Shown piece by piece: positions 1 to 64,000 of a stretch of 64,000 bases of DNA; the first letter of the stretch is position 1, and each line of letters opens with the position of its first letter. The notes beneath the pieces are model-generated. The model saw only the letters and a program-made list of their open reading frames with translations, did no database searches and was not told the origin of the DNA. Source of the stretch: Marixanthomonas ophiurae (GTDB lineage Bacteria > Bacteroidota > Bacteroidia > Flavobacteriales > Flavobacteriaceae); NCBI RefSeq assembly GCF_003413745.1, contig NZ_QVID01000001.1, positions 2,046,001 to 2,110,000 on the forward strand. Reading direction: 5' to 3'. Made by a program: the position numbers and the translations under genes.

Positions 1-225
1 TTATTCATCTTTTTCAATGGAGTGATCCTCATAGAAATCGTCAAATGTTTTATCGGTGGTATAGGTATCTGTCAATATTTTATAAATCGTATAAATTAAA
101 AATACTTGTCCCAATGCGGTAAGATAGAATACCCAATTAAATGAAAAATTCATCAACGAAAAGATCAACACTGTCAATAATACAAACGTCGTAATGACTA
201 ACCAAGAGATGGCAGAAAGTTTCAT
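1..225 (-). CDS. small two-helix membrane protein of unknown function
   Basis: This 74-residue protein has two predicted membrane helices, at about residues 7-27 and 30-50. They are followed by an acidic, soluble C-terminal tail ending in EDHSIEKDE. It is read from an ATG at 225 and stops at the window edge (TAA, positions 3-1), so it is complete. It is divergent from the universal stress protein operon. The Fnr-like box at 297-308 lies between them, but no good -7 element sits at the matching distance on this strand. I do not recognise a family, and no function can be assigned. Confidence 0.6.
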   Translation of the reverse strand: MKLSAISWLVITTFVLLTVLIFSLMNFSFNWVFYLTALGQVFLIYTIYKILTDTYTTDKTFDDFYEDHSIEKDE

Positions 226-296
226 CTTTTCTTTTAAAGATAAACATTGTTCATTAAATATATTATTAAGAATACACTAAATTTCAAATAGTTAAC

Positions 297-339
297 TGAT
301 AAATGTCATAGTATTTCAGGTTAAGTCAAGCTATCTTTG
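297..339 (+). promoter_or_regulatory. Crp/Fnr-type box plus -7 element for the usp operon
   Basis: The palindrome TGATAAATGTCA (297-308) begins 35 bp upstream of TATCTTTG (332-339), a perfect match to the Bacteroidota -7 consensus TAnnTTTG. With a start site about 5 bp after the octamer, the box is centred near -41.5, where class II Crp/Fnr activators bind. The same spacing recurs at the other sites listed here. Confidence 0.8.
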
Positions 340-363
340 GTTCTGTTAAAAACAGTGCCAACT

Positions 364-1209
364 ATGCGAAAAATAATCATCCCAACCGATTTTTCAGAAA
401 ATGCTCGTAATGCAGTACGATATGCCGTAGAACTTTTTAAGTATGATCGTTGTGAAATTACACTTCTCCATGCTTTTGCAGATGAGGTGTATGAAAACAA
501 CCTAGAGATGTCACGTTCTCTTTTTGAAGAATACAAGAAAAAAACAAAGCAAAGTGCTGAAAAGGAGCTAGAAAACCTTTTAATATTCGTAAAAGAAGCT
601 TCTCCTAACCCGAGGCACAAATACTCAGCTAATGCGGTGTTTTCAAATTTAATAGACGCCGTGAACGAACTAGTAGAAACCGACAACAGCGATATCGTTG
701 TGATGGGAACTCGGGGACATACCGATGACCGCGACCTTACTTTTGGGAGCAATACATTACAGGTGGTAAAATATGTAAGTTGTCCTGTACTGGCAGTGCC
801 TTCAAAATATACAGATTGGCACCCTAAAGAAGTACTGTTTCCTACACCTTACCTTATGCCGTTTAGGCGCAGGGAAATAAAACTGTTAAGTACTATATGT
901 GAAAAATTTAAAGCTACTATTCACCTTCTATACGTTTCAGAGTATGAAAAACTGTCGTTTCGCCAACAAGATAACAAAGCGTTTTTAAATTCTTGTATAA
1001 AAGATAATTACCGGCAGTTCCACATTAAAACAGGAAAGGACATAGTAAAAACAGTCAATTCTTTTATAAATGAAGAGGATATAGATATGCTTGTAATGAT
1101 AAATCATCGCCATTCATTTTTAGAAGGTATACTGTACAGCAACACCATCGATAAAATAGGGTTGAAAGTACAAGTACCCTTTTTAATACTTCAAAATTTA
1201 TCACGATAA
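364..1209 (+). CDS. universal stress protein, tandem UspA domains
   Basis: This 281-residue cytoplasmic protein has two UspA-type domains (about 1-145 and 150-281). The first begins MRKIIIPTDFSENA and carries the ATP-binding loop GTRG-x9-GSN (the G-x2-G-x9-G-S/T signature). The second lacks the loop and ends in a degenerate IDMLVMINHRHS strand. I chose the ATG at 364 over the in-frame TTG at 337, because the TTG lies inside the -7 element. It is the first gene of a tight run of five same-strand genes (gaps 13, 54, 9 and 5 bp). The Fnr-like promoter suggests induction under low oxygen. The exact physiological role is unknown. Confidence 0.9.
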   Translation: MRKIIIPTDFSENARNAVRYAVELFKYDRCEITLLHAFADEVYENNLEMSRSLFEEYKKKTKQSAEKELENLLIFVKEASPNPRHKYSANAVFSNLIDAVNELVETDNSDIVVMGTRGHTDDRDLTFGSNTLQVVKYVSCPVLAVPSKYTDWHPKEVLFPTPYLMPFRRREIKLLSTICEKFKATIHLLYVSEYEKLSFRQQDNKAFLNSCIKDNYRQFHIKTGKDIVKTVNSFINEEDIDMLVMINHRHSFLEGILYSNTIDKIGLKVQVPFLILQNLSR

Positions 1210-1222
1210 AATTTAATTAAAA

Positions 1223-2071
1223 ATGAAAAAAATCCTAATACCCACCGATTTTTCAAACAATGCATATGCTGCGTTGTTTTATACTGTAAAACTTTTTAGT
1301 GACGAAGAAGTACAATTTTATCTATTGCATTCATTTGCCGATAGTGTCTCTGCGCTTACAAGCCGTGTGGATATTGGTAAATCTGAAAAATTGATGGACA
1401 AACTGTACGATGAAGCCGATAAAGACGGCAAACAGCTCATTCATCATATTAACCGAGACAGTGATAACAAGTCACACAATTTTGAGTTTATTTCCACCTC
1501 CATGTCCTTGGTGCGGGGAACCAATAAACTGATTATAAAGTACGGTATCGATTTGGTTGTAATGGGAACCAAAGGGCGTACTGCTGCCGAAGATATTTTA
1601 TTGGGCAGCAATACCATTCAGGTTATCAAAAACATTAAAAATGCACCTTTATTGGTAGTACCGCAGGAAATGGATTTCACAATACCTTCAGAAATTGCTT
1701 TTGCTACAGATTATAACGAAGCATTTCCAACCGTAGGGATAACTCCTATGCTAGCTTTAGCTAAAAGCTACCAATCAACTATTCATTTAGTGCACGTAGG
1801 TGAAAAAGCTACTATGGATACCCAACAGCAACAACACTTAAAACTTATTAAAAAAGCCCTTACAGACTGTAAAACAAAAATACATTGGATTTCTAAAGAA
1901 GGCAGTATAGCAAACAGTATTGATAGTTTTGTTGTTGATAAAAGCATAGATCTGCTGGTGATGGTATATCACAGATACAATGCAATTGCTCGCATATTTA
2001 GGGAAGCAGTTGTAAAGAAAATAGGGAAGACCACCTCGGTACCCTATATGGTAATACCTATAAGAGACTGA
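1223..2071 (+). CDS. universal stress protein, tandem UspA domains
   Basis: This 282-residue paralogue of the preceding gene begins MKKILIPTDFSNNA. The nucleotide loop GTKG-x9-GSN lies in the first Usp domain, and the second domain (about 150-282) is degenerate. It starts 13 bp after the upstream gene and is almost certainly cotranscribed with it. Tandem-domain Usp proteins of this type are usually ATP-binding stress factors that adjust metabolism under starvation or anoxia. Nothing here identifies a specific partner. Confidence 0.9.
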   Translation: MKKILIPTDFSNNAYAALFYTVKLFSDEEVQFYLLHSFADSVSALTSRVDIGKSEKLMDKLYDEADKDGKQLIHHINRDSDNKSHNFEFISTSMSLVRGTNKLIIKYGIDLVVMGTKGRTAAEDILLGSNTIQVIKNIKNAPLLVVPQEMDFTIPSEIAFATDYNEAFPTVGITPMLALAKSYQSTIHLVHVGEKATMDTQQQQHLKLIKKALTDCKTKIHWISKEGSIANSIDSFVVDKSIDLLVMVYHRYNAIARIFREAVVKKIGKTTSVPYMVIPIRD

Positions 2072-2125
2072 TATAAATCGTGTTTAAAAACCAATATTCA
2101 TTTTATAACTAAACCTTGTAAAATT

Positions 2126-2977
2126 ATGAAAAAGAAAATTTTAATACCTACCGATTTCTCAAAAAATGCATGGAATGCAACTACTTACGCCATGAACCTT
2201 TTTAAAGGAGAACAGTGTGAATTTCATATTCTCAATACATTTTATTTGGGCGGATATTCAACCGAAAACCTCTTAATTCCTGAACCTGGCGATGCAACTT
2301 ATGAGTCAATTAAAGAAGCTTCAGAAAAAAAGATGAGTAAACTAAAAATTCAACTTAGTTATCGGGATGACTCACCAGAGCATCGATTTTATTTTTACAA
2401 CGAATTTGGCCCCTTGACCGAGGTTATCAAGACGATTATTGAAAAAAAGGATATTGAATTTATTGTGATGGGTACTCGTGGCGAAACAGATTCAAAAGAT
2501 GTTATTTTTGGCAGCAATACTATTAATGCAATGGAAAACATACGACTTTGTCCGATTCTGGCCATTCCGGGTACTTTTTTCTTTAAAGAACCTAACGAGA
2601 TTGTATTCCCTACAAGTTTTAAAACCCATTTTAAACAAAGGGAATTAAAACACTTGGTAGAAATTGCCAAGTTGACAAATGCCCCTGTACGCATACTTCA
2701 CATAAAAAAAGAAGATAAACTGAGTGAAGAACAAAAGGAAAATAAAGCTTTGTTGGAAGATATCTTGGTAACAATAGAATTCAGCCATCATACATTGGAT
2801 AATATTGATGTAAAAAAAGGACTCCATAGTTTTGTTCAAAGTAGGGAAAGCGAGATGATAGCCTTTATCAATAAAAAGCATACTTTTTTTGGTAGTATTT
2901 TTTCAAATCCTATGGTAAAGGATTTAGGTGTACATGCTAAGGTACCGGTATTGGCTATGCACGACATACGCTCATAG
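2126..2977 (+). CDS. universal stress protein, tandem UspA domains
   Basis: This 283-residue protein is the third tandem-UspA paralogue in the operon. It starts MKKKILIPTDFSKNA and has the ATP loop GTRG-x9-GSN in the first half. The C-terminal domain is divergent and lacks the loop. The 54-bp gap before it is the largest in the operon. A near-palindrome there, TGATATAAATCG (2069-2080), has no -7 element at the right distance, so I assign no separate promoter. The next gene follows after 9 bp. Confidence 0.9.
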   Translation: MKKKILIPTDFSKNAWNATTYAMNLFKGEQCEFHILNTFYLGGYSTENLLIPEPGDATYESIKEASEKKMSKLKIQLSYRDDSPEHRFYFYNEFGPLTEVIKTIIEKKDIEFIVMGTRGETDSKDVIFGSNTINAMENIRLCPILAIPGTFFFKEPNEIVFPTSFKTHFKQRELKHLVEIAKLTNAPVRILHIKKEDKLSEEQKENKALLEDILVTIEFSHHTLDNIDVKKGLHSFVQSRESEMIAFINKKHTFFGSIFSNPMVKDLGVHAKVPVLAMHDIRS

Positions 2978-2986
2978 CTTTAAAAT

Positions 2987-3829
2987 ATGAAACCTGAAAC
3001 AAATAGCATAGAATTGATAAAATCATCAGGAAAGCGTGTTCGGTTTTCCATTGAAAAACTAAAAGCTTCCCTTAGACATAGCGGCGCAGATACAGCAACT
3101 ATTAATAAAATAACCAATACCGTGCGGGACGAGCTGTATCAGGGTATTTCTACCAAAGAAATTTACAACAGGGCTTTTGCGATGCTTAAAAAGGAAAAGC
3201 TGGAATACGCTTCAAAGTATAAATTGAAAAAAGCCATTTACGAACTGGGACCTACTGGTTTTCCCTTTGAAAAATTCATTGGTGCCCTCTATCAATATTC
3301 AGGTTATCAAGTAACAGTGGGTAAGATGTTGGAAGGAAAATGTGTGAGTCATGAGGTTGATGTAATCGCCCATAAAAAGAATCATCGCATACTGGCAGAA
3401 TGTAAATTTCACAGTGAAGAGGGCCGAAATTGCGATGTAAAAATACCATTATACATTCATTCTCGGTTTCAGGACATTATAAAGTCTAGCAAAGAAAACA
3501 AAGCTATAACTAAAGAAGGATGGGTGGTTACAAATACACGTTTTACAAAAGATGCAGAACAATATGCACTATGTGCAGGCTTGAAACTATTAAGCTGGAA
3601 TTACCCAACTGGAAATGGGCTAAAAGACCGTATCGATCGATTAGGGCTCTATCCAATAACGGTTTTAACTTTATTGTCTAAACGTGAAAAGCAATTTTTG
3701 TTAAGCCGTGATGTGGTTTTGTGCCGACAATTACTGAGAGATAAATTTTATTTGGATCATTTGGGTATCTCTGAAAAAAGAAAACAGCGTATTTTTTCTG
3801 AAATATCCATTCTTTGTAACAATAGTTAA
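2987..3829 (+). CDS. ATP-cone domain fused to Mrr-like restriction-endonuclease fold
   Basis: This 280-residue protein has two recognisable modules. Residues about 6-92 resemble an ATP-cone, the nucleotide-sensing domain of ribonucleotide reductases and NrdR (IKSSGKRVRFSIEKLKASLR, then the GISTKEIYNRAF helix). Residues about 93-210 look like a PD-(D/E)xK nuclease of the Mrr/REase type: HEVDVIAH (E123, D125) followed by ILAECKFH (E138, K140) supplies the D...E-x-K pattern. A C-terminal helical segment follows. I infer a nuclease gated by nucleotide level. It sits between three Usp genes and a beta-CASP nuclease gene, with gaps of 9 and 5 bp. Its substrate is unknown. Confidence 0.75.
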   Translation: MKPETNSIELIKSSGKRVRFSIEKLKASLRHSGADTATINKITNTVRDELYQGISTKEIYNRAFAMLKKEKLEYASKYKLKKAIYELGPTGFPFEKFIGALYQYSGYQVTVGKMLEGKCVSHEVDVIAHKKNHRILAECKFHSEEGRNCDVKIPLYIHSRFQDIIKSSKENKAITKEGWVVTNTRFTKDAEQYALCAGLKLLSWNYPTGNGLKDRIDRLGLYPITVLTLLSKREKQFLLSRDVVLCRQLLRDKFYLDHLGISEKRKQRIFSEISILCNNS

Positions 3830-3834
3830 TCATT

Positions 3835-5205
3835 ATGAAAACTATAACTGTTCAATTTTTGGGAGCTGCTGGCACGGTTACAGGGTCTAAGTTTTACCTG
3901 GAAACACCTGATGGCAATTTTTTAATTGATTGTGGCATGTTTCAAGGGTTGAAAGAACTACGGGAAGAAAACTGGAAGCCTTTTCCTGTAGATGCTTCAA
4001 AAATAAACTTTGTATTTTTAACTCACGGCCATTTGGATCATACTGGTTATCTGCCACGCTTATTTAAGGAAGGTTTCCGAGGAAAAATAATCGGGACACC
4101 GCCCACCTTGGCGATTACCGAAATTATCCTGCTGGATAGCGCCAAAATACATGAAGAAGAAGCCGAACGCGCCAACAAAGAGGGGTACTCTAAACACCAA
4201 CCCGCCAAACCGTTTTATACTATTAAAGAAGCCGAAGCTACCTTGCGGTTGTTCAAAAATGCGGAAAAGGATATTTGGATTACCTTGACCGAACATATAC
4301 AGTACCGGTTTCGGTACAATGGTCATATTATTGGTGCTACTTTTATCGAACTGGATGTGTATGGAAAGCGGTTTGTTTTTTCAGGCGATATTGGGCGCAC
4401 CGAAGATGCGTTGCTGTTCCCACCCGAAAAACCAGAATGGGTTGATTACCTTTTTTTAGAAAGCACCTATGGCAATCGGTTGCACCCCGAGGAAGATGTA
4501 GAAAGCCTTTTGGTACAACTAATACAAAAAACCATTGAGGAGCGCGGTACACTCATTATCCCATCTTTTGCTGTAGAACGGTTGCAAACCTTAATGTACC
4601 TGCTATGGAGTCTGTATCAAAAAAATAAGATTCCTAACATTCCTATTTTTATTGATAGCCCTATGGGGAGTAATGTCTTATCGGTATTTGAACGTTTTCC
4701 AGAGTGGCACAAATTGACCCCTGAGCAATTTCATGCTATGAGCAACCGGATGAATGTTGTTGCTTCGTATAAAGAAACCTGGGAAACCATTGACGATCCG
4801 AGGCCAAAAGTGGTCATTGCCGGCAGCGGAATGGTTACAGGTGGACGAGTGCTCACCTATTTAAAACAGTTGATTGATCAATCAACAACCAATATCTTGT
4901 TGGTAGGGTACCAAGCCGAAGGAACCCGTGGACGCCAATTGCTAGAAGGAGCACACGAGTTAAAATTCTTCGGAAAATATTATCCCGTAAAAGCTTCTGT
5001 TCATCATGTGGAAAGCCTTTCGGCCCACGCCGACCAAAATGGATTACTGGATTGGGTAAGCGATATTAAAAACAATCCTGAAGAAGTCTTTCTTATTCAC
5101 GGAGAACCTACTGCACAAGATTCACTTCGGATAAAACTGAAAGATACCTTCAATTGGAGGGCATCCCTCCCGAAACTTTATGATATTCATAATATTTGGG
5201 TTTAA
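3835..5205 (+). CDS. beta-CASP metallo-beta-lactamase-fold ribonuclease-like protein
   Basis: This 456-residue protein of the MBL-fold/beta-CASP family has all metal motifs in order: THGHLDHTG (H64, H66, D68, H69), the GHIIGAT histidine, FSGDIGR, and the late motif SLSAHADQNGLL. The beta-CASP insert shows FLESTYGNR and IAGSGMVTGGRV. Members process RNA (CPSF-73/RNase J relatives, many annotated as exonucleases). Bacterial single-domain forms like this are poorly characterised and often lie next to Usp genes. It starts 5 bp after the ATP-cone nuclease and closes the operon; no clear terminator follows. Confidence 0.88.
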   Translation: MKTITVQFLGAAGTVTGSKFYLETPDGNFLIDCGMFQGLKELREENWKPFPVDASKINFVFLTHGHLDHTGYLPRLFKEGFRGKIIGTPPTLAITEIILLDSAKIHEEEAERANKEGYSKHQPAKPFYTIKEAEATLRLFKNAEKDIWITLTEHIQYRFRYNGHIIGATFIELDVYGKRFVFSGDIGRTEDALLFPPEKPEWVDYLFLESTYGNRLHPEEDVESLLVQLIQKTIEERGTLIIPSFAVERLQTLMYLLWSLYQKNKIPNIPIFIDSPMGSNVLSVFERFPEWHKLTPEQFHAMSNRMNVVASYKETWETIDDPRPKVVIAGSGMVTGGRVLTYLKQLIDQSTTNILLVGYQAEGTRGRQLLEGAHELKFFGKYYPVKASVHHVESLSAHADQNGLLDWVSDIKNNPEEVFLIHGEPTAQDSLRIKLKDTFNWRASLPKLYDIHNIWV

Positions 5206-5369
5206 TCTACACGTTTCAACTACCCGCTATACCTATTTAAGTTATACAGCCAAATATAATGTGATAGAGCTTTATTTCATATGTTGGTAAGTGCTCTCTT
5301 CCGTGGGCTAATTTAAGTTGTTTTTTATTTGTATTTGTTTTGATATACCCTTCTGAATCCTGATATAGC

Positions 5370-5412
5370 TGACAATTGTCATAATTCAAGAACCTATCGA
5401 ACGGTATCTTTG
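5370..5412 (+). promoter_or_regulatory. perfect Crp/Fnr-type palindrome plus -7 element before yceI
   Basis: TGACAATTGTCA (5370-5381) is a perfect 12-bp palindrome. It starts 35 bp before TATCTTTG (5405-5412), a perfect TAnnTTTG element. The inferred start site is near 5417 and the box centre near -41.5. The rest of the 5206-5434 gap holds no gene I can support. Confidence 0.82.
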
Positions 5413-5434
5413 TATTGAACAAAAAAAAATAATT

Positions 5435-6025
5435 ATGGACACTTTAAAAAATATAAAAAAGATACTAAGATACTTACTTATTTTGGTTGTTATCACACCC
5501 GTTTCTGTAGCCCAAACATATCAATTAAACAATGCTTCTTCTACCTTAAAAGTGGATGGAACTTCTAATATTCACGATTGGGAAATCATTGCAGAAAACC
5601 AACAGGGAAAACTGCTTGCCGAATTCGAAAATGAGCAACTGGTAAAAATAAAACAACTTGATTTTACAGTAAAAGCAGAAAGCCTAAAGAGCGGAAAGTC
5701 TAGAATGGATAAAAACACCTATAAGGCACTGAATACGGACAAATACAAACAAATATCTTATACGTTGACCAACGTAAATAATATTAACTGCACAACTTTA
5801 GGAAATTGTAAAGCAACCACGATGGGAGAACTTACTATTGTAGGTACTACTAAACCCATAATTATCATTTTTGATGTAAGGGTAGTAGATGACAAGATTA
5901 TCCTATCTGGTAATAAGTCAATTAGAATGACCGAATATAATGTAGACCCACCCACCGCTTTACTTGGTACGATAACCACTGGTGATGAATTGAACATTAT
6001 TTTTCAGTCAGTTTTCTTAAAATAA
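5435..6025 (+). CDS. YceI family periplasmic protein
   Basis: This 196-residue exported protein has a signal peptide (about 1-26, ending VSVAQ-T) and one YceI lipocalin-like domain. The typical YceI elements are visible: VDGTSNIHDW, the VKAESLKSGKSRMDKNTYKAL block, and a C-terminal GDELNIIFQSVF strand. YceI proteins bind isoprenoid or amphiphilic ligands in the periplasm. The gene has its own Fnr-like promoter and is followed after 47 bp by a porin gene, so the pair probably acts in the envelope under low oxygen. Confidence 0.88.
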   Translation: MDTLKNIKKILRYLLILVVITPVSVAQTYQLNNASSTLKVDGTSNIHDWEIIAENQQGKLLAEFENEQLVKIKQLDFTVKAESLKSGKSRMDKNTYKALNTDKYKQISYTLTNVNNINCTTLGNCKATTMGELTIVGTTKPIIIIFDVRVVDDKIILSGNKSIRMTEYNVDPPTALLGTITTGDELNIIFQSVFLK

Positions 6026-6072
6026 TATAACACAACCCTTAACAATCTAATTCAAATTTAAAAATAGATAAC

Positions 6073-7368
6073 ATGAAAAACTCACTTAAATACTTCGGGA
6101 TAGCTCTTTTAGTACTGTTTGGTTTCCAAGCTCTGGCTCAGGAAAAGCAAGCAAGGGACCTAGACAATTTTAGATATCCCGACCAAAGAGGGATTAACCA
6201 GTTTGAGGCCCCTAAAGACACAGCTACTACTTTTAATGGCGTACATGTAAGAATTGGTGGAGCATCTACAATCCAGTTTCAAGCATTAGATCACGAAAAT
6301 ACGGGTAACCCGGTGGATGAAAATGGTGACCCAATCTCACTTATTGAAATAGGGAACAACTTCAACTTGCCCACTGCCAATTTAGACCTAGACGTACAAT
6401 TGTACGAGGGAGTAAGGATGCATTTAAGAACTTATTTATCTTCACGCCACCATCCCGAACCATATGTGAAGGGAGGCTACATTCAAATAGACAAGCTTGA
6501 CTTTGTAAGCGAAGGTTTTTTAGAACCGCTAATGAATAATTTAAGGATTCGCATTGGTCATATGGAAAACAATTATGGTGATGCACATTTTAGAAGAAGT
6601 GACAATGCCCAGGCTATTTATAACCCTTTTGTAGGCAACCTTATAATGGATGCTTTTACTACCGAAGTGGGGGCCGAGGTCTATTACTTTGATGATGGTC
6701 TTATAGCAATGTTAGGGGCTACCAATGGTAAATTAAACCAAGCGGTAAATAACCCGGATGCTACAGACCCATCTTATATAGCCAAATTAGGATATGATAC
6801 TCATATGAATGATAACTTACGTCTTAGGCTAACTGGCTCTGTGTACCATACCAATAAATCTGCTAATGCTTATTTGTACAGTGCAGACCGGTCAGGTTCG
6901 CGATATTACTTTGTAATGGAACCAGAAGGGGCTTCTTCTTCAGGTAATTTTAGGTCTGGCAGGTTTAATCCTAACCTTAGGAATGAGCTTACCGCGTTTA
7001 TGGTAAATCCTTTTGTAAAGTACGGTGGATTCGAATTTTTCGGAACATACGAAAGAGTAACAGGAAAAGCTGCTACCGAGCTGGATGAAAGAAGCTTTAA
7101 CCAATATTCCGGAGAGTTAATTTATCGTTTCGGAAACAAAGAAAATATATATGTAGGCGGTCGCTATAACCTCGTAGAAGGTGAACTGCTCGGTGGTACT
7201 GAGGTTGACATTACAAGGTTCAACCTGTCCGCTGGATGGTTTATGACCAAAAACATCCTTGCCAAAGTTGAATACGTAAATCAAGAATATGGCGGTTTTG
7301 AAGAGAGCGATATTAGAAATGGTGGTAAATTCAACGGTGCTGTTGTCGAAGCCATTATAAGTTTTTAA
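6073..7368 (+). CDS. outer-membrane porin-like beta-barrel protein
   Basis: This 431-residue protein has an N-terminal signal peptide (cleavage near ALAQ-E, residue 22). Many alternating hydrophobic strands follow, and it ends in a phenylalanine (AVVEAIISF), the usual last residue of outer-membrane barrels. It resembles porins of the phosphate-selective or DcaP-like kind, but the family is not certain and the solute is unknown. It lies in the same transcription unit as the upstream yceI gene and is closed by a hairpin terminator at 7387-7421. Confidence 0.75.
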   Translation: MKNSLKYFGIALLVLFGFQALAQEKQARDLDNFRYPDQRGINQFEAPKDTATTFNGVHVRIGGASTIQFQALDHENTGNPVDENGDPISLIEIGNNFNLPTANLDLDVQLYEGVRMHLRTYLSSRHHPEPYVKGGYIQIDKLDFVSEGFLEPLMNNLRIRIGHMENNYGDAHFRRSDNAQAIYNPFVGNLIMDAFTTEVGAEVYYFDDGLIAMLGATNGKLNQAVNNPDATDPSYIAKLGYDTHMNDNLRLRLTGSVYHTNKSANAYLYSADRSGSRYYFVMEPEGASSSGNFRSGRFNPNLRNELTAFMVNPFVKYGGFEFFGTYERVTGKAATELDERSFNQYSGELIYRFGNKENIYVGGRYNLVEGELLGGTEVDITRFNLSAGWFMTKNILAKVEYVNQEYGGFEESDIRNGGKFNGAVVEAIISF

Positions 7369-7386
7369 AAAACAGATTAAACAACC

Positions 7387-7421
7387 AAAGGTGGGAGAAG
7401 CTCAATTCTTTCACCTTTTTT
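7387..7421 (+). terminator. rho-independent terminator after the porin gene
   Basis: The stem AAAGGTG (7387-7393) pairs with CACCTTT (7412-7418) and runs into a short T tract. An inner AGAA/TTCT pairing extends the hairpin. Confidence 0.75.
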
Positions 7422-7433
7422 AAATTATAATAA

Positions 7434-8015
7434 GTGAAAACTATATTGAAATATGCTTTGCTTTTTACCTTGACCTTAACCACAATAGTTTCGGCACAGA
7501 ATAGTATGGAAAAGGAAACCATCTATATTCTCAAAAATAGCAAACTTACCATTACTGGTGATACTAATATAAATAAGTTTAGATGTGAATTTGATACAAC
7601 TTATTTGGTACAGAACAAGGAAATAAACTATATCAATAATGGGGACGAGATCAATTTTAAAAATGCTGTTCTCACTTTACAAAATGAATGTTTTGACTGT
7701 GGTAGTAAAGCTATAAATAGAGACTTTCATTCACTACTAAAAAGCGAAAAATATCCCGAAATTACATTAGAACTTAACTATATAAGTTTAAATGACAAAG
7801 AGCGTGGTATTGCCCATGTAATAATAACTATCTCAGAAAAGGAAAAAGAGTATACCTTTCCCATAGATATTAGTAGCTCGTCCACAAATTGCTTTAGCGG
7901 AAAGCTAAAAATGAACATTAAGGACTTTGGCCTTGAGCCTCCAAAAAAATTGTTCGGTTTAATAATTATAAAAGAAGAAGTTGAAATAAACTTTAACCTT
8001 GCCATAGAAATATAG
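7434..8015 (+). CDS. YceI-like exported protein
   Basis: This 193-residue protein probably starts at the GTG at 7434, followed by a clear signal peptide (KTILKYALLFTLTLTTIVSA). The mature part resembles a divergent YceI domain: TITGDTNINKFRCEF corresponds to the VDGTSNIHDW region, and the C-terminal EEVEINFNLAIEI strand is kept. It differs in having a cysteine pair (NECFDCGSK). It comes just after the porin terminator, so it may depend on read-through. With the other YceI gene it brackets the porin. Confidence 0.65.
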   Translation: MKTILKYALLFTLTLTTIVSAQNSMEKETIYILKNSKLTITGDTNINKFRCEFDTTYLVQNKEINYINNGDEINFKNAVLTLQNECFDCGSKAINRDFHSLLKSEKYPEITLELNYISLNDKERGIAHVIITISEKEKEYTFPIDISSSSTNCFSGKLKMNIKDFGLEPPKKLFGLIIIKEEVEINFNLAIEI

Positions 8016-8125
8016 TTTTAAAAAGTTCTCTCACAGTAATCTTTATTAAAAGAATTATAGACAGCTTTGGGTTGGCCCCCCTTTTCAAAACTATATTCCT
8101 ATTAATAGTTAGATTTTTGAAAAAC

Positions 8126-8168
8126 TGATTGTTACCATTTTTATTTCTATAATTTGAAAATATATTTA
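8126..8168 (+). promoter_or_regulatory. weak Crp/Fnr-type box plus -7-like element
   Basis: TGATTGTTACCA (8126-8137) keeps the left half-site but has CCA in place of TCA. TATATTTA (8161-8168) follows at the same 35-bp distance seen at the better sites. I rank it lower because of the degraded half-site. Confidence 0.45.
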
Positions 8169-8192
8169 AGGTGATATTTAAAATAAAAAATT

Positions 8193-8825
8193 ATGAAATA
8201 TACTTTTATAATATTGATGCTTATTGCCTTTACTAATTGTTCTACAAGCAAGTTGGTGAACGAATGGAAAGATTCAGAAACTGAAACCTTTTCAGCCAAT
8301 AAAGTATTGGTGGTAGGTATGACGGCAGACAAACAACTACGGCGAACTTTTGAAACCGAATTGGCACAAGAGCTTGAAAAAAATGATATGATAGCTGTAC
8401 GCAGTATTGATTTTTTTGAATCTTCATTCAATAATGCAAAACAATCTGAAGTAGATTTGAATATGTTAGAACAAAAATTACTTGGAAAAGGTTTCGATGC
8501 TATTTTATTGTCTAAAATTACAGGACAATACAGTAAGGTTACGGTTGTACAGGCTTATAGAAGCTTTGCAAAGCCCTATCAATCATTTCGCGATTATTAC
8601 TATTCCAATCAACATATTTACCAGCGGGAACAATCGGAAAACTATAAGGTGTACACTAGTGAAACTTCCCTCTTTTGCATTTGTTTGGAAAAAGAACGAG
8701 AGTTGTTGTGGCGTGGACAAATTGATATTCCAGCACCTAATACTGCAACAAGGGGCATTTCAGATTTTATAAAAACACTAATAAAATCATTAAAAGAAGA
8801 GCAAATATTAATCAACTTAGAATAA
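8193..8825 (+). CDS. lipoprotein of unknown function
   Basis: This 210-residue protein has a lipoprotein signal (LIAFTNC, lipidated C16). The mature domain begins with a TSKLVNEWKD segment and an alpha/beta pattern (KVLVVGMTADKQLRRTFETELAQEL, quoted in part as KVLVVGMTADK), similar to DUF4136-like lipoproteins, though I cannot assign a family firmly. It is convergent with the reverse-strand lipoprotein gene that ends at 8839. It probably has its own promoter, with a weak Fnr-like box at 8126. Confidence 0.65.
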   Translation: MKYTFIILMLIAFTNCSTSKLVNEWKDSETETFSANKVLVVGMTADKQLRRTFETELAQELEKNDMIAVRSIDFFESSFNNAKQSEVDLNMLEQKLLGKGFDAILLSKITGQYSKVTVVQAYRSFAKPYQSFRDYYYSNQHIYQREQSENYKVYTSETSLFCICLEKERELLWRGQIDIPAPNTATRGISDFIKTLIKSLKEEQILINLE

Positions 8826-8838
8826 AGTGATTATTTTT

Positions 8839-9330
8839 TTAATGAAAGTAAAGATTGTACCCCTCTAAGTGTGCTTGAATGTTGGTTGTAATTTTAGAAC
8901 CTTCTGTAACAGAGTTCACCGTCATCAAATCTTTTATTTTATTGATTAGCGGATATAAAAAAACATGTAAGTTATCGTGCGAGGGTCCTTCCATAGTACA
9001 TTTTTCTACAATATAATTTTTTTCATTATTTAGTTTAATACCCAATTCCTGAAAATCTGTTACAGCTTTAAGCTTGTTTTGATCAATTGCCTGTATCATA
9101 TTTTCAATCCCTTCGGTGGTTTCTGGATTGGCTTCCCATTTAGAGCCGTTGTTTAGTGATATTTCATTCATCCAACTTTTTTCCGAAGCATTCTCAGTCT
9201 TAGGTAATGTTGAGTTCTTAATTTGTTGACTAGTTTCTATTTTTTCGTTAACTATTTGCTCGCTCTTTTGGGTTTCTTTACAACTAAAAGTTATTGCTGT
9301 AAGCGTAATGATAAAGAGTATATTTTTCAT
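8839..9330 (-). CDS. lipoprotein of unknown function
   Basis: This 163-residue protein has a lipobox (TAITFSC, C17) and a low-complexity K/E/S/T-rich linker. A small helical domain (about 55-163) follows, containing KWEANPETTEGIENM. I recognise no family by name. It begins 44 bp after the end of the reverse-strand usp gene (9375-10211) and is probably cotranscribed from the Fnr-like promoter near 10242-10277. Confidence 0.65.
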   Translation of the reverse strand: MKNILFIITLTAITFSCKETQKSEQIVNEKIETSQQIKNSTLPKTENASEKSWMNEISLNNGSKWEANPETTEGIENMIQAIDQNKLKAVTDFQELGIKLNNEKNYIVEKCTMEGPSHDNLHVFLYPLINKIKDLMTVNSVTEGSKITTNIQAHLEGYNLYFH

Positions 9331-9374
9331 AAATATAAAGTTAATGCTAATACAAGTTTTTTGAATAGAATGAG

Positions 9375-10211
9375 CTATTGGTGCAGCACTAAAAGTGGAA
9401 CACGCGTTTGATAACTTATTTTAGAAGTTTCCGACCCAAAAACAAAGCGCTCCAGAAAGCTTTCCCGTTCCACAAACATGGTATGTAGAGATATATTAAA
9501 CAATTGCACAAAAGTATTAATTGCAATAGGGGTGGGAATACCAGTTAATGCATGGAAACTGTGTTTTTTGCCCTTAAAAGAATCTTGAAGGTTTCTATTT
9601 TCTAGCAGATTGGGATCAGCTACGGCGTCATCATCAATATCTAAAACATTAATGTGAGGTTGGTTTTGTTTCACCATTAGACTGAACAACGGTTGTAACT
9701 TCTCTTTTTTAAGAATATCTCCATGGTGTAAACTAAAAAGAATAGATTCTATTTTTTTATAGCTATAATTATCTGGAATAACAAGAACTGGACAGTCAAC
9801 CTGTCGTATTACTTGGAGTGTATTACTACCAAAAAGGACTTCTTTAGCACTTGTCGCACCATTGGTTCCCATTATTATTAAATCGATGCTATATAATGAA
9901 ATGGACTGGTTTATGGCATCAACAAAAGCATCGTAATCAACTTTCTCATGAAAAGTATAATCTTCACTGCTATAGTCCTTTTTAAAGGTATCTACAAAGG
10001 AGCTAAGCTCTTTTTTATTGTCCGCTAGCACAGCGTCGTACACTGAGCTCTTTGGTGATGCAGAGCGTACATCTGCAGTAACGTATTCTGAAGTTTTCTG
10101 AATGTTCAAAATATAGAACGTGCAAGTATGCCCTTTAAAAAAATCCAGCGCATATCTGATAGCATTCTTAGAGCTTTCTGAAAAATCTGTCGGAAGTAAT
10201 ATAGTATTCAT
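9375..10211 (-). CDS. universal stress protein, tandem UspA domains
   Basis: This 278-residue protein is a fourth two-domain Usp, starting MNTILLPTDFSESS. It has the ATP loop GTNG-x9-GSN in domain 1 and a degenerate second domain. I chose the ATG at 10211 rather than the longer frame from 10265, because the longer form adds residues not shared with the paralogues and would overlap the -7 element. It is divergent from the nos cluster and has its own Fnr-like box, so it is likely induced together with it. Confidence 0.88.
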   Translation of the reverse strand: MNTILLPTDFSESSKNAIRYALDFFKGHTCTFYILNIQKTSEYVTADVRSASPKSSVYDAVLADNKKELSSFVDTFKKDYSSEDYTFHEKVDYDAFVDAINQSISLYSIDLIIMGTNGATSAKEVLFGSNTLQVIRQVDCPVLVIPDNYSYKKIESILFSLHHGDILKKEKLQPLFSLMVKQNQPHINVLDIDDDAVADPNLLENRNLQDSFKGKKHSFHALTGIPTPIAINTFVQLFNISLHTMFVERESFLERFVFGSETSKISYQTRVPLLVLHQ

Positions 10212-10234
10212 TTTATTAAAACTTTTGGTTCCTA

Positions 10235-10277
10235 TAAAAATAGTTTGAATCCGCTCAAGCAACAATGATATCCGTCA
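10235..10277 (-). promoter_or_regulatory. Crp/Fnr-type box plus -7 element for reverse-strand usp
   Basis: Read on the reverse strand, TGACGGATATCA (10277-10266) begins 35 bp before TATTTTTA (10242-10235), which matches TAnnTTTG except for the last base. The inferred start site is near 10230. Confidence 0.7.
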
Positions 10278-10399
10278 GCTTTCCACTTTCAAATCAGGTT
10301 GAATAAGGAATTTCGAATACTTGTTTTATTCTCTATTTTTTTAAGGTGATTGATTTCATTTTTACTAAAAAATAATAGAAGACCAAAATATCTTAAATA

Positions 10400-10442
10400 T
10401 GATAAAAGTCATTTTATACCCTTTAGTACCTCACTACTTTTG
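10400..10442 (+). promoter_or_regulatory. Crp/Fnr-type box plus -7 element for the nos cluster
   Basis: TGATAAAAGTCA (10400-10411) begins 35 bp before TACTTTTG (10435-10442), a perfect TAnnTTTG. Transcription would start near 10447, leaving a leader of about 90 bp before the cytochrome gene. The 325-bp gap 10212-10536 holds this site and the divergent usp site and no other gene. Confidence 0.82.
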
Positions 10443-10536
10443 TTATGTAAAATTTAATGATACCAATAATGAAGTGTTTATAAGTTATAAAAATGACACT
10501 CTAAGTTAGCTAAATAAAAACCATAAACCTTGAAAA

Positions 10537-11043
10537 ATGAAATACGCAATTAAAACTCTGTTATTACTTACTGTGCTAGCCTTGATGAGCTGTGGCGGTA
10601 AAGACGAGAAAAAGGAAAAAGAACAAATTAAAATTGGACAAAGACCAAAAACAGAAAAAAAAGTAGAGAAACCTGTCTCTAATGAAGTGCCAGCCTCCAA
10701 ACAAATTACGTTAGATAATAAAGGTGTGGGCCCTGTAAAAAACCTTGAACTTGGAACGAATGTAGATCAAGCTATGGCTAATGCAGGAGGAGAGTTGTTC
10801 AAAAACAAGTGTACGGCTTGCCATAAAGCAGACAGGAAATTTATTGGTCCCGCTCCAACTGGTATTTTAGAGCGCCGTTCGCCAGAATGGGTAATGAACA
10901 TGATTTTAAACCCTGAAGTAATGGTAAAAGAAGACCCTGTAGCGAAAGAACTCCTAATTGAATTTAATGGATCTCCAATGGCTAATCAAGGTCTTACAGA
11001 AGATGAAGCGCGTAAAATCTTAGAGTATTTTAGAACATTGTAA
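10537..11043 (+). CDS. nosC: lipoprotein monoheme cytochrome c of the nos cluster
   Basis: This 168-residue protein has a lipoprotein signal (LALMSC, C19) and a charged K/E-rich tether (20-50). One class I cytochrome c domain follows: heme motif C92-T-A-C95-H96, with a likely axial Met in the GSPMANQGL loop near 152. It is 22 bp upstream of nosZ, so it is the probable electron donor to N2O reductase, replacing the NosR route. The name nosC follows the usage for cytochromes next to clade II nosZ and is inferred from position. Confidence 0.82.
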   Translation: MKYAIKTLLLLTVLALMSCGGKDEKKEKEQIKIGQRPKTEKKVEKPVSNEVPASKQITLDNKGVGPVKNLELGTNVDQAMANAGGELFKNKCTACHKADRKFIGPAPTGILERRSPEWVMNMILNPEVMVKEDPVAKELLIEFNGSPMANQGLTEDEARKILEYFRTL

Positions 11044-11065
11044 AAACAACTAAACAAATAAAATT

Positions 11066-13030
11066 ATGAAACGATCAATCAATAGTTTATTACTGCTTGC
11101 TTTAGTGGCTGGAATAGTTGCTAGTTGTAATAATAGCGAGTCTAACAAAAAAGGTGACCAAGGAGCCTTAGCTTCAGGTGCCGCAGAAAAAGTGTATGTT
11201 GCCCCCGGTGAACACGATGAATTTTATGCATTCTTTTCTGGAGGTTACAGCGGTAACTTGACTGTATATGGCTTGCCATCTGGAAGAATGTTCAAAGAAA
11301 TCCCGGTATTTTCACAATTTCCCACAAACGGGTATGGGTACTCTGAAGAAACAACACCCATGTTAAATACCTCTCACGGGTTCGTGCCTTGGGACGATTT
11401 GCATCACCCAGATATTTCACAAACCAACGGAAAACTTGATGGAAGGTGGATTTTTGTTAATGGAAACAACACCCCGCGTATTGCAAGGGTTGACCTTGAA
11501 ACATTTGAAACTGAAGAAATAATCGAAATCCCCAACAGTGCTGGGAACCACAGTTCGTCATTTATTACAGAAAACACCGAATATGTAGTGGCTGGTACTC
11601 GTTTTTCAGTTCCCGTTCCGCAAGAAGATATTTCTATAAAAGAGTATAAAGGAAAATTTAAAGGAGCCTTGTCTTTTTTAAGTGTAGATCAAGAAACCGG
11701 CAGAATGAACATCAAATTTCAGTTAATGATGCCTGGTTTTAATTATGACCTCTCACACCCAGGACGTGGAAAATCACACGGTTGGTTTTTCTTTACCACT
11801 TATAATACCGAAGAAGCCAATTCGCTTTTAGAGGTGAATGCTTCACAAAACGACAAAGATTTTATTGCAGCTATTAATTGGAAGAAAGTTGAAGAATATG
11901 TAAACAATGGTGGTGGTACTAAAATGCCGGCTAATTATGCACATAATGTGTATGATCATGGTACACACAACGCTACAACCACGATGAAAAAAGAAGTATT
12001 GACAATAGATCCCACAAAAGTTCCGGGGGCTGTTTTCTTTCTCCCTACACCAAAATCACCACACGGAGTTGATGTAAGCCCCGACGGAGAGTATATTATT
12101 GGAAATGGTAAACTTTCAGCAGATTTAACCATTCATTCATTCGATAAAATGATTGATGCTATTGATAATGAAAAGTTTAATGGAGAAGCCTACGGAATTC
12201 CAATTCTCAGTTTTGAAGATATTCTCGCAGGTACAGTAAAACAAGCGGGATTAGGTCCACTACATACCGAATTTGACGGAAAAGGGAATGCGTATACTAC
12301 CTTCTTTATCTCTTCAGAATTGGTAAAATGGAATGTTGAAACCCGTGAAGTGATAGACAGACAGCCCAACTACTATTCAGTAGGTCACGTAATGATACCT
12401 GGGGGTAACTCTGCACACCCTTTTGGTAAGTATGCAGTTTCAATGAACAAAATTACCAAGGATAGATATTTGCCAACAGGACCAGAATTGGAACACTCTG
12501 CACAGTTATTTGACATTACAGGAGATAAAATGGAACTATTACTGGATTTCCCAACCCACGGAGAACCGCATTACGCAGCAGGTATTCCAGCTGAAATTTT
12601 AGCACCAAAATCTAAAAAGATTTATAAACTAGAAGATAACAAACACGAATATGCTGCTTTAACTTCTGGAGATACACGGGTGGAGCGTGATGGAAAAGAA
12701 GTACATATTTATATGTCGATGATACGTAGCCACTTTACTCCGGATAATATTGAAGGAATTAGGGTGGGGGATAAAGTATATTTCCATATTACCAACCATG
12801 AACAAGATTTTGATGTACCGCACGGATTTGCTATGATCGGGGCTAATAATGCCGAATTACTTATTATGCCGGGACAAACCAAAACCTTAGTCTGGGAGCC
12901 TAAACAAATAGGAGTATGGCCATTTTATTGTACTGATTTCTGTTCAGCATTACACCAAGAAATGCAAGGATACATACGTGTATCGCCAGAAAATTCAAAT
13001 ATAGAATTGAGTTGGTCTTTGGGAGAATAA
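11066..13030 (+). CDS. nosZ: nitrous oxide reductase, Sec/lipoprotein type (clade II)
   Basis: This 654-residue enzyme reduces N2O to N2 outside the cytoplasmic membrane. The N-terminus has a Sec lipoprotein-type signal (VAGIVASC, C21) rather than a twin-arginine motif, as in clade II NosZ. The propeller carries CuZ histidines in DDLHHPD, RGKSHGW, YDHGTHN, KSPHGVD and GNSAHPFG. The C-terminal cupredoxin domain has the CuA motif CTDFCSALHQEM (C-x3-C-x3-H-x2-M). It is preceded by a cytochrome c gene and followed by a strong terminator at 13084-13115, so the downstream accessory genes may be read at a lower level. Confidence 0.97.
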   Translation: MKRSINSLLLLALVAGIVASCNNSESNKKGDQGALASGAAEKVYVAPGEHDEFYAFFSGGYSGNLTVYGLPSGRMFKEIPVFSQFPTNGYGYSEETTPMLNTSHGFVPWDDLHHPDISQTNGKLDGRWIFVNGNNTPRIARVDLETFETEEIIEIPNSAGNHSSSFITENTEYVVAGTRFSVPVPQEDISIKEYKGKFKGALSFLSVDQETGRMNIKFQLMMPGFNYDLSHPGRGKSHGWFFFTTYNTEEANSLLEVNASQNDKDFIAAINWKKVEEYVNNGGGTKMPANYAHNVYDHGTHNATTTMKKEVLTIDPTKVPGAVFFLPTPKSPHGVDVSPDGEYIIGNGKLSADLTIHSFDKMIDAIDNEKFNGEAYGIPILSFEDILAGTVKQAGLGPLHTEFDGKGNAYTTFFISSELVKWNVETREVIDRQPNYYSVGHVMIPGGNSAHPFGKYAVSMNKITKDRYLPTGPELEHSAQLFDITGDKMELLLDFPTHGEPHYAAGIPAEILAPKSKKIYKLEDNKHEYAALTSGDTRVERDGKEVHIYMSMIRSHFTPDNIEGIRVGDKVYFHITNHEQDFDVPHGFAMIGANNAELLIMPGQTKTLVWEPKQIGVWPFYCTDFCSALHQEMQGYIRVSPENSNIELSWSLGE

Positions 13031-13083
13031 ATATATTGGTTGCGAAACATTGGTTTAGTGATTGGTAATGTTTCCAAAGACAG

Positions 13084-13115
13084 ACGGGGGTTGTTGATTG
13101 CCCCCGTTTTGTTTT
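13084..13115 (+). terminator. rho-independent terminator after nosZ
   Basis: ACGGGGG (13084-13090) pairs perfectly with CCCCCGT (13101-13107) and is followed by a T-rich tail. The loop is 10 bp. It separates nosCZ from the accessory genes. Confidence 0.85.
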
Positions 13116-13161
13116 AAATAAAAAGATTAAAAAATCAACGTAAACCAAAAAAATCAAGAAA

Positions 13162-13794
13162 ATGAAAAAAGCTGGAATCATCATGATCATTGGATCACTG
13201 CTTCTTTTAGGACTTTTCAAATTTCCTTTATGGAACATTATGTTGGGGGCTCCTCAATACCCTGAACCGCTGGGAATGAACATTCACATTACTGGAATTA
13301 AAGGAGTAAGTGAATTTGATATCCAAAACATAGACGGGCTTAATCATTACATTGGTATGCGTACCATTCCCAAAGCGGAAGATATGTGGGAGTTTGAAGT
13401 ATTTCCATTGGTTATTGGAGGTATGGTAGCACTTGGAGCTTTTATAGGACTTTTGGGTTTCTTCGGAAAAGTGAACCATTGGTGGTTTATTGGTTGGTTT
13501 GGACTTATGTCGGTTTTAGGAATTATGGGAATGTACGATTTTAACCTGTGGCTTACCGATTACGGAACCAACTTAGATCCCAATGCCATTATGAAGATGA
13601 CCAATCCCGATGGTACGCCAATGTCGTATAAACCACCATTATTAGGATATCAAAAAATGCTAAATTTTGACGTAGATTCTTGGCCACATATAGGAGCCTA
13701 CTTAATGTTTGTAGGGATGTTGCTGACTATGATTGCCTTTTTCGTTGGAAAAAAAGAATGGAAAAAGAAAAAAAGAAGCTTCCAATCACATTAA
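13162..13794 (+). CDS. nos-cluster membrane protein, four predicted helices
   Basis: This 210-residue protein has membrane helices at about 4-22, 80-100, 107-127 and 175-197. The 55-residue extracytoplasmic loop after the first helix contains GMNIHITGIKG, and a second loop follows helix 3. It sits between nosZ and nosL. Membrane proteins of this size are regular members of clade II nos clusters in Bacteroidota and may link the quinone pool or copper delivery to NosZ, but the function is not established. I give no symbol. Confidence 0.75.
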   Translation: MKKAGIIMIIGSLLLLGLFKFPLWNIMLGAPQYPEPLGMNIHITGIKGVSEFDIQNIDGLNHYIGMRTIPKAEDMWEFEVFPLVIGGMVALGAFIGLLGFFGKVNHWWFIGWFGLMSVLGIMGMYDFNLWLTDYGTNLDPNAIMKMTNPDGTPMSYKPPLLGYQKMLNFDVDSWPHIGAYLMFVGMLLTMIAFFVGKKEWKKKKRSFQSH

Positions 13795-13805
13795 AATTAG
13801 TAAAA

Positions 13806-14243
13806 ATGAAATTAACACTCTCCATTTTCTTTCTTGTATTGCTCTTTACAGCCTGTGAAGTAAAGCCACAAAAAATAAATTACGGTAGCGATAATTGCCA
13901 ATACTGCAATATGACTATTGTTGATAGACAGCATGCTTCTCAAATTGTAACAGAAAAAGGACGATCTTATAAATTCGATGCCATTGAATGCATGATTAAT
14001 TATCATACCGAACATAGCGATCAGTCTGTTGCGATGTATTTAGTAAACGACTTCAATACCCCCGGTAAACTTATTGACGCTACAACAGCCACCTATTTAA
14101 TTAGCCCTGAAATTTCGAGTCCTATGGGAGCTAATCTTTCTGCATTCAATTCAAAACAAGTTGCTCAAAAAACTCAAGCTGAATATTCTGGAAAACTTTA
14201 TGACTGGGAGGTTTTGAGGCTATACTTAAAAGAGAAATATTGA
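13806..14243 (+). CDS. nosL: NosL copper chaperone lipoprotein
   Basis: This 145-residue lipoprotein (LLFTAC, C17) delivers Cu(I) for assembly of the NosZ centres. The metal motif is C31-Q-Y-C34-N-M36, followed by the NosL fold elements FDAIECMINY and SPMGANLSAF. I start it at ATG 13806, 11 bp after the previous stop. The longer frame from 13680 would overlap the membrane protein gene and lose the signal peptide. Confidence 0.9.
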   Translation: MKLTLSIFFLVLLFTACEVKPQKINYGSDNCQYCNMTIVDRQHASQIVTEKGRSYKFDAIECMINYHTEHSDQSVAMYLVNDFNTPGKLIDATTATYLISPEISSPMGANLSAFNSKQVAQKTQAEYSGKLYDWEVLRLYLKEKY

Positions 14244-14285
14244 CCAAGTAAATTATTACTTACCACAAACTTAAAGACATATAAC

Positions 14286-15704
14286 ATGAAACAATATTTT
14301 GTTTTACTAGGTATTTTATTTTCATTTTTTGGGAGCGTTCAGGCTCAAGAAAAAATTGATTATGGTACAACCAACTGCCAGTTGTGTAACATGGTTATAA
14401 AAGATAATCGTTTTGCTTCCCAAGCTATAAAACAAAATAACCAAACGCTTTATTTTGATGCCATTGAATGTTTACTGAACTATTTAAAAGCAAACAATGA
14501 GATCGATTTTAAATCGATGTATGTTTCAGATTACGCTAATCCAGAAATTTTTATTTCGGTAACAACTGCTTTTTATTTGAAAAGCAATATTATTAAAAGC
14601 CCAATGGGCGCAAACCTGTCCGCCTTTAGTTCAAAAGAAAAGGCAGAACGTTTTAAAACTTTAGAAAAAGACGCTCTATATACTTGGCAACAACTAAATA
14701 GGGCTTTTAAAGATAAGGCTTTTGGAAATATTACCCACGACCATCATAACCACTTAAGACCAGATTCTCACGCTCCTATTGGTGTAATGGGCGATCACTT
14801 GCATCACAAAGGAGGGTTAATGGTTTCATTGCGATATATGGGTATGATGATGGATGGAAACAAAATGGCAACAGATAATATTGCTGATGTTGCTATTTTT
14901 CAAGAGTATATGGTCGCACCGCAAGAAATGTCGATGCAGATGTATATGTTGGGGGTTATGTACGCGCCCACCAATCGCCTTACACTTTCAGCCATGCAAA
15001 ACCTGATAAAAAACGATATGGATTTGACCGACCAAATGACGATGAATGGAATGATCATGCAACATGATTTTTCTACCAATTCTTCAGGGTTTGGTGATTT
15101 AAAATTGAATGCACTATATGGATTATTCAGTCATGATATAAATTCATTGCACCTAAATACAGGCATTTCACTTCCGGTAGGTTCAATCAAGGAACGCGAC
15201 GATACACCGATGATGGAAGATGCAAAACTGCCTTATGCAATGCAATTGGGTAGTGGAACATTTGATGTAACTGCTGGTGCCACCTATAAAGAACTATATC
15301 CTTTCTTTTCTTGGGGCTCTCAATTTTTAGCCACATTTAGAACAGGAAAAAATACAGAAGAATATCGGTTCGGGAACCACTATCAATTAAATCTTTGGGG
15401 AGCATACCGTTTGTTTGAAAACGTAAGCCTTTCAGGTAGGGCTTTGGGAACTGTCATTAGCGATATTGAAGGAGCAGATCCTCAACTAAACCCGATGATG
15501 GTAACAACTGCCGATATCGAAAACTACGGTGGCGAAAAAATAAAACTTTTTGGGGGTGTGAATGTCTCTTTTCCTCAAACTTCGGTTTTTAAAAATATAA
15601 GAATAGCTGCCGAAATGGGCGCTCCAGTTTATGAAGGTTACAACGGAATACAAATGAACGAAAACCTGTCATTTGTCATAGGACTGAAATATTCAATTTT
15701 ATAA
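14286..15704 (+). CDS. NosL domain fused to a Met/His-rich outer-membrane barrel-like domain
   Basis: This 472-residue protein has a cleavable signal peptide (SVQA-Q, residue 20) and a complete second NosL-like domain (about 21-145). That domain has C31-Q-L-C34-N-M36, FDAIECLLNY and SPMGANLSAF. A His-rich linker (THDHHNHLRPDSH) follows, then a region of about 300 residues of beta strands very rich in methionine (YMGMMMDGNKM, MSMQMYMLGVMY). That region looks like an outer-membrane barrel of the transporter type. The layout suggests copper handling across or at the outer membrane. NosL is normally a short stand-alone lipoprotein, so this fusion is unusual. The frame is continuous, with no sign of an assembly join. 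Confidence 0.75.
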   Translation: MKQYFVLLGILFSFFGSVQAQEKIDYGTTNCQLCNMVIKDNRFASQAIKQNNQTLYFDAIECLLNYLKANNEIDFKSMYVSDYANPEIFISVTTAFYLKSNIIKSPMGANLSAFSSKEKAERFKTLEKDALYTWQQLNRAFKDKAFGNITHDHHNHLRPDSHAPIGVMGDHLHHKGGLMVSLRYMGMMMDGNKMATDNIADVAIFQEYMVAPQEMSMQMYMLGVMYAPTNRLTLSAMQNLIKNDMDLTDQMTMNGMIMQHDFSTNSSGFGDLKLNALYGLFSHDINSLHLNTGISLPVGSIKERDDTPMMEDAKLPYAMQLGSGTFDVTAGATYKELYPFFSWGSQFLATFRTGKNTEEYRFGNHYQLNLWGAYRLFENVSLSGRALGTVISDIEGADPQLNPMMVTTADIENYGGEKIKLFGGVNVSFPQTSVFKNIRIAAEMGAPVYEGYNGIQMNENLSFVIGLKYSIL

Positions 15705-15716
15705 TTTGCATCATAT

Positions 15717-16970
15717 ATGAATAAGCGGTTTTTACATAGTGTATTGTTTTTCCTGTTGTTTACAGCTACTTTTTTTGCGCAGACAATAGAGGTATGCACC
15801 TCATGTGAAATTTCAACAATTTCTCAAGCTGTTGAAAAAGCACAACCGCTAGATACCATTATAATTAAAAAAGACATCTATAAAGAATACAACATAGGTA
15901 TTACCAAACCACTTACCATAATAGGAGAAGGTAACCCAGTAATCGACGGAGACAACAAAGGGGAGATTATTACGATTGAAAGTGATAACGTGACCATTGA
16001 TGGACTTACAATCATTAATGTGGGAACCAGCTACACTACTGATTATGCTGCCATACGGGTAGTGAAAAGTGAAAATTTTCTCATTAAAAATAATACGTTG
16101 CAACGGCTTTTCTTTGGAATTTATTTGGAAAAATCCAATCACGGAAAAGTCCTGGATAATACCATCAAGGGAGATGCTATTAATGAATATAACTCAGGAA
16201 ACGGCATCCAATTATGGTACTGTAACAATGTTGAGGTTACCAATAATAGAATTCGAAATGTTAGAGATGGGGTTTATCTGGAATTTTCAGACCAAATAGA
16301 GATAAAAAACAATAAAAGTACTGACAACTTACGATATGGCTTACATTTTATGTTTTCCAATCATGATACCTATACCAACAATTTATTTGAGAACAATGGG
16401 GCAGGAGTAGCGGTCATGTTTTCAAAATTCATAAAAATGTATGATAATGTTTTCAGAAAAAACTGGGGTACCGCTTCTTTTGGATTGTTGCTAAAAGAAA
16501 TTAATGATTCAGAAATAAAAGGAAATGTTTTCGAAGAAAACACCGTGGGTATCAATATTGAAGGCTCTAACCGAATTGAATATTCCAACAATGATTTTAA
16601 AAGCAATGGCTGGGCCGTAAAAGTCCGTGGAGCTTGCTACGCCAACACTTTTACAAAAAATAATTTTCTTTATAATAGTTTTGATATTTCATACAATAGT
16701 AAGATAAATGATAATGTGTTTGATAAAAATTATTGGAGTAATTACACAGGCTACGATTTAAACAAAAACGGAATAGGCGATGTACCGTACCGGCCCGTAA
16801 AACTCTTCAGTTATATTGTAAACCGCACACCCGAAACCATCATTTTATTGCGCAGCTTGTTTATTGATATCATTGATTTTTCTGAAAAAGTATCCCCGGT
16901 ATTCACACCGGATAACTTAATGGACAACAACCCTTTATTGAAACCTATTGACTATGATCGAGATAAATAA
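15717..16970 (+). CDS. nosD: NosD periplasmic copper-site maturation protein
   Basis: This 417-residue exported protein has a signal peptide ending at FFAQ-T. It forms a right-handed parallel beta-helix with repeating N-N/G-V-x-I units (LIKNNTLQRLFFGIYLEKS, VTNNRIRNVRDGVYLE, EIKGNVFEENTVGI). The NosD family works with NosF and NosY to mature the CuZ site of NosZ. It starts 12 bp after the NosL-barrel gene and overlaps nosF by 17 bp, indicating one transcript. Confidence 0.93.
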   Translation: MNKRFLHSVLFFLLFTATFFAQTIEVCTSCEISTISQAVEKAQPLDTIIIKKDIYKEYNIGITKPLTIIGEGNPVIDGDNKGEIITIESDNVTIDGLTIINVGTSYTTDYAAIRVVKSENFLIKNNTLQRLFFGIYLEKSNHGKVLDNTIKGDAINEYNSGNGIQLWYCNNVEVTNNRIRNVRDGVYLEFSDQIEIKNNKSTDNLRYGLHFMFSNHDTYTNNLFENNGAGVAVMFSKFIKMYDNVFRKNWGTASFGLLLKEINDSEIKGNVFEENTVGINIEGSNRIEYSNNDFKSNGWAVKVRGACYANTFTKNNFLYNSFDISYNSKINDNVFDKNYWSNYTGYDLNKNGIGDVPYRPVKLFSYIVNRTPETIILLRSLFIDIIDFSEKVSPVFTPDNLMDNNPLLKPIDYDRDK

Positions 16971-17664
16971 TTTACATAAAAAATTTGGTAAGAACGAAGT
17001 ACTAAAAGGCATTGACCTTACCATAGATAATGGGGGAATTTTTGCCGTTCTTGGACCTAATGGTTCGGGCAAGACTACACTGATAAAAAGTATTTTAGGG
17101 ATGGTTGTTCCTAATTCAGGAATCATTAAATTGAATGGTACTTCTATTAAAAAAAGTTGGGAATACCGTAACGATATTGACTATCTACCTCAAATTGCCA
17201 ACTTTCCAGGAAATTTGACCGTAAAGGAGCTTATTAAAATGATTAAGGACCTAAGGAGTAGTAAAACTGCAGATGATGAACGGCTTGTCGAATTGTTCAA
17301 GTTACAGCTATTCCTCGATAAAAAGCTGAACAATCTATCTGGTGGTACCAAGCAGAAAGTAAACTTGGTGCTTACCTTTATGTTTGATAGTCCGTTGGTC
17401 ATTCTCGATGAACCAACCACAGGTCTCGATCCCATTTCGCACATTCGCTTAAAGCAGTTGATTACGGCGGAAAAAGAAAAAGGGAAAACCATTCTTATCA
17501 CCTCACATATTATGAGTTTCGTAGAAGAAATTGCCGATGAAATTGTGTTTTTACTGGAAGGTAAAATCTATTTCCGTGGTAGTATTCCTCAATTGAAAAC
17601 AAAGACCGAACAACCCGATTTTGAACACGCTATAGCGTCCATGTTATCTTCAAGTTATGCTTAA
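16954..17664 (+). CDS. nosF: NosF ABC transporter ATPase
   Basis: This 236-residue nucleotide-binding protein has Walker A GPNGSGKTT, signature LSGGTKQKVNL, Walker B LVILDEPTTGLDP and switch histidine ITSH. I start it at ATG 16954 rather than TTG 16948. It overlaps nosD by 17 bp and nosY by 8 bp. Together with NosY it powers NosD-linked CuZ assembly. Confidence 0.93.
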   Translation: MIEINNLHKKFGKNEVLKGIDLTIDNGGIFAVLGPNGSGKTTLIKSILGMVVPNSGIIKLNGTSIKKSWEYRNDIDYLPQIANFPGNLTVKELIKMIKDLRSSKTADDERLVELFKLQLFLDKKLNNLSGGTKQKVNLVLTFMFDSPLVILDEPTTGLDPISHIRLKQLITAEKEKGKTILITSHIMSFVEEIADEIVFLLEGKIYFRGSIPQLKTKTEQPDFEHAIASMLSSSYA

Positions 17665-18439
17665 AATATTAAAATATAGTTTTTTCGATTTAATGCGCAG
17701 CCGTTGGAGTTACGTGTACTTTTTGTTCTATTTATTATTAGGTGTTGTGTTGCTGTTTCTCAATAATGACTTGAGCAAGGCTGTGATCACCTTAATGAAC
17801 GTCATTATCGTATTAGTACCACTTATTGGAACCATATTTGGGGTAATGTATTATTACAACTCCAAAGAATTTACCGAACTCTTGCTCGCCCAGCCCGTAA
17901 AGCGAAGTTCTATTTTTTTAGGACAGTATTTTGGAGTGGCATTATCGCTATCGATGAGCTTGATAATCGGTTTGGGATTGCCTTTTGTGTTCTACGGAAT
18001 TTTTAATAGCGGTGCCATTTGGGACTTTTCATTACTGCTGGTTACTGGTGCTTTTTTAACGCTTATTTTTACCGCCCTTGCTTTTGTAATTGCTTTGGCC
18101 AATGAAAACAAGATTAAAGGTTTTGGTTATGCAATTCTACTTTGGTTGTTTATGGCTGTAATCTACGATGGTATTTTTTTAATTTCGCTGGTGTATTTTG
18201 AAGACTATCCATTGGATAAATTTTCTTTGGTAGCAACCATGCTGAACCCAGTAGATTTATCGAGAGTGCTCATTTTGTTGAAGTTGGATATTTCGGTATT
18301 ATTAGGATATACAGGTGCCGTGTTTCAGAAATTCTTCGGAACCAGTTTTGGTTTTATACTATCATCTTTAATGTTGACACTTTGGGTTATAGTACCTACT
18401 CTTTTTATTCAACGAATGGCAAAGCGGAAAGATTTTTAA
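17657..18439 (+). CDS. nosY: NosY ABC transporter permease
   Basis: This 260-residue ABC-2 type integral membrane protein has about six helices. Its first cytoplasmic segment is FFDLMRSRWSYVY and it contains the EFTELLLAQPVKRSSIF amphipathic stretch typical of NosY. It overlaps nosF by 8 bp and is the last gene of the nos run. Confidence 0.92.
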   Translation: MLKILKYSFFDLMRSRWSYVYFLFYLLLGVVLLFLNNDLSKAVITLMNVIIVLVPLIGTIFGVMYYYNSKEFTELLLAQPVKRSSIFLGQYFGVALSLSMSLIIGLGLPFVFYGIFNSGAIWDFSLLLVTGAFLTLIFTALAFVIALANENKIKGFGYAILLWLFMAVIYDGIFLISLVYFEDYPLDKFSLVATMLNPVDLSRVLILLKLDISVLLGYTGAVFQKFFGTSFGFILSSLMLTLWVIVPTLFIQRMAKRKDF

Positions 18440-18510
18440 AAAGTGTTTTGGGCATTTAATTACTGTAAGGATATACCTAATCTTACAACAAACTATAAAA
18501 ATAAATAGCA

Positions 18511-19125
18511 ATGAAAGAGCTTTTAGAAAATTCCCTTCAATCAAGTATGACATATACTGATTACAACCTTTTGTTTAAACAATTAGTAGCAAAGGTAAGA
18601 ACTACCGGAGAACCTTCAGAAGAAAAAATAAAGTACACAAAGTTGAACTTAAGCCGAAGCAAGCGTTTGGACAAAACAGCTACAATTGCTGAAACTTTTC
18701 AATCACAATTTAAAAACATCTGTGAAAAGCAAACTTGGCTGGTTATTACTGAGCCTTGGTGTGGTGATGCTGCGCAAACGCTTCCGTTTCTCAATAAAAT
18801 AGCTGAAACCTCCGATTATATAGATTTGAAAATCGTACTTCGTGATGAACATCCGAAATTAATGGACCAGTTTCTTACCAATGGTTCTAAAAGTATTCCA
18901 AAATTAATTATTTTAAATAATCAATATGAAGTACTTGAACAGTGGGGACCACGTTCACAGGCAGCCACAAAATTAGTGACCGATTATAAAACTGAACACG
19001 GACAACTAGACGATACTTTTAAAACACAATTGCAGCTTTGGTACAATAAAGACAAAGGAGCTTCTATTGTAAAAGAAATGGCTGAAGTATCCAAAAAATT
19101 GTGCCCTGAAGAGGAGACAATTTAA
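18511..19125 (+). CDS. thioredoxin-like protein lacking the second active-site cysteine
   Basis: This 204-residue cytoplasmic protein has a thioredoxin fold (about 60-170). The active-site segment is EPWCGDAAQT: the usual W-C-x-x-C is replaced by W-C-G-D, so it cannot form an ordinary dithiol/disulfide pair. The cis-proline region KSIPKLIIL is present. It matches the Thioredoxin_9-type family, whose function is not defined. Its 3' end overlaps the convergent gene by 4 bp. Confidence 0.8.
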   Translation: MKELLENSLQSSMTYTDYNLLFKQLVAKVRTTGEPSEEKIKYTKLNLSRSKRLDKTATIAETFQSQFKNICEKQTWLVITEPWCGDAAQTLPFLNKIAETSDYIDLKIVLRDEHPKLMDQFLTNGSKSIPKLIILNNQYEVLEQWGPRSQAATKLVTDYKTEHGQLDDTFKTQLQLWYNKDKGASIVKEMAEVSKKLCPEEETI

Positions 19126-20327
19126 TAGATTCTTTTAAACTGAAAAGTAAAAAGCCATCCTATTGCAAGTAACAACAGGACACTTGCTGCGCTTAGCCAA
19201 AAGGAAATATCGGGCAGAGCTGGCAAGTTAAAAGTACTCATACTACCACGGTAAAAAATAAGAAATTCGGTCAATATAAAACCTGCTAAATATAACAACA
19301 ATGTAATTTTGGGAAGGACGATCCACTTAAAATGGTGTAAAAATGCTACCAAAGCTACACTAGCCAATCCAAGAAATACCCAGTGGAGGTAGCTGATTAT
19401 GTAATCTATATTCCCAGAAATAATTTTAGCAGTTGTAGGAAACGAACCCATCAATTGGGCTATTAATTTAATGGCAAGGCTAAATCCGGCAAATTTCAAT
19501 AACCATCCTGTTTGCTTCGATAGATACTTTTTTAAAGTGGAGCGTTCCCACAAAATTTTTCCAAAGAGAATACTAAAAGCACTTATTTGTAATGCCGATC
19601 CGGTAATTGCCAGCGCATTAAAAAACCAATGTGGCTGCATCCATAAAATAGAAATAAAAAAAGTCAATATAACACCAATATTTAATAGGTAGTAAAACTG
19701 TTTAAGGTTTTTTTTAGAAAGTGTAATTCCATGCTGCTCAAACAATCGGAACAGAACTCCACATAAAGCAACCAAAAACCAGCCATTGTATTGAAAATGG
19801 AGGTAAAAATAAATAGCGTTATGATACCAAGGCGAAGTATTTCCTAATGTCCCCATGACTACTCCTACAACCCAAGGTCCAATACTCGAAAGGACCATAA
19901 ACCAAATTGCCGCCCGTATTAATTTATACGATTGAAGTGATTTTAGTTCCTTGGGTGTATGCTTCAGAAAAAAGAAGGCAAATACATACGTAGCAATTAA
20001 AAACAGTGTGGAAAAAATAATGGAAAATAAAGCATAACCAGTAAAAGGAAACGAGAGTAGCATTCCTACAATCGTTGCCTGTGTACCCCAAAAAAGATAG
20101 GTGTACTTTTTTGAAATCTCACTATCCCGTAAAAAAAGATAATACAAAACGGTGGTCAATCCAGTATAAACCCATCCCAATAAAGCAATATGTGAATGGG
20201 TGTGTACAATGTATCGATAGGTAATAGGTAGTTCGGTTATAGCAAACAGCCGAAGAGCAACTCCCATAATAGCAATCAGTACAAAATATCCAAGGGCAAT
20301 GTGTATGTGTTTTTTAAAAGAAATCAT
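19122..20327 (-). CDS. solitary heme-copper-oxidase-subunit-I-like membrane protein
   Basis: This 401-residue protein has about 11 predicted membrane helices. Histidine motifs recall subunit I of cytochrome or NO reductases: HTHSHIALLGW (H42, H44, H46), YLHFQYNGWF near 172 and ISYLHWVFLG near 317. No subunit II or cytochrome partner is adjacent, and it is shorter than a full subunit I. I chose ATG 20327 (MISFKKH) over the frame opening at 20357. Its promoter shares the Fnr-like box at 20386-20397. Possible roles are a heme-bearing sensor or a small NO/O2 reductase, but this is not shown. Confidence 0.65.
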   Translation of the reverse strand: MISFKKHIHIALGYFVLIAIMGVALRLFAITELPITYRYIVHTHSHIALLGWVYTGLTTVLYYLFLRDSEISKKYTYLFWGTQATIVGMLLSFPFTGYALFSIIFSTLFLIATYVFAFFFLKHTPKELKSLQSYKLIRAAIWFMVLSSIGPWVVGVVMGTLGNTSPWYHNAIYFYLHFQYNGWFLVALCGVLFRLFEQHGITLSKKNLKQFYYLLNIGVILTFFISILWMQPHWFFNALAITGSALQISAFSILFGKILWERSTLKKYLSKQTGWLLKFAGFSLAIKLIAQLMGSFPTTAKIISGNIDYIISYLHWVFLGLASVALVAFLHHFKWIVLPKITLLLYLAGFILTEFLIFYRGSMSTFNLPALPDISFWLSAASVLLLLAIGWLFTFQFKRIY

Positions 20328-20354
20328 TATTTTAAAGAAAGTAAAATTAAGTTG

Positions 20355-20428
20355 CAATGGTAAAAGTATCGATGATTTATTGGTATGACATAAATCATAA
20401 CTAAAGACTGAAAGGTTTTACACCTTTG
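20355..20428. promoter_or_regulatory. shared divergent Crp/Fnr-type box with two -7 elements
   Basis: TGACATAAATCA (20386-20397) lies 35 bp before CACCTTTG (20421-20428) on the forward strand. Read in reverse, it lies 35 bp before TACCATTG (20362-20355), a 7/8 match to TAnnTTTG at the fixed positions except one. One box can therefore serve both divergent genes at the same class II distance. Confidence 0.7.
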
Positions 20429-20448
20429 CACTCCAAAAATAACGACAG

Positions 20449-21732
20449 ATGAATCATAAAAACTTAAAGATAGTATCTTCTCAAGAAGCAGTTTCCACCA
20501 TACAATCTGGTGATCGGGTTTTTTTTCAAGGTGCTGCCATGACTCCAAATGTGTTGATAAACAGCTTATGTGAAGGATACTCAGATTTAAAAAATGTTGA
20601 AATAGTTCAAATACACACCCATGGCGAAGCAAAATATTTAGAAGCACCGTATAATAAAGCCTTTCATTTAAATACTTTTTTTGTAGGAGGTAATGTGCGA
20701 AAAGGTGTGCATAGCCCTTATGGTGATTATGTGCCAGTGTTTTTGAGTGAAATACATTGGTTATTTAGGCGAAATATTTTGCCATTGGATGTTGCTTTTA
20801 TTCAGGTTTCTCCACCTGACCGACACGGATATTGCTCATTGGGTGCTTCAGTAGATATAACATTACCAGCTATTTTAACAGCTAAAAAGGTTGTGGCGCA
20901 AATCAACCCAAAAGTTCCAAGAACACACGGCGACGGAATTATTCATATAAAAAATATTGATTTGGCAATTGAAGTGGATGAGCCAATCCACGCATCCATT
21001 ATTGAAACCCCAACAGAAGTAGAAGCAATTATCGGTAAAAATGTGGCCGGTTTAATAGAAGATGGTGCCACATTGCAAATGGGTATCGGTAATATTCCTA
21101 ATGCGGTGTTGAACAATTTAACCAACCATAAACGCCTGGGTATTCATACCGAAATGTTCAGTGATGGTATTTTACCATTAGTTGAAAAAGGTATTATCAC
21201 TGGGGAAAATAAAGAGATTAAAACTGGGAAGATAGTAACCTGCTTTGCGATGGGTACTCAAAAACTATATGATTTTATAGATGATAACCCTGTTGTTCAC
21301 TTTAAGGAGGCCGGATATACAAACGATACCGCTATTATTCGCCGAAATCCCAAAATGACTGCTATAAATAGTGCTATTGAAATAGATTTGACGGGTCAAG
21401 TATGTGCCGATTCTATCGGGACTTATCAATATTCAGGAGTGGGAGGGCAAATGGATTTTATTCGCGGGGCTTCACTCTCTCTAGGGGGAAAACCCATTAT
21501 TGCCATGCCTTCGGTAACTAATAAAGGAATTTCAAAAATAACCCCGTTTCTTAAAGAAGGTGCTAGCGTAACCACTACTAGAGCACACGTACACTATGTA
21601 GCAACAGAGTATGGGGTGGTCAACCTTTTTGGAAAAGGATTGGAACAACGAGCCAAAGCACTCATTACAATTGCCCATCCCGATCATCGTGAATCATTGG
21701 AACGGGAAGCAAATAAACGATTTCGGATCTAG
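20449..21732 (+). CDS. acetyl-CoA hydrolase/CoA-transferase family protein
   Basis: This 427-residue enzyme of the acetate/4-hydroxybutyrate CoA-transferase family shows characteristic segments: IQVSPPDRHGYCSLG, QMGIGNIPNAVLNNL, LGIHTEMFSDG (with the likely catalytic Glu) and VGGQMDFIRGA. It probably moves CoA between acetyl-CoA and another short-chain acid, which fits fermentative or low-oxygen carbon flow. The exact substrate cannot be read from the sequence. The Fnr-like promoter lies just upstream. Confidence 0.85.
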   Translation: MNHKNLKIVSSQEAVSTIQSGDRVFFQGAAMTPNVLINSLCEGYSDLKNVEIVQIHTHGEAKYLEAPYNKAFHLNTFFVGGNVRKGVHSPYGDYVPVFLSEIHWLFRRNILPLDVAFIQVSPPDRHGYCSLGASVDITLPAILTAKKVVAQINPKVPRTHGDGIIHIKNIDLAIEVDEPIHASIIETPTEVEAIIGKNVAGLIEDGATLQMGIGNIPNAVLNNLTNHKRLGIHTEMFSDGILPLVEKGIITGENKEIKTGKIVTCFAMGTQKLYDFIDDNPVVHFKEAGYTNDTAIIRRNPKMTAINSAIEIDLTGQVCADSIGTYQYSGVGGQMDFIRGASLSLGGKPIIAMPSVTNKGISKITPFLKEGASVTTTRAHVHYVATEYGVVNLFGKGLEQRAKALITIAHPDHRESLEREANKRFRI

Positions 21733-21826
21733 ATAGCAAGACGTAAAAGTCAAGGCTATTCCATGCTTTTGTTAAATAAAGATAATTTTGTCCGAAATAG
21801 AATATCTTTACATAAACAAAAAAACT

Positions 21827-22270
21827 ATGTTCTCTAAAGCTTGTGAATACGGTATAAAAGCTTCAATCTATATTGCTCTGCAATCAATACAAGGAGAGCG
21901 TGTAAGCTTAAAAAAAATTGCAAAGGAAATTGATTCTCCCGAAGCATTTACAGCAAAAGTATTGCTTCAGCTTGCCAAAATCGATATAATAAAATCTAGC
22001 AAAGGTCCATCGGGCGGGTTTGAAATATCCAAAGATAAAATTGATACTATTATGCTGGCCGATATTGTTTTTGCAATAGACGGAAACTCTATTTATGAGG
22101 GGTGTGCTTTAGGCTTTGATACATGCAATGCTACTAAACCCTGTCCTATACACGATAAATTTGTGAACGTCCGGGAAGAACTTAAGAGAATGTTGCAAAA
22201 CACAAGTCTTTACGAATTGGCAACTGGGTTAGAGGTAGGTCTAACGTTTTTAAAACAAAGAAAATCCTAA
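21827..22270 (+). CDS. Rrf2-family Fe-S transcriptional regulator (NsrR/IscR-like)
   Basis: This 147-residue protein has an N-terminal winged helix (MFSKACEYGIKASIYIALQS) and a cluster-binding motif of three cysteines (C93, C100, C106; C-x6-C-x5-C), typical of Fe-S Rrf2 regulators. I start it at ATG 21827; the TTG at 21788 lies upstream of the likely -7 element TATCTTTA (21803-21810). The hemerythrin gene follows 7 bp later, and other NO-linked genes (ric, nos) are nearby, so an NO- or redox-sensing role is plausible. Target sites are not identified. Confidence 0.85.
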   Translation: MFSKACEYGIKASIYIALQSIQGERVSLKKIAKEIDSPEAFTAKVLLQLAKIDIIKSSKGPSGGFEISKDKIDTIMLADIVFAIDGNSIYEGCALGFDTCNATKPCPIHDKFVNVREELKRMLQNTSLYELATGLEVGLTFLKQRKS

Positions 22271-22277
22271 AAATAGT

Positions 22278-22742
22278 ATGAATAAACCAAAACCCATAAA
22301 ACGTCATGAAGCTTTAAAACCATTAAGTAGACAGCATCATTTTGGTTTGCTCTTTTCTTGGAAAATACGAAAAGGTTTTTCCAAAGATGTTTCCTTGAAA
22401 CGGATGAAAAGCTATGCCAATTGGTTTTTTAAAACAGAAATAAAACCTCATTTTAAAGCTGAAGAAAAACATATTTTCCCCATTTTAGGTAAAGAGGATG
22501 AAATGGTAAAAAGAGCTTTAAAAGAGCACCGCCGAATCAAACGGTTATTTAAAGATACTGAAAATCCCAAAAAATCTTTAAGTCTTTTGGAAGAAGAATT
22601 ACAGTCACACATACGTTTTGAAGAGCGAATTCTGTTCAATGAAATACAAAGAATAGCAACCCCAGAAGAACTGGAAACCATTGAAAAAATCCATATTAAA
22701 GACAGTTCCAAATCAGAATATTCTGACCCTTTTTGGGGCTAA
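22278..22742 (+). CDS. hemerythrin-like (HHE) domain protein
   Basis: This 154-residue soluble helical protein has spaced metal ligands typical of HHE cation-binding proteins: RQHHFGLLFSW, KPHFKAEEKHIFP, LKEHRRIKR and LQSHIRFEERILF (H-x3-E pattern). Such di-iron proteins bind O2 or NO or protect iron centres. It is cotranscribed with the Rrf2 regulator (7-bp gap), suggesting a small NO/O2 response unit. Confidence 0.85.
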   Translation: MNKPKPIKRHEALKPLSRQHHFGLLFSWKIRKGFSKDVSLKRMKSYANWFFKTEIKPHFKAEEKHIFPILGKEDEMVKRALKEHRRIKRLFKDTENPKKSLSLLEEELQSHIRFEERILFNEIQRIATPEELETIEKIHIKDSSKSEYSDPFWG

Positions 22743-22753
22743 AATTCCGTAAC

Positions 22754-22796
22754 TGATAATTGTCATTTTTTAAAATAGTGTTCAGTAGCACCTTTG
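22754..22796 (+). promoter_or_regulatory. Crp/Fnr-type box plus -7 element for ccoI
   Basis: TGATAATTGTCA (22754-22765) starts 35 bp before CACCTTTG (22789-22796). The inferred transcription start is near 22801, 26 bp before the ccoI start codon. Confidence 0.8.
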
Positions 22797-22826
22797 CAAT
22801 AGGTATAATGAGCAAATTTTAATTGA

Positions 22827-25253
22827 ATGACAAACTGTTTCCATTGTGGGGATCCGTGTTTAGACACAGTTATCGAACATAAAGAGAAAGCGTTTTGTTG
22901 CCACGGCTGCAAAACGGTTTTTGATATCCTGCAAGACAGCGACCTTGGTTACTATTACGATCTAGATATCAATCCAGGTATTTCCCCACAAGAAATTGAA
23001 GGAAAATTTGATTTTCTAGATAATCCTACCATTGTAGAAAAGCTATTGGAGTTTGACAATAGTACCACGCAACTTGTTTCTTTTTTAATTCCGTCAATCC
23101 ATTGTAGCAGTTGTATTTGGGTATTAGAAAACTTGAACAAGCTGAACAAAGCAGTAAAAACATCACAAGTCAATTTTCCCGAAAAAACGGTACGGGTTAC
23201 TTTTTCTTCTGAAAATACTACCCTAAAAGAATTGGTTCTGTTGCTCAGCCGTATTGGCTACGAACCCTATATATCACTTGAAAATTCAGAAAAGAAAGAA
23301 AAACATATTGATCACAGCCTAATTTATAAGCTTGGCATTGCTGGCTTTGCTTTTGGCAATGTCATGTTCCTTTCCTTTCCAGAGTATTTTGAAGTAGAAG
23401 AATTTTGGTTGGATCAATTTAAAAACATGTTTCGGTGGCTGATGTTTGCTTTTTCCGTTCCAGTCGTATTCTATTCTGGTAGAGGTTATTTTACTTCGGC
23501 TTATAAAGGGCTGCGTTCTGGTATTTTGAACATTGATGTGCCTATTGCTATTGGTATTGCCGTACTCTTTATTAGAAGTACCATGGAAATTATCATGGAT
23601 TGGGGTACTGGATTTTTTGACAGCCTTACCGGTCTTATTTTCTTTTTATTGCTCGGGAAATTTTTTCAGCAGAAAACGTATTCATACTTGTCTTTTGAAC
23701 GAGATTACAAATCGTATTTTCCCATTGCTGTAACACGCTTATTGCGAAATAAAAAAAGTGGTGTTAGAGAAGAACAGGCTGAGGTATATAAAATTCAAAA
23801 AGGCGATCGATTGCTTATCCGTAACAACGAGCTTTTGCCAGTAGATGCTATTTTAATAAAAGGGAACGCGCTTATTGATTATAGTTTTGTAACGGGCGAA
23901 GCTGAGCCCGTTTCCAAACAAAGTGGAGATAAACTATATGCCGGTGGAAAGCAACAAAACGGGGTGCTGGAAGTAGAAGTGTTGAAACCCGTAGAGCAAA
24001 GCTATTTAACCCAGCTTTGGAGCAATGAAGTGTTTAGCAAAGATAAAACGGGTATTTTTCAATCGTTGACCGATAGTATTAGCAAACGCTTTACGGTGGC
24101 GGTATTGAGTATCGCCTTTCTTTCTACTTTTTTTTGGATGGTGGTAGATCCTTCAAAAGCATTTAATGTATTTACCGCAGTATTGATTGTGGCTTGTCCT
24201 TGTGCTATTGCGCTTGCAGCACCCTTTACATTGGGTAATATGTTGCGCATTTTCGGAGGCAATAAATTCTACTTGAAAGAAGCTTCCATAATTGAACAAA
24301 TGGCGAAAGTAGATACAGTCATTTTTGATAAAACTGGAACACTCACAACGAATCGAAAAAATACAATAACCTATGAAGGTATCGAGCTTACTCAAATTGA
24401 AAGAGAACTTTTGACCAGTACCCTTCGGGCATCGAATCATCCCTTGAGCCGTTCTTTATACGCAATCTTAGATAAAAACAATATTCAAACCCTTGACGAA
24501 TTTAAAGAAGAAGTAGGGAAGGGGATTTCAGCTTCAGCAAAGAATGCAACTATAAAAGTGGGTTCCTATGCTTTTGTTGAGAATACATCTGAAAAGATGC
24601 AGATAAAAGACACTTCAGAAAAACAAAAGAAAACAACAGTTCATATTAGTAGCAACAAACAATATAAAGGCTGCTATGTTTTTGAAAATGAATACAGAAA
24701 TGGAGTTTCAGAAATATTTGAAGCATTGGGGCAGAATAAAGAAGTTATTGTCCTTTCCGGTGATAACGACGGAGAGCAGGAACGGTTAGAAGGCTTACTG
24801 CCTGATGGTACACAACTTATTTTCGGTCAAAAGCCAGACGATAAGCTCGAATTTATAAAAAATCAGCAACAATCTGGTAAAACTGTTATGATGATAGGGG
24901 ATGGCCTTAACGATGCTGGGGCCTTGAAACAGAGTGATGTTGGGATTGTTATTTCAGAAAACATCAATGTTTTTTCGCCTGCCTGTGATGGTATTTTAGA
25001 TGCTACGGTTTTTAAAAACCTGGTACGGTATATTGATCTTTCCCATAAAGGGATTAAAGTTATTAAATGGGCTTTTCTGCTTTCATTACTATACAATTTG
25101 GTAGGACTTTCATTTGCGGTAACAGGTCATTTAAAACCCGTTATTGCAGCTATTTTAATGCCTTTGAGCAGTATAAGTATTGTTGTGTTTACAACACTTG
25201 CCACTCAATATATTAGTAGAAAACTAAGAATGGATATAAATAAGCAAAGCTGA
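22827..25253 (+). CDS. ccoI: CcoI copper-transporting P-type ATPase
   Basis: This 808-residue P1B ATPase exports Cu(I) for insertion into the cbb3 oxidase. Its N-terminal cysteine-rich segment (C4, C7, C11, C24, C25, C28) is typical of CcoI/FixI. The heavy-metal domain has HCSSC (C93, C96). The core has the CPC helix (457-459), phosphorylation motif DKTGTLT (D501) and hinge GDGLNDAGAL. Its stop codon lies within the Fnr-like box that drives the next gene. Confidence 0.95.
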   Translation: MTNCFHCGDPCLDTVIEHKEKAFCCHGCKTVFDILQDSDLGYYYDLDINPGISPQEIEGKFDFLDNPTIVEKLLEFDNSTTQLVSFLIPSIHCSSCIWVLENLNKLNKAVKTSQVNFPEKTVRVTFSSENTTLKELVLLLSRIGYEPYISLENSEKKEKHIDHSLIYKLGIAGFAFGNVMFLSFPEYFEVEEFWLDQFKNMFRWLMFAFSVPVVFYSGRGYFTSAYKGLRSGILNIDVPIAIGIAVLFIRSTMEIIMDWGTGFFDSLTGLIFFLLLGKFFQQKTYSYLSFERDYKSYFPIAVTRLLRNKKSGVREEQAEVYKIQKGDRLLIRNNELLPVDAILIKGNALIDYSFVTGEAEPVSKQSGDKLYAGGKQQNGVLEVEVLKPVEQSYLTQLWSNEVFSKDKTGIFQSLTDSISKRFTVAVLSIAFLSTFFWMVVDPSKAFNVFTAVLIVACPCAIALAAPFTLGNMLRIFGGNKFYLKEASIIEQMAKVDTVIFDKTGTLTTNRKNTITYEGIELTQIERELLTSTLRASNHPLSRSLYAILDKNNIQTLDEFKEEVGKGISASAKNATIKVGSYAFVENTSEKMQIKDTSEKQKKTTVHISSNKQYKGCYVFENEYRNGVSEIFEALGQNKEVIVLSGDNDGEQERLEGLLPDGTQLIFGQKPDDKLEFIKNQQQSGKTVMMIGDGLNDAGALKQSDVGIVISENINVFSPACDGILDATVFKNLVRYIDLSHKGIKVIKWAFLLSLLYNLVGLSFAVTGHLKPVIAAILMPLSSISIVVFTTLATQYISRKLRMDINKQS

Positions 25254-25293
25254 CGGATGTCATATTTTTTTTGTCGTCCCAAAAGTAGTTTTA
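25251..25293 (+). promoter_or_regulatory. Crp/Fnr-type box overlapping the ccoI stop codon
   Basis: TGACGGATGTCA (25251-25262) begins with the TGA stop codon of ccoI. It lies 35 bp before TAGTTTTA (25286-25293), a TAnnTTTG-like element with the last base changed. It would drive ccoS and the structural oxidase genes. Confidence 0.7.
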
Positions 25294-25313
25294 CACCATA
25301 ATCAAGAATAGGT

Positions 25314-25514
25314 ATGAGTATTATTTACGTGTTATTAAGCATTAGCGTTTTAGTGGCTATTATCTTTTTTATCGCTTTTATAATTTCGGTGAAAAGAGGA
25401 CAGTATGACGATACGTATACCCCTTCGGTTCGCATGTTATTTGAGGATGAGCTTGTAAAAGAAGAAGCTTCCCAATTGGAGGAAAAAGAAAATAAAATCA
25501 ATTCAAATAATTAA
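25314..25514 (+). CDS. ccoS: CcoS cbb3 oxidase assembly protein
   Basis: This 66-residue protein has one N-terminal membrane helix (3-26) followed by the family signature VKRGQYDD. CcoS is needed for cofactor insertion into cbb3 oxidase. The gene lies between ccoI and the fused ccoNO gene, the standard place. Confidence 0.92.
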   Translation: MSIIYVLLSISVLVAIIFFIAFIISVKRGQYDDTYTPSVRMLFEDELVKEEASQLEEKENKINSNN

Positions 25515-25552
25515 AAAACCCTGCACCAATGCGGGAAGAAACACTAACTATT

Positions 25553-27754
25553 ATGCAAACAGAGCAGTTTTATTACGATAACAAAATCGTAAAAAAGTTT
25601 GTCAATGCCACTATGTTTTGGGGTATTATTGGTATGAGTATTGGACTCTTACTGGCCTTTATGTTTTTATTTCCTAACATCACGGACGGTATTTCGTGGT
25701 TGAGTTTTGGTCGATTGCGACCATTGCACACCAATGCGGTGATTTTTGCTTTTGTAGGGAATGCCATTTTTGCTGGCGTGTATTATTCTTCTCAACGATT
25801 GTTAAAAGCCAGAATGTGGAAAGATTGGTTGAGTAACCTTAATTTTTGGGGTTGGCAGGCTATTATTGTTGGGGCTGCAATTACACTACCACTAGGTTAT
25901 ACTACCTCAAAAGAATACGCCGAACTAGAATGGCCTTTTGATATTGCTATTGCAGTTATTTGGGTTGCGTTTGGAGCCAATTTGATCGGTACTATTTTAA
26001 AACGAAGACAACGGCATCTCTACGTTGCCATTTGGTTTTACCTAGCAACTTTTGTTACGGTAGCTGTTTTACATATTGTGAACAGTATTGAGTTGCCTGT
26101 TAGTGCATTAAAAAGTTATTCTTTTTACGCTGGAGTACAAGATGCACTTGTTCAATGGTGGTATGGCCACAATGCTGTTGCATTTTTCTTAACCACACCC
26201 TTTTTGGGATTGATGTATTACTTTGTACCCAAAGCGGCGAACCGTCCGGTATACTCTTATAAACTGTCTATTATCCACTTTTGGTCTTTGATATTTATTT
26301 ATATCTGGGCAGGACCACACCATTTGCTATACTCTTCCTTACCTGCTTGGGCACAAAACTTAGGGGTGGCATTTTCAATTATGTTATTGGCTCCATCGTG
26401 GGGTGGAATGATTAATGGACTATTAACCTTAAGAGGAGCTTGGGACAAAGTACGTACCGACCCAGTTTTAAAGTTTATGGTAGTAGCCATCACAGGGTAT
26501 GGAATGGCAACTTTTGAAGGGCCGATGCTATCTCTTAAAAACGTAAACGCCATTGCACACTTTAGTGATTGGATTATTGCTCACGTGCACGTAGGGGCAT
26601 TAGCTTGGAACGGTTTTTTAACTTTTGGGATGGTGTATTGGTTAGTGCCAAAACTGTTTAAGACAAAATTATATTCTATTAAGTTGGCCAACACCCACTT
26701 TTGGGTAGGAACATTAGGTATTATCATGTACGCTTTACCTATGTATGTTGCCGGATTTGTTCAAGCCTCTATGTGGAAACAATTTAACCCAGATGGAACG
26801 CTTACCTACGGAAACTTCTTAGAGACCGTAGCCGAAATCATACCGATGTATTGGATGCGTGCCATTGGAGGAAGTCTATTTATCCTAGGTGCTTTCATAG
26901 CGCTGTACAATATTATAATGACAGCTCGTAAAGGAAGCAAAGTAACCGATGAATTGGCCGAAGCTGCTCCATTGGTAAAAGTAACCAAGCAACGAACTGC
27001 AAAAGAGGGCTATCATACCTGGTTGGAAAGACGTCCGGTAAAATTAACCATTTTTGCTACCATAGCCATTTTAATTGGTGGTGCGGTACAGATTATTCCA
27101 TCGCTATTGGTGGACGATTATGTACCCGTAATTTCAAGTGTGAAACCATATTCTCCTTTGGAGTTGGAGGGTCGCGATATCTACATTCGAGAGGGCTGTG
27201 TTTCTTGTCATTCCCAAATGGTGCGTCCCTTCCGTAGTGAGGTAGAACGCTATGGGGAATATTCTAAAAGTGGTGAATACATTTACGATCACCCGTTCCT
27301 ATGGGGAAGTAAACGTACTGGGCCTGATTTACTTCGGATAGGAGGCAAGTATAGTGACAACTGGCATTTAAACCATATGTACGATCCGCAGAGTACTTCT
27401 TCCGGTTCCATTATGCCGTCGTATAAATGGTTGATAAATGCTGAATTGGATAAAAGCCTTACCGAAACAAAAATGGAAACGATGGTAACATTGGGTGTAC
27501 CGTATTCTGAAGAAGAAATTACCAATGCCCAACAATCCATGTTGGAACAAGGAACCAAAATTGAAGAAAACCTCTACAGCGATCCCGATTTTGCAAAAAC
27601 GTACGAAGCCGATAAAAAATACGCTGAGGAAAACGGAGAAGATTTTGTTGAAATGCGCGATAGGGAAATTGTAGCATTGATCGCTTACTTACAACGTTTA
27701 GGGACAGATATTAAAGTAAAAACCGCTGAAGAAGCTTCAGCTCAAAACGACTAA
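25553..27754 (+). CDS. ccoNO: fused CcoN-CcoO cbb3 oxidase catalytic and monoheme subunits
   Basis: This 733-residue fusion has CcoN at about 1-480, with 12 helices. Its heme/CuB histidines are in RPLHTNA, WYGHNAV, GPHHLLYSSLP and the HFSDWIIAHVHVG pair. After a linker and one helix, the CcoO part carries a single heme c (EGCVSCHSQMVRPF) and the distal Met loop SIMPSYKWL. Fusion of the two subunits is common in Bacteroidota. I prefer ATG 25553 (MQTEQFYYDN); an in-frame ATG at 25529 would add 8 residues. Confidence 0.95.
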   Translation: MQTEQFYYDNKIVKKFVNATMFWGIIGMSIGLLLAFMFLFPNITDGISWLSFGRLRPLHTNAVIFAFVGNAIFAGVYYSSQRLLKARMWKDWLSNLNFWGWQAIIVGAAITLPLGYTTSKEYAELEWPFDIAIAVIWVAFGANLIGTILKRRQRHLYVAIWFYLATFVTVAVLHIVNSIELPVSALKSYSFYAGVQDALVQWWYGHNAVAFFLTTPFLGLMYYFVPKAANRPVYSYKLSIIHFWSLIFIYIWAGPHHLLYSSLPAWAQNLGVAFSIMLLAPSWGGMINGLLTLRGAWDKVRTDPVLKFMVVAITGYGMATFEGPMLSLKNVNAIAHFSDWIIAHVHVGALAWNGFLTFGMVYWLVPKLFKTKLYSIKLANTHFWVGTLGIIMYALPMYVAGFVQASMWKQFNPDGTLTYGNFLETVAEIIPMYWMRAIGGSLFILGAFIALYNIIMTARKGSKVTDELAEAAPLVKVTKQRTAKEGYHTWLERRPVKLTIFATIAILIGGAVQIIPSLLVDDYVPVISSVKPYSPLELEGRDIYIREGCVSCHSQMVRPFRSEVERYGEYSKSGEYIYDHPFLWGSKRTGPDLLRIGGKYSDNWHLNHMYDPQSTSSGSIMPSYKWLINAELDKSLTETKMETMVTLGVPYSEEEITNAQQSMLEQGTKIEENLYSDPDFAKTYEADKKYAEENGEDFVEMRDREIVALIAYLQRLGTDIKVKTAEEASAQND

Positions 27755-27756
27755 TC

Positions 27757-27966
27757 ATGCTAAAATTTATTAAAGGAAACTTGGAAAGTATCGATGGGGT
27801 AGCAATATATCCCATCATATCGCTGCTTATTTTTTTCATCTTTTTTACAGTCCTGTTTTGGTGGGTATTCACAGCAAAAAAGGAACATATAAAAGAAGTC
27901 AGTAACATTCCTTTAGAATTAATTCCAGACAAGGAAATTAACGATAAAAACGATTTACCATTATGA
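27757..27966 (+). CDS. ccoQ: CcoQ-like small cbb3 oxidase subunit
   Basis: This 69-residue protein has one membrane helix (about 18-40) ending FWWVFTAKKEH, with a polar C-terminal tail. Its start is 2 bp after the ccoNO stop and its end overlaps ccoP by 4 bp. Position, size and topology identify it as CcoQ/FixQ; sequence conservation in this family is low. Confidence 0.85.
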   Translation: MLKFIKGNLESIDGVAIYPIISLLIFFIFFTVLFWWVFTAKKEHIKEVSNIPLELIPDKEINDKNDLPL

Positions 27967-28934
27967 AAACAACAGCATCTTACATACGAGTTATAGTCTT
28001 GACGGTCCTTGCGTTTTTTCTTATGGAATTTATTACAGAACCTGGTGAAACATGGGCTATAGTAAAATACCCAGTAATATGGGCGGTTTTAGGATTGATT
28101 TTTTTGTTTTCAATTGCCGTTGAAGTTATTTCAGAAACTTTACAAAGTATATTATTTAGAGGGTTGAATGAAGAGGCACAAGAAAGGTTTATTGCTTCCG
28201 AAGCACTTCGAAAAGAAAATAATTGGTTTAAAAAGACTTACAAAAAACTATTGGCCAAAAAACCTATTGAAAAAGAAAGTGAGATTGTACTAGATCATAA
28301 TTATGACGGTATTCGTGAGTTGGATAACGTATTGCCACCTTGGTGGATTTATATGTTTTATGCATCTATCGTTTTTGCCGTAGTATATATGGTGCGCTAT
28401 CATGTTTTTGACGGCATTGACCAAGAAGAAGAATATGAAATTGCCGTGGCAGAAGCCCAAATACAGATAGAAGAATACAAAAAAACAGCCAAGGATTTAA
28501 TTGATGTAAATACTGTTGAAATATTGACAGGTAAAGAAGATGTTGCTGCCGGAAAAACCATTTTTGAAGCAAATTGTATTGCCTGCCATAAAGTTGATGG
28601 CGGAGGTGGAATTGGACCTAACTTAACCGATGACTATTGGATATTGGGTGGTGGCATTAAGAATGTGTTTAACACGGTTTCAGAAGGGGGACGTGACGGA
28701 AAAGGAATGGTTGCCTGGAAAACCGACTTAAAACCCAGTGAAATGGCACAGGTTTCAAGTTACGTGTTGAGTTTACACGGTATTACACCTGCAGATCCTA
28801 AAGAACCTGAAGGCGACCTTTGGATAGACCCCAATGCTCCTGTAGAAGAAGTTGAGGTAAAGCAAATTGACTCTTCAAAAATACAAATAAAGATGGAAGA
28901 CCAGCCTGTAACGGAGGATGTAGTAGAGAAATAA
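27963..28934 (+). CDS. ccoP: CcoP cbb3 oxidase cytochrome c subunit with a single heme motif
   Basis: This 323-residue protein has two N-terminal helices (about 9-25 and 35-58), a basic linker, and the CcoP-type helix starting PPWWIYMFYASI. One cytochrome c domain follows with C-I-A-C-H and GGGGIGPNLTDDYW. Proteobacterial CcoP has two c hemes; only one CxxCH is present here. A C-terminal acidic tail follows the domain. It passes electrons from periplasmic donors to the CcoO heme. Confidence 0.93.
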   Translation: MKTTASYIRVIVLTVLAFFLMEFITEPGETWAIVKYPVIWAVLGLIFLFSIAVEVISETLQSILFRGLNEEAQERFIASEALRKENNWFKKTYKKLLAKKPIEKESEIVLDHNYDGIRELDNVLPPWWIYMFYASIVFAVVYMVRYHVFDGIDQEEEYEIAVAEAQIQIEEYKKTAKDLIDVNTVEILTGKEDVAAGKTIFEANCIACHKVDGGGGIGPNLTDDYWILGGGIKNVFNTVSEGGRDGKGMVAWKTDLKPSEMAQVSSYVLSLHGITPADPKEPEGDLWIDPNAPVEEVEVKQIDSSKIQIKMEDQPVTEDVVEK

Positions 28935-28975
28935 TAGGCTATAAAAGTTTTATAATCAAGGTAAAGTAATTAATT

Positions 28976-30397
28976 GTGGAAGCTCCAAAAAACGAATCAT
29001 TTAGGGATAGTATCGGTACCATCGATGAAGAAGGGAAGCGTTCTTGGGTGTATCCCAAGAAACCTTCGGGAAAGTTTTATGAATACCGCAAATATGTGAG
29101 TTATTTTTTACTGGCCTTTTTGTTTGCCGCTCCCTTTATAAAAATTAATGGCAATCAATTCCTCTTGTTTAATTTTCTTGAACGAAGATTCAATATTTTC
29201 GGGTTTCCGTTTTGGCCACAGGACTTCCACCTGTTTGTTATTTCTATGCTTATTGGGGTGGTTTTCATTATTCTTTTTACCGTGGCTTTCGGAAGAATTT
29301 TCTGTGGATGGATTTGCCCTCAAACTATTTTTTTGGAAATGGTTTTCAGAAGGATTGAGTATGCCATTGAAGGTGACAGAGGAAAACAAATTAGGTTGGA
29401 CAAACAAGTCTGGAATGCCGAAAAGATTAGAAAGAAAGGATTAAAGTGGTTTATCTTTTTCATTATTTCATTTTTAATTGCGAACATTTTTCTAGCCTAC
29501 ATTATAGGAAGTGATAAATTACTGGAATATATTTTGGAAGGCCCTACTGAAAACTGGAACACCCTTATATCCTTAACTATTTTTACCGGAGTATTCTATT
29601 TTGTATTTGCTTGGTTTAGAGAACAAGTGTGCATTATAGCGTGTCCCTACGGAAGGTTACAAGGTGTGCTTTTGGATAACAAGAGCATCGTTGTGGCGTA
29701 TGATCATAAACGGGGTGAAAAAGAAGAAGGAAGAGCGAAATTCAAAAAAAATGAAGACCGAGAGGCTTCAGGAAAAGGAGATTGTATTGACTGTTTTCAA
29801 TGTGTACATGTTTGTCCAACGGGTATCGATATTCGTAACGGGACGCAACTGGAATGTGTAAACTGTACTGCCTGTATCGATGCCTGCGATAGCATTATGG
29901 AAGCTGTGAATTTACCACAAGGATTGATTCGGTATGCTAGTGAAGAAAATATTGAAAAGAAAACAAAATTTAAGTTCACGCCTAGATTAAAAGGGTACAC
30001 GGCCGTATTATTCATTTTAATTGGGATATTGGCTGGTATGCTTTTTCTTCGGAATGATGTAGAAGCGCGTGTATTAAGACTTCCTGGGCAATTATATGAA
30101 CATAAAGACAACAATATGATCAGTAATGTCTTCACTTTTAAATTAATTAATAAAACAACTGAAGATGTTGACAGTGTCCATTTTAAACTACTTTCCCATA
30201 AAGGAACTATTAAGTTGGTTACACACGACGATTTCCAAGTACCCAAACAAGGTTTGGCAGAGGGTACATTGTTTATTGAAATCAATGGTAGTGCTTTAAC
30301 CGGTGATAAAGACAAGGTTAAAATTGGGGTTTATAGTGGAGATAAATTGATAGAAACAACCACAGCTACCTTTTTGGGGCCGAGAAGTTATAAATAG
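28976..30397 (+). CDS. ccoG: CcoG cbb3 oxidase accessory ferredoxin-like protein
   Basis: This 473-residue membrane protein apparently starts at GTG 28976. It has about five helices and 4Fe-4S clusters (CGWICPQTIFLEM; then CIDCFQCVHVCPTG and CVNCTACIDACD). A C-terminal Ig-like FixG domain (about 370-473) lies outside the membrane. CcoG reduces copper for CcoI-dependent delivery to the oxidase. It follows ccoP by 41 bp. Confidence 0.93.
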   Translation: MEAPKNESFRDSIGTIDEEGKRSWVYPKKPSGKFYEYRKYVSYFLLAFLFAAPFIKINGNQFLLFNFLERRFNIFGFPFWPQDFHLFVISMLIGVVFIILFTVAFGRIFCGWICPQTIFLEMVFRRIEYAIEGDRGKQIRLDKQVWNAEKIRKKGLKWFIFFIISFLIANIFLAYIIGSDKLLEYILEGPTENWNTLISLTIFTGVFYFVFAWFREQVCIIACPYGRLQGVLLDNKSIVVAYDHKRGEKEEGRAKFKKNEDREASGKGDCIDCFQCVHVCPTGIDIRNGTQLECVNCTACIDACDSIMEAVNLPQGLIRYASEENIEKKTKFKFTPRLKGYTAVLFILIGILAGMLFLRNDVEARVLRLPGQLYEHKDNNMISNVFTFKLINKTTEDVDSVHFKLLSHKGTIKLVTHDDFQVPKQGLAEGTLFIEINGSALTGDKDKVKIGVYSGDKLIETTTATFLGPRSYK

Positions 30398-30429
30398 AGA
30401 TTGAAAACTCACTTTAAGAAACAAATGTT

Positions 30430-30876
30430 ATGAAAATAAATTGGGGAACAGGGATTGTAATTGGCATTGCAGCTTTTATTTGCTTTATCATGTTTTTTGT
30501 GATAAAAATGAGTACCAACGATAAATACAGCTACGATTTGGTAGTAGAAGAGTATTACAAAAAGGAACTCGCATTTCAGCAAGAAATCGATGCCGAGGAA
30601 AACTTAAAATTGTTAACCGAAAAAATAAAAGAGGAAAGAACAAACGAAGGTTGGTTGTTTTCCTTTCCAAAAGAAATAAACCTTGATAAAGTTTCGGGTA
30701 CAGTGTTCCTATACAGACCGTCCAACAAGCAACTGGATTTTCAATTTCCATTGAAATTTTCCGGTTCAAATTTGCTCATACCTAACAAGCGATTGGTGGA
30801 CGGTCGTTGGAACATAAACATCACTTGGGACTACGAAGGAAAAAAGTATTTATTTAAAAAGGAAATATTGCATTAA
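30430..30876 (+). CDS. ccoH: CcoH/FixH family assembly protein
   Basis: This 148-residue protein has one N-terminal helix (about 6-26) with the FixH feature DLVVEEYYKKELAFQQEID, then a beta-rich periplasmic domain containing DGRWNINITWDYEG. CcoH stabilises assembling cbb3 oxidase. It lies 32 bp after ccoG in the usual GHIS-type order. Confidence 0.92.
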   Translation: MKINWGTGIVIGIAAFICFIMFFVIKMSTNDKYSYDLVVEEYYKKELAFQQEIDAEENLKLLTEKIKEERTNEGWLFSFPKEINLDKVSGTVFLYRPSNKQLDFQFPLKFSGSNLLIPNKRLVDGRWNINITWDYEGKKYLFKKEILH

Positions 30877-30929
30877 ATCACTCTTTGTTTTTCCATTGCT
30901 ATGGAAGTAGAGAGGTTAATCAAATAAAA

Positions 30930-31673
30930 ATGCTACTATCAGCTCTTATATTCGGTTTATTAGGAAGCTTCCACTGTGTAGGTATGTGCGGTCCTATAGC
31001 ATTTTTACTACCGGTGGATCACAAAAAACCAGTAAAAAAAGTAGGGCAGATATTTTTATATCACTTCGGAAGAATTTTTACCTATTCAATAATTGGACTT
31101 TTGTTTGGTTTGTTAGGAAAAAGCTTTTACCTGTTCGGGATGCAACAGCAATTAAGCATTGCGATTGGAGTATTGATGATCATTGTGGTTTTGCTTCCAT
31201 ATAAAACGTTTCAGAAATATAACTTTTCAAAACCGTTGTTTAAGATTATTTCAAAAGTAAAAAGTGAATTAGGGGTTGCGTTGAAAAGGAAATCACCTGA
31301 TACGTTTTTAACCATCGGGTTCTTGAATGGCTTTTTACCCTGTGGGCTGGTATATATGGCTGTTTTTGGAGCCATTGCTTCTGGGAATGCCTTACAAGGC
31401 AGTTTGTATATGGTTTTGTTTGGAATAGGAACCATGCCGTTGATGACCACAGCAATCTATTTAGGTAATTTCTTGAATGTACAAGTTAGACAGCGCATTC
31501 GGAAGGCTATTCCTGTTTTTGTGGTGCTTATTGGCTGTTTGTTTATTGTACGGGGAATGGGGCTAGGAATCCCATATGTTTCACCCAAACCCACTGTAGA
31601 AATGATAAACGCCAATTATAATTGTCATGCTGTTTCAGAAAACATGAATACTGAGTTAATTACTAATCAATAA
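30930..31673 (+). CDS. SafE/TauE-like membrane protein of the cco cluster
   Basis: This 247-residue protein has six or seven helices and begins MLLSALIFGLLGSFHCVGMCGP. The GSFHCVGMCGP motif, with paired cysteines in helix 1, is typical of the SafE-type proteins that follow ccoGH and are linked to copper supply for cbb3 oxidase. A second motif, GFLNGFLPCGLVYMA, lies at about residues 129-143. Databases label the family sulfite exporter, but here a copper-related role fits better by context. ATG 30930 is chosen over the frame opening at 30885. Confidence 0.85.
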   Translation: MLLSALIFGLLGSFHCVGMCGPIAFLLPVDHKKPVKKVGQIFLYHFGRIFTYSIIGLLFGLLGKSFYLFGMQQQLSIAIGVLMIIVVLLPYKTFQKYNFSKPLFKIISKVKSELGVALKRKSPDTFLTIGFLNGFLPCGLVYMAVFGAIASGNALQGSLYMVLFGIGTMPLMTTAIYLGNFLNVQVRQRIRKAIPVFVVLIGCLFIVRGMGLGIPYVSPKPTVEMINANYNCHAVSENMNTELITNQ

Positions 31674-31685
31674 AATAGATCAATT

Positions 31686-31817
31686 ATGTTTAATACAATC
31701 ATACCATTAGTGGACTGGGGGATGGGAACCATAATCATAGGGGTTTTTGCAGTCGTCTGTATAGTTCTTGTTCTACTTGTTTTCAATATGGTAAACAGCG
31801 GAAAAAAGAAAAAATAA
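31686..31817 (+). CDS. 43-residue single-helix membrane peptide at the end of the cco cluster
   Basis: This short frame runs from ATG 31686 to TAA 31815-31817, 12 bp after the SafE-like gene. It encodes a polar start (MFNTIIPLVDWG), one long hydrophobic helix (about 14-35) and a basic tail (SGKKKK), a normal inside-positive topology. It is followed by a strong terminator. The position suggests an extra small oxidase or assembly subunit, but the family is not recognised. Confidence 0.65.
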   Translation: MFNTIIPLVDWGMGTIIIGVFAVVCIVLVLLVFNMVNSGKKKK

Positions 31818-31851
31818 TCGACAGTCATTATTCTACTAACTATCTAAATTA

Positions 31852-31889
31852 AAAAGGGAAGTCGAATTAATTTTCAACTTCCCTTTTCT
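31852..31889. terminator. bidirectional terminator between the cco cluster and ric
   Basis: AAAAGGGAAGT (31852-31862) pairs perfectly with ACTTCCCTTTT (31877-31887). Both ends are A/T tracts, so it can serve the forward cco transcript and the reverse hemN-ric transcript. Confidence 0.85.
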
Positions 31890-31929
31890 ACTAAACCAAA
31901 CTTTAAGTGTAAGCTAGTCAGGCTTCTAC

Positions 31930-32652
31930 TTAATTCCTTAATTCTTTTTCTAACTTTAATGCTTTAGGGTGCAAAATGTTATTCTCCAAATGAATATGCG
32001 TATGTAGGTCTTGTTCAAACTCTTTCAACTTATCATATAAGGCCCTAAATGTATTACAAGCACTTTCTGGCGGCGTATAATTATTAGTTAGTCGGGCAAT
32101 TTCCTTACAAATATCGCCTGCACTTTCGTGCTCGTCTTCCATCATGGCAATAGGGTTTTCTACAGTTCTAAAATGAGGGACATCCAATGTGAATCCTTCT
32201 TTTTCGGCAAGTGTCATCTTTTTAATGAACGGGAAAAGAATCAATTCTTCCTTTTTCATATGTGCAGAAAGTTCTTTGGATAACTCCAAGAAAAGGTCAC
32301 GAACTTGTATCAATTCTGAATAGTGGTGACCGTGTACTTTTGCCACTTTTTCAGCGTACTGAAGTAACAGAGGGATGTTTTCTTCAACATACAAATGATG
32401 TACGGAAACAATATGGTCTATCAATACATCCAGCGGCCAATTGATATAATCATAATTATCCTCAACTTCCATATCAAAATGGCGAAGTTCTTCAGCTATA
32501 CTAGTATAGTCTAAGCCTTTTTTTTCACAAGCTTTTTGAACCGTTATCCCACCACCACAGCAAAAATCGATTCCGTATTTTTTGAATATGTGAGAGGTTT
32601 TAATGTTTTCGGCAACAATATCGGCTATTGTTTTTTCTTCGGTTATACTCAT
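31930..32652 (-). CDS. ric: RIC/ScdA di-iron protein for Fe-S cluster repair
   Basis: This 240-residue protein has an N-terminal ScdA_N/DUF542 domain (about 1-60) with YGIDFCCGGG (paired Cys 31-32), then a hemerythrin-like domain (about 80-230). That domain has ligand motifs HHLYVEEN, HGHHYSEL, MKKEELILFPF, EDEHESAG and HIHLENNIL. The family repairs iron-sulfur clusters damaged by nitric oxide and oxidants. It lies 18 bp after hemN in a reverse-strand operon likely controlled by the Fnr-like site at 34387-34398. Confidence 0.92.
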   Translation of the reverse strand: MSITEEKTIADIVAENIKTSHIFKKYGIDFCCGGGITVQKACEKKGLDYTSIAEELRHFDMEVEDNYDYINWPLDVLIDHIVSVHHLYVEENIPLLLQYAEKVAKVHGHHYSELIQVRDLFLELSKELSAHMKKEELILFPFIKKMTLAEKEGFTLDVPHFRTVENPIAMMEDEHESAGDICKEIARLTNNYTPPESACNTFRALYDKLKEFEQDLHTHIHLENNILHPKALKLEKELRN

Positions 32653-32670
32653 AATTATTAGTTTTTAATG

Positions 32671-34032
32671 TTATACAGTCATTGAAAATAATTGTGTTTC
32701 AGGTTGTATTCGTTGTAATAATAGATCGAAAGCCATACATACATTTCGAACAAACGGTCGTCCTTTTTCTGTAATATAAAGCGCATTGCTTTCAATTTTA
32801 ATTAGGCCATCCGTTTCCATTTCTTTTAGGTTTATTAAAATATCCGGAAGATCTGTAAACCAACCCTCTGTAGTGTTCCAAGAGGTTTTTAATTTGCACA
32901 TTAGGTTTAGAATATGCTTTCTTATGGTTAAATCTTCTTCAGTAAGAATATGACCACGATACACAGGTATTTTTCCTTCATCTACAATTTGTTGGTATTC
33001 TTCTACGGTTTTTACATTTTGAGCAAAACTATACCAACTATCACTAATGGATGAAACGCCCAGACCAATCATAGCCTTTGTTTTTGATGATGTATAGCCC
33101 ATAAAATTACGGTGTATGGTTTTGGTTTCAATAGCCTTATAAAGACTATCAGTTTTTAAAGCGAAATGATCCATTCCTATTTCAACATAACCAGCTTCAA
33201 GCAACATTTTTTTGCCAATTTCGTATTGCTCTCTTTTCTCTGAAGCAGAAGGAAGGTCTTCGTCCTTAAAGCCACGTTGTCCGTTACCTTTTATCCATGG
33301 TACATGTGCATAGCTGTAAAAGGCAATGCGATCTGGCATAAGTTCTTTTGTACGTTCAACGGTGTGTATAATGTGTTCTTTTTTCTGAAATGGAAGTCCA
33401 AAAATAATATCGTGCCCCACAGAAGTGTATCCAGCTTTTCTTGAATTTTCTGTCACTTTTTTCACGTTCTCGAAGGGCTGGATACGGTGAATGGCTTTTT
33501 GCACTGTTTCATTATAATCCTGAACACCAAAACTTACTCGGTTAAAACCCAATGAGGCGAGCATATGTAAATGCGTTTCGGTTGTGTTATTTGGGTGTCC
33601 TTCAAAACTTAGTTCAGCCTTTTCAGCTTTTATAGAATGTTCAAAAATTCCATCTAGTAACGTCTTTAAATTTTCAGCAGAAAAAAAAGTAGGTGTACCG
33701 CCTCCTAAATGCAATTCTTTTATAATAGGTTTTTCATCAAAAAGTTTAATATATAATTGCCATTCTTTCAATACCGATTGTAAATAAGGGACTTCAACAC
33801 CGTGATTTTTTGTAATACGTTTGTTGCAGCCACAAAAGGTACATAGACTTTCACAAAAGGGAAGATGAATGTAAAGGCTTATCCCTTCGATAGTATTACT
33901 TTCTGCAAAGCTTTTTTGCAAAGTCCTTTTCCATTCTTCAAGGTAAAACGACTCACCTTTCCAGTAGGGAACGGTAGGATAGCTTGTGTATCGTGGACCA
34001 GCAACGTTGTATTTTGAAACTAAGGAGGTCAT
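32671..34032 (-). CDS. hemN: oxygen-independent coproporphyrinogen III dehydrogenase
   Basis: This 453-residue radical-SAM enzyme of heme synthesis has the cluster motif C60-x3-C64-x2-C67 (PFCESLCTFCGCNK), the GGGTPTFF glycine motif and a C-terminal HemN domain. The opening RYTSYPTVPYW is typical of HemN proper rather than HemW. It supplies heme under anoxia, matching the neighbouring cbb3 and nos genes. It begins 15 bp after the small membrane protein gene. Confidence 0.95.
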   Translation of the reverse strand: MTSLVSKYNVAGPRYTSYPTVPYWKGESFYLEEWKRTLQKSFAESNTIEGISLYIHLPFCESLCTFCGCNKRITKNHGVEVPYLQSVLKEWQLYIKLFDEKPIIKELHLGGGTPTFFSAENLKTLLDGIFEHSIKAEKAELSFEGHPNNTTETHLHMLASLGFNRVSFGVQDYNETVQKAIHRIQPFENVKKVTENSRKAGYTSVGHDIIFGLPFQKKEHIIHTVERTKELMPDRIAFYSYAHVPWIKGNGQRGFKDEDLPSASEKREQYEIGKKMLLEAGYVEIGMDHFALKTDSLYKAIETKTIHRNFMGYTSSKTKAMIGLGVSSISDSWYSFAQNVKTVEEYQQIVDEGKIPVYRGHILTEEDLTIRKHILNLMCKLKTSWNTTEGWFTDLPDILINLKEMETDGLIKIESNALYITEKGRPFVRNVCMAFDLLLQRIQPETQLFSMTV

Positions 34033-34047
34033 TTTAATTGATAGTAT

Positions 34048-34332
34048 TTAAAATAACCCGTTGCCCAGAATTATCAGCGTATTGATGATGACACTTATCA
34101 TCAATAATTTGAAAACCAATTCTGCCTTTTGCAATGTGAGTATTGAAGCATTATGAATACTACAAATACTTACACTTAAAAGTACAAGAAACATTTGAAA
34201 AATTCCATTTCCGTGCATTAAGGAAGTCATCACGGCAATTGAACCAATACAAGTGGAAAGAATAATCCCTAGTACGGAGTTTGCCATATAATTTTTTGAA
34301 AAGTCCTGATTTAATTTTGCGTATAGAGTCAT
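34048..34332 (-). CDS. small membrane protein of unknown function upstream of hemN
   Basis: This 94-residue protein has three predicted helices (about 17-36, 44-61 and 72-92). It is the first gene of the hemN-ric transcription unit, 15 bp before hemN, downstream of a perfect Fnr-type palindrome and a perfect -7 element. I do not recognise the family. Confidence 0.7.
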   Translation of the reverse strand: MTLYAKLNQDFSKNYMANSVLGIILSTCIGSIAVMTSLMHGNGIFQMFLVLLSVSICSIHNASILTLQKAELVFKLLMISVIINTLIILGNGLF

Positions 34333-34355
34333 AACTGTATGTTTTAATTTCGATT

Positions 34356-34398
34356 CAAAATTACGATATACAGTTGGGTAAGAATATGATTTAAATCA
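34356..34398 (-). promoter_or_regulatory. perfect Crp/Fnr-type palindrome plus -7 element for the hemN-ric operon
   Basis: On the reverse strand TGATTTAAATCA (34398-34387), a perfect palindrome, begins 35 bp before TAATTTTG (34363-34356), a perfect TAnnTTTG. The inferred start site is near 34351. Confidence 0.83.
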
Positions 34399-34508
34399 GG
34401 TTGCAATTTTTTATAATATAATAGGTCTAATAAGAAGATAAACTACATAGAGTTATTATATAATATAGTTTCTGTCTTGCTAAAAATCTTTAAACACTAC
34501 CAAAAAGT

Positions 34509-34543
34509 AAAGCCCCGTCATCATTACGATAACGGAGCTTTTT
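34509..34543. terminator. strong hairpin terminator next to a tRNA-like 3' end
   Basis: AAAGCCCCGT (34509-34518) pairs with ACGGAGCTTT (reading to about 34541) with one mismatch, flanked by T runs forward and A runs reverse. On the reverse strand it directly follows a sequence like the 3' end of a tRNA. Confidence 0.7.
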
Positions 34544-34557
34544 GCGGAGAAAGAGGA
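34544..34557 (-). other. possible tRNA 3'-end remnant / attachment-site core
   Basis: Read on the reverse strand this is TCCTCTTTCTCCGC, which looks like the last bases of a tRNA acceptor stem (tRNA-Ser type). No T-loop or tRNA body lies upstream. A short tRNA end followed by a terminator is what remains at an integration site after an element has inserted or decayed. No integrase and no second copy are seen in the window. Confidence 0.35.
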
Positions 34558-34822
34558 ACTATCCAAATTCTCATTTTTTGAGCATTTTCAAGGCTTAAAA
34601 ACGGTCTCTAATTTTACTGACACCGAATTAGCCCCTTTTTAACAAAAGTTTGGGAGTTTTGGAATGTTTATGTGAACTGAGTGTCAAATTCATATAAATG
34701 AGTTCAAATAAAATTTTACTAAAGTTGAGCCATTCAACTATTTCAAATCGAGAGGAAGTAAAAGACCATCATAATGGTAGATTTGATGTTTTTTAGGGCG
34801 TTTTACCTCTATAACGGTAATT
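34558..34822. other. intergenic stretch with no recognisable gene
   Basis: No coding frame can be supported here. Two weak inverted repeats are visible: TGACAC (34618-34623) with GTGTCA (34681-34686), and a partial AGAGG...CCTCT pairing around 34750-34810. They may be ends of a decayed mobile element, but no transposase remains. Confidence 0.4.
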
Positions 34823-35147
34823 TTAGAAAGATACCTTCTCTTCTAAAATCGTGATCAAATCAGCATCATAGTATTTGTAGATATCAGGGATGTCCAACAC
34901 GTTGATTTTTGAGTAATACTTAGAGCCTGTATGCTTTTTAATTTGGTCTAAATGTTTCTTTTCCATAACATAGACCTTGTCTGCCCATTCTAATAAATCT
35001 TCAGTTAGCTCAGTCGTTCCTTCTTTTCTACAAATTTTGACATTAGTGCCTGCACTTTTAAAGTTTATTCAGGATGCTTTTCGGCAAAATAGTCTTCAGC
35101 CGTTTTCGAGCGTTGCTTATTTGCTGAGCAGATGAGGAGATATTCAT
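34823..35147 (-). pseudogene. frameshifted predicted protein tyrosine phosphatase
   Basis: Joining two frames gives a protein of about 107 residues. The N-terminal half has LLICSANKQRSKTAEDYF, the C-x5-R phosphatase-like loop in variant form, and the C-terminal half has FKSAGTNVK, ELTEDLLEWADKVYVME and NVLDIPDIYKYY. This is the layout of the COG4551-type predicted tyrosine phosphatases, relatives of low-molecular-weight phosphatases. A single missing base near 35065 breaks the frame after EKHPE, and a second lost base near the start codon (about 35140) separates ATG from the reading frame. A sequencing error is possible but two lesions favour decay. Confidence 0.6.
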
Positions 35148-35193
35148 AATGAATTTTTAAAAGTATAAAATACGATTTAAATATAAAATATTT

Positions 35194-35248
35194 TAGTAAA
35201 GTTTCGAGAAATAGATTGATTTTTACTACTTTTCTCGAAAATTTACTA
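35194..35248. promoter_or_regulatory. 18-bp inverted-repeat operator upstream of abiEi
   Basis: TAGTAAAGTTTCGAGAAA (35194-35211) and TTTCTCGAAAATTTACTA (35231-35248) are reverse complements with one mismatch, separated by 19 bp. AbiEi antitoxins are known to repress their own operon by binding inverted repeats in the promoter; this is the matching site here. It argues that translation starts downstream of it. Confidence 0.75.
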
Positions 35249-35251
35249 CGA

Positions 35252-36046
35252 TTGAACCTGTCAGACTTCATCACCAACCAGTTATCCTTTGAAAATTATG
35301 CATTTACATATGCCCAAATTGTTCAAGCATATGCGGATAAGTCTGAAACGTCGGTACAAAGTGATTTAAAATATGCCACCCAAAAAGGAGATATCATTCC
35401 TTTAAGGCATCACTTTTATTTAATTATCCCACCACGATATTCAAGATTCGGAAAGTTGCCCATCGAGCTTTACGTGAATGGTTTATTTGAATATTTAGAT
35501 CGTAAATATTACGTGGGTCTATATTCCGCAGCAAAGTTTTATGGTGCTGGACATCAGCAAATTCAAAAGGAGTATGTTTTACACAATAAAGCACCTTTAC
35601 TATCCATCACTAAAAGTACTATCCATATTGATTTTATTACAGTTTCTAATTGGCCACAAAAAAATGTGGCGTCAAGAAAAGGGGATGCTGGAATGTTCAA
35701 CATATCCAGTCCTTGCTTAACCGCCGTTGATTTAATTTATCATCAAACTAAGGTAGGCGGATTAAATAGAATGCTTTCTGTTTTGGAAGAGCTAACAGAA
35801 GAAATGAGATGGGAAGATGCAAAAGATTTACTGTCTTGGTACCCTCATAAAAGTGTGTTACAACGTTTAGGATTTTTATTAAACGAAATCAATCCCGAAT
35901 CCGACATAGCTAATCTTATATATGAACATTTAAAAACTAAAAAATTCTATCCCGTTTTATTGAGTCCGAGATCAAGTGAAAAGGCAGGTGCGGTTGAGAA
36001 TAGATGGAAAGTAGCTGTGAATATAAAAATGGAAAGTGATTTATGA
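35252..36046 (+). CDS. abiEi: AbiEi-like antitoxin and autorepressor
   Basis: This protein of about 264 residues has an N-terminal winged-helix segment (FTYAQIVQAYADKSETSVQSDLKY, quoted in part as FTYAQIVQAYADKS) and an AbiEi antitoxin domain (YYVGLYSAAKFYGAGHQQ, FNISSPCLTAVDLIYH). No ATG fits; I place the start at TTG 35252, just after the inverted-repeat operator. The frame also opens at TTG 35216, inside the operator. It overlaps the toxin gene by 4 bp. The pair acts as a type IV toxin-antitoxin system, in related cases giving phage abortive infection. Confidence 0.82.
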   Translation: MNLSDFITNQLSFENYAFTYAQIVQAYADKSETSVQSDLKYATQKGDIIPLRHHFYLIIPPRYSRFGKLPIELYVNGLFEYLDRKYYVGLYSAAKFYGAGHQQIQKEYVLHNKAPLLSITKSTIHIDFITVSNWPQKNVASRKGDAGMFNISSPCLTAVDLIYHQTKVGGLNRMLSVLEELTEEMRWEDAKDLLSWYPHKSVLQRLGFLLNEINPESDIANLIYEHLKTKKFYPVLLSPRSSEKAGAVENRWKVAVNIKMESDL

Positions 36047-36837
36047 TACCGAGACCTGATATAGCTAAATGGCAAATGCACGCACCTTGGAAGGAATTTT
36101 CACAGATAGAACAAGACCTTGTAATCAGTCGTACCCTTATAGACATATTTTCAGATGATTTTTTAAATGAAAATCTGGCATTTAGAGGTGGTACAGCACT
36201 TCATAAACTGTATTTAAATCCTGCACCTCGTTATTCGGAAGATATAGATTTGGTTCAAGTTAAACCAGGCCCTATTAAACCGATAATGCAACGGATAGGT
36301 GAAGTCGTTACTTTTTTTGAAGAAAAGAGAAGTACTAAAATTGGGGGCCACGGAGCAAAAGCGATGTATAGGTTTAACTCGGAATATGAGAATATTCGAC
36401 TACGCTTAAAATTGGAAATTAACTGTAAAGAACATTTTAAGGTGTTGCCTTGGATTGAATTTCCTTTTGAAGTTAAAAACAACTGGTTTGAAGGGAAGGC
36501 CAATATCCGAACCTATAATATCAATGAACTATTGGGTACAAAATTAAGAGCCTTATACCAAAGAAGTAAAGGACGAGATTTATTCGACTTAGATTACTCT
36601 AGATTAAATATGGAATTGGATATAGACCAGATAGTTAAATGCTTTAAAGAATACACGACATTTTCAACAGGAAATAGACCGCCTAGTCAAAAAGAGTTTC
36701 TAATGAATATTGAAATAAAAGAACATGACCCAAATTTCACGGGAGATATGGAAGCCTTATTACGACCGGAAATTAAATATGACCAAGAAGCAGCTTTTCA
36801 ATGGTTAAGAAATGAAGTGATTGAGAAGCTTAGATGA
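36043..36837 (+). CDS. abiEii: AbiEii-family nucleotidyltransferase toxin
   Basis: This 264-residue nucleotidyltransferase has the catalytic core FRGGTALHKLYL (G49-G50-T51) and RYSEDIDLV (D67, D69) as in AbiEii/AbiGii toxins. The later ELLGTKLRALYQRSKGRDLFD helix carries the conserved K/R-D residues of motif III/IV. It overlaps abiEi by 4 bp, the usual toxin-after-antitoxin arrangement. AbiEii family members modify tRNA or related targets and stop growth. The frame is intact, unlike its neighbours. Confidence 0.88.
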   Translation: MIPRPDIAKWQMHAPWKEFSQIEQDLVISRTLIDIFSDDFLNENLAFRGGTALHKLYLNPAPRYSEDIDLVQVKPGPIKPIMQRIGEVVTFFEEKRSTKIGGHGAKAMYRFNSEYENIRLRLKLEINCKEHFKVLPWIEFPFEVKNNWFEGKANIRTYNINELLGTKLRALYQRSKGRDLFDLDYSRLNMELDIDQIVKCFKEYTTFSTGNRPPSQKEFLMNIEIKEHDPNFTGDMEALLRPEIKYDQEAAFQWLRNEVIEKLR

Positions 36838-36871
36838 AAAATATAATTAACAATCAAGTTACCTACATAAA

Positions 36872-37230
36872 TTGATTACAAAACAAGCATTAGGAAATAC
36901 ACTTGTTGGAATGGTAGATATTCTAAGGGGAAAAGTAGAAGATTACAAAGCGTATTTACTTACGCTATCCTTTTTTAAACGATTATCAGACGACTATAAG
37001 TGGGAGTCGAATAAATAAAGTAGCAGAAGCTGAAGAACAATACGGAACGCTCAACGCTAAGTAGATTCAAAAAATATTAGATAAAGCCCACGATTTTATT
37101 ATTCCTGAAGGCCACTTTTGGAGCGACGTGAGAAATGCACCATTAGATAAGAAAAATAACAAACTTAATAGAGTTGTAAATGAGATTGCAAACGCAAATC
37201 CAGTTTTAAAAGGTGTTATTAATACTGTGT
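36872..37230 (+). pseudogene. remnant of type I restriction methyltransferase subunit HsdM
   Basis: Pieces of an HsdM N-terminal domain are readable. The first is KQALGNTLVGMVDILRG followed by YKAYLLTLSFFKRLSDDY, ending at a stop at 37016-37018. After a frame change comes AHDFIIPEGHFWSDVRN and VVNEIANANPVLKGVINT. There is a second in-frame stop near 37060. The catalytic methylase domain is missing and the remnant runs directly into hipA-like sequence. Confidence 0.65.
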
Positions 37231-37239
37231 GCTGGAATG

Positions 37240-37705
37240 AACCTAGATGGTTCTGGAGGAAAAATACAATTTAGGCGGATTTTGCGGTGGACGCTTAATT
37301 CAAACCGCCGGCCGTCATACTAGAGAATGGCTAGAAAGTGGTTTGTATCAATTAATCGATCCAGATATTGGCTTTTATTCAGGGCCGCAATATCCCACCG
37401 ATAAAGAAAATTTCGGGATATTTCTTGACAGCATACCTGATACTTGGGGTAAAACGCTAATGAAACGTCGAGAAGCTCAAAACGAGAGAGAGTAGAACGA
37501 AAAGCTAAAATTTTGTATGAAATAGATTTTCTATTAGGTGTTTATGATGAGAGTCGTATGAGAGCACTTCGTTTTAAGACCGATCCCGATGGCTCTTTTT
37601 ACGATCAAAACCCTACACTGCCGTGGTCATCACTAGGCGGTTTACATGAAGCTGTAAGACATCTCGAAAATGATTTAGAAAGCTACACCAGTAAGTTCTT
37701 TTTAA
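37240..37705 (+). pseudogene. remnant of a HipA-family toxin gene
   Basis: The N-terminal part of a HipA-like kinase toxin is readable in two frames. The first has EWLESGLYQLIDPDIGFYSG, FGIFLDSIPDTWGKTLMKRR and ends at a stop near 37495. A shift then restores KAKILYEIDFLLGVYDESRM and ALRFKTDPDGSFY to about 37700. The kinase core is missing. The remnant ends where the histidine kinase gene begins, which marks the right edge of the decayed island. Confidence 0.65.
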
Positions 37706-37717
37706 AACTGATAAATT

Positions 37718-39061
37718 TTAAAAAACCAAACTCACTTCTGTCCCCTCTTTTTCAGAACTACGCAGTTGTATTTTACCCCCGTGTAATAGCATAATCTGTT
37801 TACAAAGACTCAGACCAATACCGCTTCCAGTTTTTTTGGTACTGAAAAAGGGCACAAAGATACTATCCATAATTTCTGATGGAATGCCGCTTCCGTTATC
37901 GGCAACCTTTATCTGAGCCGTTCCTTTATGACTTAAAGTTGCCGAAACAACAATCTGTGGCGCGGAAACCGTTTCGGTTGCATCGATAGCATTTAAGATA
38001 AGGTTGATAAGTACTTGTTCTATCAGGTAGGAGTCGATTTCAAATAATAGATTGGGATCTTTCAATTTAAAACCAAGGTCAACTTCTTTTTCTTCCAAAG
38101 AAGGTTTCATCAATTCGCTAATATTGCTGAATAAATCGGATGCTTTTATTTTGGTCTTGTTTACGTGGGTAACTTTATTTAAGCTTCTATAAGTTTTGGC
38201 AAACTTCATCAAGCCTTCACTTCGTTTTTTTATGCTGTTGAGACCAGCATTAACATCTTCCAACTCCAATTTCCTGGTTTCAGGATGTTCCATGGAGTCT
38301 TGAATACTTTTCTGAAGAGTTTCAGCTAAAGAAGTGATGGGCGCAATGCTGTTCATGATTTCGTGTGTCATTACGCTTAGGAGTTTTTTCCAGGCTTCAC
38401 TTTCGTTCCGGTTAAGGGTTTCTTCTATATTCTGAAGCACAATAAGCTTAAAAGAATGTTCTTCCATTTCAAAAACCGTATCTGAAATCAAGACTTTTAG
38501 CGTTTCCTGTCTCATTTCTAAAGTAACCGAAGCGGTATTGGAATGGTATGTTTCAAACAGCTCATCATAGATATTTGGCCTCCTTTTTTCAACAAAGCTT
38601 ATGTTTTTGAACGAAGGAAAATCCAATGTCTTTAAAAAGGAATCGTTTACCCAAAGTACGTCGCCACTTTCTACATTATAGGCGATGATACCAATGTTTA
38701 CCATCTCCAATATTTTTTGAAGATAGACAAACTGTGCCTGCCGTTCACTATCGATCGCTTTGATGGTTTTGTTCACAAGGTTAAAGCCTTTGTGCAGTTC
38801 ACGGATATCTTGAGGGCCTTTTGTATCGACAAACCATCGTGAGAAGTCGCGGTATTTTACCGATTCAAAAAAATCATCCATTTCAACGAACCGTTTTATC
38901 ACAAACCGGTAGAGGTTATATACTGTAATTAGCGAAAGGATGGAACCTCCTATAATTGCATACGTGTTTAGCCAGGCAATCCCAAAGGCTAGCAAAGTCA
39001 AGGAAATGAGCAACCCCACAACCCGAAGCGTAATTGAGAATACGTAGCTTTTATAGGTCAT
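37718..39061 (-). CDS. NtrY-like membrane sensor histidine kinase
   Basis: This 447-residue kinase has two helices (about 10-30 and 33-52), a linker, a PAS-like region (about 105-200) and a kinase core. H-box THEIMNSIAPITSLAETL carries phospho-acceptor H233; N-box NLILNAIDAT, G1 DNGSGIP and G2 GSGIGLSLC follow. The ATG at 39061 overlaps the response-regulator gene by 11 bp, so the pair is translationally coupled. Its signal is unknown; the export genes opposite are the likely targets of the pair. Confidence 0.9.
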   Translation of the reverse strand: MTYKSYVFSITLRVVGLLISLTLLAFGIAWLNTYAIIGGSILSLITVYNLYRFVIKRFVEMDDFFESVKYRDFSRWFVDTKGPQDIRELHKGFNLVNKTIKAIDSERQAQFVYLQKILEMVNIGIIAYNVESGDVLWVNDSFLKTLDFPSFKNISFVEKRRPNIYDELFETYHSNTASVTLEMRQETLKVLISDTVFEMEEHSFKLIVLQNIEETLNRNESEAWKKLLSVMTHEIMNSIAPITSLAETLQKSIQDSMEHPETRKLELEDVNAGLNSIKKRSEGLMKFAKTYRSLNKVTHVNKTKIKASDLFSNISELMKPSLEEKEVDLGFKLKDPNLLFEIDSYLIEQVLINLILNAIDATETVSAPQIVVSATLSHKGTAQIKVADNGSGIPSEIMDSIFVPFFSTKKTGSGIGLSLCKQIMLLHGGKIQLRSSEKEGTEVSLVF

Positions 39062-40394
39062 ATTTATGGAGTCTGCGGTAGAGTGCGGCACGGGTAATCC
39101 CTAGTTCCTTGGCAGATTTTGAGATGTTTCCGTTATTTTTTTCAATCACGGTAAGGATGGTGTTCTTTTCAATGGCATCCAGATTTGTTTCGTTTTGCGC
39201 AACTTGTATTTGCGGTTGTTCGATGGCCGAAAAGGTTAAATCTTCAGCTTCCAGCGTATGCTGTTCTGCCATAATGATGGCGCGTTCCAAGGCATATTGC
39301 AACTCACGTACGTTTCCGCTAAAGTGATGTTTTTTCAGTTTTTGAATAAAGCTCGAAGACAAACTAAAACTCCCCTTACCATATTTTTCAGCATAAAAAT
39401 CGACAAAATAGTGCGCAAGCAGTGTTATATCGGTGCCGCGGTCCCGTAATGGCGGAATCGTGACATCAACAGTATTAATACGATAAATTAAATCTTTTCT
39501 GAAACGTTCTTCATCGGCCAAATCGCTTATCGACACATTGGTAGCACAGATTAGCCGAATATCAATAGGGATTGGCTGGTTGGCGCCCAACGGCGTTACC
39601 TGCCTGTTTTGCAAAACGGTCAATAAACGTGCTTGTTGTCTAAGTGTTATGTTCCCTATTTCATCTAGAAAAAGGGTACCGCCATGGGCAGTTTCAAAAC
39701 GGCCTTTGCGGTCTTCCCGGGCATCGGTAAAAGCGCCTTTTTTGTAACCGAATAGTTCACTTTCAAAAAGTGTGTTGGTTAAAGAGCCCACATCCACTTT
39801 TACAAAAGGGTTATTTTTCCGAAGGGAGTTATCGTGAATAGCTCTTGCAATAAGGTCTTTTCCCGTTCCGTTTTCGCCCAAAATAAGGACATTGGCATCG
39901 GTTGGTGCTACTTTTTTAAGTTTTACGAACACATCCTGCATGGGTTCACTTTCGCCTATGATCTTGGTTTCAGCATCTAACTGAAGTTTTTTTGATTGCT
40001 TTTTTTGCTGTTTTTCAACCCGTTCCCGAATCGCTTCCAATATTTTTTCGTTCTGCCAGGGCTTAACAAGAAAATCGGAAGCCCCTTCTTTTAGAGAGCG
40101 TATGGCCAAATCGATATCGCCGTAAGCTGTGATAAGAATGACATCAGTTTCCGGCTTTTGCTTTTTAATTTTGTTCAGCCAGAAGATCCCTTCGTTGCCT
40201 GTGTTTACCAAGCCATTAAAATTCATATCCAAAATCACCACATCAAATTGATATTCTTGCATCAGGCTTTGAATCGTATTGGGATTTTTATTAGTAACCA
40301 CCTCCTTCACCTTCGGTTTCAGTAAAAGCCGAAGCGCAATGAGCACGTCCTCATCGTCGTCGATAACCAATATTCTTGCATTTTGAAGAAGCAT
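39051..40394 (-). CDS. NtrC-family sigma-54-dependent response regulator with a GAFTDA loop
   Basis: This 447-residue regulator has a receiver domain (1-120, phospho-acceptor D56 in VVILDMNF) and an AAA+ domain with Walker A GENGTGKD (173-180). The sigma-54 contact loop reads G220-A-F-T-D-A225 where the consensus is GAFTGA. A Fis-type helix-turn-helix (NISKSAKELGITRAALYRRL) forms the C-terminus. It is divergent from the membrane-fusion protein gene and overlaps its cognate kinase gene. Confidence 0.92.
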   Translation of the reverse strand: MLLQNARILVIDDDEDVLIALRLLLKPKVKEVVTNKNPNTIQSLMQEYQFDVVILDMNFNGLVNTGNEGIFWLNKIKKQKPETDVILITAYGDIDLAIRSLKEGASDFLVKPWQNEKILEAIRERVEKQQKKQSKKLQLDAETKIIGESEPMQDVFVKLKKVAPTDANVLILGENGTGKDLIARAIHDNSLRKNNPFVKVDVGSLTNTLFESELFGYKKGAFTDAREDRKGRFETAHGGTLFLDEIGNITLRQQARLLTVLQNRQVTPLGANQPIPIDIRLICATNVSISDLADEERFRKDLIYRINTVDVTIPPLRDRGTDITLLAHYFVDFYAEKYGKGSFSLSSSFIQKLKKHHFSGNVRELQYALERAIIMAEQHTLEAEDLTFSAIEQPQIQVAQNETNLDAIEKNTILTVIEKNNGNISKSAKELGITRAALYRRLHKYDL

Positions 40395-40483
40395 AGATAC
40401 AATATTAATAAATTACATTGGGATTATTCATAATTCTGAATCCTGAATTCTGAATTGATAAAAGTGTGCCGGTAGCGAACAGG

Positions 40484-40506
40484 AAGTGTATCAAAACCGA
40501 ACACTT
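40484..40506. promoter_or_regulatory. inverted repeat between the response regulator and the export locus
   Basis: AAGTGT (40484-40489) and ACACTT (40501-40506) are perfect inverted arms with 11 bp between them; another AAGTGT lies at 40462-40467. It is about 95 bp upstream of the membrane-fusion protein start, a usual distance for an enhancer-type site of an NtrC-like activator. The assignment is inferred from position only. Confidence 0.45.
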
Positions 40507-40600
40507 TAAATATTTCAAAGATATTTAAATACCTGTTTTTAAGCCTATTGTATTTATGGCATTATATTCACAATATAAATATTGAAAAACAAGATATTAT

Positions 40601-41854
40601 ATGGACATCCAATTGGAAAAGAAACGATTCACTACTAAAAAACTACTACTTATAGGAGGTACAGTCTTATTGTTGGCTTTGATCGTTTTTGTAATTATTT
40701 CTTCGTTTGGCGGCTCAAAATTGAACGTCGAAAAAGAGCGCATCAGTATAAATACAGTTGAAAAAGGAGTTTTTCAAGAAAATATCCCTGTAAATGGAAT
40801 AGTACTCCCCATTACCACTATCTATCTAGACGCATTGGAAGGCGGTCGCGTAGAAGAAAAATTTGTTGAAGACGGTTCCATCCTTAAAAAAGGCGACCCT
40901 ATTTTAAGACTTTCCAATACCGATTTGGAGCTGAGCCTTGTAAACCAAGAAACACAAGTTTATAACCTATTGACGCAAATGCAGATTTCGCAAAATGCAG
41001 CCCGGCAAAATACCATTAACAAACTAAACCAATATACCGATGTGGAGAGTGGCTTAATAGAGGCCAAAAGAGTGTATGACCTCAACAGCAAACTATACGA
41101 AAAAGATGCCATTGGCAGACAGGATTTAATCAAAGCAAAAAACGAATACGACTACCAAAAAGAACGGATGCAACTTTCTGAACAAATTCTAAAGCAAGAT
41201 TCCATCGCTGTAAAACAAGAAAAAAGCCAAGTTCAAAGCAGTTATGCTCGAACCCAGAATGCACTTGAATTGATGCGTAGAAAAGTAGCAGACCTGGTTG
41301 TAAAAGCTCCTGTTGATGGGCAGCTTACTTCGCTGGATGCCGAAATTGGTCAGTCTAAAAACAAGGGTGAGCGATTAGGGCAAATAGATGTATTGAGCGG
41401 CTTTAAAGTACGTGCTGATATTGACGAGCATTATATTTCACGAATTTATACGGGACAAACAGGAAGTTTCAGTTTTAATGGGAAAAGTTACACTCTAACT
41501 ATCAAAAAGGTATATACACAAGTGAACAATGGTCGTTTTCAAGTCGATATGGAGTTTGGGGAAGAAGTAGCAGAAGGAATTCGTCGTGGACAGACCTTAC
41601 AAATTCGACTGGCTTTGAGCGATGAAAAACAAGCATTACTAATCCCAAAAGGAGGCTTTTTTCAGCAAACAGGAGGCAATTGGATATTTAAAGTGAGTGA
41701 AGACGGCGATACGGCCTATAAAACTGATATAAGCTTAGGAAGCCAAAACACTGAATATTATGAAGTACTAAACGGTCTAGAACCTGGAGACAAAGTAATT
41801 ACTAGTAGTTACGATAACTATGGTGACGTACAAGAATTGGTTTTAAAAGAATAA
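40601..41854 (+). CDS. HlyD/MacA-type membrane-fusion (periplasmic adaptor) protein
   Basis: This 417-residue adaptor has one N-terminal helix (about 14-35), a barrel-lipoyl region (DALEGGRVEEKFVEDGSILK, then VKAPVDGQLTSLDAEIG) and a long coiled coil (about 120-225). A C-terminal beta-barrel/membrane-proximal domain ends in GLEPGDKVITSSYD. It would join the MacB-like transporter to the TolC-like channel encoded at 61666. First gene of the export locus. Confidence 0.92.
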   Translation: MDIQLEKKRFTTKKLLLIGGTVLLLALIVFVIISSFGGSKLNVEKERISINTVEKGVFQENIPVNGIVLPITTIYLDALEGGRVEEKFVEDGSILKKGDPILRLSNTDLELSLVNQETQVYNLLTQMQISQNAARQNTINKLNQYTDVESGLIEAKRVYDLNSKLYEKDAIGRQDLIKAKNEYDYQKERMQLSEQILKQDSIAVKQEKSQVQSSYARTQNALELMRRKVADLVVKAPVDGQLTSLDAEIGQSKNKGERLGQIDVLSGFKVRADIDEHYISRIYTGQTGSFSFNGKSYTLTIKKVYTQVNNGRFQVDMEFGEEVAEGIRRGQTLQIRLALSDEKQALLIPKGGFFQQTGGNWIFKVSEDGDTAYKTDISLGSQNTEYYEVLNGLEPGDKVITSSYDNYGDVQELVLKE

Positions 41855-41943
41855 AAAACCACCCCGGATATGCCAGGGCAAATCCTGTCCCTCTCTAAAA
41901 GGAAGGAAGCATAAATAGATAAAGTTAACAATAAACGATACAA

Positions 41944-42636
41944 ATGATAACAATTACAGATTTAGAAAAGTACTACGCTACCGAGGAGGTACGCACTATA
42001 GCCTTAAATAAACTATCCTTTACAGTAAACGAAGGAGAATTTGTAGCAGTGATGGGACCTTCGGGTTGCGGAAAATCGACACTGCTTAATATTTTGGGTT
42101 TACTGGACGATCCCGATGGAGGCAGTTTTATATTTAATGGCATTGAAGTAGCTGGCTTTAACGAACGCAAACGGGCTAATTTACGCAAGCACAACATCGG
42201 TTTTGTGTTTCAAAGCTTTAACCTCATTGATGAATTGACGGTTTTTGAAAACGTTGAACTTCCTTTAATCTATACTGGCGTTAAACCTGCTGAACGCAAA
42301 GTACGGGTAGATGCCGTGTTGGAGAAAATGCAGATCATGCACCGTCGCAAACACTTTCCGCAACAGCTCTCAGGAGGACAACAACAGCGTGTGGCGGTTG
42401 CCCGTGCCGTAGTAAACAACCCGAAACTAATTTTGGCTGATGAGCCTACAGGTAATCTGGACAGCAGCAACGGTAACGAAGTGATGGATCTTTTAACCGA
42501 ATTAAACGAAGCAGGCACAACCATAATTATGGTAACACACAGTGAGCACGACGCCAAATACAGTCACAGAATTATCAGAATGTTGGATGGACAGAAAGTA
42601 ACGGAGAATATATTGGCGGAGTATAAGAAGGTATAA
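41944..42636 (+). CDS. MacB/LolD-type ABC transporter ATPase (first copy)
   Basis: This 230-residue ATPase has Walker [11 protein letters not shown]-loop [12 protein letters not shown], signature [14 protein letters not shown], Walker [14 protein letters not shown] and switch MVTHSEHDA. It belongs to the MacB/LolD/FtsE class that powers mechanotransmission exporters, and is the only ATPase before the first six permeases. The 89-bp gap after the adaptor gene contains a C-rich stretch but no gene. Confidence 0.93.
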
Positions 42637-42654
42637 CGTATAAGAAGGTATAAC

Positions 42655-42730
42655 TTCAGTACTAAGTATTTAGTATGCAGTAGAGAGTTTTTAGTACACA
42701 GTAAGACAGTCACAATAAAACAGTAAACAG
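42655..42730. repeat. GTNNNCA heptad repeats (copy A)
   Basis: Ten or so 7-bp units in near-perfect phase: GTACTAA, GTATTTA, GTATGCA, GTAGAGA, GTTTTTA, GTACACA and onward to GTAAACA at 42723-42729. One unit has an extra base. The spacer lies between the ATPase and the first permease. Confidence 0.75.
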
Positions 42731-42751
42731 ATAATCTTTAACCTAATAAAA

Positions 42752-45184
42752 ATGATCAAGAATTATTTTAAAATAGCATTTAGAAGTCTAAAAAAACAAC
42801 CTTTTTTTACCTTGATCAATACACTAGGGCTTGCCATAGGAATGGCTGGTAGTTTATTGATTGCACTCTACATCTATGAGGAGTTAAACTATGACAACAT
42901 GTTTGTGGACGCCGACCGTCTCTATCGAATCGATATGGACATCAAATTTGGTGGTGCAGAAATTAAAAGTGGCGAAACGGCACCACCAATGGCTGCAACC
43001 TTAGAAAAAGATTTTGCGGAGATTGAAAACACCGTTCGATTTAGAACTTTAGGCAGTAACCTATTTAGGAGCAGTGATAAAACCGATAATATCAAAGAGC
43101 TTTCTACTACGTATGTAGATTCTACCTTTTTTAACATGTTCGGGCTTGAACTCATTAACGGTAACAAAGAATCCGCATTGAAAGAACCCAACACGCTCGT
43201 TATGACCAGAACGGCTGCAGAAAATCATTTTGGTAGTGTCGATGTGGTAGGAAAGAGCCTTTTATTAAATAATGAAGACACATATATAGTAACTGGTGTA
43301 ATGGAGGATCTTCCCAAAAACTCCTTCTTAAAGAATTACAGCATATTTATGGCAATGGCTGGAAATGTTGCCTCTCGAGAAGATATATGGGGTAACAACA
43401 ACTACTACACGTTTGTCAAACTAGCACCAGAAACCCGTCTTGATAATTTTAAGTTACAATTAGAAGGCGTGGTTGAAAAATATGTACTGCCTTGGGCTAA
43501 AAAGACGTTCCCAGGTATGACCAAGGAATCTTTTGCAGCATCTGGAAATTATATAAGATACCACACTATTCCGTTGACCGATATTCATTTGTATTCTGAA
43601 AATCAAAATGAAATGGGCGAGAAAGGAACCATTCAAAACGTTTACATTCTATCATTCATAGGCTTCTTTCTCATTCTTCTAGCGTGCGTAAACTTTATGA
43701 ATCTATCTACTGCGCATTCCCTAAAAAGAGCCAAGGAAGTAGGGATACGTAAGACACTGGGATCCAATAGATTTCAATTAATAGTGCAATTCCTAACAGA
43801 ATCTGGATTTGTCGTCTTTGCTTCCATGATTCTAGCAATTATAATAGCTTTAATTGCATTGCCGTATTTCAATGATTTAGCTGGCAGGGATATTAGTATA
43901 CCATTTACAGAGCCTTTGTTTTATGTTGCCATTTTACTCATCACTATATTGTTAGGACTCTTTTCTGGTAGTTATCCAGCCTTCGTTATATCCCGATTTA
44001 TTCCAGTAGATACACTCAAGGGAAACGGAATGAAGAATAGTAGCAAGTGGAATATTAGAAGCATGCTCGTTGTATTTCAGTTTGGAGTCGCTGTTTTTTT
44101 AATTGTTGGAACCTTGGTGGTTTTTCAGCAATTGAAGTTTATACAAAACAAAGACCTGGGCTTTGACAAGGAGCAAGTTCTAGTAATAAATGACACGTAT
44201 GCCGCTGGACAACATATTAATGCTTTTAAACAGGATGTTCTCAATTTGAGCGCCGTCAAAGACGCTACAGTGAGCAGCTTCATGCCTACTCCATCATCAC
44301 GATCTAACAGTTCTTTTTTTAAGGAAGGTGCCATGGATCAGCAATATGCCATTCAAATGCAAACCTGGGAGGTGGATAACGATTATTTAAATACGTTAAA
44401 TCTGGAATTGGTCGCCGGTCGCGATTTCAATAGTCAATCTGCCGCAGATTCTACTGCCGTTATTATTAATGAATCCACACTAGCAACGCTAGGTATAAGT
44501 TCAGAGGAAGCTCTTGGAATAAGAATTACCGAAGAAATTGGACTTGAAAATCCTGAATTTTATCATGTTATAGGTGTCATTAAAGATTTTCATTATGAAT
44601 CCTTGCGAGAGAATATAGGTGCATTAGGGCTATTTATGAGCAGAACTACAGGGTCCATGGCCATCAAGTTGAAAACAGATGATTTTGCCAGTGTCATTGC
44701 AAACATTGAAAGTATTTGGATAAAAAGAGCCCCTGGCCAGCCTTTCAATTACCGCTTTATGGATGATGCATTTGAGGCTTCCTACAAAGAGGAGCGTCGT
44801 CTGGGCAGTATCTTTATTGTATTTACATGCTTATCAATTTTTATCGCCTGCTTAGGACTATTTGGTCTGGCAGCATTTAATGCCCAAAATAGAACAAAAG
44901 AAATAGGAGTCCGCAAGGTTTTGGGAGCTAGCGTGAGCCAGATTACTATTGGCTTGACGACGGACTTTCTAAAACTTGTAGGCATCTCTACTTTAATTGC
45001 GTTGCCGATTGGCTGGTATTGTATGAATATCTGGTTGGAGGATTTTTCATATCGCATACAGATAGGTTGGGGAATAATGGGGCTTTCAGCACTCTTAGTT
45101 ACAACCATTGCTATAATTACAGTAAGCTACCAAAGTATTAAAGCCGCGATTGCCAACCCGGTAAAAAGTTTACGAACCGAATAA
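42752..45184 (+). CDS. FtsX/MacB-type permease 1
   Basis: This 810-residue two-domain permease has an N-terminal helix (about 21-41), a MacB-type periplasmic domain (about 45-280) and three helices from about 296 (LACVNFMNLSTAHSLKRAKE, then EVGIRKTLGSNRFQLIVQ). A second helix (MLVVFQFGVAVFLIVGT), a second periplasmic domain and a last three-helix FtsX block follow (ACLGLFGLAAFNAQNRTKEI). It opens MIKNYFKIAFRSL and ends AIANPVKSLRTE like its paralogues. It sits first after the ATPase. Confidence 0.92.
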   Translation: MIKNYFKIAFRSLKKQPFFTLINTLGLAIGMAGSLLIALYIYEELNYDNMFVDADRLYRIDMDIKFGGAEIKSGETAPPMAATLEKDFAEIENTVRFRTLGSNLFRSSDKTDNIKELSTTYVDSTFFNMFGLELINGNKESALKEPNTLVMTRTAAENHFGSVDVVGKSLLLNNEDTYIVTGVMEDLPKNSFLKNYSIFMAMAGNVASREDIWGNNNYYTFVKLAPETRLDNFKLQLEGVVEKYVLPWAKKTFPGMTKESFAASGNYIRYHTIPLTDIHLYSENQNEMGEKGTIQNVYILSFIGFFLILLACVNFMNLSTAHSLKRAKEVGIRKTLGSNRFQLIVQFLTESGFVVFASMILAIIIALIALPYFNDLAGRDISIPFTEPLFYVAILLITILLGLFSGSYPAFVISRFIPVDTLKGNGMKNSSKWNIRSMLVVFQFGVAVFLIVGTLVVFQQLKFIQNKDLGFDKEQVLVINDTYAAGQHINAFKQDVLNLSAVKDATVSSFMPTPSSRSNSSFFKEGAMDQQYAIQMQTWEVDNDYLNTLNLELVAGRDFNSQSAADSTAVIINESTLATLGISSEEALGIRITEEIGLENPEFYHVIGVIKDFHYESLRENIGALGLFMSRTTGSMAIKLKTDDFASVIANIESIWIKRAPGQPFNYRFMDDAFEASYKEERRLGSIFIVFTCLSIFIACLGLFGLAAFNAQNRTKEIGVRKVLGASVSQITIGLTTDFLKLVGISTLIALPIGWYCMNIWLEDFSYRIQIGWGIMGLSALLVTTIAIITVSYQSIKAAIANPVKSLRTE

Positions 45185-45188
45185 AAAA

Positions 45189-45259
45189 GTAGGCAGGAAA
45201 AAATTAAAGGTGGCAGAGTGATTCCGAAAACGAAGCATTTCGAAATTGTATTGAAGCCC
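45189..45259. repeat. intergenic repeat module (copy B) with hairpin
   Basis: One heptad unit (GTAGGCA) is followed by the conserved second module from 45210. It contains the hairpin ATTCCGAAA / TTTCGAAAT (45221-45229 and 45238-45246, one mismatch) with loop ACGAAGCA. Confidence 0.65.
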
Positions 45260-45281
45260 ATCAATCAAAAAACGAACAATC

Positions 45282-47642
45282 ATGTTTAAAAATTATTTCA
45301 AAATAGCATTCAGAAACCTTTGGAAAAACAAAGGTTACAGCTTTCTTAACATCTTCGGTTTGGCCATTGGGATTACGTGTGCAAGTCTTATTCTTCTTTG
45401 GGTTGAGGATGAGGTGAATTTTGACCAATCTATTGCAGATAAAGAACTGGTCTATGCCGTACCGACCAATCAAAAGTACGAGGGAGAATGGAGAACGTTT
45501 TTTCAAGCTACGCCAGGACCTTTGGCCGAGGTTTTAAAAACAGAAATACCTGAAGTTACAAAGGCTGCGCGTAAGCGTGATAAAAGCTTTCTTCTCAGTG
45601 TTGGCGAGAAATCGATTAACAGCGAAGGAAGTTATGCAGATAAAGACATCTTTGCCATTTTCGGTCTTAAATTTATTTATGGAAACTCTAAAGATGCCTT
45701 TAAAAACAAAAAATCAATTGTTATAACACAAAAGACAGCTTCCATACTTTTTGGAAATAGCCAAGAAGCAATGGGAAAGAATATTCAATTTGATCAAAAA
45801 ACAAATTATATTGTTACTGGAATTATAGAAAATTTCCCTAAGAATACTACCTATCCGTTTACATGGCTTATTCCATTCCAAAATTTTACCGATGGCAAAG
45901 AATGGACTAAAGGCTACGGTGCTAATTTTACGGACACTTTTGTAAAATTAGCACCAGGAGTCGCGGTTGAAAAAGTAAATAAAAAAGTAAAAGCAATACT
46001 TCCTGCCAAAACCGGTGATAAAGAAACGGAAGCAATCTTATTCTCGGCGAATGACTGGCATTTACGATCCAATTTTAAAAATGGTGAAATCAGTGGTGGC
46101 CGTATTGAATATGTACGTTTGTTCAGCTTTATCGCACTGATTATTTTAATCATCGCTTGCATTAACTTTATGAATCTTGCTACAGCCCGAAGTGAAAAAC
46201 GCGCTAACGAAGTAGGAATGCGAAAAGCCTTAGGCTCAGGGAAAAAGCAGTTGATCTTTCAATTTATCACCGAGGCCGTTTTCACAGCTTTTCTTAGTGG
46301 TGTTGTAAGCATTTTTCTATTAATTATATTAATTCCACATTTTAATGAATTGATTGATAAAGATTTAAGCTTAGCACTTTCCAAACCTTCTCATTTTATC
46401 CCAATACTGCTTATAACTCTGGTCTGCGGATTTCTGTCCGGTTTGTATCCTGCGTTTTACCTTTCTTCATTTAAACCTATTGAAGTGCTCAAAGGGTCTA
46501 TAAGACAAACAGGAGCTGCATCTATTACAAGGAAAAGTTTGGTGGTCATTCAATTTTCAGCTTCTATCATTTTTATCATAAGTACCATTATAGTGTATCA
46601 ACAAGTGCAACACGTAAAAAATAGGGATTTAGGAATGACTAAAGAAAACCTTATTGAAGTACCTGCAGCAAATGGAAATATTATTGAAAATTTCAATTCT
46701 ATTGAACAAGAGCTTAAATCTTCTGGACTGGTTGAAAGTGCTGGCCTAATGAATTCGCAAATTTTATCTGGAGGAAATAACACCTCAGGTGTACAATGGC
46801 AAGGCAAGCCTGATAATGAAGATGTCTTGATTTCTATTAGAACGGTAACCCACAATTTTTTCAAGACCACCGGAATGGAAATCAAAGAAGGAAAGGGTTT
46901 TGGCACTTCGCAAGCTGCAGATAGCAGTAATGTATTAATTTCTGAATCTTTTGCAAAACTATTAAATACGGATAATGTAGTGGGTAAAACGGTTAATTGG
47001 CAAGGACAGATGTTCACCATCAAGGGGATTGTCAAGGATTTTTTATACGGCGATATGTATGGAACGAGTGATCCTGTCATATTTTATAATCAAGCTGAAG
47101 GAGCAGATTACCTATATATAAAACCAACAACTGGAGCTAACATGAGTAATACACTCCAAGAAATAGAACAAGTACTAAAATCACAAAATCCAGGGTTTCC
47201 TTTTGAATACAGATTTGTAGATGAAGCTTTTAATGAACGTTTTAAAAGTGAACAATTGGTAGAAAACCTATCTCAAATTTTTGCACTTTTAGCCATAATC
47301 ATTTCCTGCTTAGGCCTTTTCGGATTATCTGCATATACGGCAGAGCAAAGGAAAAAAGAAATAGGAGTCCGCAAAGTTTTAGGTTCTAGTGTTTCTGGAG
47401 TTGTAAAACTCTTGTCCAAAGACTTTTTAAAGTTGGTGCTTCTTGCCATTTTGGTCTCCGTTCCTATCGCTTGGTACGGCATGCACAAGTGGTTACAGGA
47501 TTTTGCATATCGCATCGATATAGAGTGGTGGATATTTGCGATAGCAGGAATTATAGCAATGGGGATTGCATTGCTAACGGTAAGCTTTCAAGCGATTAAA
47601 GCCGCGATAGCAAATCCAGTGAAAAGCCTACGAACAGAGTAA
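45282..47642 (+). CDS. FtsX/MacB-type permease 2
   Basis: This 786-residue paralogue has a first helix at about 19-37 (SFLNIFGLAIGITCASLIL), a MacB-type periplasmic domain and the motif ACINFMNLATARSEKRANEV. The second half begins SLVVIQFSASIIFIIST and ends in the FtsX block SCLGLFGLSAYTAEQRKKEI. The opening MFKNYFKIAFRNL and the ending AIANPVKSLRTE are shared with the others. It is the shortest of the seven; its periplasmic loops differ most from neighbours, suggesting divergent substrates. Confidence 0.92.
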   Translation: MFKNYFKIAFRNLWKNKGYSFLNIFGLAIGITCASLILLWVEDEVNFDQSIADKELVYAVPTNQKYEGEWRTFFQATPGPLAEVLKTEIPEVTKAARKRDKSFLLSVGEKSINSEGSYADKDIFAIFGLKFIYGNSKDAFKNKKSIVITQKTASILFGNSQEAMGKNIQFDQKTNYIVTGIIENFPKNTTYPFTWLIPFQNFTDGKEWTKGYGANFTDTFVKLAPGVAVEKVNKKVKAILPAKTGDKETEAILFSANDWHLRSNFKNGEISGGRIEYVRLFSFIALIILIIACINFMNLATARSEKRANEVGMRKALGSGKKQLIFQFITEAVFTAFLSGVVSIFLLIILIPHFNELIDKDLSLALSKPSHFIPILLITLVCGFLSGLYPAFYLSSFKPIEVLKGSIRQTGAASITRKSLVVIQFSASIIFIISTIIVYQQVQHVKNRDLGMTKENLIEVPAANGNIIENFNSIEQELKSSGLVESAGLMNSQILSGGNNTSGVQWQGKPDNEDVLISIRTVTHNFFKTTGMEIKEGKGFGTSQAADSSNVLISESFAKLLNTDNVVGKTVNWQGQMFTIKGIVKDFLYGDMYGTSDPVIFYNQAEGADYLYIKPTTGANMSNTLQEIEQVLKSQNPGFPFEYRFVDEAFNERFKSEQLVENLSQIFALLAIIISCLGLFGLSAYTAEQRKKEIGVRKVLGSSVSGVVKLLSKDFLKLVLLAILVSVPIAWYGMHKWLQDFAYRIDIEWWIFAIAGIIAMGIALLTVSFQAIKAAIANPVKSLRTE

Positions 47643-47648
47643 AGAAAG

Positions 47649-47726
47649 TAGGCAGTTCGCAGTAAATAGTAAAAAACGTGTGGCTGATCATTGGTCACTG
47701 ATCGAAGTCGAAGTGTATCGAAGTCA
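47649..47726. repeat. intergenic repeat module (copy C)
   Basis: Four heptads (GTAGGCA, GTTCGCA, GTAAATA, GTAAAAA; 47649-47676) precede a variant second module starting GTGTGGCTGATC and containing GTATCGAAGTC. The hairpin of the other copies is not kept here. Confidence 0.6.
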
Positions 47727-47744
47727 ATCAAAAAACAAAGAATT

Positions 47745-50165
47745 ATGTTTAAGAATTATTTTAAAATCGCGTGGCGGAATCTCCAAAAGAACAAACTACA
47801 GTCTAGTATTAACCTGTTGGGTTTAACCGTTGGAACGGTCTGCTGTTTGAGTATTCTTACCTATGTAATCGCACAATTTGGATATGACAAGCAGTTTGAG
47901 GATGCATCGTCGATTTATAGATTGAAAACCGTCATTGATGAAAATGACAATGGAAACCCTTCGGCCGGCACTTCCCCACCCATTGCTTTTGCAATGAAAG
48001 AAGACTTTCCTGAAGTGGCTGAAGTATGTCGATTGGTTTATTTTGGCGAAGGAAATGAAGGCCTTTTAAGAGTTACAAATAGCGACGAAGCATATTATGA
48101 ACCTCGGGGTTATTTAGCAGATTCCACATTCTTTAAATTATTTGACTACCCTTTTATTGAAGGGAAAGCTGAAGGAGCTTTAAACAGACCAAACTCCATT
48201 GTTCTGTCAGAAACATTGTCAAAAAAACTATTCGGCAATAAAAAAGCACTAAACAAAACATTAACCCTTGGGAGCGGTGAAGAACAACAAACACTCACTA
48301 TAAAAGGAGTATTTAAAGATGATTTTGGCAAAACACATTTAAACCCCAATTATATTTTGACCATGAACTCTGGCGGAACCGGAGAACGTGTGATGGAAAT
48401 CGAAAACTTTGCCACACAAAATTTCGTATTAAGTTACATAAAATTGAAATCAGGCGCTAACCCAAGACACTTGGAGTCTAAACTTTCCGGGTTTTTACAG
48501 AAGCATGGCGCAAAGGATTTGGCCGCAGTAGGCTTCAGTAAATCGTTATATCTACAAAAGATTTCGGACATTCATTTATATTCAAAAGGAATTCGAAACC
48601 AAATCGGTACCATTTCAGATATCAACTACATCTATACGCTCCTTATTTTGGCATTGTTCATTCAACTGGTGGCGTGCATTAATTTCATAAACCTTAGTAC
48701 GGCAAGGGCCAACAAACGGGCCAAGGAAATTGGGGTGCGAAAAGCAATTGGTGCCGATAAAGGAACTCTCGTCCGTCAATTTTTGGGAGAATCTGTACTG
48801 CTTTCCCTTTTTTCTTCGGTAATAAGCTTGCCTTTGACAGCGTTGGCATTACCGTTTGTAAATACATTAACCGAAGGCGGTATCAGTTATTCGGCTTTAT
48901 TTGATTGGAAAATTTTAGCTGCACTTTTAACATTGGGAACCCTTACAGGAATTATTGCAGGTCTGTATCCGGCAATTATTCTTTCAGGGATTAAACCAGT
49001 TAAGGTTTTAAAAGGATCGATAAACTTGAATTTGGGTAGTGGAAATTTACGTAAAACATTGGTCGTATTTCAATTTGTGGTTTCCATTGGGTTGATTTCT
49101 TCCGTTATCATCATTACCCAACAGGTAAAGCATTCCCAAAAAATGGATATGGGGTATAATCAAGACAACCTCATTGCTGTACGATTAGGGACGCAACAAG
49201 CCTCAGAAAGTTTCCAAGCTATTCAATCAAAGTTCAAAACAGTTAATGGCGTGTCTGAAGTGTCAGGAAGCAATCACTATCCTTCAGAGTTTATTTTAGG
49301 CGACTTAGGGTTAACACTTCCAGGTGGAAATCCGGCCGATCAAACTTTAGTGCATTACGATGGGGTTAGCCCCAACTACCTTAAAACCGTTGGGACTTCT
49401 TTACTTACAGGACGTACGCTCCGTACTAATGATAGCATTCAGGTTCTGGTAAATAAAGCCACTATTGATGCCTTTAATATTCCGCTGGATAAAGCGGTTG
49501 GATCCAAACTGATACAAACCTACGAAGGGGAGGTTGATGAGTTTGAAATTGTAGGGGTTACCGATAATTATCATTTTGCTTCCCTAAAGGAAGAAGTAGC
49601 TCCCATGTTACTTTTTAATGAAATATGGCCAGGCTGGATTATTTTAAAAGCTGAAACACAAGAATACGAAGCTCTTTTAAGTAATCTTGAAGGGTCTTGG
49701 AAAACCATGAACCCTAATACCCCATTTGTTTACACATTCGTAGACAAGGAAGTCGAAAAATTATATGCTGAAGAAAAGCGTCTAGGTAAAATTTCGGTTG
49801 TCTTTACATCTTTGGCAATCTTGATAAGTTGTTTGGGGTTATTTGGCCTTATCTCGTTTGTAGCTGAACAAAAGAAAAAAGAAATAGGCATACGAAAAGT
49901 GCTTGGAGCTAGCGTACAAAATGTTGTCCGTCTGTTGACCAAAGATTTTTTAAAACTGGTAGGTATCGCTTTTGTAATAGCATCGCCCCTTGCTTATTAC
50001 GTTATGCAAAAATGGTTGCAAGATTTCCCATACCGAATAACAATTGAATGGTGGGTTTTTATAATCGCAGGTGGTTTTGCAGTAACGCTAACACTTTTAA
50101 CAGTAGGCTTCCAAGCTATTAAAGCAGCAATAGCGAACCCAGTAAAAAGTTTGAGAACAGAATGA
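47745..50165 (+). CDS. FtsX/MacB-type permease 3
   Basis: This 806-residue paralogue starts at ATG 47745 (MFKNYFKIAWRNLQKN). The frame opens earlier, at 47691, but those 18 residues read through repeat DNA and lack homology. Motifs: ACINFINLSTARANKRAKEI in the first helix block, TLVVFQFVVSIGLISS at the second half start, SCLGLFGLISFVAEQKKKEI in the last block, and end AIANPVKSLRTE. Its periplasmic domains have the DSTFFKLFDYPFIEG motif typical of MacB_PCD modules. Confidence 0.92.
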   Translation: MFKNYFKIAWRNLQKNKLQSSINLLGLTVGTVCCLSILTYVIAQFGYDKQFEDASSIYRLKTVIDENDNGNPSAGTSPPIAFAMKEDFPEVAEVCRLVYFGEGNEGLLRVTNSDEAYYEPRGYLADSTFFKLFDYPFIEGKAEGALNRPNSIVLSETLSKKLFGNKKALNKTLTLGSGEEQQTLTIKGVFKDDFGKTHLNPNYILTMNSGGTGERVMEIENFATQNFVLSYIKLKSGANPRHLESKLSGFLQKHGAKDLAAVGFSKSLYLQKISDIHLYSKGIRNQIGTISDINYIYTLLILALFIQLVACINFINLSTARANKRAKEIGVRKAIGADKGTLVRQFLGESVLLSLFSSVISLPLTALALPFVNTLTEGGISYSALFDWKILAALLTLGTLTGIIAGLYPAIILSGIKPVKVLKGSINLNLGSGNLRKTLVVFQFVVSIGLISSVIIITQQVKHSQKMDMGYNQDNLIAVRLGTQQASESFQAIQSKFKTVNGVSEVSGSNHYPSEFILGDLGLTLPGGNPADQTLVHYDGVSPNYLKTVGTSLLTGRTLRTNDSIQVLVNKATIDAFNIPLDKAVGSKLIQTYEGEVDEFEIVGVTDNYHFASLKEEVAPMLLFNEIWPGWIILKAETQEYEALLSNLEGSWKTMNPNTPFVYTFVDKEVEKLYAEEKRLGKISVVFTSLAILISCLGLFGLISFVAEQKKKEIGIRKVLGASVQNVVRLLTKDFLKLVGIAFVIASPLAYYVMQKWLQDFPYRITIEWWVFIIAGGFAVTLTLLTVGFQAIKAAIANPVKSLRTE

Positions 50166-50171
50166 AAAAAA

Positions 50172-50255
50172 GTATGCAGTGGGCAGTATTCAGTAAAAAA
50201 ATAAGGTGACTGAGTGATTTCGAAAGAGAAGCATTTGGAAATTGTATCGAAGCCC
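50172..50255. repeat. intergenic repeat module (copy D) with hairpin
   Basis: Heptads GTATGCA, GTGGGCA, GTATTCA and GTAAAAA (50172-50199) are followed by the second module. Its hairpin is ATTTCGAAA / TTTGGAAAT (50217-50225 and 50234-50242) with loop GAGAAGCA. Confidence 0.7.
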
Positions 50256-50276
50256 CCGATTTAAAAACATAAAACA

Positions 50277-52664
50277 ATGATCAGGAATTATTTTAAAATA
50301 GCGTGGAGAAGTTTACTAAGAAACAAACTTACAACCGGCCTCAGCCTATTTGGGCTCGTTTTAGGCGTGGCTTGCTTTCTTCTATTGGCCACCTACATTT
50401 TGAATGAACTACGCTACGACCATTTCCACGAAAAAGCAGACCGTATAGTTTTTGCAAACTTCAACTACCAATCCCCGTCTGACGTTACTGCGGAACACAC
50501 TCAATTAACCCCTACCGCTTTGGTGCCTGTTGCCCAACGTGAATTTTCTGAGGTGGAAGAGGCCGTCAGGGTTTATAAATACAATAACCGAAAAGTAGTT
50601 GTTGAAAATCAAAAATTCGATGAGAAAAAGATGGCCATCGCAGATGCATCCCTCTTTAATATTTTCAGTTTTACATTTATCGAAGGTAATCCCGCGAATG
50701 CTTTAGAAGAGCCTGATAATTTGGTTCTTACAAGATCTACGGCAAAAAAATACTTTGGTGATGAAAAAGCGTTGGGACGGATTGTAACCATTAATGATAA
50801 AAGCAAGAAGGTAAGCGGTGTTATTGAGGATATTCCTTCTTACTCTACCCTTAAATTTGATTTAGTAGGATCTTACAATTCCAGTGAAAAGTCTAAAACC
50901 GAATCTTGGAGCTCTGCCAATGATTGGTCTTTTTTATTGCTCAAAGATGCTGAACAAACTGCTGGCGTACAGAAAAAACTGAACCAATATATAGAAACCC
51001 TTTTTCATGATGATTTTCCATCCGGTTACAAAATCTGGGTGGGGCTTGACCCGCTTAAACGTGTTCACTTACATTCGCAGGTTAGTTCAGGCAACGCTTT
51101 GACCTATCTCTATATCTTTAGCGGAATAGCAATATTGTTGCTACTTATTGCGTGTATTAATTTTGCTAACCTCATGACTGCCAGATCTTCGGAACGTATG
51201 AAGGAAATTGGCATACGCAAAACACTTGGTGCCGGTCGTTCTAACCTAATGGTTCAATTTTTAGCAGAGTCTGCAATTGTAACAGGTATTTCGCTTTCAA
51301 TAGGTATTGTGTTTGCCTACTTGCTTTTACCAGCATTTAGCCAGTTTGTTGCGGCCGAGATTGATATCAACACTTGGAATTTAACTTATTTTATCAGTGC
51401 AATAAGCCTACTCTTTTTTGTTATTACAGTTATCGCCGGTGCTTGGCCTGCATTTGTCCTCTCTAAGTTCAGGCCCGTATCTGCACTTAAAGGCAACAAA
51501 ATGCCTCTGGGAAGCACTAAGACAATGCGGAAGTCTCTGGTCGTGTTTCAATTTGCCGTATCTATTGCTTTTATTATGACAACTTTAGTAGCCAAAAAAC
51601 AACTTTATTTTATTCAGCATACAGATACTGGTTTAGACCGATCTAGCATTGTAATGCTCGATGCCTCAACCATAAAACCAGATCAACTGGCTTCCTTTAA
51701 AACAGAGTTGCTACAAAATAGTGCAATAAGTGCAGTGACCGCTTCTTACGGTTCCCCCGTAGATATAAGGGGTGGATATTCTATAAACGTGGCAGGAGAA
51801 ACGAGCGTACAAGATATGTCTATCACCGCCATTCCTGTTGAAAAGGACTTTATATCCGCCTTGGGAATCAAAATTTTAAGTGGCACCGATTTTACGGCTG
51901 CAGATGAGAAACAGGTTAAATTAGAGCCAGAAGAAGAGCGTCAGTATGCTTTTATGCTGAATGAAAAAGCAATAAAAAATATAGGACTTACAAATGAAAC
52001 AGCCATAGGTAAAGCTGCAAATATCAATGGAAGACAAGGGGTGATAAAAGCGGTATTGGAGGATTTTAATTTCACCTCTCTGCACAAAGACATTGGTCCT
52101 GTAGCTGTTTTTACAGAATACGATTGGTTTGGGAATATCCTGATTAAAACTTCAGGTAAAAACACGGCTGTAGCCATCTCGCAGATTGAAAATACTTGGA
52201 AATCTATGTTTCCAGATAAAACCGTTGAACCTGAGTTTTTAGACGATGCCTATGCTGCTCTGTACAAATCTGAACAACGTACGACCACAATTTTGAATAT
52301 TTTTTCGGCTATTACAATACTTGTATCGTGTTTAGGCCTTTTTGGGCTTGCGCTTTTTACCGCGACACAACGAAAAAAGGAAATCGGCATTCGTAAAGTT
52401 CTTGGTGCTTCAGTGATGCAGGTAATCACAATACTTTCACTCGATTTTTTAAAACTGGTGATAATAGCGGTATTCATTGCAGCTCCAGTTGCCTGGTATG
52501 CTATGAACATTTGGTTACAGGACTTTGCTTTTAAAATTAATATGCCCTACGGCTTATTCTTGCTTGCTGGAACAATAGGATTATTTATTGCTTTGATTAC
52601 AGTCAGTTTCCAAGCCATTAAAGCCGCAATCGCAAACCCAGTAAAAAGTTTACACACGGAATGA
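50277..52664 (+). CDS. FtsX/MacB-type permease 4
   Basis: This 795-residue paralogue starts MIRNYFKIAWRSLLRN. Helix 1 is near 18-38 (TGLSLFGLVLGVACFLLLA). The first FtsX block is ACINFANLMTARSSERMKEI, the second half begins KSLVVFQFAVSIAFIM, and the last block is SCLGLFGLALFTATQRKKEI. The end reads AIANPVKSLHTE, with one change (H for R) from the paralogues. Confidence 0.92.
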   Translation: MIRNYFKIAWRSLLRNKLTTGLSLFGLVLGVACFLLLATYILNELRYDHFHEKADRIVFANFNYQSPSDVTAEHTQLTPTALVPVAQREFSEVEEAVRVYKYNNRKVVVENQKFDEKKMAIADASLFNIFSFTFIEGNPANALEEPDNLVLTRSTAKKYFGDEKALGRIVTINDKSKKVSGVIEDIPSYSTLKFDLVGSYNSSEKSKTESWSSANDWSFLLLKDAEQTAGVQKKLNQYIETLFHDDFPSGYKIWVGLDPLKRVHLHSQVSSGNALTYLYIFSGIAILLLLIACINFANLMTARSSERMKEIGIRKTLGAGRSNLMVQFLAESAIVTGISLSIGIVFAYLLLPAFSQFVAAEIDINTWNLTYFISAISLLFFVITVIAGAWPAFVLSKFRPVSALKGNKMPLGSTKTMRKSLVVFQFAVSIAFIMTTLVAKKQLYFIQHTDTGLDRSSIVMLDASTIKPDQLASFKTELLQNSAISAVTASYGSPVDIRGGYSINVAGETSVQDMSITAIPVEKDFISALGIKILSGTDFTAADEKQVKLEPEEERQYAFMLNEKAIKNIGLTNETAIGKAANINGRQGVIKAVLEDFNFTSLHKDIGPVAVFTEYDWFGNILIKTSGKNTAVAISQIENTWKSMFPDKTVEPEFLDDAYAALYKSEQRTTTILNIFSAITILVSCLGLFGLALFTATQRKKEIGIRKVLGASVMQVITILSLDFLKLVIIAVFIAAPVAWYAMNIWLQDFAFKINMPYGLFLLAGTIGLFIALITVSFQAIKAAIANPVKSLHTE

Positions 52665-52668
52665 TTCA

Positions 52669-52760
52669 GTATGCAGTGGACAGTTTTCAGTACGCAGTAA
52701 AAAAAAATTAGTGGCTGAATGATTCTGAAAAGCGAAGCATTTCAGAATTGTATCGAAGCA
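52669..52760. repeat. intergenic repeat module (copy E) with perfect hairpin
   Basis: Five heptads in exact phase: GTATGCA, GTGGACA, GTTTTCA, GTACGCA, GTAAAAA (52669-52703). The second module follows from 52711. Its hairpin ATTCTGAAA / TTTCAGAAT (52722-52730 and 52740-52748) is perfect, with loop AGCGAAGCA. Confidence 0.75.
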
Positions 52761-52777
52761 TAATAAAAATATAAAAA

Positions 52778-55177
52778 ATGATTAGAAACTATTTTAAAAT
52801 AGCATGGCGCAACATACGCGCCAATAAACTTTTCACAGCGCTTAACATAGCCGGCTTAGCTATTGGTTTATGTGTTTGTATTCTCCTATTCGCCTTTGTG
52901 AATACAGAACTTAATTTTGATAGGATGTATTCAAATTCAGAAGATATTTATAGAGTGAATATGGAAACCTCTGAAGAATACGATTTTGAAACTTGGGCTA
53001 CTATGCCCAATGCAGTAGGGCCAGCTATTGCACAAGATATTCCACAAGTAAATAAAATGACGCGGCTTATTAAAGATGATTTTGGCGCAACCGCTTCTTT
53101 AAAAATAGACGAAAAGAATTTTAATGAGAATGGTTTATATTTAGCAGATTCTACGCTTTTTAAAATGTTTGATTTCCATTTTATTAAAGGTAATAGGCAA
53201 CAGGCTTTTTCACAACCAAAATCTATCGTGCTTTCACAATCCACAAAAGAACGTTTGTTTGGTAACAAGGACGCTATGGGTAAAATTATTTCAGTAAATA
53301 ACAGGGACAGCCTTCAGGTTTCAGGTATTTATAAGGATCTACCCAAAAACAGTGTGATAGACTGTAATTTAGTCTATAATATTATGGATTCGTGGATGGG
53401 CACTAATGTGTATTGGAGCAATGCCAGTTATGAAACCTACGTTCAGCTTAGACCAAATGCAGATGTTGCCGAAGTTCAAAACCAAGCCAGCAAATTAATC
53501 GATAAATATGTTGATAAAGAAGGGCAGTATTTTACCAAATTTCTTTTTCAGCCCTTAACAAAAATACACCTGTATTCTTCAGATATAAGAGAAGGATATT
53601 CGTCTCGCCTGGGAAGTATCAGCACTATAAAAAGCTTGTTGTTCCTTTCGATTTTGGTGTTATTGATTGCCTGTATCAACTACATGAACCTTTCGACTGC
53701 CAATTCTCAAAAACGATCCAAAGGAATTGAAATGAATAAAATCCTGGGGGCAAACCGAAGGCAAATGTTTTCCCTTTTTTATATGGAAACTGGTATTCTG
53801 GTTTTCATTTCCATACTTGTTGGGTACGGAATTTCTTTTTCGGCGCTTCCCTTATTTCGAAATATCACTGGAAATGAACTCACTTATACCGAATTACTAT
53901 CTCCTGAAATCCTACTGAGTCTTCTTGTAATTTGGTCTTTAGTCACACTAATAGCAGGAAGCTATCCGGCGCTTTCCATGTCAAGTATTTCTCCTTTGTC
54001 TTTGGTAAACACATCAAAGAAAAAACAGTCTGTAACCGATTTTGTACGGAAGGGGCTTGTAGTATTTCAATTCGCTGCTTCCATTATTTTAATTATTGCC
54101 GTTACCATCATATTTCAGCAAATGGATTTTATTAAAAACAAAAAGCTAGGCTATAACCCCAATGGTGTTGTTGCTCTTTCTGTAAAATCTGCTGAAAGCT
54201 ATCAACAAGTTCAGCAAGCTATCAACGATCTAAAACGACAAACGAATGTTGAAAGTGTTTCCGCGGTACAATCCATACCAGGTGACAATGAAAGTGGTCG
54301 ATCTGTTCGAAAATTGAGTACCGATGCAACCGGAATGCCAATAAGCAGTTGCCGTACGGATGGCTCTGTTGTAGAAACTATGCAGCTTAACTTATTGGCA
54401 GGTAATTCGCTGCCTGAAAGCATTGTCAAGGGCGACTCTATCGTGTATACATTGATAAATGAAAAAATTTCTCAATATCTAGGCTTTAAAACACCCGAAG
54501 AAGCTATCGGAAAATATATTAATACCGAGTTAGGTGATAAATCTATTGTTACTGGGGTAGTGGAAAATTTCAATTATAATTCTTTGAAAGAAGATGTTGG
54601 CGGATATATGTATTACAAATCCAATAATGCTCCAGAATCTATACGCACGCTATTAGTTAGATATAAAACATCGAACCTTTCAGAGTTTATGGGACAACTA
54701 CAAAAAAACTTTACCAATAATTTACCAAATACCGCTTTTGACTATCAATTTTTAGACACTCACGTTGCAAGTTTATATACTTCGGAAGAAAAAACAGCAG
54801 AAACAGCAACCGCTTTTTCTCTATTAGCCATTTTTATTGCTTGCCTAGGTTTATTCGGTTTAGCCGCATTTACAGCTGAAGCGCGCACTAAAGAAATTGG
54901 TATTCGTAAGGTTTTAGGAGCCAGTATTTCTGGGGTAACTGGCTTATTGACGAAGGATTTCTTAAAGTTGGTGTTAATTGCCTTTGTAATTGCAGCTCCA
55001 GTTGCCTATTGGTTAATGAACAAATGGTTACTTGATTTCGCCTATCGTACAGAAATTAATTGGTGGGTATTTGCGGTTGCAGGGATCCTTGCAGTTTGCA
55101 TTGCTCTAATAACCGTAAGTTTCCAAGCCATAAAAGCAGCCATTGCAAACCCGGTAAAAAGTTTACGAACGGAATAA
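52778..55177 (+). CDS. FtsX/MacB-type permease 5
   Basis: This 799-residue paralogue starts MIRNYFKIAWRNIRAN. It carries the first-block motif ACINYMNLSTANSQKRSKGI, where the usual basic E-I/V-G-I/M-R-K sequence is replaced by GIEMNKILGANRRQM. The second-half helix is GLVVFQFAASIILIIA and the last block is ACLGLFGLAAFTAEARTKEI. The end AIANPVKSLRTE is kept. The gap to the next permease is only 27 bp and has no repeat module. Confidence 0.92.
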   Translation: MIRNYFKIAWRNIRANKLFTALNIAGLAIGLCVCILLFAFVNTELNFDRMYSNSEDIYRVNMETSEEYDFETWATMPNAVGPAIAQDIPQVNKMTRLIKDDFGATASLKIDEKNFNENGLYLADSTLFKMFDFHFIKGNRQQAFSQPKSIVLSQSTKERLFGNKDAMGKIISVNNRDSLQVSGIYKDLPKNSVIDCNLVYNIMDSWMGTNVYWSNASYETYVQLRPNADVAEVQNQASKLIDKYVDKEGQYFTKFLFQPLTKIHLYSSDIREGYSSRLGSISTIKSLLFLSILVLLIACINYMNLSTANSQKRSKGIEMNKILGANRRQMFSLFYMETGILVFISILVGYGISFSALPLFRNITGNELTYTELLSPEILLSLLVIWSLVTLIAGSYPALSMSSISPLSLVNTSKKKQSVTDFVRKGLVVFQFAASIILIIAVTIIFQQMDFIKNKKLGYNPNGVVALSVKSAESYQQVQQAINDLKRQTNVESVSAVQSIPGDNESGRSVRKLSTDATGMPISSCRTDGSVVETMQLNLLAGNSLPESIVKGDSIVYTLINEKISQYLGFKTPEEAIGKYINTELGDKSIVTGVVENFNYNSLKEDVGGYMYYKSNNAPESIRTLLVRYKTSNLSEFMGQLQKNFTNNLPNTAFDYQFLDTHVASLYTSEEKTAETATAFSLLAIFIACLGLFGLAAFTAEARTKEIGIRKVLGASISGVTGLLTKDFLKLVLIAFVIAAPVAYWLMNKWLLDFAYRTEINWWVFAVAGILAVCIALITVSFQAIKAAIANPVKSLRTE

Positions 55178-55204
55178 TTTTCATCAATCAAAAAGTGAAT
55201 AGTT

Positions 55205-57622
55205 ATGTTTAGGAATTATTTTAAAATCGCCTTACGGAACCTTTGGAAAGATAGAACTTTCACGGTTCTAAATATTATTGGCTTAACAACAGCCTTTGGA
55301 ATTGCTTTTTTATTAAGCACATATGCTTTATTTGAATTATCATACGATAAATTCCACGAAAATAAAGGCTCCATTTATCAAATATATACTACCTCTCAGA
55401 CCCCAAAAGGGCCAGAATCTAGTGACGCTAATCCTATTCCTTTTGCAGCTGCCTTAAAAAGTGAAGTTCCCGGTGTAAAAAAAATAACGCGTTATGCAAC
55501 TGGTGGACCACTTCTTACCTATAAAAATAAAACCCTAAGCATAGGTTCTTCTTGGGCAGATCCAGAATTTTTTGAAATTTTTTCCTTTCCTATTTTAGAG
55601 GGTAATAAAAAGAATCCAATAGAAAGATCAACAGTTGCTCTAACAGAAGAATCAGCAAAGAAAATATTTGGTAGCGAAAAGGCCATCGGCAAAACCATTA
55701 GTATAAAACGTGATGGTAAAGAAACGCCTGTAACGGTATCAGCAATTTTAAAAGACTTTCCTGAAGCAAGTTCTTTACGTTTTGGAGCGATTTTTAATTT
55801 TATGGATTTACCTGATTCATTCTACAAAAGCAAAAAGGATCGTTGGGACGCACATAATCATCCTGTTTATTTACAATTAGCAGAGGGTATTTCTCCCAAA
55901 AAATTTGAAAAATCTACGCAAGAATTTTCAACGCTTCATTTTACAGATGATATAACAAATGCTAAACGAGATGGTGCGAAACCAAATACTGAAGGCCAAT
56001 ACAGACAGATACACCTTTTGCCATTTGAGGATGTTAGTTTTGCAGATTTAAACGCCGCTGAGGTAAAAGTTAGTAAAACGCTACAATATGTGATATTGGG
56101 TATAGCGCTTCTCATCTTATTTATTGCAAGCATCAATTTTATAAATATGAGCATTGCTAAAGGCTCACAAAGACTTCGTGAAATCGGGATGCGCAAAACT
56201 TTAGGAGCCGGAAAAACGCAACTGTTCTTCCAATTTTGGGGAGAAAGCATCTTAATTTTTAGTATCGCGGTAATTTTGGGAGCATTATTGGCTTTTTCAT
56301 TACAAAATACTTTTCAAACTTTATTTCGCACTAGTGCATCATTTGAGTTAGTAGCAACACCAACAATTATAATTGGTCTAATTATATCCTTATTACTTAT
56401 AACACTTATTGCTGGTGGATATCCTGCTTTTTTAATGAGTAAACTAGGCACTCTCCATGCACTGAAAGGAAAACTGGAGACTTCGGGCAGAAACCGAGTG
56501 CGCAATGCACTTATTGTAGTGCAGTTTGGTATTGCCATTTTACTTATAAGTAGCACGTTAGTATTGCGAGAACAATTGAATTACATGAGAAATAAAGATC
56601 TCGGGTTTAATAAAGAACAAGTAATCGCATTTCCATTAAAAACTAAAAAGAACCGTAAGCAGTTGTTGCAATTGATGCGAGATGAACTTTCAAGGAAACC
56701 TAATATTTTGAGTGTTACAGCTTCAAACAATATTTTAGGTCTTGGAAAAGACGGTAGTACTTCTACAAGTGTTATGGGTTTTGAATATAAAGGCCGTGAA
56801 GTAAAAACAAACCTGCTTTTTGTGGATTATGATTATCCACAAACATTAGATATGTCACTGTTGCAGGGAAGATCCTTTAAAAGAGAATATGCAGCAGACA
56901 GTCTTTCGGTAGTCATAAATGAGGCGATGGTAAAAGAATTTGGAGAAAAGGACCCCTTAAACATTCGGTTTGTTATAAATGATTCTCTTCAGTTTTCTGT
57001 GATAGGGGTGGTCAAAGATTATAATTTTCAAAGTATGAATAAGTCTATTGAGCCAATGAGCTTTTTTATGAATTCAAAAAAACCAATGTATCACGCTTAT
57101 GTTAAGGTTGCGCCAGATAATTTATCCCAATCGTTTAATACTGTAAAAGCAGCTTGGGATAAGGTTGAGCCAGATACAGAGTTTTTAGGCTCCTTTTTAG
57201 ATGAAAATATAGAAAGGACCTTAGCAAAGGAGCGGACCATGACAACGATGATTTCTAGTGGTTCTATCTTGGCAATAATTTTAAGTTGCATAGGTCTCTT
57301 TGCTATTTCATTACTGGTTGTTTCGCAAAGGCAAAAAGAAATTGGCATACGGAAGGTAGTTGGTGCCAATGTATCGACCATTGCCCTTTTACTGACCAAA
57401 GATTTCTTAAAACTCGTAGGCATTGCTTTTATCATTGCCACACCAATTGCTTGGTACGCTACGTCACAATGGCTTCAAGATTATGTGTACCGCATTAACT
57501 TGACTATTTGGATTTTCTTAGCAGCAGGTGCCATAGCCTTGATAATTGCTATGTTGACCATAAGTTTCCGAACGATACAGGCTGCTTTAAAAAACCCGGT
57601 TGAGAGTTTGAAAACAGAGTAA
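55205..57622 (+). CDS. FtsX/MacB-type permease 6 (divergent ending)
   Basis: This 805-residue paralogue starts MFRNYFKIALRNLWKD. The first block reads ASINFINMSIAKGSQRLREI, the second half starts ALIVVQFGIAILLISS, and the last block is SCIGLFAISLLVVSQRQKEI. It differs from the other six at the C-terminus (ALKNPVESLKTE), which points to an older split from the group. Confidence 0.92.
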   Translation: MFRNYFKIALRNLWKDRTFTVLNIIGLTTAFGIAFLLSTYALFELSYDKFHENKGSIYQIYTTSQTPKGPESSDANPIPFAAALKSEVPGVKKITRYATGGPLLTYKNKTLSIGSSWADPEFFEIFSFPILEGNKKNPIERSTVALTEESAKKIFGSEKAIGKTISIKRDGKETPVTVSAILKDFPEASSLRFGAIFNFMDLPDSFYKSKKDRWDAHNHPVYLQLAEGISPKKFEKSTQEFSTLHFTDDITNAKRDGAKPNTEGQYRQIHLLPFEDVSFADLNAAEVKVSKTLQYVILGIALLILFIASINFINMSIAKGSQRLREIGMRKTLGAGKTQLFFQFWGESILIFSIAVILGALLAFSLQNTFQTLFRTSASFELVATPTIIIGLIISLLLITLIAGGYPAFLMSKLGTLHALKGKLETSGRNRVRNALIVVQFGIAILLISSTLVLREQLNYMRNKDLGFNKEQVIAFPLKTKKNRKQLLQLMRDELSRKPNILSVTASNNILGLGKDGSTSTSVMGFEYKGREVKTNLLFVDYDYPQTLDMSLLQGRSFKREYAADSLSVVINEAMVKEFGEKDPLNIRFVINDSLQFSVIGVVKDYNFQSMNKSIEPMSFFMNSKKPMYHAYVKVAPDNLSQSFNTVKAAWDKVEPDTEFLGSFLDENIERTLAKERTMTTMISSGSILAIILSCIGLFAISLLVVSQRQKEIGIRKVVGANVSTIALLLTKDFLKLVGIAFIIATPIAWYATSQWLQDYVYRINLTIWIFLAAGAIALIIAMLTISFRTIQAALKNPVESLKTE

Positions 57623-57710
57623 TTCCTCATCTGCCCTCGCCGGCATCTCATCCAAAGTGGAAAAAACTGTTGAAAATTGAATAAAAATACTAAAACCAAA
57701 AACAAAAATT

Positions 57711-58451
57711 ATGACACGATTAATTCTATATGTAACAACGCTCACCTTATTATTTATTGAAACCGTTTTTGCTCAAGATGTAAAAACGGTGACTCATTTT
57801 CATAAAGTGATTATAAGCCCTCACATACAAGTTACCTTGGTTGAAGGGATCGAAGAAACTGTAAACATTGAAAGCAATAAGGTAAACGATGATAAACTCA
57901 ATATTGAAGTGAATGGCAATACCCTTCGTATCTATCTGGAAGATGCTAAAGAGGTTACCAAGAGCGAAACCGTTTACGAGAATGGAGTAAAAATGAAGCG
58001 TCCCATATACAAGGGAACCATCGTAACCGCTATTATTACCTATAAAATGTTGAACGATATTTCAGTTCGGGGAGAAGAAACCCTTGTTTGCAAAAGTATT
58101 TTAAAAGGAGATGATTTTGATTTAAAAATTTATGGGGAATCCCAAGTATATCTAAACGATGTGAATCTAAAACAACTGCACACAACTATTTATGGAGAAA
58201 GTATACTAGAGATTAAATCCGGAACCATTCAAAGTCAAAAATATACCGCTTACGGTGAAAGTAAAGTAAATGCCATGGCTATAGCAAACGAAGAAACCAA
58301 AATCACAGCATACGGCGAAGCGGAATTTAAAATTAATGCTTCGGAAAAAATTAAGATCACATCCTATGGCGAAGCCTCCCTTGAATATAAGGGAGATGCC
58401 AAAATAAATAAGGGCTTGAATATAGGTGGTGTAAAAATTAGTAAAATGTAA
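57711..58451 (+). CDS. GIN-domain (DUF2807) exported protein with YGE repeats
   Basis: This 246-residue protein has a signal peptide (to about residue 22, FAQ-D) and a head-GIN beta-solenoid domain. The repeats are visible as IYGESQVYL, IYGESILEI, AYGESKVNA, AYGEAEFKI and SYGEASLEY, about 19-20 residues apart, forming a beta-helix ladder. Such proteins are cell-envelope adhesins or binding modules of unknown ligand. It is inserted between permeases 6 and 7, so it probably serves the same export locus. Confidence 0.85.
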   Translation: MTRLILYVTTLTLLFIETVFAQDVKTVTHFHKVIISPHIQVTLVEGIEETVNIESNKVNDDKLNIEVNGNTLRIYLEDAKEVTKSETVYENGVKMKRPIYKGTIVTAIITYKMLNDISVRGEETLVCKSILKGDDFDLKIYGESQVYLNDVNLKQLHTTIYGESILEIKSGTIQSQKYTAYGESKVNAMAIANEETKITAYGEAEFKINASEKIKITSYGEASLEYKGDAKINKGLNIGGVKISKM

Positions 58452-58498
58452 TAATCTTAGGTTTTGTAAGAAATGGACTTTTTCTTAAAGTAAAAATC

Positions 58499-60910
58499 AT
58501 GTTTAAAAATTATTTTAAAATCGCGTGGCGGAATAGTATAAAAAGCAAGAGCACTTTCTTGATCAATGTGTTTGGACTGGCCATAGGTATTACTACTTGC
58601 CTACTGATAGCCTTGTTCGTATTTCACGAATTGAGTTATGATACATTCAACAAAAAAGCAGACCGCATTGTTCGTGTGGTGTTAAATGCTAAAGTGAACG
58701 GAGAACAAATAAAAGAAGCACTAGTGATGGCGCCGGTAGCCAAGGCATTAAAAAACGAACTGCCCGAGGTGAATGACGCTACGCGACTTTCAACGTTATT
58801 AAACCCCCATATAATCTATAAAAATACTGCGTATCGGGACAGTAAAATTGCCTATGTAGATCCTAATTTCTTTGATGTTTTTACGCTTTCCATTGTTGAA
58901 GGAAATGCTAAAACACCTTTAGATCAACCCAATAGTGTAATACTAACTACTAAAGAAGTAAAAAAGTACTTCGGAAATGAAAACGCAATAGGAAAGGTTC
59001 TGCGAGTGGAAAATTACGACCGCGAATTTACAGTCACAGCGATTATGGAAGGAGTACCAAAAAACTCACATTTTCATTTTGATATGTTTGTCTCTACAGT
59101 GGGTTATGCACCTGCTGAAAACACATCTTGGATGGAATCTGAATTCTTTACCTATTTGTTATTACAAAAGGGAACGAACATCGAGGCTTTGGAAGCTAAA
59201 ACTCCACCTATGGTTGAAAAATATATGGGGCCACAAATGCAAGAACGTATGGGAATGACATTCTCAGAATTTTCAAAAAACAATACAATAGGGCTGTTAC
59301 TTCAACCTTTGACTGACATTCATTTAAAATCTGATTTTTCAGGAGCATCGCAATTGGAACAAGGTGGAGATATTACATACATCTATATTTTTAGTGCCAT
59401 CGCGCTATTTATGTTATTGATTGCTTGTATAAACTTCATGAACCTCTCCACAGCCTCCGCTTCAAAAAGAGCCAAAGAAATTGGCATCCGAAAAGTATTG
59501 GGATCCAACAAGAAACAACTGCGACACCAGTTTTTAATGGAGTCTTTTATAACGACCCTATTGGCAACCATTTTGGCAATTGCAACTTTTGTCCTCGTTT
59601 TGCCTTCGTTTAATACGCTTTCTGGCATCGAACTAGACATAAACCACCTGTTTACGCCTGCTGTTGGTATATCTCTTTTTGCAACCGTTATTGTTATCAG
59701 CTTTTTAGCAGGTGGATATCCGGCATTTTTTCTTTCATCTTTTAAACCCATTGCCGCGCTTAAAAGTAAATTTTCAGGCGCAGGGAATAGCAAAGGGGTT
59801 AGAAGCGGATTGGTCGTTTTTCAGTTTGTTATTTCGGCGGGGCTTATTTTGGCAACTTTGGTGGTATATCAACAGATGGAGTTTATTCAGAATAAAAAGC
59901 TCGGTTACGATAAGGATCAATTACTCGTTTTAAGGGAGTCTTATTTATTAGGTCAAAACGAAGCAGCATTTAAAAACGAGTTATTGAACGATCCACGAGT
60001 AGCACAAGTTTCACAATCTGCTTTCGTTCCTGCAGGAGATACAGATACTAATATGTCGCCAATATTTGTGAAAGATAAATTGATAAGAAGAATGTCTGTC
60101 TATAATGTGGACGACCAATATATTCCTACCATGAAAATGGAATTAGTCTCGGGGCGTAACTTTTCAAGAGAGTTTGGAGTAGATTCAACCAAAGTTATTA
60201 TTAATCAACAAGCGGCCAAAATACTCGGTTTTGGAGATGAAGTTCTGGGAAAAGAAATAAGAAAAGGAAGTGATAACGGCGGTGAAATTCTAACAATTGT
60301 AGGAGTGGTTAAAGATTTTAACTTTAGATCCCTTCATCAAAAGATTGAACCTTTAATCATGTTGAACAAACCATACGGAGGTCTTATTGTTCGCACTAAA
60401 ACAGGAGATATGTCCGCTTTAATTGAAAAAGCAAATTCGCTTTGGTTAGGGTTTAATTCCACAGAAACATTTAACTACACTATACTGGACGATTCGTATA
60501 ATCAAACTTATTTAAAGGAGCACAAAATGGGAACCATCCTGATGCTTTTTGCAATCCTCACCATTTTTGTTGCTTGCCTTGGGCTATTTGGACTAGTAAC
60601 TTACACAGCAGAACAGCGATTTAAAGAAATTGGAATACGGAAGGTTTTGGGTTCGAGTGTCGTTCAAATAGTAGGCTTGTTGACAAAAGACTTTCTAAAA
60701 CTCATTATGATTTCATTTTTAATTGCATTTCCATTAGGGATTTACCTTATGAATAAATGGCTTCAAGATTTTGCCTATCGCATTGAAATTAAATGGTGGA
60801 TAGTTGGCTTGGCTGCACTAATTACTACTGCTGTTGCTTTTATCACTATTGGTATTAAAAGTGTAAAAGCCGCCAGTGCAAACCCAGTAAAAAGCCTTAG
60901 AACGGAATAA
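58499..60910 (+). CDS. FtsX/MacB-type permease 7
   Basis: This 803-residue paralogue starts MFKNYFKIAWRNSIKS. Its first block is ACINFMNLSTASASKRAKEI, the second half starts GLVVFQFVISAGLILA, and the last block is ACLGLFGLVTYTAEQRFKEI. It ends SANPVKSLRTE. It is placed directly before the second ATPase (60 bp), so permease 7 and that ATPase may form their own pair. Confidence 0.92.
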   Translation: MFKNYFKIAWRNSIKSKSTFLINVFGLAIGITTCLLIALFVFHELSYDTFNKKADRIVRVVLNAKVNGEQIKEALVMAPVAKALKNELPEVNDATRLSTLLNPHIIYKNTAYRDSKIAYVDPNFFDVFTLSIVEGNAKTPLDQPNSVILTTKEVKKYFGNENAIGKVLRVENYDREFTVTAIMEGVPKNSHFHFDMFVSTVGYAPAENTSWMESEFFTYLLLQKGTNIEALEAKTPPMVEKYMGPQMQERMGMTFSEFSKNNTIGLLLQPLTDIHLKSDFSGASQLEQGGDITYIYIFSAIALFMLLIACINFMNLSTASASKRAKEIGIRKVLGSNKKQLRHQFLMESFITTLLATILAIATFVLVLPSFNTLSGIELDINHLFTPAVGISLFATVIVISFLAGGYPAFFLSSFKPIAALKSKFSGAGNSKGVRSGLVVFQFVISAGLILATLVVYQQMEFIQNKKLGYDKDQLLVLRESYLLGQNEAAFKNELLNDPRVAQVSQSAFVPAGDTDTNMSPIFVKDKLIRRMSVYNVDDQYIPTMKMELVSGRNFSREFGVDSTKVIINQQAAKILGFGDEVLGKEIRKGSDNGGEILTIVGVVKDFNFRSLHQKIEPLIMLNKPYGGLIVRTKTGDMSALIEKANSLWLGFNSTETFNYTILDDSYNQTYLKEHKMGTILMLFAILTIFVACLGLFGLVTYTAEQRFKEIGIRKVLGSSVVQIVGLLTKDFLKLIMISFLIAFPLGIYLMNKWLQDFAYRIEIKWWIVGLAALITTAVAFITIGIKSVKAASANPVKSLRTE

Positions 60911-60970
60911 CAAAATTAAACCTCAAAGCTATATTCTTCGGAATAAAAATTATAAAAAAAATAAAACAAT

Positions 60971-61639
60971 ATGTTACTACAACTTAATCACATTTACAAA
61001 TGGGTCAACCAAGGCGGAAGACGCGTTTTTTTACTTAATGACATCAGCCTAAGCGTTGAAGAAGGTGACTTTATCACCATTATGGGGCCTTCCGGTTCCG
61101 GTAAATCAACCTTGCTCAATGTTATCGGGATGCTCGATGGCTTTCAGGAAGGGGAATATGCTTTTCTGGATGAACCGGTGCACAGCTTGAAAGAAAAACA
61201 CCGCTCTAAACTGTATAAAGAATACATTGGCTTTGTGTTTCAGGCCTATCACTTGATCGAGGAGCTTACGGTTTATGAAAACATAGAAACGCCGTTATTG
61301 TACAAAAACGTAAAATCGGCAGAACGGAAAGCCTTGGTGGCCGATATGCTGGACCGGTTTAATATGGTGGGCAAAAAAGATTTGTTTCCTAGTCAATTAA
61401 GTGGCGGGCAACAGCAATTGGTCGGTGTCGCCCGTGCCTTGATCGCCAAACCAAAGCTCATCTTAGCCGACGAGCCAACGGGAAACCTTAACTCTAAACA
61501 GAGCGAAGAGATTATGCAACTGTTTAAAGAGCTCAACGAGGAAGGGGTGACCATAATCCAAGCAACCCATTCTGAAACTAATGCAGCGTACGGTTCGCGC
61601 ATTGTGCATCTTTTAGATGGAAGACGAGACCGCAAGTAG
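60971..61639 (+). CDS. MacB/LolD-type ABC transporter ATPase (second copy)
   Basis: This 222-residue ATPase has Walker A GPSGSGKST, Q-loop FVFQAYHLIEEL, Walker [14 protein letters not shown] and switch QATHSE. The signature region reads LSGGQQQLVGVARA, with L-V-G in place of the usual R-V-A of its class. It lies 26 bp before the TolC-like gene. Two ATPases for seven permeases mean that the permeases must share ATPases or work outside the usual transporter pairing. Confidence 0.92.
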   Translation: MLLQLNHIYKWVNQGGRRVFLLNDISLSVEEGDFITIMGPSGSGKSTLLNVIGMLDGFQEGEYAFLDEPVHSLKEKHRSKLYKEYIGFVFQAYHLIEELTVYENIETPLLYKNVKSAERKALVADMLDRFNMVGKKDLFPSQLSGGQQQLVGVARALIAKPKLILADEPTGNLNSKQSEEIMQLFKELNEEGVTIIQATHSETNAAYGSRIVHLLDGRRDRK

Positions 61640-61665
61640 AAAACCATTCATCAATCACCTATATT

Positions 61666-63081
61666 ATGATTTTTAAATTTTCCATAGCACTATATTTTGC
61701 AACCACCTTATTTCTTTTTGCACAAACGGAAGAAAGAACGCCACACACGCTGAAGGAATGCATCAATTTGGCGATAGAAAACAACCTTGACCTTAAAACG
61801 ACCCGGCTGTCTAAAGAGACCCGGGATGTGAATTTTAAACAAAGTAAAAATGCGTTACTGCCCAACATTAACGGGTCCTATAATTTGGGGATTACAAATG
61901 GGCGGAGTATCGATCCCTTTACCAATGGTATTGTAAACCAAGAACTCACTTTTTCAAACGCTGGTCTGGGGCTGGATGCAGTGGTTTTTAATGGTTTTCG
62001 GCTTTTAAACAGTTGGAAACAGGCAAAATTGAACCTCGAATCTGCCGAAATGGAAGTAGAAGCTGCCAAACAATCGGTGATCCTAAATGTAACGTTGACG
62101 TATTTACAAGTGTTAAACGCACAAGATTTGGTTAAGCTTGCTGAATCCCGTTTAAAAACGACCCAAGGGCAATTGGACAGGTTAAAAAGCCTATATGAAG
62201 AAGAAACAGGAAACCCAGCAGAATATCGTGATCTCCAAGGCCAATTGGCGGAAGATGCTTCCAACATTGCCGAAAGTAAAAACACACTTGAAACCGAACT
62301 AATCAACCTGAATACACTTGTTAATACAGAGGAGGCTATTACAGTCGCCCCCTTAAATGTACAATTGAATTTTGAAGGATATAATTATACGGCACAAGAG
62401 ATTTACGAAAAAGCACTGCAGGTATTTCCCACGGTTAAAGCGAGCGATTTAAGCTTGGAAGCTGCCAAAAAAGGGATAGCCGTAGCACGGTCCCAATACA
62501 TACCAGAAGTAAGCCTGTTTGCCAACTTGAACACGAATTACTCCAGTGCTGCACGGCTTTTTAACGAAACGGGAAGGAGTATTGTGGAAACTGGTGACTT
62601 TGTAACCATAAACAATCAAGATTATTCGGTCTTTACGGAGGAGTCTAATTTTACTAGCGATAAAATCCCGTATCGCGATCAGTTTGACAATAATTTGAAT
62701 TCTTCAATAGGAATTTCAGTAAACGTTCCCATTTTTAATGGGTTTAGGGCTAAAAACAATATGGCCCTCGAAAAAATTAAAAAAGAAGAAGCCCAAACAG
62801 CTTTGACCCAGACCAAACTGGATCTTCAGCAGTCCATAAAACAGTCGTATAGTGCGATGCAGACAGCTTTTCAACGATACAATTTGTTACAGGATCAAGT
62901 AAAAGCATACAAAGAGTCTTTCCGAATTAATGAAATTCGGTTTAACAATGGCGTTTCAAATAGCGTGGACTATATAATCAGTAAAAATAACTTGGACAAC
63001 GCTCAAACCAATCTGGCAAATGTAAAATATGAATATGCGCTTCGTGTAAAAGTTTTAGAGTATTATCGAGGAAATATTTAA
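61666..63081 (+). CDS. TolC-like outer-membrane efflux protein
   Basis: This 471-residue outer-membrane channel has a signal peptide (LFLFAQ-T) and two outer-membrane factor repeats with long helices. TLKECINLAIENNLDLK opens repeat 1, and the second repeat has YEKALQVFPTVKASDLSLEA and VNVPIFNGFRAKNNM. It closes the export locus and supplies its outer-membrane exit. No terminator is evident; a small frame follows 6 bp later. Confidence 0.92.
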   Translation: MIFKFSIALYFATTLFLFAQTEERTPHTLKECINLAIENNLDLKTTRLSKETRDVNFKQSKNALLPNINGSYNLGITNGRSIDPFTNGIVNQELTFSNAGLGLDAVVFNGFRLLNSWKQAKLNLESAEMEVEAAKQSVILNVTLTYLQVLNAQDLVKLAESRLKTTQGQLDRLKSLYEEETGNPAEYRDLQGQLAEDASNIAESKNTLETELINLNTLVNTEEAITVAPLNVQLNFEGYNYTAQEIYEKALQVFPTVKASDLSLEAAKKGIAVARSQYIPEVSLFANLNTNYSSAARLFNETGRSIVETGDFVTINNQDYSVFTEESNFTSDKIPYRDQFDNNLNSSIGISVNVPIFNGFRAKNNMALEKIKKEEAQTALTQTKLDLQQSIKQSYSAMQTAFQRYNLLQDQVKAYKESFRINEIRFNNGVSNSVDYIISKNNLDNAQTNLANVKYEYALRVKVLEYYRGNI

Positions 63082-63087
63082 AAATTT

Positions 63088-63261
63088 ATGCGCTTTATTA
63101 TAAAATTTTTGGACATAGTTACAAAGCTTCCGATTTTTAAAAGGCTTGGCCCGTTTATTTCCTGGAAAAGTCAGAAACCGGGCGAACTTAGTATAGACAT
63201 CTCAATTTACACCTATAAAGATCAGCGTCTATTGATTATATTAATTAATTCACTCAACTGA
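63088..63261 (+). CDS. 57-residue frame, probably a truncated gene start
   Basis: This frame starts 6 bp after the TolC stop and encodes MRFIIKFLDIVTKLPIFKRL, then GPFISWKSQKPGELSIDIS. It looks like the start of a longer real protein. Its last residues run into the S41 pseudogene on the other strand, which overlaps it by 40 bp. It is probably the 5' stump of the next operon gene cut by a rearrangement; no function can be given. Confidence 0.4.
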   Translation: MRFIIKFLDIVTKLPIFKRLGPFISWKSQKPGELSIDISIYTYKDQRLLIILINSLN

Positions 63262-63760
63262 TTGTCAATATCTTTTAAAACTTGTGTTTCATCTGCTGAA
63301 ATTACAATTTCTGAATCGTTCCATTTCCATCCAAGGTTTTTCCATTTCTTTGAAATGACAACATTGTGGATACTTTATCCCTAATATTTGAATTTTTCAA
63401 ATGGAATTTTCTTGAATTACCACTTGAACCATCCGTTGTTTTTCCCACTATTTTTACATTTGGCAACCCTTTAAATGCGCTCGTAAAGACAGTTGCTGCG
63501 CTAAAGCTATTTTCATTAACCAAAATATAAATTGGTTGCGTATATAAATTCTTTCCATTATGTAAAACCATATAAAGCGGGGCACTAAATTTTGAAGTAT
63601 CAAATCTTTTTTGAAGCTCGAAATTGCTATTGAACTGATTTATTGCGTTTTTGTCGTTGTCTGTCAATTTCTCAGAATTATAGCTATATAGATCACCGTC
63701 CCTGGTTTTTGCTTTCCATTTTGTTTGTCCTTCCCAGAGAGGTGGGAAGGACACTCCATT
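63222..63760 (-). pseudogene. frameshifted and truncated S41-family peptidase
   Basis: The C-terminal half of an S41 (C-terminal-processing/tricorn-type) peptidase is readable. YILVNENSFSAATVFTSAF carries the catalytic-serine region and VKIVGKTTDGSSG follows. The first frame stops at 63302 after KTLDGNGTIQKL. Shifting by one base near 63320-63325 restores NDSEIVISADETQVLKD and a plausible end at 63222. The N-terminal half is absent: a stop precedes the frame at about 63763. A sequencing error could explain the shift but not the missing half. Confidence 0.6.
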
Positions 63761-63825
63761 TTAATAAGAAATCGTGAACTGAGCTTTGCTACATCTATCT
63801 TTATGTACTTACTTATTGTACACTT

Positions 63826-64000
63826 TTAATTATTTTTTGTAAATAAAAATTCGCTTCCGTTTTGCTTTATAAGCATTGTTTTGTTTTCGGGTTCAAATTC
63901 TAATCTCACCCCAGCTTGCGTAAACGTAAAAACATTCTCATCAATTACCTCTAGCGGAAATTTCGGTTGACCCGTTACTTGTGCTATTAAAGTATTGCCC
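63826..64000 (-). CDS. 3' end of a hydrolase-like gene, cut by the window
   Basis: This partial reverse-strand frame runs off the window's end, leaving about 57 C-terminal residues: NTLIAQVTGQPKFPLEVID, then FTFTQAGVRLEFEPENKTM and a final EFLFTKNN. The segment resembles the small C-terminal domain (DUF3471-like) found after serine beta-lactamase-type hydrolases in Bacteroidota. The main domain is outside the window. Confidence 0.5.
   Translation of the reverse strand, partial: GNTLIAQVTGQPKFPLEVIDENVFTFTQAGVRLEFEPENKTMLIKQNGSEFLFTKNN

Follow-up and report, generated by a model that had tools for sequence, protein, structure and literature searches.

A fixed distance between a Crp/Fnr-type box and the promoter element downstream of it appears, from genome sequence, to mark a set of low-oxygen genes in Marixanthomonas ophiurae and in many other Flavobacteriaceae. 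In the window (the whole stretch of DNA analysed, 64,000 nucleotides of contig NZ_QVID01000001.1, positions 2,046,001 to 2,110,000), nine boxes and ten promoter octamers lie where the initial annotation had placed them, every octamer starting exactly 35 bp from the start of its box. We consider it likely that the boxes are class II activator operators of a low-oxygen switch, in which a response regulator with a Crp/Fnr module (REC-Crp) would be the activator, driven by an adjacent FixL/DosP-like haem-PAS kinase.

Boxes, octamers and downstream genes

The first box (TGATAAATGTCA, 297..308, forward strand; octamer TATCTTTG, 332-339) precedes a usp operon of four consecutive open reading frames (ORFs 337, 1223, 2126 and 2987; 337..3829, forward), of which 337 and 1223 match universal stress protein models, 1223 weakly, and 2126 and 2987, with no NCBIfam match, are named Usp from position and length. 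Alignments with relatives L063, G054 and L065 show both box and step conserved; G074 retains the box, its aligned octamer region being gapped. Downstream lies a gene for a metallo-beta-lactamase/beta-CASP RNA-processing-type protein (3835..5205, forward). The YceI gene promoter (box TGACAATTGTCA, 5370..5381, forward; octamer TATCTTTG, 5405-5412), for which the site alignments yielded no alignable relative, heads a group (5435..8015, forward) consisting of a YceI-like gene (5435-6025, under the model cut-off), ORF 6073-7368 and a second YceI-like gene (7434-8015). ORF 6073-7368, called a porin in the initial annotation, is without assignment in this analysis. The box upstream of ORF 8193-8825 (TGATTGTTACCA, 8126..8137, forward; octamer TATATTTA, 8161-8168) has, as had been noticed, one degraded half-site (ACCA), the other eight boxes being intact TGAYN4RTCA; because both relatives that align there carry this half unbroken (TGATTGTTGTCA in G054, TGATTGTTATCA in L063), we regard 8126 as a decayed member of the set.

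Two boxes lie near the nos genes. One (TGACGGATATCA, 10266..10277, read on the reverse strand; octamer TATTTTTA, 10242-10235) is located 5' of a universal stress protein gene (9375..10265, reverse; the ORF call begins at TTG and a later start is likely), and its arrangement is conserved in L063, the other alignments not reaching the site. The other, the nos promoter (TGATAAAAGTCA, 10400..10411, forward; octamer TACTTTTG, 10435-10442), is conserved in L063, G054, L065 and G074 and precedes a cluster (10537..18439, forward) encoding a c-type cytochrome (10537), a Sec-dependent NosZ (11066-13030), NosL (13680), a NosL/porin-like protein (14286), NosD (15717), an ABC ATPase (16948) and an ABC membrane protein (17657, under cut-off). 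Genes of the nos type stand behind boxes in this genome and in some relatives.

The CoA-transferase promoter (box TGACATAAATCA, 20386..20397, forward; octamer CACCTTTG, 20421-20428) precedes genes for a CoA-transferase family protein (20449), an Rrf2 regulator (21788) and a hemerythrin-domain protein (22278), together spanning 20449..22742 (forward). This box had been thought to work in both directions, a claim that did not survive comparison: the reverse octamer TACCATTG (20362-20355) is absent from the same-genus genome, and TACTTTTA, 6 bp nearer the box, is conserved in both that genome and M. ophiurae, so that the tenth arrangement is probably fortuitous.

Three promoters, each with its arrangement conserved in G054, serve the respiratory and haem genes: the CcoI promoter (box TGATAATTGTCA, 22754..22765, forward; octamer CACCTTTG, 22789-22796) of a heavy-metal P-type ATPase (22827..25253, forward), identified as CcoI from position; the ccoS promoter (box TGACGGATGTCA, 25251..25262, forward; octamer TAGTTTTA, 25286-25293), which overlaps the end of ccoI and precedes CcoS (FixS, PF03597; 25314..25514, forward) and a run (25529..31673, forward) of fused CcoNO (25529), CcoP-like protein (27963, under cut-off), CcoG (28976), FixH/CcoH (30430) and a DsbD-like membrane protein (30885); and the hemN-ric promoter (box TGATTTAAATCA, 34387..34398, read on the reverse strand; octamer TAATTTTG, 34363-34356) of HemN (32671-34032; TIGR00538 above cut-off) and the RIC iron-sulfur repair protein (31930-32652; TIGR03652 above cut-off), both on the reverse strand. 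The downstream genes do form the coherent low-oxygen set that had been proposed, and according to the available text of PMC9723704, cbb3 oxidase and haem synthesis are up under oxygen limitation in F. psychrophilum. Genes for HSP20, pyridoxamine-oxidase-like proteins and hibernation factors are also found behind boxes, here or in relatives.

Four of the octamers are exact TAnnTTTG (those of 297, 5370, 10400 and, in reverse, 34387) and six deviate by one base. Intact TGAYN4RTCA at 34089 and 52594 has no octamer at +35, which leaves 8 of the 10 intact boxes in the window with one.

Spacing in the window, the genome and the family

The shuffle check suggested by the initial annotation, run on the window, found TGAYN4RTCA-N23-NAnnTTTR eight times, whereas 300 dinucleotide shuffles averaged 0.02 and never exceeded 1; the looser TGA-N6-TCA version occurred 9 times, the shuffles averaging 0.19 and never exceeding 2. 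Over the whole genome, the pattern with the relaxed octamer matched 13 times and its reversed control 4 times, 11 of the 13 matches falling within C1:2039362-2080398 (41 kb, starting 6.6 kb before the window) and the remaining two outside this cluster, one of them within an ORF; the genome scan placed three further sites directly upstream of the window (2039362, forward; 2042631, reverse; 2045078, forward). The genome-wide regulon search that had been anticipated returns mostly a single cluster and not scattered sites. When TGA-N6-TCA was paired with exact TAnnTTTG at gaps of 8-38, there was no overall excess genome-wide (49 matches versus 45 in the control); gap 23 contributed 7 and gap 24 contributed 6, with 6 of the 7 gap-23 matches and 0 of the 6 gap-24 matches in the cluster. 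In this genome alone, the loose-box spacing is invisible by count, and is visible only by place and with the stricter TGAY/RTCA box.

Relatives make the spacing plain. Among 80 named Flavobacteriaceae loci, picked solely by their REC-Crp regulator gene, 147 pairs have gap 23, and no other gap between 0 and 60 collects more than 7; in other relatives' loci the corresponding numbers are 69 and at most 5. None of 80 REC-Crp loci is without a box-octamer pair (342 pairs altogether versus 0 in the control), and 199 family genomes contain 1103 matches versus 11 for the reversed pattern.

Box type and promoter position

Since TAnnTTTG is placed at -12 to -5 in F. psychrophilum by the available text of PMC9723704, the start offset taken from that species puts the box centre at about -41.5, the class II activator position that the initial annotation had assigned. 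The predicted promoters accordingly combine a palindromic Crp/Fnr-type box at -41.5 with a fixed step to the -10/-7 element. Over 186 sites, the outer upstream base is mostly C or A (T in 4%), the base after the proximal half is T, not A, in 99%, and G precedes TGA in 6%; the fourth base of the box is T or C. The canonical Fnr box TTGATN4ATCAA was rejected as a description because its outer T and A are lacking at these 186 sites, and the Crp box TGTGAN6TCACA because of the scarcity of G before TGA. Two full TGA/TCA halves had been offered as a distinction from Fnr, but TTGATN4ATCAA contains TGA-N6-TCA too, so neither the spacing nor the full halves separates the boxes; the real difference lies in the outer bases (mostly C/A and T, not T and A) and in the fourth-base T/C. 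The HcpR motif wyTTGACnnnnGTCAArw, as given in the available text of PMC1274295, has a TGAC...GTCA core that the flavobacterial box also permits, and outer TT/AA that it lacks; the HcpR targets named there are chiefly hcp genes and related redox genes.

A candidate regulator

No regulator had been named in the initial annotation, and the best candidate sits just outside the window. REC-Crp, a 350-residue response regulator (C1:2043973-2045022) encoded 1 kb before the window, has the architecture Response_reg, cNMP_binding and HTH_Crp_2. Its receiver residues D9, D10, D52 and K104 (phospho-acceptor-type) are invariant in 11 aligned sequences, and a search of the M. ophiurae protein for the Fnr cysteine set found only C51, in the receiver. 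A PAS histidine kinase is encoded immediately before it; a like kinase directly precedes REC-Crp in 77 of 78 testable loci, and in L160, from another family of the same class, a FixL-like kinase adjoins REC-Crp.

Haem PAS domains of DosP or FixL make up all of the best 13 distinct PDB sequences for the PAS profile, and the top Foldseek match of the PAS model is the FixL haem PAS 8js5; LOV domains also fit the PAS fold but rank lower overall, the first non-FixL Foldseek entry (rank 7) being annotated as a blue-light photoreceptor. H67 aligns with DosP H77, a haem ligand, and would occupy the position of the proximal haem histidine. Of 111 distinct PAS hits, 110 have this histidine; R87 (DosP R97 position) is conserved in only 89 of the 111. 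By profile and model, the kinase PAS domain is a predicted member of the FixL/DosP group with a proximal haem histidine.

Co-occurrence points to the same regulator: genomes with both REC-Crp and Fnr average 10.4 boxes (n = 48; 0/48 boxless), those with REC-Crp only 7.2 (n = 38; 0/38 boxless), those with Fnr only 4.4 (n = 70; 2/70 boxless) and those with neither 0.6 (n = 43; 33/43 boxless), where a regulator was counted as absent after the scoring of no more than 10 to 15 candidates in each genome; some of the genomes are incomplete. The box-rich genomes of the last class are G048 (8 boxes; 82% complete) and G147 (6 boxes; 73% complete). Fitted together in a linear model, REC-Crp accounts for 5.8 additional boxes and Fnr for 2.8. 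This fit, the class comparison and the family-wide comparison with the reversed pattern all treat related genomes as independent, the 199 genomes sharing ancestry. Box, spacing, conservation, gene neighbourhood and co-occurrence are all read from the DNA.

Alternative explanations

The boxes might be ordinary Fnr boxes for an iron-sulfur Fnr, with REC-Crp a bystander. An Fnr with recognition helix GTATESAIR is found in 118 of the 199 family genomes; it has Cys4, 7, 53 and 106 in 24/24 distinct hits, and its residues 3-223 align to Fnr 19-241, so that Cys4, 7 and 106 would fall near positions 20, 23 and 122 of the E. coli protein, which are ligands of its oxygen-labile iron-sulfur cluster. Because the Fnr-only genomes carry boxes too, the box by itself does not prove REC-Crp binding. 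We nevertheless consider the bystander reading unlikely: M. ophiurae and 37 other genomes have boxes and REC-Crp with no Fnr orthologue at E<=1e-40, the fitted gain from REC-Crp exceeds that from Fnr, and the box is without the canonical outer T and A.

Less likely still is activation by the other Crp/Fnr paralogue of M. ophiurae (C2:887786, helix VETVIR), which is on a separate contig, has a match at E<=1e-25 in just 35 of the 199 genomes, and does not go with more boxes in the three remaining classes (fitted effect -0.7 +/- 0.7). Its recognition helix does retain E and R, with I preceding R, and because the four genomes that have it and neither main regulator all hold 1-3 boxes each, versus 33 of 39 others boxless, such a paralogue may bind a few sites. 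We give the same slight weight to repression, in which boxes at -41.5 would block polymerase in air: such a site would lie partly over the region where upstream promoter contacts are usually made, but a repressor should tolerate many positions, spacing exact to one bp over many operons and genera would be typical of a polymerase-touching activator, and cbb3 oxidase and haem synthesis rise in oxygen limitation in F. psychrophilum (available text of PMC9723704). Chance pairing in AT-rich intergenic DNA, where short degenerate motifs do arise randomly and for which the 4 reversed matches and the loose-box count of 49 versus 45 might speak, is already refuted by the shuffles, the relatives' gap histograms and the family-wide counts, and deserves practically no credence.

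Comparison with known systems

Proteobacterial Fnr/Anr class II promoters have TGA/TCA halves separated by N6 and centred at -41.5, with cco, hemN and usp among their targets. The flavobacterial box shares halves, N6, centre and these overlapping targets, and differs in its outer C or A, proximal T, fourth-base T or C and TAnnTTTG octamer; REC-Crp differs in being without the Fnr cysteine set. Rhizobia relay the FixL signal through FixJ, the LuxR/NarL-type output partner in FixLJ, and then FixK. The resemblance lies in the FixL-group haem-PAS kinase and in a Crp/Fnr-type end factor for low-oxygen cbb3 (fixNOQP); unlike the rhizobial system, the flavobacterial one has its receiver fused straight to the Crp/Fnr module, so that the FixJ and FixK steps would be one protein, and a promoter with the Bacteroidota -7 element and without the outer bases of the FixK/Fnr TTGATN4ATCAA. 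The mycobacterial DosR regulon, with a haem kinase, a LuxR-type response regulator and universal stress proteins, is alike in gene content only (usp, HSP20, pyridoxamine-oxidase-like and hibernation-factor genes) and differs in kinase sensor domain, in its LuxR-type output domain and in operator. Both FixLJ proper and a DosR-type regulon were rejected because the neighbouring regulator is of the Response_reg, cNMP_binding and HTH_Crp_2 type.

The available text of PMC7888657 describes a rhizobial hFixL-FxkR-FixK system. NmpRSTU of Myxococcus xanthus, in the available text of PMC11841059, likewise has a haem kinase on top and cbb3, P-type ATPase, HemN and hemerythrin targets, and differs in its globin-type haem sensor, multi-component relay and NtrC-like response regulators; universal stress proteins are mentioned 12 times in that paper, perhaps as targets.

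Proposed mechanism

In the mechanism that we favour, a Crp/Fnr-type dimer at -41.5 would contact sigma-A RNA polymerase on the TAnnTTTG -7 element, and this touch would account for the fixed 35-bp step. The activator in M. ophiurae would most likely be REC-Crp, most likely driven by the preceding PAS kinase: at low oxygen, O2 would leave the haem and phosphotransfer would begin, switching on the cbb3 oxidase, its copper ATPase, N2O reductase and oxygen-independent haem synthesis, and also iron-sulfur repair, a ribosome hibernation factor and universal stress proteins. Binding by REC-Crp, the haem and oxygen signal, phosphotransfer, and activation as opposed to repression are steps that we infer. 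In other genera, the four-cysteine Fnr, whose recognition helix is nearly that of REC-Crp, is a probable further user of these boxes, either on its own or alongside REC-Crp.

Significance

Flavobacteria are heterotrophs found widely in the sea and in soil, and our literature search found no account of low-oxygen sensing in them. Unusual in the likely switch is a Crp/Fnr activator fused to a receiver, which would be paired with a predicted haem-based oxygen-sensing kinase. With somewhat less assurance than we attach to the mechanism, we lean towards a single Flavobacteriaceae grammar, c/aTGAYN4RTCAT-N22-TAnnTTTG, read by two oxygen sensors of similar recognition helix, the four-cysteine Fnr and the haem-PAS kinase acting through REC-Crp; the second would be FixL-FixJ-FixK collapsed to a kinase and a regulator, and would own the whole low-oxygen/dormancy regulon in lineages like M. 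ophiurae. The grammar is precise enough for proposing regulon members from sequence in Flavobacteriaceae. Two candidate sensors can now be named for one operator; therefore, genera that have either sensor, both or neither would constitute a natural experiment on an operator changing sensors.

A Crp/Fnr-type box and a promoter octamer at one fixed spacing

The window contains nine boxes of the Crp/Fnr type (TGA-N6-TCA), at 297, 5370, 8126, 10266, 10400, 20386, 22754, 25251 and 34387, and the ten TAnnTTTG-like octamers that the initial annotation placed 35 bp after a box start (a gap of 23 bp) are all present as described. With the strict box TGAYN4RTCA and the octamer NAnnTTTR, eight pairs at gap 23 occur in the window, against a mean of 0.02 and a maximum of 1 in 300 dinucleotide-preserving shuffles. 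The same strict pattern has 13 matches in the whole 3.30-Mb genome, compared with 4 for the reversed control; 11 of the 13 fall within C1:2039362-2080398, the first 34 kb of the window together with the preceding 6.6 kb. The two outside this cluster lie 24 bp before a pyridine-nucleotide-disulphide oxidoreductase gene and within an open reading frame (ORF), respectively.

The proposed search of the genome with the loose box is less discriminating: TGA-N6-TCA with the exact octamer at gaps of 8 to 38 gives 49 matches versus 45 for the control, with 7 at gap 23 and 6 at gap 24, and such a count in one genome alone would not single out gap 23. By location the spacing is nevertheless favoured, as the cluster holds six of the seven gap-23 matches and none of the six at gap 24; the seventh has A and T within its half-sites instead of Y and R. 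The gap-24 count leaves the argument for the spacing unchanged, since that argument is built on the strict box and on relatives, and chance, off-spacing and reversed-pattern controls in both reject a chance origin.

Two sites required comparison with relatives. The box at 8126, correctly described as having one degraded half, is intact where this promoter recurs in G054, a genome of the same genus, and in a near relative (L063); it is therefore a decayed member rather than a chance match. The box at 20386 had been paired with an octamer in both directions, and the reverse pairing did not survive the same-genus comparison: the bases at +35 are TAAATTGT in G054, and both genomes have an octamer, TACTTTTA, six bases nearer the box. 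The reverse arrangement was rejected and is not counted.

Conservation of the spacing

An alignment of a receiver-Crp/Fnr fusion protein (REC-Crp, C1:2043973-2045022) was searched against genome contigs, and the best 80 of at least 574 confirmed relatives, in Flavobacteriaceae-type loci (L063-L142, 1.55 Mb in total), were picked for the regulator gene, regardless of boxes. The relatives matched by this search include loci of Marixanthomonas and Aquimarina. In these best 80 of at least 574 loci, gap 23 accounts for 147 box-octamer pairs, any other gap for at most 7, and the reversed box for 0 at gap 23; none of these 80 is without a pair, and 342 pairs with TAnnTTTG or TAnnTTTA compare with 0 in the control. 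Loci of other relatives, among which L043-L062 were selected partly for a box near a regulator, contain 69 pairs at gap 23 and at most 5 at any other gap. Gaps 24 and 25, with 7 pairs each in L063-L142 and, for gap 24, the six loose-box matches of the own genome, are possibly tolerated spacings or chance.

Within the family, 199 genomes, almost every one from a separate genus, yield 1103 matches to the strict form compared with 11 for the control, and 35 of these genomes have none. In a draw of 296 genomes from the phylum, all 30 family members have matches, as do 5 of 6 genomes from a second family in the same order. The other 37 genomes of the class have no more than 6 each, and the 223 beyond the class no more than 4, with one clear exception. 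The exception, G459, from another family of the phylum, has 24 matches against 0 in the control and encodes an Fnr with the recognition helix GTATETTIR and four cysteines; it represents a second lineage in which sites of this grammar are numerous.

Promoter position and box sequence

In Flavobacterium psychrophilum, TAnnTTTG of sigma-A promoters occupies -12 to -5 (PMC9723704); the box centre therefore lies at -41.5, in agreement with the position originally assigned to it. In the same study, genes for cbb3 oxidase and haem synthesis are reported to go up under oxygen limitation, and its main text names neither Fnr nor Crp (PMC9723704).

At 186 sites in relatives' loci, where the core positions and the limit to T or C at the fourth base were preset by the search pattern, the base before TGA is C in 53%, A in 37%, G in 6% and T in 4%; TCA is followed by T in 99%, and the fourth base is T in 61% and C in 39%. 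The outer bases thus differ from those of the Fnr box TTGATN4ATCAA, and the conclusion that the box is unlike that of Fnr stands; the reason first given, its two full TGA/TCA halves, does not, because TTGATN4ATCAA also contains TGA-N6-TCA. That sequence occurs at 14 places in the genome (3 for the reversed control), none inside the cluster. Fnr has V at the position corresponding to residue 180 of Crp; a by-eye alignment places T there in both REC-Crp and the cysteine-bearing Fnr of the family, not R as in Crp. Rodionov and colleagues tie the outer base to this residue (PMC1274295). Logos give a hint of A at the outer base in genomes with Fnr only (few sites, 11), compared with C in those with REC-Crp only (53 sites). 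Upstream of the octamer, a TTG element accompanies 5 of 146 boxed sites versus 8.5% of 1756 other octamers, and TTTG, in the opposite direction, 14 of 146 versus 5.8%.

Candidate regulators

The genome has four matches to PF00027. REC-Crp, a protein of 350 residues with Response_reg, cNMP_binding and HTH_Crp_2 domains, is encoded 1 kb before the window, amid a run of boxes; its D9, D10, D52 and K104 show no variation among 11 aligned sequences, and the best 25 of its 102 NCBIfam matches include no model at its cut-off. Passages of a paper on the output domains of response regulators (PMC9239204) make no mention of receiver-Crp fusions. The second candidate, found in relatives, is an Fnr of 225 residues. 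All 24 of its distinct matches have Cys4, 7, 53 and 106; 23 have Cys59 and 20 have Cys29. The recognition helix of this Fnr, GTATESAIR, resembles GIATESLIR of REC-Crp. Five more distant genomes including G459, from three families by label, encode an Fnr with GTATE[S/T]xIR and four cysteines; G294, with six box matches, lacks such an Fnr but has a REC-Crp with GMATETVSR.

Both regulators co-occur with boxes. At E<=1e-40, REC-Crp is present in 86 and Fnr in 118 of the 199 genomes, and the mean number of boxes is 10.4 with both (n=48), 7.2 with REC-Crp only (n=38, the own genome included), 4.4 with Fnr only (n=70) and 0.6 with neither (n=43, 33 of them without boxes), these figures being correlations among related genomes rather than independent trials. 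The contrast persists when the last group is restricted to its 13 genomes of at least 2.5 Mb (mean 0.8). In a linear fit that includes genome size, REC-Crp adds 5.8 boxes, Fnr 2.8 and a third paralogue (C2:887786-888370, L010) -0.7. Tested as the regulator, the third paralogue (VETVIR helix) was rejected: it leaves box counts unexplained, apart from a weak signal in the four genomes where it is present and both main regulators are absent, with 1-3 boxes each.

The PAS kinase and its proposed signal

A PAS histidine kinase gene directly precedes REC-Crp in this genome, as it does in 77 of the 78 testable loci among the best 80 of at least 574. Searched against the PDB, the PAS profile ranks 13 distinct DosP and FixL sequences ahead of all others, and the first structural match of the PAS model (mean pLDDT 84) is the FixL haem PAS 8js5, with blue-light (LOV) photoreceptors appearing from rank 7. 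Kinase H67, kept in 110 of 111 distinct PAS matches, aligns with DosP H77, the haem ligand; R87, at the position of DosP R97, is kept in 89 of 111. At L160 (G294, a different family of the class), the kinase adjoining REC-Crp has a PAS domain with the runs HDNYISRY and HIIGIGR, which resemble the letters of rhizobial FixL. From these sequences and the model we infer that haem and oxygen would provide the signal.

The kinases at L016, L019, L021, L024, L026, L029, L030, L033, L036 and L041 have, by eye, what seems to be a further PAS-like segment, located after the haem-type PAS and before the kinase core; accordingly, the sensor part appears to vary and the regulator does not.

Target genes

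Genes downstream of boxes in the window encode universal stress proteins (Usp), a beta-CASP protein, YceI, the nos cluster, a CoA transferase with Rrf2 and hemerythrin, CcoI, CcoS-NO-P-G-H, HemN and RIC. Just before the window the targets are an S30AE hibernation factor together with Usp, an operon whose last gene encodes a thioredoxin, and another Usp. The first ORF after each of 394 sites (window, L009 and L043-L142), under our own labels and with duplicates included (site 297 enters twice, from the window and from L009, and the named and unnamed locus sets may overlap), is Usp at 186, a 140-residue family without a name at 49, HPF at 16 and CcoI at 13; other genes follow in smaller numbers, 92 sites are without a label and 6 without an ORF. 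The largest cluster among the 92 unlabelled sites is CcoS (26, identified from one member as FixS); smaller clusters include MlaE (5), HSP20 (4), DnaJ (3) and a pyridoxamine-oxidase-like protein (3), with one member of each tested.

Just past the low-oxygen cluster, an AbiEi/AbiEii type IV toxin-antitoxin pair (PF09407, PF08843) occupies 35216-36837. Farther on, 42752-60910 contains a run of seven ORFs of about 800 residues each, flanked by HlyD and OEP genes; the three that were scanned are all MacB/FtsX-type permeases, and the whole run probably represents efflux-type permeases of one tandem family.

Proposed mechanism

The components of the system are of known kinds. No account of the regulon, the box or the pairing was found in a literature search made mostly without subscription papers, so that an earlier mention is possible. 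From the operator, spacing, neighbourhood, conservation and co-occurrence observed here we infer a mechanism, conjectural in all its biochemical steps, in which low oxygen would activate the haem-PAS kinase, and a phosphorylated REC-Crp dimer would bind at -41.5 and contact sigma-A polymerase on TAnnTTTG. The outcome would be transcription of genes for high-affinity respiration, N2O reduction, oxygen-free haem synthesis, iron-sulfur repair and stasis proteins.
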